DNA of 64,000 nt from Trichuris trichiura (taxonomy: Eukaryota; Nematoda; Enoplea; Trichinellida; Trichuridae): contig JBAJFE010000014.1 in NCBI GenBank assembly GCA_037903355.1, positions 1,674,001 to 1,738,000 on the forward strand, read 5' to 3'. The position numbers and the translations under genes are program-made. This document shows, one piece after another, positions 1-64,000 of the stretch. Each line of letters starts with the position of its first letter. Position 1 is the first letter of the stretch. The notes below the pieces were generated by a model, which saw only the letters and a list, made by a program, of their open reading frames with translations, was not told where the DNA came from and searched no databases.

Positions 1-177
1 ACAAAGCGCGGTAAATATCTTAGTGCATTGCAGGCCGATTCGTTAATAGGGAAATTTTATTGTATCAAATAAGTACCGTCTAAAGATAATAGTTAAAAGC
101 GACCGCGGAGCGAAGCCGCTACGTTTCCACGAATGATCTGACAAAAGAGATCTATCTATTCAGTCTGATGTAATAAT

Positions 178-540
178 TCAAATTCCATCAGTTAGTGCAG
201 TTCCCGCCATCCTACTACCGTATGCAATGAATACAAGATGGTCATACAAAAAACATGCAATTATAACAGGAAGCTGAGCAGCAACTAATCTTAGCATTGC
301 ATGTATGTCAACTAGAGCTTTCTTCACTCCTTTCCAAAACTTACTCGTCTGGTCGACGACATGAACTCGTAAGCGTTTCAACGAGGTTGTATAGGTTGCA
401 CGATTCAAACCAATAACCTTAGCAAAACAAGTTTTACAAATCAAAGGCGCGAAAACAAGACCGACGATCACAGAACCATTTACCATAACATGGCTCTGTA
501 CAAAAATGAGAACAAAAAATTTGATATTGCGTATCATCAT
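178..540 (-). CDS. Unidentified possible membrane-protein ORF
   Basis: A 120-codon open frame on the minus strand with a hydrophobic start (residues about 7-40) and a second hydrophobic patch near residues 82-105. I do not recognise a family. A further open stretch lies just upstream on the same strand (about 625-815) in another frame, so a spliced gene is possible, but I could not find a convincing donor/acceptor pair linking them. ORFs of this length occur by chance at this base composition. Confidence is therefore low. Confidence 0.2.
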   Translation of the reverse strand: MMIRNIKFFVLIFVQSHVMVNGSVIVGLVFAPLICKTCFAKVIGLNRATYTTSLKRLRVHVVDQTSKFWKGVKKALVDIHAMLRLVAAQLPVIIACFLYDHLVFIAYGSRMAGTALTDGI

Positions 541-1630
541 AGCGCGCGTCGAAGTTCTTTCTTTGTCACACGCAAATTAGGCGGCCTGGCAAATGCTTCA
601 GAAAAAATCAATTTAAGTACAGCTGTTAGATCATCGATCGCCGAATTGCTGAACTTCAAAGAAGCGTCGGAACTACAGTCGAGACAGTTGGTGCTGCTGC
701 ACGGATCGCTCTGAAAGCAACCCGTACGGCTGCACCTCCTATCATCCTTAGTGAACGAGTCGACCCAAAAATCGATTGACGTTTTTCATACAAAAAAAGA
801 GAAAGCATAAATAACATTACTACGGAAACTCAAGGACAACTTAAAAATTTCGCAATATTGACCACATATAGCAGAGGTGGAAGCAGACGTAAAACAGCTT
901 CCACCATAGGCATTGTTTATGAAGAAGTCAATAGGAGAACAAAGCAAACGAGATTATTTTCATAAACATGTTCAAAACGGAAAGTCTGCCGCCACAGAGA
1001 CGACCCTAGAACTGTGTACAAAGAAACTACCGCAATTTACCCTACGTGTAGGAAAAAAAGTTGACATTAAAAAAGTGAACTATACTTTGCGTAAGTAAAG
1101 CACTTACCAAAATATCTATACTACCAACTTTTCTCGGATTTCCAAACAAGTAGGCATCGTGGGTTTTTGGAGACGAAGTGATATCTATCCAACTTGGTAA
1201 ATCAGGATAGCCGTCCAGCGATGCTGTATATCGAATTGGGACTGCAGAAGTTTATCGTGTTAGCTCCTACTAAGATACCTAAAGATTAGCATTTACCTGG
1301 AGAGGCTGCGCGAAAAAATTCCGAAGCAGGAATTGTGTGGTAAAAGAAACGATTTTTGGTGAGCCTCAAATGCGCTGTGATCTCTTGCAGTGCTGTCACC
1401 AGCAAAAAATAATTCGCTATGGACCAGGCGTATAAGCCGAACTTGAAGCCGCAGTAAAGCATTGGCCTGAAAAAAGGCAACGAACCCAAACCTTAAGCGT
1501 GGCGTAATAAGAAGCAGACATATTGCGGCCAAGAAGGCAACTCGTCTTGTTGAAAAAAAGCAACTATACATGGAGGCAGTTTACTGGCGAACCGTAAGCA
1601 AAACAAAAACTCTGCATGATCCAGCTGCTT
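541..1630. other. No gene recognised (3' flank of BUB3)
   Basis: Only short unrelated open frames are present. This is the downstream side of BUB3, whose stop codon is at 1631. I see no clear repeat, tRNA or splice-supported exon here, and no unambiguous poly(A) signal could be assigned. Confidence 0.4.
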
Positions 1631-4600
1631 TCAGCTTACAGAAGTCTCGGAGTCGACCACTTTACGAACGTATATGCTATCGATGGGAAATGGATTTGGC
1701 GGTTTTTCAGGACATTCAAATTGATACGAACACGCAATTGCCAAATACGTTCCATCATGACTGAATTCCATAGAAATCACGCTGGTTGGGTACCTGCAAC
1801 AAAAGGCGCAATTAGCCACAATCCTATTCATCCCAATGGGATGAGTAGCACGAGGTTGATTTTGGACATAGGCAACTTTACAGGGATCTAAAGATGAAAT
1901 ATGTTCTTCATTTACCTTTTGCGTATAAATTATTACACTGTTAATACAAAAGTCATTTAATTAAATCACTTGAGCGCTTCACTGGCAGCAGGTAAGCCAT
2001 TAATAAATGGAAAAAACGACCTCAAGGCTCTGAAGAGCAAACAGGAAACATTTCAATAATTCCATATCTACAGTACGACAAAGTCTTCAGCTCTCAGTGA
2101 TAATTATCTATTCAAAAATGACTGCGAAATTCGCCCATTAATTATAAATATAGAATGTAAGGTGACGTCATGGGCTATGAATGATGACTGTCCTAACTTT
2201 GCCTGTTTTTTTTTCTTTTTCCCGATTATTATTATTTCATACAGAAGTAACTGTTTTTATTATAGCCAAAAAATATGTACGCGGAGGCTTTAGAATCAGA
2301 ATACGCTCCATCTCCGGCGTGGCGACGACGGCGGCGGAAATAACCACGTATATGACATCTTTGGTTGGCAGGTCAACTGCCATTCTGAAGAAGGTATGTG
2401 TTCTGCTCCCGAAAGCACCGTACTCATTTTTTGACCATAATAAGAGTAGTTGCTGCTATGAGATGCAGTAATGATTATATCTGAAAAAACCATTATTTCC
2501 TAATTCTTTTCCTTCATTTTTTTTGCTTTTCCCTGTTCATACCATAGAAAAGAAGTACTGCTAGTGAATACCATCATGAACTTCTCTTTTGTTCCCTCCT
2601 TATTCTTAATCCTACAGTAAGGTTCTGTTTGTAAGCAATTTTCAACAGCCTAGAAACGTACCGCGTCCTTACTTAAGACCGCGACAATACACAGATGAGG
2701 AATTACTAACCTGAAAAGGTAAACATTAATTCAAATAGCAACAACGCGCAAAGTGATACGACTTGTGCACAACTCGTTTATCTCAATTTCTTTATGACGG
2801 TCAAAAAACCAATCAGACTTAACTTCGTAAACAATCTTAGAATTCTGAAATTGATTTACATAAATGATTTCAAGCTACCTGAGCACTACAAAAATACTCT
2901 GAACTTTTGAACCCTTTATTAGGAAAGCAACTTGGTTTCATCCGCGCCAAATTATACAGCTGAAATCCGCCTCCCACGGTAAACATTTTGTCTGATAGAC
3001 CTTTTTATACGTAGCGATTCTGAGAGAAGGAATTTAATGGTCAGCGCCCTAATGGCTTAGTCAAACATGTCGGTTATGATTCCTGCATGGACCAGCCATT
3101 CTCAAACTTTTGGCGCGAGGCCTCCTTAGGGGCTCTTCCTAGGTGACAGAGTCCTTTCCCTTTTCCTATTGGTCAGTAGTGTTTGTCATTTTTCTCTTGG
3201 CAATCGACATCCTTTAGGGCGAAGTCAGTATATGAACATTGTAGAAGGATACAGAGTAAATGAACAGTCATGAACCCATTTATTCATGCAGAGCAGCGTA
3301 TGAACCATACCTGTAAAGCTGACAAAACATAAAAACGCTTTATTGGAACTAATGCAACCGTTCAACGTAAGTCGCTTGCTAGCTTCATGATGTCCGGTTC
3401 TAGCTTGGTCAGTTACAGCCGCAAGTCACCTCTAGCTGCTGCTGCAAAGATTCTATTTCTAGACTTCGTTATGGAAGCGACTTTGCCAAACGCGCATTTC
3501 TATTAAATAGGTTGAAGGAAAGGCGACGAGAAATAGCTCTACTTTTCCTAGCATGAGGAGCTGGGACGAAACCATATTCTAAGTTTTTTGCAGGATAAGG
3601 CCTACAGTTACCTTTTGCCACGGAACTCATGCACAAACCTGGACAACGAGAGTATGTTGGGAACCGAGGAAACACTGGTCATGCACCGTTACATGATCTG
3701 CAAGTTCGCTAGTTTTGCGCAGATATAATATGGTTACACACGTAGAGAGATTTGCTGGAATAATTACCACAATTATTTTGCCCTCTCCGCGGAACTCCTC
3801 GCGCCCCTCCCCCATTCCTTCGGGCGGTTAACAATTCCTGGCCCCCCTTCACAGGCATCGGCACCCACTTTGAGAATGGCTGGCATAGATGATCAGACGA
3901 ATAACTCAGATATTATTCGTGTAAGCATGTCTATGCAAGCAGCTGCGTTCTAGCCATCATATGTGCTGATGGTCAAAGCATAGAGGAAAGGTAATCACCT
4001 GTTCCGTTCCTTCCGAATAGTGAAAACAACACCGCTGGTGAACACACACTGCTCAAGAATTCCAAGAAAAGTTCCTCGTTACCATTTTATTAATAACAAC
4101 AGCAAAGACGTCATCCACGTATCTCTTGAACAGGCGAGGGGCGCTGTCACTTTTCAAGGTAACAAAAACTTGTTCTTTAAGCTCCGCATGAAAACATCTG
4201 ACACAATAGAGAGACTACCAACTGGCACGCCACTGCTTTATCAATACAAGCTACTTTGAAAGCGTAAGTGCTTACTATCCATCACGCGAAGGTGTGTTAT
4301 GGATCCAGCCAAAACCTTCAAGAGAAGCTATTACCCATAGTTTTAAAGATTTCAATCACCAAAAATGGAAACTAAGTCATTTCAAGGAAAAAACTTATTT
4401 CCTTTTTAATGACTACATTTTGGAAACTAAAGGTGCAGAGCTGACCGAAATGGCTCAGCATTCTTCATACTCGTTGCGCCATAGACTTGCAAAATTTTAT
4501 GACTCTTTCGAAAGATTCGCACGTCAAGTGACCCTTTCAAACCATTAATAGGTGAGCAATGGTCCTTTGTTCAAAATACTGACGGGCAACTTTTCTACGA

Positions 4601-6924
4601 CGAAGTCGGGTCGGGCTTTTAACGCTTGAAAGCATTCTAGTGAGTTGCGATATCAAAGAACATTCCTATATTTATCCCTTTTGATGTCTTGGAGGAATTG
4701 CTAATTTTAATAGTCTTTTCAAATGAGCATTGCTGAGCCCATGTCACATTGCAAATTTTCCCGCTTTTGCAGGATGGACCGTCAGCATCCTTTTTGATGC
4801 GGCAATCGGTGGTTCATCTGTCTCGATTCGTGCGGGACGTTTGCGTAGGAACTTTAGAGAGAATAATTTCTGCTACCTTGGATGAAGGTATAGATTCTAG
4901 TCTTCGGTGATACAAAAACGGAAAACGAGTATATTTCTCAAAATTTTAGAACACTGTGTTCCACGAAACAAACTTCAATCTCGAAAAAGAAAAGAAATGA
5001 GAGACTATCGTTTCATGATGCATTGACCCTAAGTACCTATGACGGCTTGTGAACAACCATTCCCTGAAAAACTGTTTAGCTTTATTATTTGTCATATCGT
5101 TCACGCCCTACAGCCACAGCTGTATAATATGTCATGGTTGACAGACCACTTGTTATTCACGATTGATAATCACCTCTATCGAAAACTCAGCGCACGAGAA
5201 AGATCTTTAGAGAAAATAGATACCCGAAACAACTTACTGACTGTGTAGTGCATCGTATATCTTAAATTATTATTTTTTCCTCATTCCTTAACCAGATACA
5301 GTTCCAATTTAAGAGATATCTAAGGAAGTCATACAAAACCGTTTACAAACAGCACCACGGATGGTCACACGACACAAAACATTATTGTGGGTTTAGGAGA
5401 GGGGATAAAAAGAAGAAATAAGAAGACAACGCCCATCCTTGCCATCTTTCACAGTACGTAGGAAGAGGGCAAAATAGGATGCTAGAAAAAGAAAGAGCAG
5501 AAAAACGACATTTAAATAATACATTACAAAACGAAAAATTAACAAAAAAAATTTAAACGTCTCATTATGCTATCGTGGTCACATTTGCAACCGCCAACTG
5601 ATCTGCTGACGACGGGGTAACACGAATCCCGAAAACAGAGCATCTATTGGATAAAATTAATTTTTGTTAAAAACCAGATTTTCTTTGTAAAGAAATTTTC
5701 ACAGGAAAGCTATTGAACATTCTAAGCGTAAAATATTAGCCAGTCAATTTTGCAGACTCTCGACTGGCACTTAACTTGTAAAAAAAAGGCAAAAACCATT
5801 CTTGACTTAACTGGACCATTTAAGGGTTATTAACTTTCGTCTGCTGGACATCGAGCAAGACAACTTCAAGAAAAAGAAAGTTCAACGACACTCTTACAAT
5901 ACTAACCTATGAAATTGGCTGAGCCGCTTCTTGTTGAAAGGATCCCATATGTTAACCATGCCATCAGATCCTCCAGTTGCGAATGTACCGTGAACAGGAT
6001 GAAACGCAATGCATAGCACTGGATAAACTATTTCCTGCCCAGTTTCAGGATTCTTACTACGGTGGCATTTGAAAACATAACGCTGCTTTTGAACTTCGTA
6101 ATCGGGATCCAAAAACTCTACTGCTACTCGCCCTGGAAAACAAATCGTCCACAACCACTGAATGTAAAACCGTAGGCAATTGAGTTATAAGCCATACCCT
6201 CGATTGAAGATACTGCAAAGCCGAGTTCGTTCGGAAACGAGCGGAGACAACGTGTTTGAAACTTTAACGGCGATTCCCGCTGCTGCTCCGGGCCTGCATC
6301 CATGCTTCTGAGATCCCAAACCCATATCTTCCTTTCGGCAGTCGCAACTATCAGTCGATCGCCGCACGCGTCCATTGAGTAAACTCGCTGCGGTTGGTTG
6401 TAGCAGCCAACGCAACGACCCGCCCTCGGATCCCACAATTTGACCGTTTGATCCCAACTACCAGAGGCCATTAGGCCTAAATTCGGCAAATTGCTCAAGC
6501 AGCGAACTGGGCCTTCATGCGCACCCAAAATTGTTTCTAAAACCCAACGAAGTGTTGCGCTTGAAAGTGAATGGAAACTAACCAAAGCCCAGTTCCAAGT
6601 CGAAGTATTTAACAAAGGTATCTGAACCTGCGCTGCAGCAGTGACCACCGTCCTGAAAGCGATAGTTTGATTGGCGGAAATACAATCGCGCATACGCACC
6701 GTAAAAATGCAATCCAGTACTGGAGCTTCGTGCATAAAGGAAGTACGAACATAATTGGCTGATGAGCCGCTAAGCTCGTATAGCCTCACACAAGAATCCC
6801 ACGAGGATGCTAGGAGAAATTTCTCCGACTCTGGTGAAAAATGTACAGCAGTAACTCCGTCGGAGGGTGCGTTGTTCAACAGATGCTCATTCGGCGCGGC
6901 AACAATATGAGGTTCCGTAGCCAT
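1631..6924 (-). CDS. BUB3: BUB3 mitotic checkpoint WD40 protein
   Basis: Bub3 is a WD40 propeller that recruits BUB1 and BUBR1 to kinetochores in the spindle checkpoint. Five exons on the minus strand can be joined: 6924-6700, 6652-6583, 6536-6198, 6132-5907 and 1793-1631. Together they are 1023 nt, encoding 340 residues (human BUB3 is 328). All junctions are GT..AG and phase-consistent. Family landmarks are visible: SSWDSCVRLYE in repeat 1, GSWDQTVKLWDPR, VWDLR, the VSSIEGRVAVEFLDP strand, TFATGGSDGMVNIWDPFNKKRL, then after the long intron RYPTSVISMEFSHDGTYLAIA and a tail VRKVVDSETSVS. The first three introns are 47, 46 and 65 bp; the last is 4113 bp. The last exon lies so far away that a gene finder could end the gene at 5894, just past the donor. 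The start is the first Met of the open frame, before FSPESEKFLLASSW. Confidence 0.95.
3093..3882. mobile_element. Non-autonomous hAT-like DNA transposon
   Basis: Inverted ends both start CAGCCATTCTCAAA (3093-3106 on plus; 3882-3869 on minus). The CAG plus TTCTCAAA pattern is typical of hAT termini. The flanking octamers are GCATGGAC and GCATAGAT, matching at 6 of 8 positions, as expected for an aged 8-bp target duplication. The interior is GC-rich next to the ends (about 3110-3180 and 3780-3860) and has no recognisable transposase. It sits inside the BUB3 terminal intron and partly explains its size. Confidence 0.6.
5605..5637 (+). ncRNA. CTGACGA/GAAA stem-loop, copy A
   Basis: Reads CTGACGA, C, then GGGGT - AACACGA - ATCCC, then GAAA. 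The stem pairs fully with one G-T(U) wobble. It belongs to a family of copies in this window whose stems differ but remain paired. It resembles the CUGANGA/GAAA core of the hammerhead ribozyme apart from the extra C before the stem. It lies in the BUB3 intron near the donor site. No long repeat arm was recognised around this copy. Confidence 0.5.
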
Positions 6925-7261
6925 TTAAAGTCTTAAATCTTTAAAACTCCTTTTCCAAACTCGATTTCACCTCGGGAGTACAGTAGCCGATCGTGAAAGC
7001 AGGTTTCACTACAGTAGACCAAAAACATGTAGCGGCTTAATGAATCCGATCAATTCAGCGGGTTCCGAAATGTTTCCGAGAAAAAAACTAGATAATCGTT
7101 TTTGCCGTATTAATTTTAAGCAAGCATTATTTTCAAAAGCTTGACATTGTTTCACTTCTGAAGCAAGTAGTCAATACGCCTTAGAAATGAGTGCATCGTA
7201 CGGTTCTACTGTGCTGTTCCAGTTGGACTTGTTCGTAAGCTGCCTTCATTGAGAAACACGT
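6925..7261. other. BUB3 5' flank
   Basis: The region upstream of the BUB3 start. I see no coding exon or clear core promoter element; it probably contains the BUB3 promoter and 5' UTR. Confidence 0.35.
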
Positions 7262-7294
7262 AGCTTTCTGAAGCTTGCTCGCTCCGTCGTCAGC
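7262..7294 (-). ncRNA. CTGACGA/GAAA stem-loop, copy B (minus)
   Basis: On the minus strand this reads GCTGACGAC, then GGAGC - GAGCAA - GCTTC with a G-T wobble, then A-GAAAGCTACG. The stem sequence is unlike the other copies yet still pairs, and the constant flanks are kept. There is one extra A before GAAA. It lies between BUB3 and the Tigger element. Confidence 0.45.
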
Positions 7295-7493
7295 ATACGA
7301 CTATGTTGATGACCAAGCAAGCAACGTCCCGCAAGCTACATATTTCTCAATAAAGACAGCTTACAAACAGGACAGAGTGATTCTAGCAGCGCAGAATGAG
7401 ACAATGTAGTCCAATTCCAAAACTTTACCATGCAATGGTAAGGATTTTGTCTAATAGTTGTCTTTCCGTTTGAATATGCGCTTTTTGAATATA

Positions 7494-9790
7494 CAGTTGA
7501 ACCTCCGTAAGTTGAGCACCCAACAGACTGGGGAAAACTGGTTTGCATAGGGAGGCTATGGGTATAGGTGGCTCAGCTGAATAGATTAGTATCTGTACGC
7601 GTTTTATTTTGTTGCATAGCATCTATTGGACGTCTATTAAATGGCGAAATGCATAAAAATAACATTGTAAAATCATGCATAAGGCTTTTCAGGGGCTACA
7701 ACGCTTCCTGAAAACAGTGTCGATTCTAGTCTGCTGCTTGTTCTTACTACAAACAAAGGCGATAAGGGCGGCAACCGCGCTAGCTACCCCGCTGAGCATC
7801 TCTGAGCATTTTTCAGCAGAAAAACACTTCAGCAGCGCTAACATGCGCCCGGTGTCCTCTTCCTTCAGCTTTTGTACCATTTCCGTCTCATTGTCACTTT
7901 CGTTCTGTGTGTCGTCTCCCGCGCTACTTACTTCTACGCTCATTCCCGCTTCGGCTAGTATAGATTGGAAGATTGCTTGCGGGTCCGGTTCAGTAGAAGT
8001 GGCCACCTCATCATCTGTTCCAACGGAATCTTCGAAATCTACTGCTTCAATCTCTGCCTCGCGAGTCGGATTATCAAGCTGCAGCTCGAAATCATTCTCT
8101 TCGTCTCTGACAAATCCGGCACTCCTAAAGCATTTCCTTATTGCTTCCGGTTGAACCATATCCCAGGAGGAGCTGATCCAAAGCACAGCGTCCAAAGCAC
8201 TAATGGACGCAGCAATCGAAGTTGCTCCCACAGATGAGCTGGTGACTTCTGCTTTGCTGATGACCCATTGCAGAAGCTGAGTCCTGTATTTCGCTTTAAA
8301 TGTTTGAATTACTCCTTGATTTAGAGGCTGCGTTTTTGAGGAACTGTTTGGAGGCAGGAACTTTAACGTGACGTTCGTGAGGTGCCTCACGCGGGGATGG
8401 CTCGGGCAACTGTCTACTACCAATAAGATGGAACGTTTCAATCGCTTCATCTGTCGGTCAACACTTCTTACCCACTCCTCGAATATGGTGGCTGTTATCC
8501 AGGCGCATTTATTTGATCTCCAAGTGACAGGGAGGTCTTCAGGCTTCAAGTTCTTAAATGCGCGGGGTTTCGCTGAACTACCAATGACCAATGGCTTCAA
8601 CTTCTCCCCAGTTGCGCTAGCGCAAAGAAGCAAAGTGAATCGCTCTTTGGAGAGTTTCCCGCTTTTGCATTTGTCGCCTTTTAGTACAGGAGTTCTATCT
8701 GGCATAGCCTTGAAGAACAAGCCGCATTCATCAGCATTGAAAATGTCTTCTTCCTTGAAACCACTGGCGAAATGACGAAATTTCAAGATGAAGTCTTCCA
8801 AGACCTCGACGGGAACTTCGCTAGATTCGCCGCATAAGATTTTCTGAGAAATCTGATAGCGGAACTTAAACTTCTCGAGCCAACCGCTTGATGCTCGGAA
8901 ATCTGTCAACCCGAATTCCGCAGCGAATCTTCTAGCAACTTCCTGGATCATTGAGCCAGAGATCCGAGCATTAGCTGCTCTCATTTGCTCAAACCAACTT
9001 AACGCTGCTTCATTCACTTGGTCGAAGGAGGTTCTCCTTCTTTTTCGCCGCGTATCTCCGCTTTCCTTATCATATCTTTCCAAGTATTCACGTTTACGTC
9101 TTTGGATGTTGCTGACGGTAGTTTTGCTGACATGAAACCGTTCCGCTGTCTTCCTTTGGCTGTTGCTTTCGAGAAAGCGGATAACTTCCACTTTTTCCTT
9201 CAATGTCAACTCTCTCGATTCTTTCCGTTCGGCCATAGTGCAAATTGTAACCAGCTTGGTGGCTACTAATGCGTAAGCCGGTATATCTTTACTCGCGAAG
9301 ACACGTGAAGGCCACCTCCTGCACGGGTACTGCAAAGCAAATGAATAGAATTGAGCTCGACGCGAATGAATACAATTAGGATCGATTCGTCATATTTCGC
9401 CCCATGGGAGAATGCTGCCGACGCCCAAGGGGGTGGTTATGTAAACGAGGAAACGCGCAAGCTTTGCTGGCAAGCATGAAAAAGGCATCGTCAAGGCGAC
9501 GGAATCGGTTCTGTTCTCAGGAATTTCCAATGCACGGTAATGAAAAACTTCGCTACGTTGAATAATAGTACATTCAGACACTGCTGAAGACTGACACTGA
9601 GCAAACTGAAGTGGTCAATTTACAGAGAGCAAACTAGCATTGCGTCTATATACCACGTCACGGCTAAAGCGGTCAACTTTTCACTTACTCAGGTGATCAG
9701 TGTCTAGAGATTGTCCTTGCGATTATTTACGTACGGACTAACCAGCTAGTAAAAATTCGGTCAACTTAGAGAGGTGGTCAACTTTGACTG
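7494..9790 (-). mobile_element. Tigger/pogo (Tc1-mariner superfamily) transposon
   Basis: The left end CAGTTGAACCTCCGTAAGTT (from 7494) is preceded by TA. The right end, read inward on the minus strand from 9790, starts CAGTCAAAGTTGACC and continues with CTCTCTAAGTTGACC, so the two ends share CAGT...CTC..TAAGTTGA. The right flank is TC, not TA, so the right boundary is uncertain or mutated. The right subterminal zone holds several copies of GGTCAA-CTT-like motifs (near 9612, 9680, 9758, 9774), possible transposase-binding repeats. The interior encodes one intact transposase. Confidence 0.7.
7689..9236 (-). CDS. Tigger-like transposase with DDN catalytic triad
   Basis: An uninterrupted 515-codon frame from the Met before AERKESRELTLKEKVEVIRF; an upstream Met at 9335 adds 33 unlikely residues. 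Order of domains: CENP-B-type N-terminal helix-turn-helix (psq-like, KTAERFHVSKTTVSNIQ), second CENPB-type DNA-binding domain (SGSMIQEVARRFAAEFG...SGWLEKFKFRY), then the DDE_1 catalytic core and an acidic C-terminal tail. Counting from the 9335 Met, the first catalytic Asp is D202 in FNADECGLFFK and the second D308 in LLVVDSCPSHP. The third position in the usual PLDQG motif is Asn (N339, codon 8319-8321, AAT) in QPLNQG. It may be a recently dead transposase or a domesticated DNA-binding protein. An intact frame with an inactivated triad is unusual. Confidence 0.9.
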   Translation of the reverse strand: MAERKESRELTLKEKVEVIRFLESNSQRKTAERFHVSKTTVSNIQRRKREYLERYDKESGDTRRKRRRTSFDQVNEAALSWFEQMRAANARISGSMIQEVARRFAAEFGLTDFRASSGWLEKFKFRYQISQKILCGESSEVPVEVLEDFILKFRHFASGFKEEDIFNADECGLFFKAMPDRTPVLKGDKCKSGKLSKERFTLLLCASATGEKLKPLVIGSSAKPRAFKNLKPEDLPVTWRSNKCAWITATIFEEWVRSVDRQMKRLKRSILLVVDSCPSHPRVRHLTNVTLKFLPPNSSSKTQPLNQGVIQTFKAKYRTQLLQWVISKAEVTSSSVGATSIAASISALDAVLWISSSWDMVQPEAIRKCFRSAGFVRDEENDFELQLDNPTREAEIEAVDFEDSVGTDDEVATSTEPDPQAIFQSILAEAGMSVEVSSAGDDTQNESDNETEMVQKLKEEDTGRMLALLKCFSAEKCSEMLSGVASAVAALIAFVCSKNKQQTRIDTVFRKRCSP

Positions 9791-10175
9791 TCAGACGTTC
9801 TTCCGTCATACTGTAAGTTTGCCAGCCATTTTCTGCTGTCCTTCCCTGTGCTTAAGCTTAAAGATAAATCTTAAAAAAGTGTAGAACAAAATGACCGCCC
9901 CCCCTATATTCACCAGTAAGAGCAGAACGGGATGCTCGAAACGCTTGCCAGAAGGGAACCCGCATTTTCCAAAAGGTGGGGCGGCTAAAGGACAGAACTT
10001 CAATTTGGCTCCGCGGACTGCTCACAATGCATTACCTGGATGTCTTGTGTACTTGCAGCTTTAGTGGGCTAAGACTGGGATTACTCATCGTACTGCACTT
10101 GACTACCTTTGAATAAGTGTACTGTACTTGTTCTGGCCGAATAAAGGTTATTTCGTTCTACTAAATTGGCGACCT
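9791..10175 (+). mobile_element. Possible LTR end with primer-binding site
   Basis: The stretch begins TGTCAGACG beside the Tigger right end and runs to an AATAAA signal (about 10140) and a segment ending in TTCTACTAAA. It is followed by TTGGCGACCTG (about 10167), which resembles the TGG-initial primer-binding site after a 5' LTR. No matching second LTR was found. The broken pol at 57.8-59.5 kb could belong to such a family but this is not shown. Confidence 0.3.
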
Positions 10176-10360
10176 GTGAATGATCATTTCGCTAGGTGGC
10201 CAAAAGTAAAACCCGTACGCAGCACCGGTGCCGCGGCAGTCACTGCGCCTGCACTAGCTGCTGGACGAAGCCCCTGCTGATGACAACAGCACGAAGTTGT
10301 TGGCCCCATATGGCCTTAACTTAAGCCTACCCATATGACGATGTGACTATGGCCCCCTCC

Positions 10361-10640
10361 TGTTACGGAGCCGCACCCAGTTTGCAGATCATCCTGGTTG
10401 AGCTCGCTGTCCCTGTGCGCCATTGCTTCCTTGGACTATGGCCTTTCATAGGTCACTGTCCGTCCTCGGTCATTCACCTAAATAGGGAGCAACGGAGGTC
10501 TATATAAACGGCTGAGGCGGGAATGGTTTGGGTCGCCGAATTGGTCATGTTCCTGTCTTATCACTATCGCTGTTCTGTACCCTCCATACATACAAAGTTA
10601 ACCAGATTATTCTTTCTGTAAAAGACATAAATCTGTCGTA
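10361..10640 (+). mobile_element. Possible solo LTR-like promoter segment
   Basis: Starts TGTTACGGAGCC, a common start of Ty3-type LTRs, and contains TATATAAACGGC at about 10500 in LTR-like promoter position. Neither a target duplication nor a second copy was found in the window. The short open frame after the putative primer site (about 10207-10280) has Ala/Pro-rich content but soon stops. Confidence 0.25.
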
Positions 10641-11614
10641 TGTCGCCGCAAGGAGCTTTGCTGCTACAGTCACCACAGACCAAGGTACACAATGACTTCA
10701 TCGTTCAGCTGTTTCTGAACACCTACAGCACGTCACTGAATTTTTTCTCCGGTAATGGAATAATGCCACATTTATAATTTGGCAGTTTATTTTCAAATAA
10801 TCGTACTTGCTTAGCTGATACGATCACTTTTAAAAGACTGTCAGAAGCTCTGGTGCATAAGAAACGTTCGCGTAGTTTTCTGTTTTTCTTTGTGCCGCGA
10901 GAGAGATGCTACAGACACGGCATTATAAACTGTCTTACCAATTTAACCGATTGCGGCACAATGATCATGTGACCTGGTTGTGCTGAAGTATTCAAATTAA
11001 TGTTCCTAGCAAAACTATCAAAGTAATGTTATACTAAGGATGAGAATTTAATCTTAAAAGTAGGCATTTTCCTCTGCACGCACACAAATTGTAGTTTATT
11101 CAGGGTTATTCACTGTAAGGCATTTGTTGATCGACTGCACAATGGCAATCACCTCTAATGGCTGCGAATCTTTCAGAACAGCTAACACTTGAAGAAGAAC
11201 AAACAATTAATCTCATTTAGTCACCTTGCAGCCTAAGATGTTCTCTGAAGCTTAAACAAGCAATTCCAAAATCAGCTTTGTGTAAGCATTAGCAATTGAC
11301 CTCAAATCAACGGCGCTATCTATGCTGCTTTGTAGTATTAATTCAAACAGCTTTGAAGTTCAACACCAGCCAGAATCAACTTGAAATCAGAAGGTTCTTG
11401 ACAAAATACTGTCACCGTTATTTTAATCAAGACGGAAAAATTATTTCACGACATGAGGACAGTACATAATCAACGTGAGTAGAGAAAATCGCATGTAAGG
11501 ACAACTTAAGTTGACAAACTGGAATTGGTGTGAGGTCCAATTAATTCGGTGAAGCACATAGCAGACAGACAGGTATGCTGCTTATTTAAATTTTTACTAC
11601 GTCTAACTTTAAGT
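10641..11614. other. No gene recognised
   Basis: AT-rich sequence with no splice-supported exon, repeat arm or RNA gene that I can see. It is downstream of the TMEM41B stop codon (11615). Confidence 0.4.
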
Positions 11615-12648
11615 TCAGTTGCTTTCTGACGGCAACATATAAGAAGACAAGCGCTCTTTCTTACGCTTGAAATTGGCCATTCCCTTCTCCATCCAATCAC
11701 GGCCGTATACCGGCAGCAGAGAAAGTAAGGCGACTAGTATTAAAATAGCAACACGTTTCGGAGCTAAAGGGTTGTCCATGGTGACAAGTTCGTTCAAGCT
11801 TTTTCCAGCCTGTATAAACAACAAAGACGGCGGAGCGACACCTTAAGGTAAAGTTGCATAATTTCGTGACAAGTATTTCTTTACCGAGGAATGTGCCTAA
11901 AAAAAAGGCTCGGAAGGGCACTTCAACGAACGGTGCCGCAACGTTGATTGACCAGTTGGGAAAGATAGGTGTTATCCGTAAGAAAATCACATAGAACACC
12001 ATATGTTCCGCATTTTCTGCCACCTAGGAACATATTCCGCTTTACTGCAGGTAAGCTGGGTCCAAATTACCTTTCTTGACCATTCGTCAAACCTTTCTGG
12101 CCATAGTCGAACAATGAGGCTCTTTCCAAAAAGGGAGGATAAAACGTAGCAGTTTGACGCGCCAATGGCAGAGCACTGAGCAAAAAAAGGAAACTTTCAA
12201 CTAATGGCTGACATACAATCAACTTACCAAGCACACCACAGCAAGGGCTGTCCAGAATGGAAATAGATATCCGGACAAAATGCTCAGAAAAACGGAACCG
12301 GGAATGGCAAAAGACTGAAGGCTAAAACGACCTGAAGTTAACCTCAAATTTCAGACGCTCCACGGCGATATATTACAACACGTATGCAATGACGATTGCA
12401 CCAAGAACTGCGCAATAATGCTTTTCCTTATATTTGCGGAGTATCAGTCCTAGGAGTCTTGCATCTTCAAGACTTCTTGGCACTTTAACTGCCCTTTTCT
12501 CTTCCCTAGAAATCAGAGCAACGTTACAAGAATCCAAAGCGGAATGAAACTCTCACGCTTCCAAAGGTGGGAAGTGAGTAAAGACGAAAATTGCAAGGGA
12601 ACATGCAGCTAGAAAAATGCCTAGGAGAAAGACGGCGCCTTTACTCAT
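11615..12648 (-). CDS. TMEM41B: TMEM41B-like ER scramblase (VTT/DedA family)
   Basis: TMEM41B is an ER multi-pass phospholipid scramblase of the VTT (VMP1/TMEM41/DedA) family needed for autophagosome and lipoprotein formation. Six exons on minus: 12648-12557, 12505-12377, 12321-12228, 12175-12071, 12023-11885, 11841-11615, total 786 nt, 261 residues. All introns are 43-55 bp, GT..AG and phase-consistent. Visible family blocks in order: an N-terminal membrane segment (VFLLGIFLAACSLAIFVF), KVPRSLEDARLLG, SFAIPGSVFLSILSGYLFPF, GASNCYVLSSLFGK, FLRITPIFPNWSINVAAPFV, FRAFFLGTFLGVAPPSLLFI, then QAGKSLNELVT and a last hydrophobic helix before a basic tail. An in-frame TAA upstream of 12648 fixes the start. 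It is divergently paired with ZC3H15. Intronic stops break the frame, so raw ORFs hide the gene. Confidence 0.93.
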
Positions 12649-12783
12649 AAATTTAATACCACTGGGCGAACAGGGTTAAATGGCAAGCAGGCAGCGAGGT
12701 TGACTGTCGCAATAAACTTGACGATTTTTAAGTAACTGTGGTTGCTCTTATTTTTCTTTAATAACTCGCCGTCCGGTGGGAGG
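12649..12783. promoter_or_regulatory. Bidirectional promoter region
   Basis: Only 135 bp separate the start codons of TMEM41B (minus) and ZC3H15 (plus). Both genes must be transcribed from this interval or from within each other's 5' end. I see no clear TATA box. Confidence 0.6.
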
Positions 12784-14879
12784 ATGCCTCCGAAAAAGGG
12801 GAATCAGCCTAACAAAAAAACAGTAGAGAAGCAAAAGGAAAAAATTATAGAGGTATGTATAAACAAAATGTTTTTTATTGGACCTATTTTTTGCTCCGCC
12901 GAGTTCCACCGAAAATCGCATGACTTTAAAGCTATGATAAATTAGCACTGAGGGGTAGCTGAGTCAGGGAGTTTAGCATTTAACTTTATTTCAGGACAAA
13001 ACTTTTGGTCTGAAGAATAAAAAAGGAGCAAAGCAGCAGAAGTTCATAAAGATGGTTACCCACCAGGTGAAGAACCAAGGAGTTTCCATGTCAAAGGTTT
13101 GGCACTTCATTGTCATTCGGCAAAGTTAGGGCGATTTCACAAAGCAGCATATTATGACAAACAGGTGCTTTTGTTTGTGTCAAAGTTCACTTGTGGGGTC
13201 GTTTTCGATGCGTCCCATTATCTTGTTAAAACTGAATCTTTTACGATAAAACAGAAGCGGATTTTTGGAAGACTTGTTACAGATTGAGTCAGAAAAGAGG
13301 GAAAAGCTAAAGAAGAAGACGGATTTGGACGATCTGAATGCATTATTCAAGCCTGTTGTGAATAAAACTTTTGGTCTGAAGAGGTAAAAAAGGAGCAAAG
13401 CAGCAGAAGTTCATAAAGATGGTTACCCACCAGGTGAAGAACCAAGGAGTTTCCATGTCAAAGGTTTGGCACTTCATTGTCATTCGGCAAAGTTAGGGCG
13501 ATTTCACAAAGCAGCATATTATGACAAACAGGTGCTTTTGTTTGTGTCAAAGTTCACTTGTGGGGTCGTTTTCGATGCGTCCCATTATCTTGTTAAAACT
13601 GAATCTTTTACGATAAAACAGAAGCGGATTTTTGGAAGACTTGTTACAGATTGAGTCAGAAAAGAGGGAAAAGCTAAAGAAGAAGACGGATTTGGACGAT
13701 CTGAATGCATTATTCAAGCCTGTTGTGAATATGCCAAAAATATCGAAAGGTCCAATTACATATCAATGCTATTCGGAAGCAAACGCCCTCTTGTTTTAGA
13801 TGTGGATCCGAAGTCTGTACTGTGTCCCTTTTTTAAGCAGGGAGCTTGCAACAAAGGTGATAAGTGCAAGTTCAGTCACGACCTCTCCATAGATGGAAAA
13901 GCTGAAAAACGAAGCATCTATGTCGATCGAAGGGATATGCAAAGTACGCTTTTTATTTACGTCTTGCTGCTGCATGCATTGTTTGGTTTTAGACGATACT
14001 ATTGACAACTGGGATGAGGAAACGTTGAAGGAAGTTCTGAAAAAAAAGCACGGCGAAGCGGATAAAAATAAGAGTGCCACTACAATAGTAAACAAAGTTT
14101 TTTCTCTACGCGCTGATATGGTATTTCTTTATAGATTTGCAAGTTCTTCTTGCAAGCTTTAGAGGAAAGCAAGTACGGTTGGTTTTGGGAGTGTCCCAAT
14201 GGCGATAAGTGCATTTATAGGTTGTAAAAAATAATTCTTTTTATACTTTATAATACGTTCAAGCTTGTAGGCATGCGGTGCCTCCTGGATTTGTTTTAAA
14301 AAAAGACAGGATAAAGCCCGCTGAAAACAAGGAAGAGATCAGCTTGGAAGACCTTATAGAAAAGGAGCGCGCTGCCCTTGGAGACAATTTGACCAAAGTT
14401 ACCCTAGAAACATTTTTGAAATGGAAAGAGAGAAAACGTAAAGAATTGCTGAAACGCCGAGCCGAGGAGGAGAAGCGAAAACGCAACGAATATAAGTCAG
14501 GAAAAGATACCGGTTTAAGCGGACGAGAGCTGTTCACATACAATCCTGATCTTATGCGTCAGGATGACGAAGAAGCAGATGAAATGGAGTATGTGATTAA
14601 TAAAGAAAACGAAGAGGTTTGATCTGAAATTGTAATTGGAATCTCACAAACTTGTTTTAGGAGGACGTAAAAGCAGTGGATGTGTCTGAAGAGATGTTCT
14701 TAAAGGGTATAGGGATGGTTGGCGACATCGATGAGGAGCTGTTTAATCCGGACGATATGCCCGATGAAGACGTGGATGGAAATGGCTCGCTGCTCGAAAC
14801 TGGCGCTTCCGCTCAGCTTCCATCAGATTGTGACAAAAGCTTGTCTAATGACATAGAAAAATTAAATATGTCTAATTAA
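12784..14879 (+). CDS. ZC3H15: ZC3H15 / DFRP1 CCCH zinc-finger protein
   Basis: ZC3H15 (DFRP1) binds and stabilises the ribosome-associated GTPase DRG1. Exons: 12784-12852, 12995-13096, 13650-13749, 13800-13943, 13993-14087, 14135-14220, 14271-14616, 14661-14879; total 1161 nt, 386 residues, all GT..AG. The start MPPKKGNQ matches the family. Zinc finger 1 is C99-x7-C107-x5-C113-x3-H117 ([19 protein letters not shown]). Finger 2 is C172-x17-C190-x5-C196-x3-H200, with [15 protein letters not shown]. It is followed by [10 protein letters not shown], a Lys/Glu-rich helix and the DFRP region [14 protein letters not shown], then an acidic tail. A 366-bp tandem duplication covers the end of exon 2 through part of exon 3; this model skips the chimeric exon between the copies (13283-13463), which contains a stop. 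Confidence 0.93.
12998..13730 (+). repeat. 366-bp intragenic tandem duplication
   Basis: Copy 1 is 12998-13363 and copy 2 is 13364-13730. They appear identical except AAT at 13016-13018 versus AGGT at 13382-13385. Both breakpoints fall inside exons: the unit runs from exon 2 through the intron into exon 3. The exon between is a 3'/5' chimera with its own acceptor and donor. Confidence 0.95.
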
Positions 14880-16104
14880 AATTTTTGTAATGGCGAATGT
14901 TGCGGGCATTGAGGTTTGTTTAGGTATGAAAAATACCAGCGCGAGATAATGCCATTTCTTAAAATTAGGTCTTTGAAAGGACTGGATGATTTTAGCTTTG
15001 TCAGATGCTGCATGCGTTTCAGGGATGCTGCATGTGTTCTTGTACTATTAACAAAGCAGTACTAATCACGAAAGTGGTGAGGCATGGTGCTGTTAGAAAT
15101 GTCTCAAGACAGTGCAATTGCCATTTTCGTCTTCAGATTCCAATGTTATGGGCCTTCTGTCCAGTCATAATTTCCAGATGTTGAACTCCTATACACTCTC
15201 CCATCTTCAGCTTAACCATATGTTGTAGGAGGAATGTACTTTTCTGCAGCTTGCTCTTAGCAGTGCACAAACTGTATTACCTCCAATGACGCTGTAAACG
15301 ACATAATCGCTCATCCGTGCTCTGACTCTGATGAAGACGAAAGAAAGCTCTATTGAGAGCAGCTAACATCGTTCCCGCTCTTACTATTTATATTCCATTG
15401 CGCGCGGTTTTTTCAATCGAGCATTACGTAAGAAGGCGGCGAAAGAGAGCTTAACAGAGATTAGTACTACATACATATTACTCCGCAACTACGTGGCAGT
15501 TCTTCTGATTCCCGCAAGGCAAAAGTTTACCTAATTTAAAGACCATCTCATGCTGATAAAGTTTCTATGTGAATGATCAGAAGTGACATGTGAATCATAT
15601 GTGCTATGTTCGTATCTAACTGCCTTAAACATTCCGTAAGCGCACTATGTGTATGCAGGCACGTCGCGTAGATTTGAGAAGGTAGAGCGATCAGATGTTC
15701 TGTATTCAAAGAGCAGTTGACCTTGAGATCAAAACTGCGGCGAGCTCTACATCGAACACGTCTCCTAAGGCAGAACGGCGATAGCTGGAGTTCGCTGCGT
15801 CAAGCTCAGAATGCGTCAAATTAACCTGCTCTGCATCAAAGTTATTCAAGCGAGCCGTATAGAGTTAATTTAAAAAACAAAATTTAAAAATTTTAGAAGA
15901 TTTTTGTTTCATTTTAACGGAGATTAGTTAATTTTAGCCTCTCATTGTGCTACGTTCCGCCCGATTATTTCCGAGTTTTATAATTTGTCACCTGCGAATC
16001 ATAAACAGCTGTTCCAGTTTACAGTGTTCCAAAGTCATTGTGGGAGTCTGTTCGGGATAACTTACAGTGTCTTCTGCAGCTGCGCCGTTTGATGTTACGC
16101 TGAT
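14880..16104. other. No gene recognised between ZC3H15 and ARL1
   Basis: Contains the ZC3H15 3' flank and ARL1 upstream region. No open frame with splice support was found. Weak internal repetition occurs around GGGATGCTGCATG near 15020. Confidence 0.4.
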
Positions 16105-19149
<3,045 letters not shown>

Positions 19150-20878
19150 CATTTTGCGTCGAAGCGCTGCTGCGGAAGAGCAGACGTTGCCTCAGTTTTC
19201 ATTCACTGGTTCACTTGCATTCTCTAGTCCTAAATACGTTTAAATTGTAAGAGTCGCTAAGTCAGCGTTAACTGCATTGAGGCCTACTGCTGCGTAATGC
19301 ACGCTCTCTGGCCTTTGTTCTGAGCTGATGATTTCTATTCATTGGCCATGCCAGAAAGGGTGCCTTGTTTTCCAAGCTTGTTGTCTGTTGCTGACTGTTC
19401 ACAATGCAGTTTGCGGTGAAAAGTGGTTAGGCAATTAAATGCTGATCTTTTTTAATCGATATCCTTCCTACTTGTGCACTTTTTTAAATCTTATTCTGCT
19501 TGATGCTTCGTGTATGTACAGTTCTGTCTCTTCAAATATTATTTTAATTTTTAAAAATAATGTTTTGCTAATTTTAAGCTCCTTGAAAAATTTTTGTATT
19601 GCTTAGAATCAATTTTTGAGTGATTCTTCAGTGTGACCTTAAGTTGGGCCCAATTGTGCGACGGTCAAAGAAGTATCAACCAGGCGGCCAAACTGAGTCA
19701 CCCCTAAAATGCAATGTTTAGAAAAAGTGTCATTGGTATAGTTTGCGAAAGTACGTTTGGCAGAGCGCTTATAAGCGCAACTTCAAATGCGCTGTTACAG
19801 TTGGTGTACTGGACATTCCAAGGCTTATTTTGACAAGAGCTAATTGTGCATCATTTGTTGATTATCATGTTTGCCCATCGAAACATAGCAGCTTTCTTTG
19901 CGTCAGCTTTTTTAATTATCTCTGAGAGCCTATTTATTCCTAGCGTTCAGCCGAACCGATGAACTGTTGATTGTTATTAAGCCACGTTAGAAGGAAAGAT
20001 GCGCAGAGTTTTTGGTTCAATTTCTGCTTTAAGTGTCATCAAGAAGTCATGTATAGGAGCCTTGATAGCTTTTATAGGGTCATTAGTACTTTGCTGTATG
20101 AAACTCGGTGTCTAGGAAACCGTGCTATTTCTATTTGAGCATTGAATTTGGTTAGCAAAGACGCTTCATGTTCTTCATGATGAAAATGCTTTGCTGCAGT
20201 TCTACAACTAGAAAGTTTACTACAGGTCCAAAGAAGCCTTTCTATCAAAGCAGAGCTCAAACGTATAAAGTTTTCAACATGAAGAAGCCGCACGTCCCTG
20301 TACTTCAAACTGGAGCCATCAACTCCCACGCATCCGGCTGACGAGGACCATAAAAAAGATGTCCCACTTTTGCGTAAAGTTTTCCGAACGGTTCACTTTT
20401 CTTGGAAGTGGATGCTTCTATCGTCCTATATTCAGTGAAAGAGTTATTGATTGAAAACTGGATTTCCGGTAGCAGAAGGCTATGTTTCCATGGGAGAACT
20501 ATGGTGCAGTCTGTTTAATGAGAAAAAAATAATGCGATGTTCGAAGCTTTCAGGACAACCTGATCCCATCTTCAGCGAAACTTGATAGTTGTATCAGGCT
20601 TGATAAGGGGACTGCAAAGGAAATTATGAATATTTTTCTTATGAAGTCACGACGTTTTTATACTGTTACGCACATATCCAGCTTTCAAGCGTTGTAGATT
20701 TAATCTATTCATTTTTTAGCGATTGGTTGCACTACAGAAGGCTTAACACAAGTCTGCATCGTGGATTGGAAATGCAGCTCCTCGCAGTGAGCGGATGATT
20801 GGAAGAAGTGGTTCAAATCGGCATAGTGTGATATTCTAAGACGACAGAAATATGACTGTAAATATGCAGTCGTAGCAG
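19150..20878. other. No gene recognised (ARL1 3' flank)
   Basis: AT-rich with scattered short frames only. I see no exon with family resemblance and no structural RNA. Confidence 0.4.
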
Positions 20879-20930
20879 CTAGACGTTAAGGGTATATATA
20901 GACGCTAGACGTTAAGGGTATATATATATA
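20879..20930. repeat. 26-bp tandem repeat, two copies
   Basis: The unit CTAGACGTTAAGGGTATATA plus six bases occurs at 20879-20904 and again at 20905-20930, followed by a short TA run. Confidence 0.8.
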
Positions 20931-20999
20931 TGTAAAATCGAACCCGTTGATTACGATGGGTGAACTAGAGAATAATTTTAAAAATATGAAATAATAATT

Positions 21000-21121
21000 G
21001 TTGGTAGAGTAGTTGTTTCGTTCAATTACAGGTACCAGCACAGACAAAATAAACGGGAAAAGCCGTAGAAGACCTTACAACTATGAAACAACAGCCCGTT
21101 ACGAAGCATCCTATTTTCAAG
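21000..21121 (+). mobile_element. 5'-truncated copy of the foldback repeat family
   Basis: Matches the right arm of the family from GTTGGTAGAG through ACGGGAAAAGCCGTAGAAGA, CTTACAAC and CCCGTTACGAAGCATCC to TTTTCAAG. It lacks the stem-loop part, so it is truncated on the left. It is bounded by the direct repeat AATAATAATT (20990-20999 and 21122-21131). A left truncation plus a short target duplication is the signature of target-primed reverse transcription, though this duplication is low-complexity. Confidence 0.6.
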
Positions 21122-21131
21122 AATAATAATT

Positions 21132-22139
21132 ATTAATAAAAGTAACAATTAAAAGGTTAATCTTAAGAACGAACGTATGTCATAGATTTTTCATGTATAA
21201 TGAAAAGCATTAACGTTATTACTATTAATATTCAATCAGAACCTAATCACGTCTCACTTGACCAGTTCTGCATTTTTACTCCTGTATTTTGTATATATAT
21301 ATATATAACATGATTGCGAGTAAATATTTTATTAATGAAGCTTTAGGGACCAAACTTGTCCCGCCGTCATTGGCTGTACTTAGTATGACAGAAAAAATTG
21401 GTCTTCAACGTACCATTAACAAAATATTTATATTTGTGCGAAGAGGCTATTTTCGCTGAGTTATAAGAAAGTCCGCTTGAAATTAAATAGCAAATGAAGC
21501 TGCAAGTATTAATGTTAACTGTTGTTATGTCTCCAGCAAGTTCAAGTGCCCAGCACTACATTAGTGGAAAAGGTATGGGTATAAATAAAACAATATCGCT
21601 ATAAAACATAACTGTCTTTCCTAAAAGGCGGTTGCGCATGGCGCACTCCTAAGTATGCTTATTATATTATATTTTTAAGAGTGTTTTTGAAAGTAGGGTA
21701 AATTCTGTTATTATTATCAACAAAGCAGCCGAGTTAGTATACGGCTAAGGTTGCTTTAGTCAACCATTTTGTACTTCTGCGACGCCCATTCAGAGGCTGC
21801 ATGCAATGCGTGATAGATATGCAAATTGATTCAGGTTGCAACAATATGGTTTTGTTAAAACGGTCATTATCGATTGTGCAGTGGGATAACAGAGATTATA
21901 CATAGAAGGTCTTGCAGTTGGACTTCTGACGTTTTGAACGTGTCCATAGCAAGTGGACAATTTCATTTCTTTTTTATCGGTTAATGACTCGCTCACCAAG
22001 AATGGCTGAATAGGAAGCTGAATAGAATCCTAAAGTGTACTAACCTGTGGCAACCGGAGCTTCATTGACTGAATGAACTCCCTTGCAGACAATGGTCAAC
22101 TCGCTAATAAATGGGAAAACCTCTTATAGCTTTTCGAAG
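21132..22139. other. AT-rich spacer
   Basis: Contains a (TA)8 run at about 21292 and no gene-like signal. Confidence 0.4.
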
Positions 22140-23430
22140 CCATTCTTTTTCCTGTGTTAGTGGCTGATCCGGTATTTCACTCTGCAGTCGATACCATCCT
22201 GTCGCTGTTGCCACGCCGCCTTATTAGAACCGAGAACCACTGCTAATTCGCTTCTGGCCGTTGCTGGTGATGAAGTGGTCCAACGAGCCATCGATCTTGT
22301 TTTGCCGGCTCGTAAACACATTTCGGGTTCCGTCCCTTTCTCATCAACAACTCTCAATTGGATCGGCTGGCTTGAAGAAACTGCGTCGTCTATTCAAACG
22401 GTTCCCGCCAATTATCCCCTCAATCTGCATGACTTTGGCTTAGCAAATTCACGGACAGAATACGTCGGTGGGCGATCTTACACCAGAGGCCAAGGCAGAA
22501 ATGGCGACTGATGGTTCATTTCCCTCCCTCCTACCAGTTCTGCTCTATTGACTGCATCTGTCGTCGAATCATTGTCTGTCGCTTTGTCTAGTTGCTCTCT
22601 TCAGTCAATGCCGGCGCATAAATGGAATGATGATGCAAGGATTCAACGACGCGCTTCTGCTGGTCGAAAGAACAGGCCGCACGCTTCATTACGTTTATTT
22701 CCTTTCGTCCGTTCAGGCATGGCTCATTGAAATGGTCGGCAACGAAACTCTCTTAAATGCTGATCAGCAAAAGTGAAATCAGTTGTTGCAGCTTCATAAA
22801 AGGCGCCCTTGTTACTTGGTTCTTCAGGTATGTTCAAGTGCGGTTTTTTCTTATTCATTACTGTTCGGCTGCTAAGTCTTCCAAAGATGCGTAAGAGTAT
22901 GGAAATGAGAACCCCAAACTTTATCAATATTCAGTAACCAAGTTAGATCCAAAGTTTTCAAGTCGGCACAGCGTTCTGATAAAAAATTAATGCGATCGTT
23001 TTCGCAAGGTCTACTGACTTTATAAGCACTCAGTCATTTAGGCAGACATATTCACCCTCTTGCACTTTTGAGCTCACAGGGATGACTTGGTCACACATTT
23101 TCTAATTTTGGCATGGCACGTACTCTGCGTTCTTGTCACAGGATCAGCAAAAACTTTTGAAAAAGGCAGAGGCCGGATTGGGAAGGCAGTCGCCTTCTGC
23201 CGTCGCTGACTGGTGCGGTTTGAGGAGAAAGGAGCCAAAAAAAATTAGCAGTATGAACACTTGCCAGTAAGAACCCTTTTCTTTCAGCCATCAGGAAGTG
23301 GCAGTTACAAATAGCTAACTGGTTAAAACAAGCGCTGCTGTCTGACAAAAAGGACTTCTCGATTGTCACTCATTCCTCATTTTTTGTCTCAGTCCCCGGA
23401 AGCACTCAGTTTTTATTTAAACTGAGCAGT
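22140..23430 (+). pseudogene. Coding-like stretches with frame breaks, unidentified
   Basis: Several plus-strand stretches look protein-like and have splice-like ends. From 22161 (after TGTGTTAG) one frame reads VADPVFHSAVDTILSLLP; a +1 change then leads to ANSLLAVAGDEVVQRAIDLV and on to a stop at about 22510. Another runs through FNDALLLVERTGRTLHYVYF and AWLIEMVGNETLLNADQQK to a TGA (about 22774), staying open beyond it to a CAG|GTATGT donor. After a GTCACAG acceptor (about 23142) DQQKLLKKAEAGLGRQ follows, and IRKWQLQIANWLKQ comes after 23290. I do not recognise a family and the frames do not join cleanly. It could be a decayed gene, a real gene with exons I cannot phase, or chance in a GC-richer patch. 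Confidence 0.2.
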
Positions 23431-26400
23431 TAGGCAAAGATTTCCCTGCGGGTGCCCCAAGCACTTCCTTAGCAAGGCCAACCGTACGCTGCATAACTTC
23501 ACGGTATGAACAACCGATCTTATTTTGACTGTCTTCGTTTTTGTCCCATTTAAGTAACGTCGGTGTGAAATAGATCAGTTCCCCTAGTAGGATGCTACTT
23601 CTAAATCGCAAATGGAAAATCCATAAACGGAAGTCCACTTTTCCAAACTCTTCTGCTTTCAGACCAACCGTGTACACTGCGTTCTCCCGTTAAGGGTAGC
23701 TAGCCGTATTAATAATCATATTCAGCAGCTGTACCTTATCTGGTTTTATTTTCTACTAAAATTAATAATTCGTGTCGAACTTATCCAGTAAAAAGTTGCG
23801 TGATGAGGTGTTATCTATGCAACAGCTTCGTGCTTAACTTTGGCTGGATAACAAAAATGCATCAAAGTCCATCGCATATTCTGAACTGAAAGAAATTGGA
23901 TGGTAAGCAATTGCGTGGGGTAGTATTCCTAAGCGACTGTTAATGCAGAGAGGAAGTTGCACTTAAAGTGAGAATATGATTAGTGACGTCGAGTGCTTTA
24001 GCGTGCGTGTCAGTTGGTTTGCCAATATAAACCAATGCCGGTAAAAGGGTTCCCTCGGCATACTTAATTTTGGCAGTTAGTAAATTGCTTGTGGCTAAGA
24101 TTTAACAACAGAAAAGTGACCGCTGCTCGTTAAGTAGGAACTTTTCTTTCTTTCTTTCTTTCTTTTTTGACCTCATGAATGTCATATTTTTCTTGATGGG
24201 GATTGCTTGCAAAGAGACAGCTTGAACGAATGGCTCTTGAACGAAAAGCGGGGCCTGGATATCTTTTGCCGTTAAGCGGTTGCGGCTACGTCCAATTTTC
24301 GTGAATGGTTGTTTCACGCAAAGGTGAACTTTTCATAATGCATGCCCTCTTCCGATTGATCAGCATTGTATTCACTTGGCAGGGCGAAAATTGAATGAAC
24401 AACTGTCAGAATTGCGGACGTCTAAAATCATGAAATATATGGAGCAAATTCATTGCTCCAGTGGCCATCAAGGCTGCCATTTTCGGAATGGCGACTCCGC
24501 AGACTTTGCGCATTATCAAAAGCAGACGAAAAGAGACAGTGATTTACACGGGCTAACTTTTTCAGAAAGCTCAAAAGTGTTAGGCTTTCAGTCTTTACTC
24601 AGTTTTGATTTTGGTGACCGTCTTCGTTTCTTCACTGCGAGAAGATAGAATCGCTTAGAAAACACTAAACACGCTGCAGCGCTTACGTCTTCTCTTTCTA
24701 CCCTGGTTTGAAGTTTTTAGCCCGTAGGACTTATCGTGTATCGTAGAATATAAAGCAGCTTCATTTTCTCTTAAGCGATCGTCTGTACCGGGTTATTACC
24801 ACTACTGCCTGTCTAAGAGTGGGCAGAGCAAAAATCCGTGAAGGGAATGTTTAATTAAGGCGCATATGGCCATTCGCCCCCCAACTGGATGCATCATTAC
24901 ATCATGGGCTTCTCGGTGAGCCAATTTGGCTTCAAGCGACCGGTCGGTTAAGCAACAATGGCAGTAAGCCTTATCGTCCAGAACGGGTTGGTTGAGGTCG
25001 CGACGCCTGCGGTGCGATCAAAAAGTTAGCTGTGCCAGACGTCCGCGGTTCAAGCTCATTCAGGCCATTTGCCCTGCTAAGAAAAACAGGCGTTTTCGCT
25101 GCACTGACGTGTGAGCCCGGTTCAGCCAGTTCGCTGGCTGAGCACGGCCGTCAGTTGCTGTTCTGATCAGCTCGCTTAAGCAGTTGTCTGGGGTAAGGGT
25201 AGATCGACGAGTTTCCAAGAAAATCAACCGACAGAGAACATAGGCCTTTTCGCACCAGTGGAACACACGTACTTTATCCCGGTATGCCCTTCATTGTCAA
25301 AGTTTTACATTATGCAGTTCGAGATCATAATTTTCTTGTTTCCGTTTTTCTTTTGCTTATATATTGCTCTTAAGAGCATCATCTCATGTTCTCTTGCCTC
25401 CAAGTGGAGCGGAAGGTTGACAGCTCTTTAAGCAGTAACAAGGAATCTGTCTTTTCCTTTTTTGGATTTCACAAGGTGCAATTTAATTCTTTCTGTCAAT
25501 ACTAATTTGTTATTTTAATAATTTCATCTATCAACCTCCTGGGCTGAAGGCACATTCGATGATCGTCATATGTACTATTAATATTGCGGTTGCTGAAAAC
25601 ATAGCGTTTTGTAAGAGCGTTTAGAAACTTAACAGTTTATTCATAAACTGAAGGCCTGTTTTCTGTCAAACTTTTACGACGCAGCTTTCAGGAGCCTGCC
25701 GGTCCTGGCTTCATCGTAAGATGTAAAAGTAACGAATAATGTTCATACGCGACCCTGAGTAGGCGATCGGAGGAATTTTGGAAGCTACGTCGAAAAGACT
25801 TAACAGAAAACTGTCCTTCCGTTTAGGAATAAGCTGCTACAGTTGCTTTGCTCATTTTGCCTTTGCAAAGCCTACTGAGTGTGCGAAAGTCGAAGGACTA
25901 TACTACAAACACGATGCATTCCTTTTACGTATAATGCGTTGGTCATGATAGCGTCCAGGAATAACATACAGCCTACGTTTTAAACATTTGTCGACGGCGT
26001 CGAATGTTAATATTGTATACTGGAGAAATTCATCTAAGCGTTATCTCTTTTCCTCGATGAAAAATTCAGTTGATTATCGACTGATTCCTTTTATCCTTAA
26101 AATTTGCAGCCTGTTTTTGTACAAATGCATTAAATATTCATAAGAGCAATGAATGAAATTCGTTTCGTTTCGTTCCGCTTTCCACGCGCCACCGGCTGAA
26201 TTTAAAGCGCGAAAAGGTCCCACAATTGAACCGTTTCTCAAGAATTTCTCATCCAATTCGCCCTTGCATTTTTACGTTGTCTCTTGCCTTTAGTCGTACG
26301 CGTTTTCCACATCAGCAAAAAGATCAATATGTAAAATTATTCAAGATGGAATTGTAATTGATAGAACATCCGGTAAAAGAACTTCCATTCATACAGGCGA

Positions 26401-29400
26401 CTCGTCATCGTTTGTGCGATCGCTTGACGTGGCACTTGCGTACGTTCCTAACAAGTCGTTATTGCAACTAAATGCTTATTGCGAATTTCTTCCGACGACA
26501 TCTCTTGGAGGCTTTCTTGAGGATGCCAGTTTTCCCGCATCTCGAATTCCACCTATTTTTCAATTCCATTTTTGTGTACGGGGACTACAACTTGTCATTA
26601 CGAAAGATTTATTTAAAACAAGGCTCTCATGGCCTCATTGTCAACATCTGATCGAACCGTTTTTCGGTAAGTTTTTCGCGCTGGCAGTGGATAGTTTCCG
26701 TACAGAAGAATGAAAGTGCGTAAATCTCCTTCCATGGTTGGACCTGAATGTTCTTTGCTCCGACGTTATTTTAGATGACACGAAACGTGAACACTTGACA
26801 GGAAAACAATTGCAAAAGAGGCTTCCTCACCAAAACTGTTGCGGAAAGTTTTACGTAATAAATCAGTTGCTAAGTTTTCGTGGAGAGAAATCAATCAGTG
26901 CGGAAAGGACGCACCGTTATTAAGTTCTACATTTATTCATTCAGACAAAAACATTAATGACGTGAGTGTAATCATTAAGTCGGTCTCTTTTTATTTCAGC
27001 TAATTTTCGCATGGCATAACATTCCAGCTTCGCTTCTTCCTCTGTTCACCGCGTATATATATATAAAGTACCGTCGCTTCTGCTGACATCTGAATATGCA
27101 GTTGGTCTACACAATCCCATGGTTTATGGCTTTTATAACTAGTTCATTTCAAAAAGGTGGACGTTATCTTCTCCTGAGCTTTTGCGCATAAAGAGTAACT
27201 GCATACGGCTTCCCAACTACTAGCCACTTATCACGCATTTGGGTAGCGGTATTTAATTTTTCACCGGCTTTGCATTCACCAACATCGTTGGTTCCAGTAT
27301 CATGCAACGTTGGCTTATGAGACAGACAATGCTTAAGGTGAGGTACGGTTGTGTTGGGATCGAATTCCGCTCTAAAGGTTGTTTCCTGCCCGGTTGGCCT
27401 TCCAGGTTGCTTTTATGTTGGTACAAGGAAAAGTCTGTTCAGTAGCCGCCCATTGTGCCGGATGGCGATGCGTGAGTTTGTAAGCGGTCGAGAAGCACAG
27501 CGACTAAGTTTGTCTTGCGACTTAGGGTCATTGGGGTACAAATATTTGACATCGACTGCAACCTGTGTTCCCGCGCCAATTAGCCAGCGGATTCGGAGCG
27601 TCCAACTGCTTTTCTTCCATTTGGCCATTCAAACGGAGGCAGGTCCAGTTGCTAGCAATAGTTGCAGCCGTCAACAGACGCCTAAAGTACTTGATGCACC
27701 TTATTTCCCTTAGACTGCCATAAGTGAGCCCTTCTCAGGTGCCTGCACGCTTCGTACCGAACGTCCGGACAGGTGCGATGTCACTTTGTTTAACCGTGTG
27801 CTTATTTTTATGCTACCGCATCGATAGGCTGACCCAGCTGCCTTTCAAACAACATGACTTTTTTGAAAAGCGTTGGTAGCTGCTCAAAGTATAAAGTAAT
27901 GACTTTTGCAGCTCACAGAGGTTCCAAATGATGGATAGTAGCGGATGACGTTTATCAAAGAGTATGAATGACGCGCTTCCCTATTCTCACGAAAGCTGCT
28001 GGTCTGCGTACTTCCATAATGTGCTCCAATTCTCTTATTAACAGCATGGCAGAACGAGTAGCTTCAAACCACAATGTGACTCCGCGGTTTTATAAGGCTC
28101 CCGCCGTGCATTGATGGATCTCATTTCGCCAGTAACCAATTGGTGACGCTATGCTGCTCGTCAACAGTCTCAGTGCAATTATGTTGCCGCTATTTTCCAA
28201 GTAAGGCTATCCATGTTGAGTCCTCGAGTGAAGTTAACATCGATTTCCTGTCTTCCATCGTCAAACCGACGAAGGGCGCATCAGGAACATGGGTGACTGA
28301 AGGTGTACCTTGACAGCAGTTTAGGGGAGCATGTGCGCATTCTGTTAACACCGCTCCATTGCCATGTTAATTTAAGCTGCAGTGAGCTTATGTTGACAAG
28401 CAAGCAGCGCGAATCCCTTTGCGTCAGTGCTCAAAAGAGGGGCCCTCTTTTTGCTAGCCCGAATAGCGTTGTTGTATTTTCGCGCGACCATTGTCAAAGA
28501 AATCCTAAATATGAACCATAGCAATATTTATCAGTTCCTACTTGTAGATAGATACCTTTTTGCCGATTCCATGCACATTCGTGTTTTATTCTTCGTGTCA
28601 AATTGTTTCATCGATCTTGCAGTCGACAAGGACGAGCAGGACGTTTATTATCTATGCGGGCCATTGTTGCTTCCTGCTTCCGCCCAATTTTGCTCGTTCG
28701 ATTGCCTCGCATAGGCAGGCTTAAGATGGCTTGTTTTCAAAAGTGCCAGTCTTCAACTGGTCATGCGTTTCAATAATTTTCATTTCTCTTTCAGACTTCT
28801 CTAAGGATGAATAGTTTGCTGCTCAGGTAACTCCTCTTGCATTGCTCACGCTTCCTTTTTCAGTTTTTGTAAAATATCAAATGCCAGAAGCTTCCTTTTT
28901 TTCTTTCATTTGCTCTTTCCGCCAAAAGATAACGCGGTCATGTATTAGCGTATCTCTGTGCTGTTGTTCATCTATCCACCTGATAATCCATAGAATTGCC
29001 GCGCCGCGCTCCTCTTTCGTAGCGAACTGCACCAGTCAGGTATGCATGTATTCGGTGTCACTTTGCCGGGCGGTACCTGAAGGGGTTTGAGGCATTGATT
29101 TAGCTAAGAAGTCTACTGCGGAAGCAAAAGATCACAAGTTTAAGTACGTCTTACGGAATAAGCGTATTCAGAACACTGGCAAATGAGAATCAATTTTCGT
29201 CCTTTGGTTCATGTTAATTTTTTTTCTATCGAATTTCCGCTTTGGCTCTTGAGAAACAAAAGCGTTGGCGTTACGTTGCGCTCTTCTTTTTTGCTCACTA
29301 TTACGCTTCAAAGGTTCCAGCATAAGTAAGGCTACACATTAGTTCACCTTGCTCAATATGCCATTGAATTACCGACGGCATAGTCTACGGAAGGAGTATT

Positions 29401-32400
29401 GCCCAGTTGCTGTTAGTTTAGCGGCTGTAAACTTAGTTTGTTGCCGTCACAGGTTGTGATTGTGCATCGTCAATTTGTTTTTAGCTTATATTATCAGTTC
29501 TGATTGGCTGTTTTAAAGAAGGTAAATTCCGTTCCGATGCTTTGACGCACTCTCGGAGCATTGAGTGGTTCAATGCAATAAAATAAATACCGTTCAAGGA
29601 CCTTTTGGTAATCATCACGATTATCAAAAGAATTCTTCTCTTCGAAGCAGTTACTGTTTAGGGTTGGAATGCGCTAGACGACTTTCTCTGTTCTCACAGT
29701 TAGTTCAACGAATTCTTTGCTTTACTAAGCCTTGCTAATGCCCTTATAAAATTCATGTAATCCGCCATCACCTCACCTTGCAGAGTAAAACCTTAGAAAA
29801 CTGTAGTAGCGGTTTCTGAGGATTCGTTGGGAGAGCCTTATTGCCTGACCATGTCAGAGGGCTTAAGTCACGCCTCAGAAATGGCTGGTCTCCTCTTGTC
29901 GCAGAAAATGACTGACTTTCGTTTCACTTACCTTTGCTTCAAGTATGAAAGCCTGGATACCTGTGGTAGTCATGCGGCGTTATTAATAAAAGTGGAAAAA
30001 TGTTTTTAAGAACCTTTTCCAAGCGTCCTATCTTAAATTGCTCAGCGAAGAGGGTAGTGGCAGGCATCGTGAAAAATCGTTTAACAACAGCATGTTTGTG
30101 ATAGGCTGACTTGATTTAGTGTCCTGCTTACGTAAAAGATGTTTTTTATGTCTCCGTGCACACCTGCAGAAGTGTTATTAGACGCGAGTTCCTGTGATGA
30201 TGTCAATAGTTTTAAGGTTTGTTTAATAATTTGTGCTTTGCGCATGCTGTCAGCCTCAAGCTTCTTCACTTCATGTAGCTGTGCGCGGGAAGTCTGCGTT
30301 AGCATACTTCGACAGACTAAGGGATTTTTCGCTAGGCAGCGACACTTACGGGAAGCAAGTCAAATGACTGAGCTTGCTTCTTTCTGTCGCAATTTATAGG
30401 CCATCATCTAAGCAACTTGCTTTCATTCCTCCTGTTTCAACGGTAAAAAATGTCTTTGGACTTCTTCGCTAATGGAAGTCAACAGCTGGGGTAGTCTGAC
30501 AACGTTTTTGTCGCAGCGGAACTTCCTCTTCCACGTCGCTATCCTTTGAGGTTTGTTCATTGTTTTCATCCGACCGATTTTTCCGTGCACCTTTTTTTCA
30601 GCCTTGTAATCTTCCTAATTGACTTCAGTTGCAAGGTGTGCTGTTGCGCATATTTCTAGTGCTCGTGCAAAACTGTCAAGAGCAGCACTATGCAATTTTG
30701 GTCAACGTTGTTGTAATGCTATCATTGATCGTGCAGCGCAGCTTTTCAACGGCTGTGTAACTTCGACGTTTCCTTTCAGCTCTGTTCAGCTCTTTAATGC
30801 CAGAACCGTAGGTTACTCTTAATTGCATTGTTGCATTACATTTACATAATACAGTTTACGCCGGCAGTATTTGTGAATTTATAAAAGTAATGTCCAAATT
30901 CTGCAGGAAAATTCGCTTTTCTCTTTAGATTGTCTAATTAGTCGTTCAAAAACGAATAGAGTGAATAGCGGGGGAAAAGCCTTGCTAAAACCTTTCAGGT
31001 CCAATTTTCAGGTAGCTTAATCCTTCCTTTTCGAGTCCCGATAAGTTAAGTCGGTCCTTTGAGACCGCTTGAGCTCGCCTGTCGATGTGCAGTGCTCAGC
31101 AGGCATCAATTCCCAATGCTGGAACTGTTAATAATGATCGCCGTATTATTAATTGTCCTATCAATGCGTTTTCTCAATCCATCCAAATTTGTGCAGCAAC
31201 TGCTAAAATATACAATCTTGTCAATATTCTAATCGCCGAGCGTCAAGGCATATTCTTTTGCCCTCAGCATTTATTTCGCCATGAAGTTGTTGAAGTGTAT
31301 GTGGCTCGCTGTTCGTACTACCAGAACGTACGACAACACGGCGCTTTGCTAGCACGACCAGCCATAGAAATTTCCGACATGTTCGGTGACGAAATTTTCT
31401 AATAGTTTGCCCAGCAGGCATTTTTTCTATTATTAAAACTTCGGCATAATAGAACTTTATGAAGGTACTCCTAGCGAAGACATTTGTGTTTAACCATTAC
31501 AGGCTATGCAAAAGTGTGCTTTTTGTCCCTGTGAATGGGATCGACAGGCTGTCATTCTTTTTTAAAAATGATATGCCTACGGAGTGTTCTGAAACTGAAC
31601 CCGATTTCGTTGATTTTGTACCTATAAAGTTTACTTTCTTCATTCAACGCAAAATGCACTGGTTGTCCTGTGATAAGTTTTTGGAGTGCACTCCAACCTT
31701 TAACATTGCAAATTCTGGTATTTTGCTTGGTTTTATAGCTTGTATGCGTGTTCAGCGTAGTCAGTCGGTGCCATAAAGTTTTAACATGACACCTATCAAG
31801 TCTGCCCCACTATGTCTCAGTTTGGCTGTATGGCGTGCTCAGATTCGTGCATGAAGTTCGTAACGCTGGCAGCATTGACACCGTTTGTGCTAGATGTAAA
31901 CAGCCGCATGGATTATTACGGAACCACTTTCACTGCTTTGTCCACGCTGTTGATCATCGGAATTCCGTTTACTCACGTGGTGTTGCGATCGTATTGCGTT
32001 CGCTTGTTTGCTGCATCACTTTCGTGGGAAACGATCCTCTGTCTTTTTTTCACTCCAGTCGAGCTAACAATGGAGTAAAGATAAGATAGCAGCAAAGGTT
32101 GCTAGCGTCAACGGCGGCAACTCGTTTGAGCAGAGCTGCTGTTGTTCCCAACCCCGATCAGTTTCCAGCCGCCTTTGTGTATGTTCTACTTGACCAGCGG
32201 ATTGTTTACAGAAGCTGCAAAAGTACGCCTTGAATGTTGGACCGGTTTCAATAGTTTAAAAAAGGGCGTTTGTTTTCCGCGCGCAGTATTTATTGCGCTT
32301 TGCTGCCTCGCGTTGCTGAAGAGGATGAGAAAAAGCAGGATTTGATGGGTGCTACTTTTTACATAGTTTGAAATTAGAGCTCGTCCTTTATTTTAACGTT

Positions 32401-33650
32401 AACTTGCGTTCTGCCAAGTTTGCTATTTATGCATCTAAGGAAAAGGGCACGCTTGACATCAATCTCTTTTTGGACTGCGTTTATTTCGACTTGTCTTGTG
32501 GACGTGTTAACGCTAGTTCTTTCTCCGCATCGCGTTGCGTGCCGATAGCTTCAGTGGTTCCCGCTGAAAATATCATGCTTCAATGCTCGGCGAAACTCAA
32601 GCCCTCTTTTCATCAAGTGAATAATCAGATCGAGCTGCTCACGGTGAGGGTAATCTTTCCCCTTTGCTGGCGTGTCCACTGAAACTAGTTGCGAGTCGAA
32701 ATTGCCGCTCAGTTACGGACTTCTACGCCTCATCAATTTCACCTGGCCTAATTGGAGCAGTCGTTTTTCATTGTATTCATTCAGCTGAGGTGCTAGAAGG
32801 CCTTCCTTGCTCACAGATTGGCATATGCTGTTTGCTGTGACAGCCGGCTGGGCGTGCAGCTTGCTCGCTGTTGGAGGCCTCCTTTCCTCCGCTGGTTCGC
32901 TGCTGTCAGAATTCCCCTCTTTTCGTGTCCTTGTCATTTTGTTTGCCCTCCGCAGGATGGGATGAGCACGCAGCGAAAACTTAGGCGGGTCAATGAGGTT
33001 CCCAATCCAAGGAGCAGCATTGCGTACGTATAACGGATGCATCTCGTTGTCATTGTCGCTAAGTGTTGGATTACCAACCCTTTCTGGAATCCGATTAGCT
33101 TCGTTGCCGCGTGGAAGACAGGCAGTGCTCTCGTGGCTTGGTTGGCAGACACGACAGCTTGCCGAAATTGAGTCTGGTCATGGACGGCGGTTTTTGCGTA
33201 ATTGCCTTTCCATTCTTACCAAATTAGTACCATTGAATGTGGACGTCCGCTGACCACGACTGACCTTGTTGTTCAATCTGCTCAGTCGTCTGTGACCATG
33301 AGTAGGGCAAACAAGTGTGCACGGCTGCCTCTCAACAACCATCTTCTCTGCTGCCGCGGAGTTTCGTCCGCTATTCAAGCAATCTTTTTCAGCTCGCCAA
33401 CGTTATCTGTCCTTTAATACAGACTGCTCATTTGAGCCAGATATGCTAAGCAAAGGGACAACTGTACATGCATAAAGATAGCATTTTTCAAAAAAGATTG
33501 ACATGCCAAGCTAAGCCTATTCTTTTCCTTAATTTTAAATGGCAGTTGTTGCTATTCCGTCACAGCTTCAACGCTTGCGATGACACCGTTTATGCGAAGC
33601 AGCATTGACACGCGTTTGGCAACTACTAATTTTTATTTTACTTTGCATTA
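23431..33650. other. Large gene-poor block with unassigned open stretches
   Basis: About 10 kb, somewhat GC-richer than the flanks, with no recognised gene. The longest plus-strand stretches are about 26296-26713 (about 140 codons, after a CCTTTAG acceptor), 27351-27713, and a run of five between 31085 and 32682. Simple repeats include (TTTC)n at 24142-24166 and (TA)n near 27055. ORFs of 100-140 codons are expected by chance in this much sequence, so none is called. The block also serves as the 5' region of the Kirre gene. Confidence 0.4.
24142..24166. repeat. TTTC microsatellite
   Basis: Run of TTTC units directly readable in the plus strand. Confidence 0.8.
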
Positions 33651-33657
33651 TTTGCAG
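33651..33657 (+). promoter_or_regulatory. Splice acceptor upstream of the Kirre start
   Basis: TTTGCAG lies 50 bp before the first in-frame ATG (33708), and the frame is open from the acceptor. It implies either an upstream 5' UTR exon or, in a nematode, a spliced-leader trans-splice site. Confidence 0.45.
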
Positions 33658-33707
33658 GATTTCCTGATGAGTCGACGGCCCTTACTTACTCGACCGTTGA
33701 AATTTGG

Positions 33708-36700
33708 ATGTCCCGCGCAATCCTTGGCGTCGTGATGGTTTTCAGGCTTAGCTGCGTTCTGCTAACGCTCCTTGTTCGGATAGTTGCCGGCGATTCGCAG
33801 CAGCAACGCATTGTTGAGGAACCATCAGACACCCGAGTGGTCATTGGCCATACTGCGCTGCTCAGATGTCGAGTGGACAACCAAGTGGGTGTAGTGACTT
33901 GGTCAAAAAACGGGTTCCTTTTGGGAGCTGAGCGATCATTGCCTACGTACCCTCGTTACGCTATGATCGGCTCCAGCTCCAGAGGTATTGCTTTTGTACT
34001 TCTCTTCTGACGGTTATCCCTTATTTGTATCTGCTGCAGGCGAGTACAACTTAGAAATTAAAAATACGTCCTTGTCAGACGACGCAAATTACCAGTGCCA
34101 GGTATCCGGCGTCAGTTCCCTATCCCTAGTTTCCAAATCGGTTCATTTGACCGTCTTGGGTATCTTACAGCTCCGGCGGAAGCTCGCGTAAAGCTTCTTC
34201 ATTGCAGTGCCCCCTTCTGAGCCACGGTTGGAAAACTTTGGTTCAGTTATAACAGCTGTGGAGAACGAAGAAACTGTGGTTGTTTGTTCATCGGACGGCG
34301 GAAAGCCTGCTCCCAGCATCCAGTGGTTTGTGGCCAGTCAGGACAATGGCCTGGACATAATACGTACGCTCCAACAGGCAGAAGACGCTGTGTCTTCCAG
34401 CAGTGGCCAATTGTTCAAAGTCCAAAGCCACCTAACGTACGGGACACTTTTATTGGAATATTGTAAATTCGAACGTCACTGTCGTTTCAGATACATTCCG
34501 AAGAAAAATGAAGATGGCCATTTTTTAGTTTGCCAAGTCAGTCATGAAGCATTGATGAATCCAATGCTGACCGCAGCTGCGTTGACAGTTCATTGTAAGT
34601 ATGATGCGGCCTTTATTTCCCAACCAATTCTACTCTACGAGGTACAGTCAATCATTGTTAGGGCTGTTCTTAACAACTGAGTTTCCATTCTCACTAATTA
34701 TCCCTTGCAGCCAGGTACATTTCGGTTGACCTGCAAGAGTGCATCTCGTTTCAACGTTACCGTATTTCGTAATTCGCATGCTTTCTTCTCGTGGGAAGTC
34801 CATTGTGTGACGATTGGGACACTTTAGTGCTGCTCTCTTTGGGTAACATGCCTACGTGATTCAATTCAAAATCCGTCGCAAAATCACGAGGAGTGCTGTG
34901 ATGCGTAGAAAATTTGAGGCTCTAATAGTGCCTTGTTTTTTTTCAAGTCATCGGTAGATTGTTCTCCGAACAGATGTCAATAGTTTAGGCGACCCTTAGC
35001 TTCCAGCCAACTGTTTTGAAGCGTTTTAAAACAAAAAAGCAGCTAGGTTGTAATGTGGAGAAAACTGTGGATTTGTTCCATGAGCTTGACTGGGAGCATC
35101 ACTAGGTCAAGAAAAAGCTTTTCTTTTATCTGAAGGGAGATAATGCTTGTACAAAGCAAAGGAAATGAGTACAGTACGACTTATAAAAAAGTTAATTAAT
35201 ATACAGTTGCGTTAAGTCTGGTGGCGTGCTTCATGTACTGGTAGAATCGTGAACGTGCTTGCCTCCTCCCTTTGCTTGACGTCAAGGTACCTGTTTTCGC
35301 AGTCATTTAGTTAAAGCGTTCGGTTAGCGGCAATTTAGGCACAAGTCAGCCATCAGCTGCCATTAAATCTTGGTGATACTTCCACTGCGCCTCTGCGATT
35401 TGAACGACGGCATTCCCTGCCTTTGCTCTGCCGTCCAGTCCTTTGCTTTTGATTTATGCCCCAACTAGTGCCATGCACTCATGTGTGCATAATTGATTTC
35501 GGAATCTGAGATTTTCTCGTTACTGCATTTCTAATTTCTGCTTGCTGAGACGCCTACAAATTGGCTTGAGATATTGCTGTGCATTTACCTTAACAGTTTA
35601 GCTTCTGCTTTTAGATGGAGCAGAGTTCTACAGCAACAAAGTGGTGTGACTACTGCACCCGTTTAATTTCTGCAAATAATTCAAATATACTTTTTTTTGA
35701 TAGTATGAATAGTCATTGTCGGTCATCGGCAATTTTGTAATCTGCTTCGCGAAGGGTGGATCGTACTGCAGGTAACCTGTTCACATGCTCCTTCGCGGCC
35801 TCTTGACGTTTGTACTCAATGCCAACCAGGCTTAAGGCTTTATTTTTTTGATGAGTTAGTGAAAATGCTTGACAAATCAGCAAGAGATTTATTTCGAGAA
35901 TATTGAAATAAAGCGTCATTTGGTTGCATGCCGTAGCGGACTAGCCTGAGAGATGTTTACAATCTCATGTTGAAGTTTGTGCTGCTATTCTCAATTGCCG
36001 GCCTCGCTTGCTTACTGCTCTCCACTCATTTTACCGACATTTCCTGTAGACTGGTTTGAAATTTACCTTGGTGCTTAACCCTTCCGAGGGAAGAGAAAAC
36101 AGTAGGCCTTTGATTATAACTGTGGCTCAGCAGTATTCACAGCAGGAAATATTTCGACATTTGGATGTCATATGTCATGATACGTCTAAAGAACTCTTAT
36201 AGGCATACCCTGAGATAGACATTCCGTTTTATTTTATCTAGGGACAAGGGAAAAGGAAAGAATAATGTCTATTCATACTTTTTTCATTTAAATTAACTCT
36301 GTTCAAGTGGCTTATGTTATCATTGAAATAAGATCCTGGGGCTTCAGGCTTTAATACTGCCTAAAAAAGACCCACAGTAACACTAGACATTTGGTGGGGG
36401 GAGGTTGGTGATGTAACCAGATACTTGCCAAGGCTGCTTAGCTTAAATGTAGCCGAGTTCAAATCGTACGTTCTAACGCGGTCTTTTGGTCATGAAAACT
36501 AGCCATGTTCTTCCTGGTCAAACGCGGGAAAGCTAAAAGTGTTTACTAAACTTCAGTTTAATAGAAACTGCCTACGAAATGGAGAATGTAACGTAATGAA
36601 TTTTATATTAAGAAAAGAGGCCTAAAGTTTTGGCCGCACTATGTAAATTTTTATCTTACGAAGCACGAAATAGGGGTGCAGCAAGAGAGTAGAGCACTGC

Positions 36701-39700
36701 CAGTATGCGAAATACGCTTTCTTTCTTTAGTGAATCAAGGTGTTTTATTTGGGCTAATTAATTCATGAGTGTGTTATTACGCTCCCCTGTCAGCTGATGT
36801 TTTGACGTATTGCGCTAGACACGCCAAAAGTGACTGTCACGTTGAATTCAAGTACGCCGTTGAACGAGGGCGGTGCAGCTATTTTTCTCTGCCATGCTGA
36901 CGCAAAGCCTGATCAAAATCTTCGCTATCAGTGGCGTTTGAACCACAACGTCCTCCATGGTGCCGTGGAACCTAGTCTCAGCATTACCGAGTTGCAGTAC
37001 ATGCATCATCGAAGTGTGCTCAAGTGTGAAGTGTCGAACGCAATCGGCTCTGGCAGCGGCTCGTATTCCATATCACTTCATTGTAAATGAATTCAAATGC
37101 AAGAGTGCTGCTCTATATGCTATATGTTTGAACTTTTTGTAGATTCTCCTCGCCTGTCTCAAAAGGAATCGACAGTACAGACAGTTGACGAAGGACAAAC
37201 GGCAACGTTGCATTGCAATGTGGACGCCAATCCACCTCCGTCGGTTCGTTGGTTCAAAGCAGGTTCACCCCAAATCATCGCCAGAGGGTTAAAGTAATTA
37301 AGCTCTTTCGCTTTGGCATGTTATATTTTAGCGCAATATGTTTAAGCTTCACTATCATGAACGTGCGTCATGACCATCAGGGAGCCTACGTATGTGAAGC
37401 GCAGGTTGCAGGCTTCAGCCCGCAGAAGCTCACTACTATGTTGTTCATGAATGGTACTGCGAATGGAAAAATTTTTTCTTTTTATTTTTCTTGCTGTAAT
37501 CTATACTTTGCAGGTCCTCCACGAGTAAGCATAAATCCAGTAAAAGAAGCAATAGAAGGAAACACCGTTGAAATTGTCTGCGCTGTGTCTGGCTACCCAT
37601 TGCCAGAGACGATAAGCTGGTATAAAGGTGACGAACTAATTGACTTTGAAAATGGCCTCAACCGCTACGAGGTAAACAACCTTCAGAGGATTTTTTCCTT
37701 GATAGACTAAGCAGTATTAAGTAACGGGTGCTTTTTAATGGTTATCAGAAACATTTTTATTCTTTTTACGATTTTAAACTGTTGTAAATGACTTTGTTAT
37801 TCGCAGCTGTCAGGACTACTCTCATTCCGTCTTCAGCAGATAAATAATAATTGGAAGTGTTTCGTAAGGTTGACTGATAGGGCTAAAACCTGCTGTCAGT
37901 TCTCTAGAATTATAAGAGTGTGATACCATTGAACGGAAAGCCGAGGACTGGCTTTGAAAGCAAGTGTGAATATGCTGTTTAAGATACAGGCGAAACCGCT
38001 CGTTGCATAGATTTCAAGAGCATATGTCAGTCACTAGTCGCGATAAGGTAGCAGAAGCCGGATTAGAAGCCTGAGGGCTCTCAACTAGTTTAGCCTACTA
38101 CTATAATGAATAAATTGGTATGTGTTGTTCTTTATAATTTATAAAAGGTGAGAACACAGAGTTAGCAACAACTTTTACAGTCAAAAACGCTTCAAACTCT
38201 AGTTTATATTCCCAACGCTTCTGACTCTTTTTCACGCATTACGCGCTGTCAACCTGCCGTGAGACACTTATTATTGTTCTGCTGTACCCGGTATGGAAGT
38301 AGTCTTGAAGTTTATGGATAACGCAATTTGACTCTGCACTTCAACCCTAATTGTAAGTGTGCAGAAAGCTGTCTGAATCTCCAACAGCATTTTCACGGCA
38401 GTTGGATGTTCCAAGGACATGCGCGGCTTTCTTTCTCCCATAGCATTGCTGATTTTTTGACAAGCTGAAGTAGGTTACGCCCAACTGTCATGAGCGGTCT
38501 TTATGGAGAAAAATGTAGCTGTCAGTTGGTCCCTTGCTCGCACCGTTATCAGTATAGTGAACCTACTGGCTTTAACAGAGCAGAACGAGATTATGTTGTC
38601 CCGCTCAGAAACGTTGGGGTTCCAGCAGCTAACGAGAAGATTTTATTCACCGCTGTTTTCGTCTTCGTTTTAGAAGTCGAAAATTTTGAACAAAGGCGAT
38701 GGTGTTTTCAACGTATTGAAGATTATCAATGTCCATGGTTCAGATTTCGATATTTTTAACTGTACAGCATTCAACGAATATGGTAGCGGTTGGGCAGCGT
38801 CAAGTTTGATAGCCAGCGGTAAGCAGTGCGAGCTTTCTTCTGTTGACTTTATCTTTTGCCTTCAGACCCGATTCCGTTGCATGTTATGGTGCCTGGGGTT
38901 ATCGCTGGCTGCGTAGCTATTTTGGCTTTAGCTGCTGCCCTTTGCCTAGTCAATCGTAAATATTTATGCCGGTCAAAGTTGCCAAAGCATAGTAGCGGTG
39001 AGCAAAGTAAAGCTCAGATTACGTAACGCTATCATTCCGGTGGCGAATTTAGATGAACAAAGTGACGTAACCGTGAAGGTCGAGGCATTGGATGTTTTTG
39101 GGAGACCGTATCACTTCTATCCAGACTGTAATTTTGATTCAGCGCTTGACCAGAGTGATGTTGTTTTCAATAAGGTGAGCTCTACGAACACAAGGAATAA
39201 GTTTTCCAAGAGCCAGCGCATTGCAGGATTATATCTCAGTACCACAAGATAATCCAGATATGGACGCTTTGCCTCCTCCTTTTCCTGCTTACTACCAAGA
39301 GACGACAAGTACGTTTTCCAATGGACATTTGCCAAACGCCTCAAATACTGGGTCCAATATGACCATTCCTCCTAGCAATGGTCACTTCACTCATCTTGCT
39401 TATCTAAGTGACAGGTCATCCTCCAGTCCCCAAAATTCTGTAGATAATACCAATGGATCTTTTAATGGTGCGCCCATTCCTCTTCCAAATGGTTGCGTAC
39501 CCAGCGTCTCGATGCCATATCCGTTAGAAAGGTGCGCAACAGCCTATCGCCCTTACGGCTTGTACGGATATGAACCTGGGACATATCCTAACAGTATTTT
39601 ATCAGCTCCTCTGGAAACCGTAGTTGAAGTGCCAACCCCAGACACGGTGGACGAGCAAAGAAGGTCTACTTCGAGTCTGCTGCGCTGCTCGAGTCAAAAT

Positions 39701-39715
39701 TCAACGCATGTTTGA
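33708..39715 (+). CDS. KIRREL: Kirre/Neph (KIRREL, SYG-1-like) Ig adhesion receptor
   Basis: Kirre/Neph proteins are homophilic or nephrin-binding adhesion receptors for synapse site choice, myoblast fusion and filtration slits. Twelve exons: 33708-33984, 34040-34159, 34208-34436, 34491-34594, 36819-37082, 37143-37293, 37332-37453, 37514-37671, 38674-38818, 38866-38997, 39053-39174, 39227-39715; 2313 nt, 770 residues (human KIRREL1 is 757). A signal peptide (VFRLSCVLLTLLVRIVAG) is followed by five Ig domains (about residues 30-132, 133-243, 244-331, 332-422, 423-523), a TM helix (PGVIAGCVAILALAAALCLV, about 532-552) and a Pro/Ser/Asn-rich cytoplasmic tail ending NSTHV, a class I PDZ ligand matching the vertebrate QTHV end. 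VEALDVFGR sits in the membrane-proximal tail. Met at 33735 is an alternative start better placed for the signal peptide. The donor of exon 6 (37294, 38-bp intron) is uncertain; GTTAAA at 37288 is an alternative. Introns 4 (2224 bp) and 8 (1002 bp) are unusually long here. Confidence 0.93.
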
Positions 39716-41312
39716 CCTGACAATGGCCCTGCTTGAAAAGCCACTAATGAAATTCCTAAACTGTCGTCGAAAATTACATTTTTTTGCGCAAGCCTTTCAG
39801 TCTTGCAGACATGTATAGTGAGTGGTTTTTTCCGAGTGGGTCGAACGTTAGCATAGTATCCTAGCTGCATTGCAGCTAGCTGCCATTGCGCCGCCGTGAC
39901 CACTTTTCCGAACTTGGACTTGTTCAATGAGGCAACGGTAAAGCGCATGCATACCGGTTAGGCGCAGTTTCATTTCCCATAGCCGAACTGAAATCGCTGT
40001 TCCAGCGTCTTTGCTACTGCTGCTTTCCAACAGTAGTGAGACTGTTGTCGTTGACTATTCATTTACGTTATGCGAACAGTCTGTTTTGAATTTGTTAACG
40101 TTTGCTATGACTTGTTAAAATGTTTCTTCGTGCTGAACAAGTCAACGTTGAAAATACAACGAAAACAGTTTATTCAATTTTTGTGCACTTGTTTATGTAG
40201 CAGAGGGCCTGCACTTGTAATCTTCGAGAACAGAGCGTGGCAGGCTCCGAAAGCCTCTAGGAAATCTATGTGTAAGTGTAAATAAATGGTTCGTATCGTT
40301 CCCGTAACAAATAAAATGAAGTAGCAGGCGATATACGCTCTGCGGAAGCTATGCTTCTGCCTGTACCGTAGCCAGTACTCATGGAACTGTGGCCATTGTG
40401 CCAAACTTTGTTCATTGTCTGCAACCAGTAGCATCAAACAGAAGATTAAAAGAAACTGGAACGCCGAAACATTTTTGATAGATACAATTTACTATTGAGA
40501 ATCAATTTTTAATTTCTCCCTATTCTTATTTTAATTAATGCTTTACTTGAGCCGTCTTAGTCCTACGGTAAATGAAAATAATTTTTTCTCTTTTTTCTGC
40601 TAACCATGAACAAAAGGGTACTATGTCCAGTGGAACAGCGGTGATTTTGCGCATCAAATTTCATTGGAAGAGAAGGAAGTTTGCTCTGTATAATTTATTT
40701 AATGCTATTGCTGGGCAATAGTTTCCTCCTGCCCTGAGCGATTTCGATACTAGAACAGGTACGGTTATTACTTGTGGAACTCTCTATAGTTAAAAAAATA
40801 ATGGTATGACCATCAACGACCATAGCTTGTTCTGTTTAGCAGAACTTCGATTTGCACGGCAAAAGCAGATGGAATCTTTCTACTAACACGCAGTAGTAGT
40901 CGAAAATGAAAGACTTTATAACGACGTTTTGTAATTGGCTGTAGGTTAGATTAGCCGAACTACAAGATATGTCAAGGTGTGATTTTTGCTCAATCTGCAG
41001 TAGTCTTTGAGTAAAACATGTCTGATAAAATGAGTTCAGAGACCAACGAATGTAGTCATTCATTAAATCTGTAATGCTACACGAGTCTGTTGCATATACT
41101 CCAAAACCTTTCGGAGACGTATTGTTTCATTAGGAACAGAGAGCGGTTCCCATAATATTCTTTCACCGTAAGTCTATACATTTGGCCAAACCACTAGTCA
41201 GTCGATAGAAAATGCCCATGAAAAAATTTTGTAAGTTGCCGCCCAATTACTATTACAGTCGAACTAAGAAGCAGTAAAGTTACCCGTGAATTCCGTTCTT
41301 ACAAGCAAAGGT
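39716..41312. other. Kirre 3' flank
   Basis: AATAAA-type hexamers occur at about 40280 and 40308 and could end the Kirre transcript. No further gene is recognised. Confidence 0.4.
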
Positions 41313-41800
41313 TTATTGAATATCCAATTTTTTAAATTGCGGCGACATGATCGAAAATGTGCTTCGTTCATGAGTATCCCTTTGGTAGCTGCGTGGAACC
41401 CCAAAAGCTGACCTGTTCTCTGGTGTTATGATATCATTGTCAGTATTGGAACGAAGAAAGCTGATACTAGCAGCGTGGTCAGGTACATCATCATCGAGAA
41501 GCATTAACATTTCAGGCAAGCCTTTCTTTCTCACGCAACACTTCCTCAGTTCAGGCAGAAGTGATAAAAATATAATTACACGGAATGCTTCAGACAGTAC
41601 AATGATGATCCGAACCTTTTCTTGCTTCAGTTAACATAACGCATTGGCTGCACTGTGTCTTCAAGATTCTCATCGTGATAAGGCGTTATGCTGGTTTGCT
41701 GTTCCCAGTTACAGCACTTTGACAGCTGACCAACAGCGGTAGCAAGTATGGAGAGATTGATCAACAACGCTTACTCAGAAACAATGCACGCAGCAATTGG
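41313..41800 (-). CDS. Unidentified coding-like stretches (possible receptor tail)
   Basis: Two long open stretches on the minus strand. The first (about 41790-41627) reads INLSILATAVGQLSKCCNWE and continues through NLEDTVQPMRY. The second (about 41630-41313) reads SEAFRVIIFLSLLPELRKCC, then KKGLPEMLMLLDDDVPDHAA and ends SIMSPQFKKLDIQ. A GTTATG..GAAG intron of 52 bp (with C|CA phase) would join them, but its splice sites are weak. The hydrophobic segment followed by CC, a basic run and a Ser/Asp-rich tail would fit the end of a membrane protein. I cannot name a family, and upstream exons were not found. Confidence 0.3.
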
Positions 41801-42039
41801 GTGCAAATGAGAAAAGCAGCGAAGCGAAAACTAATAATATCAAGTGACACTGCAAGCGTCCTTCTCGTAGATTATTTTCTTGTAAATTTATTCGTCGTGC
41901 GCACTTTTTTCACAGGCATTTTGCATTGGATTATTTGTCCTAGGAGCCTTCGCCTTAATAAAAAAAATGTTAGCGTCACCAAGCTGGTAAGCTAATGCCA
42001 TTGTCAGTCGCTAGAAGGAAGACTTTGTCATCTGTTTGG

Positions 42040-43250
42040 AATTCATTTCTTTCAACTTACGAATCATTCAACTTTGAATAATTTCGGTGTGCGCAGGTTC
42101 AACTCAATGCATGCTTGAACGTCATATGTGCGCGGCTTTTTTAGCTCAATGAATATGACACGATAAAAACCCAGAAAATTATTAATATCTGCGAGCGCAT
42201 GAAAGCTTTTATTTTGACTGGAAATTTTCCTGCTGTCTTTTTTAATAGCATGTCAGTTTGAGACAGCTGACATATTTTTGCACTTAAGGCGGCGATTTCA
42301 GCGAGCGTGAGTTCTCAACACGCTTTCGGGTTAACTGTTGGAGATAAGCAGCACTGCTGCAACATAGCCAGTTATTTTGATGCTTTCGCTTTAGTTAAAC
42401 GCTGCATGAGTATAACAGTACTCAATCAAACGTGACCGAGAGCATATGCACAGATGCCCCGGGATAGTGCATGAAATCAAATGTGTCTCAGCCTCATACA
42501 TTGAGGAAACAGGAAGCAGCTTGCCACATAGGTTAACTGGGTACAGAAATGCTGTTAATCGAATAAACGACGAACAATGCATTCCATCACGCTACAAGCA
42601 CAAAAATCAAAGAAATAGTCTGTTCAGGCTTCAGCGATCAGCGGTAGCTCAACATGCAACGCACTGTACGGATCAATTGTATGCGAAGGTACTGTGCAGA
42701 GAGAGAGAGAGAGAGAGTAATACGATTCTGCTCTTACAAATATTCGTCATATCACAATGTAAACCTTTTAAGTTCCTGCTTACTTTTGTTCTCCAGTTTT
42801 GAATCCAATCTCCTGATTTTTACTTAAGTCGTGAACGACGGGAACCGTTGATCCATGGAAGCTTGGAGACTTTCTTACGATTAAACTGCAGCATACGACA
42901 AGATGGCATCCTATTTTTCTTTACGATGAGCGCAGGTGCGACAGATTAATAGAAGTATTGTTATAAAGTGAGACCGATGAAAACGAAAACACGCTTAACA
43001 ATTTTGTAGCTGGGTTTGGTGCGCCCAGTGTGAACCTTACTTTGTGTGCTGCTTTAATTTATATCGTATATAAAATATCTCGAAACAATTTCTCCGGCGG
43101 TCCGGACAGTTGGGTTAACGTGCATTGAGTCCTTTGGACTACTTCCCAACTGAGAACTTGACTGCTTTTTCAAAACATTTTCCGACCCACATGAAGTCTG
43201 CATCCAGTGGAAGATTGGTTAAAGAACCCGTTGCCGTTAGCCGAAGTAGA
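42040..43250. repeat. Tandem unit 1 of a diverged non-coding repeat
   Basis: Shares ordered blocks with unit 2: a CAATGCATGCTTGAACGTC-like start, TTTTTTAGCTCAATGA, ATATCTGCGAGC, TTTTGATGCTTTC, CAAACGTGACCGAGAGCA, then AAAGTGAGACC, GAACCTTACTTTGTGTG and a TATATAAAAT-type box near 43070. No conserved frame. Confidence 0.6.
42698..42717. repeat. GA microsatellite
   Basis: Run of GA dinucleotides seen directly. Confidence 0.85.
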
Positions 43251-43312
43251 GGTGTTCTCAGTCTAGCAATCGTTAATGCTGGGCTGGCAATTTAATGGTT
43301 TAGTGTTTTCCA

Positions 43313-43665
43313 GTTGTTCCTCTGGTTCACGGGTTTGCCCTGTTGGATGTATCTGTGAGTAAACTTCAAAATGCCCTAGCAACGGATGGATGAGCAAATT
43401 GTTAGAGAGATTACAGAACAATTCAACACCGTACGTTTCGGAACTGCTCGTGTTCCGTCGCCAGCAGTGTTGGGGAGTTAGCAACTGAAACGTGAGTTAG
43501 CTCCACAGCACTGCTGACGACGGAACACGAGCAGTTCCGAAACGTACGGTATTGAATTGTTCTGTAATTTCTCTAACAATTTGCTCATCCATTCGTTGGT
43601 AGGGCATTTTGAAGTTTACTTACAGATACATCCAACAGGCCAAGCCTGTGAACCAGAGGAACAAC
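43313..43665. mobile_element. Foldback repeat P1 with stem-loop in both arms
   Basis: Imperfect palindrome. The left arm from GTTGTTCCTCTGGTTCA (43313) is mirrored by TGAACCAGAGGAACAAC ending 43665, about 150-160 bp per arm with a short spacer centred near 43489. The right arm carries CTGACGA-C-GGAAC...GTTCC-GAAA (43513-43543). The left arm carries the same on minus (about 43440-43468) with CTGGCGA. The right outer flank continues with CCATGAAACAACC and ACACCCAGT, matching the family 3' end. It lies between tandem units 1 and 2. Confidence 0.8.
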
Positions 43666-43794
43666 CATGAAACAACCAAAGCCTGTTAAAAGACACCCAG
43701 TCTTTCGAGGTTAAGTGTTTGAAACAATGTTGAATTTAACGTAACTGTATGCGTCAGGCGACTGACAAATGAAACCCACTACTTTGTGGTTGGG

Positions 43795-44960
43795 AGCTAA
43801 ACTTCACAATCTGTTTTGATTTGGTTTACTTGGATCTACACGTCACTCAGATTTGAACATTTTTAGTGTGCATGCGTTTCGACTAAACGCATGTTTGAAG
43901 GTTAAATGTGCGTAACTTCCTTAGTTCAATGAGTATATGGTGATAACTGAGTAAAATGCTAACATCTGCGAATGCTCAGAAGGGTTCACCTCGATTGAAC
44001 ATTTATCAATGCCTCTTAAATGCATGTCATTTTGGAATAGACAAACTCACTTCCGCATATAAGGCGACGCGCTTGCCGCATAAACCATTAGTGATAAGCT
44101 GCGCGGCTGCGACATGCATAGTTCTTTTGATGCTTTCTCTCCTATCAAACTAGGCACACGTATAAATAGTATTCAAAGAAACGTGACCAAGAGCAGACGC
44201 ACAGTCGTGTTTGTGATGAACTGATACTGTTGTCGAATATAACAGTGCCATTAAGTTGTGGAAGCATTACGGTTGATTAACGTAACACTGTGCATTCATT
44301 GTTGTGTAGACTGATCGGCATGGCTTTACAAGTATTTCTGCTTTCATTTTTTAAATTTAACTTCAATTTGTTCTTGCGCTATTCTTACTTGTTAGTTCAC
44401 CCTTTTATTTCGTTTTGTTTAGACTAAATTAAATGTTCAGATTGGAGTGCATTGTGAAAGTACGTATTCTTTTTAAACTTTACATTCACAACAACTCACT
44501 GTTTGCTTGCCAAATCTCTTGCTTAGTATTAAAACTGCCAATGACGGAAACCGTTAATCCCTTAAAGTTGCTAGACTTTTTTTACGAAAAAATCCTACCA
44601 GTTCTTCTAATATGAAAACTTTCTTGCATGTTAAAAGAGAACTTCGTTTCATCAAGATAAGCACTGTCGGAATGAATGAGTAAAAATCTTGATAAAGTGG
44701 GACTAATAAAAGCGAAAACCTAATTGACAATATTGTAGTAGCGCGTTGTTCTTTACTGAACCTTACTCTTAGTGTGGCTTTTATTTTAAGCATATATAAA
44801 TTGCATTTAAAGCTAAAACAGTTAGCAATCAGGGCAGTTGGGCAGGTTAAAGTATTGAAAATCTGTGTGACTTCTTCTCACCCGACTACTTGAATGCTTT
44901 TTGAAGAATTGGAAAAAGAGTCTGCATAACTGTCCACTCGGTTGCGAATTAATTCAAGAA
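43795..44960. repeat. Tandem unit 2 of the diverged repeat
   Basis: Aligns with unit 1 at a distance of about 1.75 kb. Matching blocks include TTCCTTAGTTCAATGAGTAT, ACATCTGCGAATGCTCAGAA, TTTTGATGCTTTCTC, AAACGTGACCAAGAGCAG, TAAAGTGGGACTAATAAAAG, TGAACCTTACTCTTAGTGTG and CATATATAAATTG. Many substitutions and indels separate the copies. Confidence 0.55.
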
Positions 44961-45149
44961 CTGGCTGCCATCGTGTTTAATCACTGAAAACGAGATGTTC
45001 GAGGATTAGAAATGGTTTACACAAAGCAGCGAATTTATCTGATAAGCATGCAGGTACACGTGAACTTTAAGGAAGCTGTGTTCGCTTCAGCGGACTGGCA
45101 AGCCAACGCCATTATTTAATGCTTCAAAAGAAAACCTCCCTATATTTAG

Positions 45150-45470
45150 AGTTCATTTATTGCGAGCCGCAAATGACAAAGCTTTGAGTAGTTTCAACGC
45201 ACGTAGATTCAACTCTCCACGTCTCTGAAGATCATACGCCCGTGATCAGTCTTCTACTTCAGTAAGAGGTGATGATAACAGGCTATACCGCTAATGCCTG
45301 TGAATGTTCAAAAGTATTCAATTGAACCTTTCAGCGACGCATTTTTCGCTCCTATCCTTCAGATGGTTACTGCTTTCACTTACATTGCAGGCGCTTTTTC
45401 AGCAGGCTCATATTTAGGGCGCCCTTTTCAAGATGAGCCGAACTGCTGCAACATACACTATTTGGTTTCT
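45150..45470. repeat. Tandem unit 3 (partial)
   Basis: Shorter third match to the start of units 1 and 2, including GCTAATGCCTGTGAATGTTC (about 45290) against GCTAACATCTGCGAATGCTC in unit 2, and CTGCTGCAACATA (about 45440) as in unit 1. Confidence 0.4.
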
Positions 45471-46596
45471 TATTTTAGTGAAACTGAATGAATATCAAGG
45501 TAGTAATGTTCAGTCTGCACGTAATATTAATAAATGAAAACCAATCATCTAACATTGGGACGAAGTACTGTTGCCTTAGGGAGCCATATGGAGCATCCTT
45601 TGGGGATGTTTGTCGCTGAGGGTGAGACGGAATTTTCGGAAGCATTTTATTCTTTTGATATGAAGTCCTTTCCTTCTTTACATACGTATATAAACAGACT
45701 AGGTCTCGTAAGTACTTTAAGAAACTTCTCACAAGTGATATGTTAGCAATATCATTGTGCTTTTCGAAGCAGAATGCATGCGCAGAGATACTCAATGTGT
45801 TTCCAACAGCTTATGAATAGTAATGACGTAAAGCTTCAGTATTTTTGTTATCCATAATTCATAAAAAAAAGTTAGAGCAAAATTCGTAATACGCGTTTAT
45901 CAGAGCGACCGACACATTTCATAAAGGTGTAAGTAAAGCTGTTATGGTTAGCGGTGAATGTCTTCTTTGAACAGGTCATCGATTTCCCTTCGAAGGATGT
46001 TCTCCAGCTCATCCATAATTTTTCCGGTCTAAATTCAATCATTTCCATAAAAGAAGCTGCTAAATAGAATGAGCGAAAAATATTACATGTTTGACCGCGG
46101 CCAGGAGTTTTAGTCGTTCGCTGAAACAAAGTAGAATTTGTACAGCTGTTCAACACGCGCCCTCACAATTCTGAACAGTATAGAAGAGAATGGAGCTCAC
46201 TTCAGTGCAGCTATGTGTGTCATTTCAGATTTTCGTGGCGGCTCATACATGGGTGTTCGTTTGAGCACTATTCCACGACATGGAGGAGCAAAGGGATAGT
46301 TCCTGAAACACGTAGCCACAACGTATACATTAGAAAAATAAGTAGAAAAACGATGCAGTCGATTCTGCGCTCATGATCTACAGCAAGGTTTCATTATCAT
46401 GGTAATACTACAACAGCTAAACAAGGACTATATTATGATAATTACGAATTTTAAAAATGAGTAAACTAATGCTCGCTCAGTTTAGAAATGCATTTACATT
46501 AACAATATTGTCTTTCTACTGAAATTCTTTTGATTGCTCATTATTTTAGTTATTCCGTCTAGCTGGCTGCAGTTTGAAAACAGTGAAAAGTGAGTA

Positions 46597-47678
46597 CGGT
46601 TGGCCTTCCTTATCCGCGTTATATAGGATAACCTATGAAAAAGGCCAAACAGCTTATATTCCAGCCGCGTATGTTGTCCTGCCCCCTTGAACTCCTTCCG
46701 GAACGGTGATCGTACCTAGTAATCCTCCGAAGCTTGGTACTATGGAACTTAGCAACGAGATAATGACATCAATGAGATTGCGCTTGTCCAATGGGCTTAG
46801 CCATTAGAGTCCAGGCCGTTAGATACAAGAAAGGATGAAAGTAAGATGCTCTTTCTTTAAACGTCTGGGAATCACCTTGTTTTAATGAGCTAAGCTGAGT
46901 ACAGAGCAGGGGAAATATGAAACACAGGGGCGCACTTAAGCAGAAATACTGAATATCGCACAGAACATATCCACATAGAACAAAATCTCTGGAGCAGAAG
47001 CGTTTGGGGCATCAGGAATCAGGCAATCTACCCACTTCTGTAGGTGAGCGCAAATCCCTTAGAGGCCGGCCAATTCTAGGATTCTTGAACTTGTTGGTAG
47101 CAAAACTTCTCACCTTAAAATGTTAAGCTCCGCAGCTGCCGGAGCTTTGTTTAAAAACATTGTTATAGGGAACTGTTTCACCCTTTTCTTCGCTTGATCA
47201 AATAAGTCTTGTAGCGGCTTCAACGAAGCCGTTATTCTTCGTGTAACCATGGTGCCACGTTTCAAGGATGGTTCATATTCAACAATCATATCCTTTAGGA
47301 CCTGCGCTTGCAGGAAAATGTTGGTAAGCTTTTTTAGCGCCTAATCTGAGGGTATTGGAGCTCCTCTATCTTCCATAACGTCGTCGTCGCTGCCTGAAGG
47401 TGCTCCACAATTTTCTAAGTTCTCCCTGACGTCATCATCTGTCATGTCAGAGAAACTCTCACCTCACAACTCCTTGGCAATATTAACTACGTCCATGACT
47501 TACTCATCGATGGCGCCTAAGCCCTTTCATCCAGTGACTGCGTCTCCCCACAATCGCTTCCAGCAACCACTGACTGTTCGAGGCTTTATCTCGTGTACGG
47601 CCGTGTAAAAGATGACGTCAGTATTTCACGCCGGACAAACCACGTTATATAGAAAACGCGGATAACGAGGGCCGACTG
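46597..47678 (-). mobile_element. Degenerate second Tigger/pogo element
   Basis: The left end CGGTTGGCCTTCCTTATCCG (from 46597, after TA) mirrors the right end, which on minus reads CAGTCGGCCCTCGTTATCCG then CGTTTTCTATATAACG. It spans about 1.08 kb, far short of a full element, so it is internally deleted. The ends differ from those of the 7.5-kb Tigger, so it is another family. Confidence 0.65.
47150..47575 (-). pseudogene. Tigger transposase C-terminal remnant
   Basis: The minus strand translates with several in-frame stops: CWKRLWGDAVTG, stop, KGLGAIDE, stop, VMDVVNIAKEL, stop, GESFSDMTDDDVRENLE, DRGAPIPSD, stop, ALKKLTNIFLQAQVLKDMIV, then RRITASLKPLQDLFDQAKK. The WKRLW...DMTDDDV...E layout is that of the acidic C-terminal part of TIGD1-type transposases. 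No catalytic core remains. Confidence 0.6.
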
Positions 47679-47868
47679 CATATTGCATCTGTGAGTTGTA
47701 GCTCCTTTAAAGCTGGTTACAAAGCAGATTTTGCCTCGAAACAAAATTCATTTACTGCTTCTGTTGCTCCTCTTTATTGACTAATACCCTGCTATTGCTC
47801 AACGTAATATTTCGCAAGATAATTGGGTAAGTAAGGGAAGAAGATCATACATTACACAGATATTGACC

Positions 47869-47900
47869 GCTGACGACGGGTCGCGACAGACCCGAAAGCT
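47869..47900 (+). ncRNA. CTGACGA/GAAA stem-loop, copy C
   Basis: GCTGACGAC, then GGGTC - GCGACA - GACCC, then GAAAGCTC. Perfect five-pair stem with different bases from the GGAAC/GTTCC copies. Located 190 bp right of the dead Tigger; no palindrome arm recognised. Confidence 0.55.
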
Positions 47901-47999
47901 CTGGAAGTTCTTTATTCGCTTTTCCTTTTTTGTGGTTACCAACGGGACACAGCTACCGTAATAAAGACGCTGAACTAGTAAGGGAAGAATTCAAAATTT

Positions 48000-49654
48000 G
48001 ATACGCACTTCAGCAAAGGGCTCAAACTGTACACTGCTGCGCGAGTCAGTTCGTTTTGTGAACACTACAGCTGAGACAAATGCCGATCTTCTTGTCCATT
48101 TTGACTTTTTGAAAATCAGTTTCTCATTTACGGTATTGCATTTGCTTTTTAATAAAAAGTTATTCCGCCCTTTAGGATATGCCCTGCTCGCATTAGAAAA
48201 GAAACTTCATTTTAAGAAAGTTTACATTACTTTCGGCACCAGCCTTATCTGCTTTCAGCGATGTCTGTACGGAGAACGGGGCTCTAAATTTTGTGCTTCG
48301 TTTAAGTCTTGAGCAGCATATTTTTGAAACTTCTTTTCAGTTTTGTTAGGGCACAGAGTTTTCTTAGTAACGATACTCGAAAATGGCTTTTTGCTCCTTG
48401 ATTTCAGCGTAATGAGCGGTCTAACCGAAAGGCAGGTCTATTTTAACCGGCTGATGAAGCTCCACTGCTTGAAATTATTTATTGCTGTTGTCAGTAACAG
48501 TTAATAAAGTAACGAGCAATTAAGCAACGGATCCATCGGCAAGGTAAAGTCAGAAAGCCTCACGCATAAAGGTAATTTCAAGAGAAAAGCGTCTGAGGCT
48601 TCCCAATTGCACTTTCGAATTTTAGGTCTGTTACACAAAATTAGTTACTAGCAGTGGGCTACGAATGATATTAAATAATAAGCGTTCAGGTAGTGAAAAG
48701 GCTGTGTTTCCAAAGAAGTAAATATTCTGCAAGTAAAGAAAGCTATTTCCACAGGGAGACACTAGCGAACTAAAATTAGCAGATCTTATTACAAATTAAG
48801 ATGAGAATGAAAGAGGCCGTAGAGTCTACAAATAAATACAAATAAATTTAATTGTACGTAGAAAACCAAGCGATGCTATCGTAATTTTAAATTCGTTACG
48901 GTTAACTGTTTGCTCATAACGTGCCACAGACTATTGCAAATGGAATCGAGCTTCAATATTAATCCTTCTCGCGATCACTTTGTTCTCCATTATTCGACTA
49001 CGTAATTTTTGCTCAAGCACTTTATTCGATCTGATTCCTTATAAGGAGCTGTTCAACAAACGATAGCTCCTTCGCAAATGTTTTCTCATTGTGCGCTTAG
49101 GTAAGACCAAATAAACAGTGTATTAATAATCTTCTAACTCTGCATAATGGTACTTCTCAGCTTAAAAAATTAGCAAGCAAATACTGCATCATTAGAAGAA
49201 CGCTTTAGGCCACTCCATGGACTATAACACACGATGCCCTGAATTCTAACATGAAAAACAATGAACCAAGAATGCTATTCGCGATACAACGGAAAAATCT
49301 GTTGCATTTATTTTTCATATACTTCATATAGAACATTTCTACGAGTTTCATACATCAGTGGCCCTCTATGAAGACTGGGATTTTTAGTATGACTACCTGC
49401 AAGAGCGTTCGAAAACACATCTCCTTTCCAAATGGACTCGTAAAGCTGATCCTTTACTGGTACGGAAGAAAACAATGTGTCAGGTCTTCCGCAACAAATA
49501 ATCAATTACCAAATAAAAAGAAAAGCATTTTGGAGTTACATTTTACAAAAAAAATGTCGTTAAAAGCATTTCGACATGTCGTTGCCCATGCAATTTCGCT
49601 GAAAGAAACCTGCTTACACGCCCTTTCGTTTTTGCTACTTCGTCATATTCATTC
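48000..49654. other. No gene recognised
   Basis: Scattered frames up to about 105 codons (47998-48312, 49368-49688) without family resemblance or splice support. Confidence 0.35.
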
Positions 49655-49803
49655 GGACGAACACCGCTTTATGCTAGTAGATTTATAAGATATTAATTAT
49701 GCAACGCGCAATGGTTTTATAGCCTCCGTACCAATGGTAGCTACATCTATGCTCGTAGGACAACTAAAAATGATTTTCTTATTGCTTTTGACAAGAATAC
49801 ACC
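49655..49803 (+). repeat. Source copy of the segment found inside element P3
   Basis: 149 bp starting GGACGAACACCGCTTTATG and ending GAATACACC are repeated at 50850-50998 with about half a dozen substitutions. Here the segment is flanked by ordinary sequence, so this is taken as the donor. Confidence 0.8.
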
Positions 49804-50076
49804 TTGAGGCCTACTCACGGATAATGTTAAAGGGCCTTAATTTTGATCTTTGGTATATTCTATCGAATGAAGTCCGCTTGGTATACTTCGTTACTAATAA
49901 AGTAGGGAGTCACTAATCCGGTATCTTTGCGGACTGCCTCGTCTTGCTTTCGAGGTACTCTACGAAGTAATACAAGTTGTTTCATGAAGGAAGCAGATAC
50001 TATAGATGAAAACAAAATGAAGCCATAATGAAGTGAAGTAGAAGTTAAGATCACAGGTAGTACAGTTTTGTTTTTT

Positions 50077-50428
50077 GAAAACTGGATGTTTTGTAACAGG
50101 TTGAATTTTCATGGTTGTAAGGTCTTCTACGGCTTTTCCCGTTTTTCGTTGTGCTGTTATCTGTAATTAAACTAAACAACTGCTCTACCAACGGATGGAT
50201 GAGCCGTTATTAAGAAAAGTACAGATATCAACGCACTCAACTTTTTATTGTTCAAAGCTTTCGGAACGCTCTAGTTCCGAAAGCTTTGAACAATAAAAAG
50301 TTGAGTGCGTTGATATCTGCACTTTTCTTAATAACGGCTCATCCATCCGTTGGTAGAGCAGTTGTTTAGTTTAATTACAGATAACAGCACAACGAAAAAC
50401 GGGAAAAGCCGTAGAAGACCTTACAACC
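50077..50428. mobile_element. Foldback repeat P2, near-perfect palindrome with TSD
   Basis: Arms 50113-50267 and 50274-50428 are near-perfect inverted copies (155 bp) around a six-base centre GCTCTA. Outside the left arm a 36-bp tail (50077-50112) matches the family 3' end in reverse. The whole is flanked by CAGTTTTGTTTTTT (50063-50076 and about 50428-50441), a 14-bp direct repeat. At the centre each arm has GGAAC/GTTCC and the GAAAGC side, but the CTGACGA block is missing. Confidence 0.85.
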
Positions 50429-50849
50429 AGTTTTGTTTTTTAGGCTAAGTGTAATTACTCTGCGCCTGGTTTGGTATATCACCTTCGTCCGTAGCGCGCT
50501 GTCGCCTATCAGCCAGTTGCTCACTGAAGACTGTCTGAATAGCTAGCATTCCAGACTAGCGGCAGCCTACTGCATGCAAATGTTAATCTGCATGAATCAC
50601 TTAGTAAACCACGAAAGCTCAACGATATGCTGTTAGTCTTTTAGACACTTTTAAAACTTGGTTGTAAGGTCTTCTACGGCTTTTCCCCTTTTTTCGTTGT
50701 GCTGTTATTTGTAATTAAACTAAAACAACTGCTCTGCCAACGGATGGATGAGCCGTTATTAAGAAAAAGTACAGATATCAACGCACTCAACTTTTTTAAT
50801 GTTCAAAGCTTTCGGAACGCTCTAGTTCCGTCGTCAGTGAGGTGGTGGA

Positions 50850-50998
50850 GGACGAACACCGCTTTATGCTAGTAGATTTATAAGATATTAATTATGCAAC
50901 GCGCAATGGTTTTATGGCCTCTGTACCAATGGTAGCTACATCTATGCTCGTAGGACAACTAAAAATGATTTCCATATTGCTTTTGACAAGGATACACC
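50850..50998 (+). repeat. Captured host segment in the loop of P3
   Basis: Copy of 49655-49803, about 1.2 kb away and in the same orientation, with scattered substitutions (for example TATAGCCTCCG became TATGGCCTCTG). It is followed by three CCTCACTGA-like short repeats up to the right arm. Confidence 0.85.
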
Positions 50999-51030
50999 CT
51001 CACTGACCCTCACTGAGCCTCCACCACCTC

Positions 51031-51062
51031 ACTGACGACGGAACTAGAGCGTTCCGAAAGCT
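51031..51062 (+). ncRNA. CTGACGA/GAAA stem-loop, copy D
   Basis: ACTGACGAC, then GGAAC - TAGAGC - GTTCC, then GAAAGCTTTG. A five-pair stem. It lies at the inner edge of the right arm of P3 and is mirrored in the left arm. Confidence 0.6.
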
Positions 51063-51268
51063 TTGAACACTAAAAGTTGAGTGCGTTGATATCTGTACTT
51101 TTTCTTAATAACGGCTCATCCATCCGTTGGCAGAGCAGTTGTTTTAGTTTAATTACAGATAACAGCACAACGAAAAAACGGGAAAAGCCGTAGAAGACCT
51201 TACAACCATGAAAATTCAACCCGTTACAAAACACCCAGTTTTCAAGAACTTTTGAAACTTAAAATAAT

Positions 51269-54200
51269 AAAGAAAAAATAAACCCCTAGACGTCTGACGT
51301 GAGTACTTCAAGCTTGCTTCACTAGAACTCTTCAGGTTTGTTAAGATGGCTTGCGCTTGTTCTAGCCTAAAGTGACACTTATAGCATAGAGTGTATTAAC
51401 AGAAACATTGTAAGTAATAAGATAATCTTGCTGGAGCTATTAAGGTAAATATTCCGTTAGTATGTTCAAATGAGGTGACTGGGTCGAATCCCAAATAGCC
51501 CTGCTCAAGGACATATTAACATTTGAGTGTCCATACCTGACTGGCTACTGATAGTACATCATTCTATCTAAACAGCAATTTTACATGTTCTTCTATAATC
51601 CATTAGAACGATTGCAACATTTCGGTTGGCGGAGAACAAATTACGATGAAATGGCCAATATCAAAACGCCTGTCTGATCGCCCAAACGTGGGAAACTTAC
51701 CAAAGCTTTTCTGATTAATACTTATTGTAAGGCTTCATTTGCATTACAGGCTGATCGTCGTAACTTCTTTCAGGGAACTTAATGTCTATAATGCTGAAAA
51801 CGTTTTGCTTGCAAAGCAACCGAGAGGACTGTGGGCGCTTGCTGGGCTTTTTTGTCGCTGCATTCCGCTGATCGCTGTTGCCATCATGGCTTTCTTTTAT
51901 CCGTCGAGGAAACTGTTTTTTTCCAACAGTGTTTTACTGAATCTTTATTAATTTTGTTCACTTTTACCAACGCTATTCAAACGTTTTTCCCCTTCCGTAT
52001 TTTGACTTTCATATTTAGAGAATTCATGAAATGCTACGCTGCTACGTGGAAGAAGAAAAGCGATAATTCCTATTATCATTATCATAGCAGGCTATGTAGT
52101 CTGCAGAAAGGAGCCATAAACAAAACTTTCTTCGTCAGGATGCATAAACTAAATGTCGGACAACAGAAGATTGCTCTCCTCAACTGCAGCGCTCAAATGG
52201 CTTATTTCCATAAACTGATCTTTGTCTTACCTTCTGTTATAACACTAACAATGTGCGGTTCAGCACAAGAAAAATGTCTTATTTAATAATCCAAAATTGC
52301 AGTGTTTAATTAACACTGCAGGTATCCACAAATGGCAGAAACATTGTTAACATATAGACTGATGCATAATCATAGCGAATAAACTAGCAGCGGGGTTTAT
52401 GCTGGCAGGACCGGAACGATCCTGTCCAGAACACGTTCGTTTTTGGATCCTCCGCAATGTTTTACTGATCAACAATTTCTGAGGCACCTATCAGTCAACA
52501 AGTTTTTGCCTTAGTTATAGAACTGAAAACATTCAATGGAAAGACTGTCAATGAAGAATAAAAAGGTAAAGAACAGTTAAACTCACATGAGAATACGTAA
52601 CTATGGCTACTGCTAATACCAAGACAACCTCAGCTTCAAGTTTCAAGAATGGGAGTGGAAAGTGCATTTTAAGGAGCACACAAATTAGTGATTTCATTTA
52701 AAGCAGCTGACTGTTGGAGTTATCTCCTGATCTAAACAAAGATTTTGTTGACAAGAAGGGTCCAGTGTCTTGTGTCATAACTTGTTAAAAAGCTCAGCAC
52801 ATTTCGGAGTATGAAATCTATTTAAGAAGTACGAGTTTTAGGTAATATCCTTAGGGTAGACAAACATCCGCTGAGACTGCGGACCCACTTCTGTTCTTTT
52901 GCCAGCATTTCTTTTACGCAGACAAGAAGATACTGCGAATAGTACAGATTTAATTTTGTGTAGCCACTAAAAGCACTCTGAATAGAATAACTCTATTTTA
53001 GCTATCATTATAATTTGATTTGGGCTTTGCACAAGAGCTCACCGAAACGGTTGCATAGGTTGATGCTGCAAGCTCTTTAAGTTCTTTTAGTAAAAATTTC
53101 TCATTAATTTGCTCTACTAATTTTTCCTATATGAAAGTAGGCTTAATGAAATGCGTGAGGGAGAATCAAGTCATTTTACCATCTGCCGTTATTTCTAAGG
53201 CGAACAATTAAATTCATAGAAAAGTAACGCAACTACTGATGTTTATTTTGAGTTAGCTTTTCTGATCGTCTATCCAAGCTAAAAAATGGGATCGTAGTTC
53301 ATGTTATCAAAACTTTTGCGAGGCAGTAATATCCAGTACAAAGAAAGCTTCTCTGTCGCTTGGTTCAATGGAGTCTTTATTAGGTCAGATGACATGCTGC
53401 AAGTTTTCGACGGTATAACATCTCATTGATTATTACAAATTTCACTACACCTAGCACATTTGTCAAAATTGGTCGCTTCAAGTAGAAATCAGCTGCCACA
53501 GTTATATTCGAACGATGGAAACGCTACTCACCGACAATTGATGTAACCAGTTGACATGGTGAAGTGAAGAAGAATGACCATAGGTAGCAGCCAATATGGA
53601 ACACCCATTCTGAGTACACCCCACTTTGACGGCTGCTTCTTGTATGTCTAAGTGAAACAGTGTTTGAATAGTAGCAATAGCGGACCAGCAGCCACGGAGG
53701 AATACTCGCGTTGCTTCTAAACTAATTTCACTTTAGGGCCTTTGACTGATCACGGTAGCAGTAATGAATCACTGCTCTGAAGGTCCATTAGCGATACAAT
53801 GGATGAACGTGGGTGTATTAGTTAGACTCTGAAAGCTATTTTCTGTGGATTAATGCAGAATTATGGCGACACCTTTTAAAAAGGTGTAAACCATTGAAAA
53901 ATGTAGTGCCTGAGCGGAGAATCTCTGAGTGATTGAATGCACTTGTTCAGCGTTTTTCTGCAAACCGTATGGTGCTATATGAAACTGCTAATGAAGTAAG
54001 GTTGTTGGTATAAGAAGTTATAGAATGTGTTAACAGTTCCAAACTGAAGCTATTCCCAAAAACATTGCTGCAGTACTATCAGATGGTTCAACCCAACGAT
54101 GATTAAGTCATCTGCCTTATGGATTTCAATGTACTTCAATGCTGAAAATTTATTCGTGACTTTAATACCGTTTGCATAAATCCAGTTTCGAAAATGAATG

Positions 54201-57200
54201 CTGAATAAGATCACATCAGCTCAGCTAAATTCTTTAATTGTTTAGGTTTTCCTGTGTACTTGCTTTGGCAAACGGTGACCGTGTTCAATAAGAGCTGGTG
54301 TTGAGAACTTGTAATTTCCTAGGAAAATGTGGCTCGTTTATGCTTCTGTTACAGTTCTAAATAGCTAAATTTAATTTTACAAAATAATCATAGAATGCTT
54401 AAGCATTAGTAATAGCCAGGTTTGTGGCGAAAATAAGAACAAATAATGCGAGGAGCAAACCACAAAAGAAGCTTAAATGCCTTTAGGCTACTCTAAAACG
54501 CTGAAAAAGCACACCAAACTACAACTCACCGTGATGCAGTGCTAATGAATAGACTCACCTTTCTTTGCTATGAGAAGTCCTATTCAAAGTTGAAATGGTC
54601 AATGGAGCCCTTTTATGTAAAAGAGCAACTGATTTTTGATCGTAGTGACGTAAGTTAACATGGCAATTCATTTTGCACTGACATAAATGGTATCATCGCA
54701 GAAGAACTATGGGGAAGAAAGAGGCTCAAATCTGTACTTAGCGGGTCACCCTTGAGCATTGTCATATGCCTATAAATGAAAGAGTTTTTTCTCCTTTCTC
54801 ACTGTGTTAGGGGTACAATTGACGTCATTTCATAAGCAAACGACTATTGCTTAATTGAAAGGAACTGTTCAATGGCACTTCACTCTACCTACGGTTGATT
54901 CAGGTCGTCTTTTTGAATGAGATAATGATCACTATATCATACAAGTGCTCATGTGGCAAAAATGTTCACCAACTGTTAGCAGCACCGAATCCTAACTGTC
55001 AGCTATTACAGCCCTTGTCTGCATATCAAGTAGTAGATATATCTGCAATGGCCCGCAAAAAACCTGCTGAGATGGCACTCTTTACAAAATATAATGAAAG
55101 GAAGAGCAGACTTCACAGAATAGGTTAAATCAATTACAGAAACTACAGAACACGCAGTTAGAAAGAGATCAGTTCAGAAAACTGTTCAGCTCGTGATTAC
55201 AAGAATTTGGGTAGTAAATGAGAAAAACCAAGCGTACAGACGTGCCCTTAAATGAATACTATGCATTTTTAAAACTGTCAACAATCGATTAAGAGTGCCT
55301 TAAAAGGACCGTTTATTTTGTTTTTTTAGTAGGTTACAACAATTCAGTCGTTCATAATGTTAAAAAAAAATAGGAACACATTCTGCAGTAATTCGGTTGA
55401 TCAACGACTGAATAACGTCCACCCCCAATGCCCACCTAATCTGTGTGTTAAGCCTAGTAAGTAGTGATCTAACGAGTGGCAACAGTTAGAAAAATTATTT
55501 TGCTATATACGTAATAGTTTTGATTACCGGAGCACTTTCCGGTCAGCTAGTGAAATATAGTGCTTACTCTGCAGCTGTGAAAGGAGATGGTATGTCAGGG
55601 CCCTCAGCGAACAAAAGGACTTATGTCTATTGTCCGCTCACGTTATCATATGAATAAAAATCATAGACAGTTTCTCTTTCATTTTATTTTTGTGCCTAAT
55701 AGAATGGTTTGACAAGTGAAGTAGCAAACTGGCTTGCAGTTTCCACTAGCAAGTAGATGTTATAGCATGTTTGATTTGGTAATGCGTTTCGGAGGCAACA
55801 GTCATGCTTAAAGGCATATTTTGAACTTCGAAGATTTGCTTCACATAATGGATAGTGACATTATTGTTACAGCTTACATCAAACCTACGCCTAATAGTAG
55901 AGATAGTTATGAGAATAGCAGCAAAAGTTTAAAGTGACAGGCCACTAGGAATGACGGACTGAAGTTCAGAGTTGTATAAGTCGAACTGCCATGCTTTTTT
56001 CAGCGGAGGTGACTTCTGATTACGTCACTCTTCGTGGATATTTGTGTAGTCAGTTCTAAACGTATAGCACATGAGCTTATTAATAGAATAAAACAGATTG
56101 ATCCTATCTCCGGTATTCCTTCGTGAATATTTTATAATCCGTATAATTGTAAAGAGAAGAAATTAGCTCCCCACCTATACTACAAGCTCATATAGATTGA
56201 AGAAAGGGTGAGGCAGTATTTAATGCAACTGCAACTTCCATGGGAAATTAATCTTATTTCTTCCTTTGAGTGCTACAGCCGAACAACTATTAACATTTAT
56301 GATTCATTTATCTACCTCTGATTTATGGAATCATTTGATACCTATAAACCTGCTGCAGCGACTTCCAATTAATGCTTATCTGAGATGCGCAGGCCACGAG
56401 AAACATCGCGTACTGGGAATACCAGCGAAATGAAAGAATATCGTCACTGTTTTTCAGCGAGCAATTGCTGATCAAAACGGAAACAATCATTTAGTTCAAT
56501 ACTGTGCATTCACAAAGATAGAAAACTACTGCGCTGTCCAGCTCCGTTATTTCTTACTGGCATGCTTGTCAGTAGTTGAAGTCACCGTGAAAATTTGCAT
56601 CTAAGCGAGCGGGTCATTTCTGCTGCCTCCATAATCCCTCATCAAATTGAATATGTATGCTACTCTCCTAAGTGTCTGACTTGGTGACCTGAAAATGCAT
56701 CAACACCCAACACGTGAAGCAATAATTCACGTTAATGCTGGCTTTGTCTCCAGTAAAACATAATAATAAGATGTGTTACGTAATCATGTATACATTCATT
56801 ACTGATTTGAAGTTACCTATGAAAGGTAGAAAGATGGAATAGACAGAGGCTGAAATGGTTTGCCAAACCTTTTCAACATTTGTACACCTTGTCATATTGT
56901 TTAGCTAATTATTCTTCCCCCAGAAAAATGTAGAGAGGAAAGGAAAGATGACTAAATAAGTCTAAACTTCGCTTCCTAAAAGAATTCTACTTTAATAACA
57001 ACATTGTCACCTAATCATTAGAATTAATACGTGCTTCAAGGAACATTATTAATTGTAAATATCTCAACCATAGTGTTGATGTCAGACAAATTAACCTTTT
57101 ACTGAAAATGTTAAGCATCTAGTCTTTCCATCCTGTTTTCCTTCGTGAATATTATGCCTAACATAAAATGATAAGACGTGTAACTGTGTTAAAGATCTGC

Positions 57201-57755
57201 AGACGGGTTTTCTTGAGTCTTACACCTTCAGGTACAAGAGCACAAAGTGAATGTTGTGTTGATATGATGCTATGTGAAACTTGGTGAACAGTATAACAAC
57301 AATTTCTGAAGTTCACTATCTTCAACTCATCAACAGCCGGTGAAATTGCTTCAGAAGCGACTCAGCTATGCCGTTCCAAAGGTAACTTAATATTTTGAAC
57401 AGTTTCAATAGGATAATACCAGGAATGGCAAGAAGCAGCTGCGCACGGTTAATCCGTTCACAAGCAAGAGAAATTATATTGGACGTATTCAAAGATTGGC
57501 TTGGTAACTAAAAGATCGCACACGTTGACATTCTTGCAAAAGAAGAGTTCAGTCACCTCAGTGCCTTAGCAGAAAACGACTTTCAATTAGCACTAATCAA
57601 GAAAGATAGCTTCACGGGCAAATCACTTAATGTGCAGCTTTCAGTAGTCGAAGGCTAGGAATCATAGTTCCTCATGCGTTATGAACTTGTTGGTTCAATG
57701 CACCCTAATTAAAATTGTCTGATTGTTGCTCCATGACATCTCGTGAAATCTGTCC
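51269..57755. other. Gene-poor AT-rich block
   Basis: About 6.5 kb without a recognised gene. The longest frames are 51739-51951 (one hydrophobic stretch, AGLFCRCIPLIAVAIMAFF), the overlapping 51831-52286 frame and 54895-55128. None shows a family signature. No clear large repeat seen. Confidence 0.4.
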
Positions 57756-59530
57756 TCACATTGTGGCACATGTATTAGTAATAAAATAAGGTTTTATTAG
57801 TTGGGAATCTTCACAACTTTGTTGCACTTCGTCTTCCACGACAGAACCATTGACTTCAAGCACAACACCGATGGCCAACGAGCTAACATTTACCCAGACT
57901 CTAGCTTCATCACCTGAGACGCCCCATCTGCCTCGCACTAAGTCCGTTGCACTTCTCCTGGCGGCAACGTCCTTGAGGATCACTTTCAGTTCATCATCAT
58001 CGTCAACCGTCTCATCCCAGCTAACCGTGACGTCGTTGACCTTCCTTTTCATGAAAGCTGCCGCTTTTCTTAGCCAGCCACAGACGAGGAAGTGGGCAAC
58101 CAGCCTACCACAATAGGAGAATACTGATCGACGACTCAGTCGATATGGCAGCCCGCCGGCCACGTTGTCTCTGTTCCACACTAGTTGTCCGCGCTTCCCC
58201 CAGCTTCTTAGCCCAAAACTCAGGTACTGTCAGTGGCCTGCTCATGGGATTTGCAGGACAATCCGTAATGCGCAAAGTGTTGCTTCATGCGGCTGGTCGG
58301 TACGACATCTTCGTTCGCCGGAATATCATCGACAACCCGGTTAAGTGCTCAGTGTTATCGCAAGCAGGTGTTGCTCTTTCCATCTCTGAGTCTTGGTAAA
58401 GCACACAATCCAGCACAGCCTTCATTATCAATGGGGCCACGTTCAGACCGAAACCTAAGCGAGTAAGGCAGTACCTACGCTTTCTGAACATTACGGTTTG
58501 ATATGGCCACAAGGACTCGTCGACTCGGATCTTTAAGTATACTTTCTCTAGGTCGCATATGGATAAGTTCCTACCCAGCCGCCGAGTTTGTGATCGCACA
58601 CGTCAGAGTCCGCCGTGAACGTCACAGCATGGCCGTTTAACCCTCTAAAATCTACTACGGGTCAGACTTTCCCCTAGCTGCGCTGGATGACCGCTATAAG
58701 AGGAATCAGCCCCTTGGCGACTCCAAATTTACTTTCGTCATATGGTACTAGCCAGCCGTTCTCGATCCATTTATCTAATCCTTTTTCATGCGGGTCCCTG
58801 GCTCCATTAGCCAGCTTATACTCTTGAGTTCAGTTCCCGTAACGCTATATAGACGAATTCAGGACCATTCTGGGGTGAACGACTCGTTGGTCGGTAACCG
58901 GAAGCAGGATCACGCACCATTGAAGAAGTGACCTCACCAGCTAAACGCAGCCTCGATAGGGTCACATCTTTGGCTCTATAGAGAGGACAACCTCGACGCC
59001 AGGCAGTGTGAAGCATCATTCCGCCGCGCTCTGAGGGGCCCGGATCACTGGCCAGCATTGCCACACATTCATGCCCAGTTTGAAGTCGAACCAGAGAAGC
59101 TCTGTTTCCGCCAGAGTCGCTTTCACCTCGACCGGATTTCGACCAGCTAGCGGTAGACGGACGAAGCCAGTGCCTTCGCAGCGGAACTCCTTGCCATCCA
59201 TTTTGGTTAGGTTAATGCGTGCTCTTCTCCATCCCTCACGACATGAAGCGTGAGCGACGCATTTCGAGCAGCCCGTATCCACCAAAACGTCACGTTGCGC
59301 ACCTTCTACTCTCATCCGAACTGTTGGCAGCGCCTCACTCAGTGACTGCGGGGTAAGGAGGCTGACGCTGATTCCTCCACCCAATCCAGGTTTCCCTAGC
59401 GACGGGAAGTAAGTGAGTTGACCTTCTGGAACCGCTATTCCGCGCAGGATGCCGCAAGTCCTGTCCGTCATTTCTTTTACTGACTCTGTAATTCTGTCGG
59501 CGAGCTTCTCGCGACGGAGTTCTTGACAGT
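57756..59530 (-). pseudogene. Broken Ty3-like retrotransposon pol (protease, RT, RNase H-like)
   Basis: On the minus strand in pol order: a retropepsin domain (59471-59016) with DVLVDTGCSKC, active Asp codon at 59277-59279; a degraded linker (59064-58816); reverse transcriptase (58599-58285) with SICDLEKVYLKIRVDESLWP and YCLTRLGFGLNVAP; then the tether/RNase H-like region (58181-57756) with LSRRSVFSYCGRLVAHF, GRWGVSGDEARVWVNVSS and GVVLEVNG. The YxDD counterpart (VVDD, about 58325-58336) falls in a different frame from the preceding RT, so there are frameshifts. No integrase, gag zinc knuckle or LTR was found next to it; the open frame upstream (KLADRITESVKEM) extends to about 59530. It is dead. 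Confidence 0.85.
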
Positions 59531-61903
59531 TGATCTCAGGATGTTACTTTCAGTAAAAGATAAGTAACTTTTTTGGTAGTAATAAAAGGTGGAAGTGACT
59601 GGCGCAGAGGACAGTAAAATGATTGACTGCAATTGTATGCTAACGACGGAATCACACCGTTATCAGGGCCCCACTATTGTTTTATGCACTTTCTTCTCTT
59701 TTATCATTGCTGGTAGAATACCTCTTTCCTTTTTGAAGGTGTTTTTCTGGCATCAACAATCAAAACATGGATAAATCCACGCAGGAAAAGTCATGAAAAT
59801 AGCTCTGCTGTCAGTGCAATTTTCGTTACTCGTTGAGACTCCTCCATACTGTAACGAAACCTTTTCTCATTGCTGATAATCGACATTTTTCGTAATTAAT
59901 GCGTAAGCCTAATTTTAAGACGCATTAAAAACTGTGCAGGCAGTCACCAGTAAGAAAATTTAGCACTATACCATCTTGCAGCAGCTAGTCTTCAAAGCAT
60001 TCTTACGGATGGTGGTATAACCATATTAGATGCACGGCAGGTTAACCATATCCAAGAAAACTTTTACAGAAGCCCCAAAAAACATTTACAAGTAACTGTA
60101 ATGCTTGATCAGAATTAATGACATATTTATTGGCATATCTATTATTAATATGACATATCTATTATTAATACATATTTTATTCTCACGATGCATTTCGTTC
60201 CAAGCGAACCATCCTAAGTCAAAATGCCTAATCAATGCATTTGGCGCTGGACTTGACCGCGGTAGCGGCGGTTTGCTAGTGCTAGTCTCCTCATTGATCT
60301 CCATTGGCCATACATCGGTTCAATGCCATCCTTGCTACATTTTTAGATTTAGGTCTATGCTAAGATGAAGCTGAACTGCACTGCACTGAACAGGTTTCAG
60401 CATGGACAAGGCGGACTGCCACCGTGAGAGATCCTCGAGGAGAAATGGATATGACGAACTGTAATGAACCTGCTGTGACACGCTCATAAGAGAAAGGAGT
60501 TTGCTGAAGACCAGCACAACGAAAACTGAACGAAGTTGTGCCAGCAATCAACCAAAGCCTGCTCCAGCCGTCTTATTTCCCTTATCTTGACGAGGCACCG
60601 GGCGCCAAGAAATACTGGATGATTTTATCTGCAGCATTAGATAGGCTGGTGAGTTCACAACCAAATATAGACCTTGAGCCTCAGCCGCCTAACCGTCGTA
60701 TGCTGCAAGTTTGCCGTGTTTTTCTTTGAAAAAGTACCTCTTTGAAACAGAATGGCTGTATTCTATAGAGAATGTACATCTTTGTTGTGTGGTTATATCC
60801 TGGTTTTTGGAATAAGGAAACCTTCCGGAGCTTTCGCATTCAGCGGCAGCCCTATTCAGCGAATAATTAAAAAGAATGATGAAACGTATGAATACATAAG
60901 CTTCCATTATTGCAAGTCTATGATTAAAAAAGACAAATCATGCGGTACCTGCTAATAACAGTCCATTTGAAACTGTGCGTTGTTCCTTTCCTTTCGCATC
61001 ACAGTTTCTGCGTAGTCATCAATCTGCTATTGGTTTACAATATTTAGATATGCCGGTTACAATCGAAGCGACCAATTAAGCATACCATTACTCAATGAAA
61101 TATCATCCCAACGGCTGAGCACATAATCAGATGCATTAAATCTAGTCAAGGAGGCAAGACGAGAGAACGCACGCTGCAATAACAAATTAAAACTAGCAAT
61201 TTACAGGGAAAAATGGCCATAAAAATCTTGTATTAATAAATTTACTCCATAACGCTAAAGATGCTACAGAAAGTATGAAGCGTTTTTATATTTAGTTAAT
61301 TTTCTGTAATTTCAAGAAACAATACGCCGTCATTCTTCCTCGCGGACAAATGCAGAAAGTCAATAATGCGTATATTCCAGCTGCTTTGGTGAGGGTTGAA
61401 TACTCCGTATAATACTACTGTCTCCCTGTCGAAACTGAAGTTAGCAAAAATGTCACAATAAAACAGGAATTAAACAAACACGACAAAAACTAAGGCGTAA
61501 AAACATGCAGCTGGATCTGGCTGTGACCGATGAATTTGAAAGTGTAAAGTATTAAAGTCTTTGAGTGACCAAGGGAAAAGTCGAGTGACTTGTGCCTAGA
61601 AATTTGGATGATTTATACCTCCGCTGTGCTATTAATAAGTATTTGAACAAGCCATTTTTAGGCAAAAAATTGCAGGCATTAATACATGATATTCTGCCGC
61701 CATTGCTCAGCGCCGCAAACGAATTGATTCGATCAACTGAATTATACGAAACACTATAACTATTTCCGAACATGCACCCACACAGATTTAAGGCTAATGC
61801 TTAAATAATATTGTTGCCTCCTTTCAGGTTTATATCTATTATTCCTGTTTTGTTAAGTTAATAAGTGATAAGAAGACGGGGTGCTTCTTAACGGAGCAAT
61901 GGA
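59531..61903. other. No gene recognised
   Basis: Short unrelated frames only. A small imperfect tandem repeat of CATATCTATTATTAATA occurs at about 60128-60172. Confidence 0.4.
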
Positions 61904-62127
61904 TTTTCATCACTTCTTTATACGGTATGTTTTCTTGCCCAATTACCACCATCGCTGACGACGGGACAAGGTTAGTCCTGAAAGCTACGAAACTGTTAAG
62001 TGTTTCTGTTGTTCTGTATTTTTCCTTAATAATTGCTCATCCATCCGTTGGTAGGGCTTTTGCTTCGGTTTAATTCCAGAAACCATCAACGGGCAAGAAA
62101 ACATACCGTATAAAGAAGTGATGAAAA
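61904..62127 (+). mobile_element. Foldback-family copy with 37-bp inverted ends and stem-loop
   Basis: A perfect 37-bp inverted repeat (61904-61940 and 62091-62127) encloses a right-arm-like body. It holds GCTGACGAC-GGGAC-AAGGTTA-GTCCT-GAAAGCTACG (61953-61989) and GCTCATCCATCCGTTGGTAG (62035-62054). Compared with P2/P3 the left arm is reduced to its outer 37 bp, so the inversion is asymmetric. The outer ends differ in sequence from P2/P3, as in a diverged subfamily. Confidence 0.75.
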
Positions 62128-62413
62128 TAAGTGATAAGGCGATAAGGAAGCAAAAGACCTGGCATAAAAAGGCGGAAACATTGAGGGATTGTTCAAACAA
62201 ACGTTAGAAAATCTTTAGATGAACCTTGTTTTTGAATAGTAATCGAAACGGGTTATAAAAATTTAATGTCTTCCGGTTAAGAATAGACCATTTTCAGTTT
62301 TTGAACTCACATGGTTTTTGATACTGCGGTTTAATAAAGGAGACACCTCACGAAGCAAAAATAGGCTTACGTTAGGCTTTGTTCCCACAAACCTGATAAT
62401 GAAGCGCTGCAAT

Positions 62414-62670
62414 CTAGACAGTAATCATCCTGGAATTTCCCTTTAAACGAAGTTGTGTTCGTGGCTTTTTCCTCCTTTTTAAGCAACTGTTTCTCGAGAC
62501 GCAGTTCTTTGCATCGTCCAGGACATAACCACGCTTGCAAAAGCATCCTTTAACGCACTGGAGAGTGCATATTTTTGGCTTTGGGTTTACGACATCTTCA
62601 CAAGTTGCTGGGCAAGCCGAACCGCATCGCAAATACACCTGGTTTGGCCCGCACTTCGGAGTAGATGTAC
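62414..62670 (-). CDS. TIL-domain cysteine-rich protein, C-terminal exon
   Basis: TIL (trypsin inhibitor-like) domains are secreted serine-protease inhibitor folds with ten Cys in five disulfides. This minus-strand exon, starting after an AG at 62671, reads KCGPNQVYLRCGSACPATCE, then VNPKPKICTLQCVKGCFCKR, then GYVLDDAKNCVSRNSC: all ten cysteines with family spacing. A basic tail (LKRRKKPRTQLRLKGN) ends at the stop. An in-frame TGA just upstream shows that it is not the first exon; a signal-peptide exon should lie above 62670 but I could not identify it. Function as an inhibitor is inferred from the fold only. Confidence 0.75.
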
Positions 62671-64000
62671 CTCAAATGGCAGTCATTCGCTGCGAGATTA
62701 ATTCGTACTTAGAAGCAAAGACTAACTGCTAAACGAAAAAGAATGCACACGTGCATGTCGTTTCATTGCAAGTTAAGTCTTACTTTTGCTTTTAAAATGC
62801 TGCGTGCTAATTGTTTACGCATACGCTCAGCTTGTGCCAATGTTTCTCAGGTTGTGATAATGAAATAACTAGTTTTTTAACTTTCAAACGAACAGATTAC
62901 ACGATGCTGCAAGTGCAGGACAGGTTGTTAACAAGAAGTTAAGCGAATATGTTACCAAGAAGATAAGAGAAATTACGGCGTTTCAATGAGCAAGATTTGC
63001 TCAATCCTGATTCAAGAAGCCGAATGACGCGTAGCAACGATCCCCACCCAGCTCAAGTAAGCAAACAGGTGAGACGGAACGCCGTTGTGCATTGAAGAAG
63101 GAGCTGGGTCATTTTGAAAGGTCCGTTGCTATTACTCCTTCTATCGCTGCCAGTAAGTTGTTTTTTGAAAGCAATTTCATGGCATCAAGAATCAGAACGG
63201 GCGTATGGTTTTATAAAAATAGTCATGAACAACGCCCTTGTTACCAACCCAATCTCCCCTGGAAAAACATTGGTAAAGCCATAAAACGAGAAAATATGTA
63301 GCTCACTCTGTCAGGAGTATGGCAGGACACAGCCTATGGTGTACCAGAGCAAATCAGTTTCAAAAAATATGATTGAGATCGTGTCACCAGAAGTTAACAA
63401 ACTGATCACGAGAAACGAGTAACATTGATGTTTAAGTTAGTATTATTTGATAGTGGCATCAGCTCAACGGAAACTTTTATACCAACAAATAAGCGTAGGA
63501 GAAAGAATGCTACAAGATGAGAATGGAATAGCGAAACTTACTCAGTACCACAAGCGTAGCAATAACGAATATCAGTTCTTTCATCGCTTATTTTCTAAAA
63601 AATGAATATTGTAATATTAACAGCTTTTGCACAAATAGAAGTCATAACAGCGCGTTCCTCATCTCAAAAACTGCAGGATACCAGCGCATATTGCATTCCA
63701 TTCTTAATGAAGTGCTATTTGAAGAGCAGTTTTTAGAATACTGACAAAAAACGACGTCGACGTTTCATGAGAAAACGAGCTGTACTGCGAGCATTAGACC
63801 ATTACATTTCGGAACATAGCTTTCTTATATATAATAAATGTTAGATGTTATCTCGCTGCATCTGCTTATGTTAATCAAAACCGTGCCTACATAGTACCCT
63901 GGCGCACTTTTGCAGCTCTTTAAATAAACACTGTTTCTTGCTTTTCCTACGCTAAAGAATAAAGCAATGACTGATACGTGTGACAATCTTTGTTCAAGAC
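62671..64000. other. No gene recognised at the right edge
   Basis: Probably holds the 5' part of the TIL gene. A stretch reading MRKQLARSILKAK before a GTAAGA donor (about 62789 on minus) is a weak exon candidate without a signal peptide. Nothing else is supported. Confidence 0.35.

Follow-up and report, generated by a model that had tools for sequence, protein, structure and literature searches.

Hammerhead ribozymes without stem III have been described in Penelope elements, where they act as dimers (Cervera & De la Pena 2014; Lunse, Weinberg & Breaker 2017, as cited in PMC6155905, PMC7761336 and PMC6466107, to the extent of the accessible text of these papers). According to the accessible text of PMC6466107, such a dimer depends on tandem motifs and on a palindrome in the loop of stem III. 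The tertiary contact between loop I and loop II is absent in the Penelope type. A further known system is Poseidon of Anolis (PAc), an endonuclease-bearing (EN+) Penelope element with a hammerhead at the start of the pLTR/ORF. In the accessible part of PMC11167929, the catalytic mutants of PAc were without effect on insertion in vitro, the cleavage needed added protein, and no RNA-seq reads had either end at the presumed cut site.

The hammerhead motif of Trichuris trichiura described here shares the type I order, the pLTR location, the tandem motifs and the missing helix III with the minimal type I hammerheads of Penelope elements, as far as these are presented in the papers citing them. It differs from the published examples, compared via the same citing papers, in a single extra base between A9 and stem II, usually C, and in a loopless stem III of the sequence AGCU or ACGU. 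Such ribozymes are already known; the difference is the extra, strongly kept C in the catalytic core. The placement of the motif at the pLTR/ORF start of an EN+ element is shared with PAc. A pLTR holding the first 12 codons, a TATA box, inverted head-to-head pLTRs and junction palindromes are shared with the Penelope elements of Adineta vaga, as described in the accessible text of PMC3846280, a paper in which the word hammerhead has 0 occurrences. Searched by title and abstract, the open-access literature returned nothing on such hammerheads in nematode Penelope elements or in Trichuris. The combination of Trichuris with hammerhead ribozyme led to another enzyme only, and that of Trichuris with Penelope retrotransposon to telomerase only.

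Copies of the motif in the window

The window is the whole analysed stretch of 64,000 nucleotides (contig JBAJFE010000014.1, positions 1,674,001 to 1,738,000). A sequence-only reading had reported in it the pattern CTGACGA-C-stem-GAAA at six loci or more. All six are present with the stems quoted there, and the motif is far more abundant than that, with 11 places in the window and 3,552 pattern matches genome-wide. The coordinates require a small shift: the plus-strand copies start one base later, at 5606, 43514, 47870, 51032 and 61955, and the first C of the minus-strand copy lies at 7293 rather than 7294, with one extra A before its GAAA. The loops are indeed variable, although they measure 6–7 nt and not 5–7 nt. 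The covariance model R1 was built from 42 copies, the window copies among them, as that reading had suggested, and it places 11 motifs in the window at E<=0.01. Five of them are additional to the named six: 50798-50845 (-), 43424-43472 (-), 20536-20583 (-), 37796-37844 (-) and the partial 50255-50279 (-). The bare CTGACGA is not enriched in the window, with 9 occurrences vs 5.66 expected, a number reached by 10 of 100 shuffles.

A pLTR copy of subfamily C occupies 61942..62125 (+); aligned to the L021 reference (91%), it starts at -13 relative to the ribozyme core. Its hammerhead motif at 61947..61995 (+), which belongs to the R1 training set, scores 60.0 bits (E 8.3e-14). The parts of this motif follow one another as the 5′ strand of stem I (TCG, 61952-61954), CTGACGA (61955-61961), the inserted C (61962), stem II (GGGAC 61963-61967 with GTCCT 61975-61979), GAAA (61980-61983) and GCTA (61984-61987), with predicted cleavage after 61987 and the 3′ strand of stem I (CGA) at 61988-61990. 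A subfamily A2 copy at 51018..51208 (+) starts 14 nt before the core and carries a motif at 51024..51071 (+; 55.7 bits). Here, CTGACGA lies at 51032-51038, the C at 51039, stem II at 51040-51044/51051-51055, GAAA at 51056-51059 and GCTT at 51060-51063; cleavage is predicted after 51063, and stem I joins TCA (51029-51031) with TGA (51064-51066). By alignment, a second A2 copy at 50659..50852 (-) stands head-to-head with it and holds a motif at 50798..50845 (-; 57.4 bits). The same arrangement is found in subfamily B: the copy at 43501..43675 (+), starting 13 nt before the core, bears a motif with the ACGU palindrome and a GUA cleavage triplet at 43506..43554 (+; 54.0 bits), and its head-to-head neighbour, identified by alignment at 43312..43477 (-), bears a motif with CTGGCGAC at 43424-43472 (-; 44.8 bits).

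Another subfamily is represented at 47862..47909 (+; 54.8 bits). The motif at 20536..20583 (-; 44.8 bits) is of the CTGAAGA type, and T replaces its inserted C. Two copies, each at 33.1 bits, are decayed: that at 5598..5646 (+) keeps the core and stem II and has ACAG after GAAA, not GCTH, and that at 7253..7299 (-) has the extra A before GAAA and keeps GCTA. The copy at 37796..37844 (-), with CTGAAGAC ... GACAGCTG, is weak (26.1 bits, E 2.1e-4), and a 3′ fragment of the pLTR at 21000..21121 (+), found by alignment, is without the ribozyme.

Several other repeats were observed in the window. Positions 50112..50432 form a near-perfect palindrome with 99% complementary arms, composed of two 5′-truncated pLTR copies, 50112-50279 (-) and 50274-50432 (+). 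Its centre is the stem II hairpin of the ribozyme, as if reverse transcription had turned back at that hairpin; a partial motif lies at 50255-50279 (-). A 149-nt direct repeat (49655-49803 and 50850-50998, 97% alike), whose second copy lies between two head-to-head pLTRs, may represent an unusually long target duplication or a flank that was captured. At 12998-13731, a 367-bp unit is present in two tandem copies, 99% alike.

Abundance in the genome

In the 72.7-Mb genome, the core with the inserted C, CTGANGA-C-GG..CC-GAAA (CTGANGACGG-N9-17-CCGAAA), has 1,785 + 1,767 = 3,552 matches vs 1 + 1 for the reversed control. The pattern CTGACGAC-N-GAAA has 1,014 + 1,011 matches vs 117 + 113 reversed, and CTGAAGAC with GGG..CCC has 610 + 593 vs 0 in the control. 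The type CTGA(T/G)GAC with GG..CCGAAAGC amounts to 474 + 486 matches vs 0. By these counts, position seven of the core is unconstrained, like the N in the CUGANGA of hammerheads. Of 87 places listed for R1, 72 pass E<=0.01; they come from 25 sources, among them the copies used to train the model. In a further 23 loci, of which 3 stem from the Hammerhead_1 search and 20 from the RVT_1 search (78,840 nt), no match reached E<=0.01, the best E being 0.19. Separately, eight matches of a motif without the inserted base were seen at C61 26062-103345 (-), seven of them spaced by ~7-8 kb in the manner of a long tandem array.

Anatomy of the predicted ribozyme

The anatomy was read from 53 copies, 43 of them distinct, collected by a script from the window and the fetched loci. 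The script demanded CTGANGA, GAAA and a paired stem II (the first three pairs, and >=4/5), and left the flanks before CTGANGA and after GAAA free. The pairing percentage of stem II, GAAA and most of the core are therefore partly given by the fetch pattern and the script. Stem I, the NUH site and the variation of N7 lie outside the fetch patterns and the script filter, with the reservation that the fetch pattern favoured C at N7. In the distinct copies, N7 is C in 27, A in 9, T in 6 and G in 1, so that CUGANGA with a free N7 is followed by stem II and GAAA, as in a type I hammerhead.

The tetranucleotide after GAAA is GCTC in 16 of the 43 distinct copies, GCTT in 10, CGTA in 9, GCTA in 4 and another in 4. 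A NUH triplet (CUC, CUU, CUA or GUA) is thus present in 39/43 copies, G17 in 0/43, and A15.1/U16.1 is held in 40/42 alignment rows, which is the NUH site with the A15.1-U16.1 pair of a type I hammerhead. Neither a clear stem III nor a NUH site had been recognised in the sequence-only reading; both are found, stem III being a two-base palindromic, loopless helix. It consists of the palindrome AGCU or ACGU (A15.1-G15.2-C16.2-U16.1 or A-C-G-U). Since it has no loop, it cannot pair inside one motif, and two motifs can share four pairs. Genome-wide, the motif is followed by GCT in 2,877 cases and by CGT in 359 (controls 0), together ~91% of the 3,552, with a gap range of 9-16 in these counts and of 9-17 in the total. 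The swap between GCT and CGT flips the pair G15.2-C16.2 into C15.2-G16.2.

Stem I is formed by three pairs between the triplet before CUGANGA and the triplet after the predicted cleavage site. Its first position is paired in 41/43 copies (shuffle mean 34.3) and its third in 38/43 (21.9). The second, a nearly invariant C-G, is paired in 38/43, with no excess over the shuffle mean of 38.2. Beyond the triplets, position 4 shows no excess in the 43 copies (17 vs 15.3 shuffled) and position 5 is paired less than in shuffles; position 6 is weakly above them (22 vs 14.7, as high in 22/2,000 shuffles). Stem II has five pairs. The reduced, palindromic helix III and the presence of the motif in both pLTRs are the features of the Penelope type.

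Covariation and folding

The alignment A1 has 42 rows. It takes up the distinct copies, omits two of these 43 (L014 4048+, a duplicate over the stretch, and L028 3918-, whose homology stops at the core) and adds the window copy 7293-. The copy L028 3918- was kept in the 43-copy anatomy and in the scan of 400 column pairs described below. The earlier statement that the bases of the stem change yet stay paired holds for A1, in which columns 19, 20 and 21 are double-changed in 19, 15 and 4 of 42 rows, pairing itself being an entry condition of the script.

In stem I of A1, 92.9% of cells are paired vs 74.0% shuffled, 30 cells are changed on both sides vs 8.1, and the covariation is 0.682 vs 0.301+-0.031, with slid partners at <=0.198. 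For each of the three measures, pairing, double-change cells and covariation, 0/500 shuffles were as high. Stem I thus closes the core on the CUGANGA and the cleavage-site sides, as in type I. Two counts for this stem in A1 are not above the shuffles, namely pairs with a double change (2 vs 1.9) and pair types (6 vs 6.1). Taken jointly, stem I, stem II and the palindrome are 95.0% paired (77.7 shuffled), with 75 double-changed cells (20.6) and a covariation of 0.550 (0.217); in this set, 6 pairs show a double change vs 4.8 shuffled, a count reached by 96/500 shuffles. Such shuffles leave the relatedness of the copies in; for the scan, the 39 copies that carry GCT or CGT were therefore reduced to 21 families. 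Of 400 upstream-downstream column pairs, -3/+3 is the best, with 19/21 families Watson-Crick vs 7.0 expected (z 6.1; next 3.2). The scan revealed no further stem I pairs and no other contact standing out.

RNAalifold recovers the same stems I and II. In the dimer folds computed with ViennaRNA for 39 copies, the four stem III pairs all form in 4, the six stem I pairs all form in 9, and the full double hammerhead in 0. A type III topology, in which the upstream TTCGGAG would pair with CTCTGA, appeared by eye to covary in subfamilies A, B, C and D and was dropped: this helix is no better than chance, with a score >=5.5 in 14% of shuffles, and cross-family pairs score equally.

The inserted base of the core

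Every copy had been said to carry an extra C. The C is real and present in 41/43 distinct copies; it is not universal. Genome-wide, the insertion site holds C in 3,552 matches, A, G or T in 365 (control 4) and no base in 44 (control 1), the last overlapping partly with the 365 where the base is G. The canonical type I core has no insertion between A9 and stem II, and the motif departs from it at this point. In the accessible part of Eckert et al. (PMC10085705), the known hammerhead alignments have insertions of <=1-2 nucleotides between CUGAnGA and the adjacent stems, and the natural insertions named in the accessible part of Perreault et al. (PMC3088659) follow A6, fall within GAAA (13a) or lie near C3, with none named after A9. 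The novelty of an insertion between A9 and stem II is unproven. Across the lineage, the core is modified by this inserted C, a departure from the canonical form that could weaken the core. A search for the extra C in other animals, among contaminant Penelope contigs in GTDB, gave 15 pattern matches and no relative.

The host element

In L019, an RT frame of Penelope type and a GIY-YIG stretch precede the motif on its own strand, an assignment confirmed by the Pfam and database matches of relatives. By tblastn, an RT (E below 1e-14) and GIY-YIG were found on one strand in L019, L020, L021, L026, L027, L052, L053, L054 and L055. In all nine (9/9), the motif is found on the same strand, 289-751 nt downstream of the endonuclease match, that of L020 being weak (25.9 bits, E 2.4e-4). 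Five of these loci were fetched for holding the motif, and L052-L055 for the RT alone, from a search in which 150 of 1,558 first-look candidates were scored and listed; all of the latter (4/4) carry the motif. In L052 and L055, second RT copies sit at the end of the locus. Downstream of the weak RT fragments of L015, L028 and the window, there is no motif on the same strand. The RT identity to L019 ranges from about 40 to 97%.

The most complete arrangement is that of L052, where, in minus-strand coordinates, a pLTR (1935-2225), a frame of 913 aa (2025-4763) and a second pLTR (4803-5091) follow each other. The two pLTRs are 95.9% alike over a 291-nt alignment, with one motif in each; two direct pLTRs were seen in this locus only. 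Pfam finds RVT_1 in 4/4 proteins and GIY-YIG in 1/4, and the RT and GIY-YIG lie in one ORF between pLTRs, as in an EN+ Penelope element. The best database matches of the element protein are from Trichuris muris and T. suis (57%, <=59% identity among the top rows). The repeat which could not be named from the window is the pLTR of this Penelope-like element. The ORF of PAc begins at stem II, according to the accessible text on that element, whereas the first ATG of the L052 frame comes ~180 nt after the core. The pLTR copies often end at ~+154..+181 or ~+212..+219 from the core (L019, L052 and L054 vs most shorter copies); these two end points resemble the optional Penelope "tail", and the reference itself stops at +219.

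5′ ends and a proposed cycle

The 5′ ends were taken from alignments of 47 pLTR copies to five references, which themselves count among the 47; many of the copies form head-to-head pairs and are not independent (e.g., four in L023). The start falls at -17..-11 from the core in 17 of the 47 and within 2 nt of the cleavage site in 1; another 11 extend farther upstream, and the other 18 have their starts elsewhere. A TATA box lies ~30 nt before the common start. It begins at -43 to -45 in L013, L019, L021, L052 and L054 and is readable likewise in L026 and L053; in L027, none is readable at that place. The simplest reading is that the common start, ~13 nt before the core, is the transcription start. 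A template cut at the 5′ ribozyme would produce starts at +32/+33, and the few starts at the cleavage site suggest that the copied RNA was uncut. Such uncut 5′ ends agree with the PAc results given in the accessible part of PMC11167929.

In the proposed cycle, transcription would begin about 13 nt upstream of the core, with the TATA box some 30 nt farther upstream. The palindromes of two motifs, from the two pLTRs of one transcript or from two transcripts, would pair with each other in one common stem III of 4 bp; stem I would then form between the partners, and each strand would be cut after CUH or GUA. The uncut RNA would be the reverse-transcribed form, and the cleavage would represent a side branch serving release, trimming or regulation, and no required step of copying.

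Identity of the motif and alternative readings

The motif is interpreted as a minimal type I hammerhead in the pLTRs of endonuclease-bearing Penelope-like retroelements. The first suggestion of a hammerhead-like RNA in a nematode repeat gains support from the free N7, the covariation of stem I, A15.1/U16.1 and the pLTR location, and the identity as a Penelope-type hammerhead is very probable. Judged from sequence, cleavage as a dimer is somewhat favoured, and the full explanation, with dimer pairing and an uncut template, is the probable one. The Rfam hammerhead models gave no hit at gathering score in the window, and two copies tested against Rfam at E<=10 had no hammerhead match. In the genome search with Hammerhead_1, 73 of 12,095 first-look candidates were scored, and the 3 that matched all stayed under the cut-off; the highest-scoring one (C21, 26.7 bits) reads TTGACGA, lacks a GAAA behind stem II and was judged a chance match. 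The insertion in the core and the absent stem III may explain the failure of Rfam.

An unlikely alternative retains the hammerhead fold without catalysis: the extra C would have killed cleavage, and the stems would be kept for RT binding or template recognition. The insertion carried by the core fits this, as do copy starts upstream of the cleavage site, by which the copied RNA was uncut. However, the NUH triplet is kept in nearly all copies and G17 occurs in none, and A15.1/U16.1 and the palindrome persist across families, which a binding hairpin would not obviously need. A related and equally doubtful model is that of a self-locked lineage, in which the C (9a) would pair with the catalytic G12, lengthen stem II and hold the ribozyme off until release by a second copy or by the element's protein, so that full-length RNA survives for copying. 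RNAalifold does pair the inserted C with G12, and C-G is found in 40/42 rows; because C (9a) and G12 hardly vary, covariation gives no test of this pair. The survival of full-length RNA is what the uncut 5′ ends suggest.

It is highly improbable that the motif marks a non-autonomous, retrozyme-like unit instead of the pLTR of an autonomous element. Most of the 47 aligned copies are pLTR-sized, with upstream element sequence in 11, but all loci fetched for the RT alone have the motif after their own ORF, and the L052 pLTR ends 13 codons into the ORF. Scarcely credible, finally, is the fold proposed earlier as an alternative, a structured hairpin with GCU/AGC around an internal loop and no ribozyme, which appears in 4 of 12 dimer-fold structures inspected but has no compensatory changes, fails at its outer pair in 17/42 rows and at the next in 8/42, and leaves the free N7, the stem I covariation and the AGCU/ACGU swap unexplained.

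Significance

The minimal hammerhead proposed for the Trichuris pLTRs is missed by the present Rfam models in the copies tested here. The element family poses the question of whether the inserted base tunes the cleavage and whether the uncut RNA is the template. With >3,500 motif matches, RTs differing up to about 60%, a kept insertion and readable 5′ ends, this question is testable.
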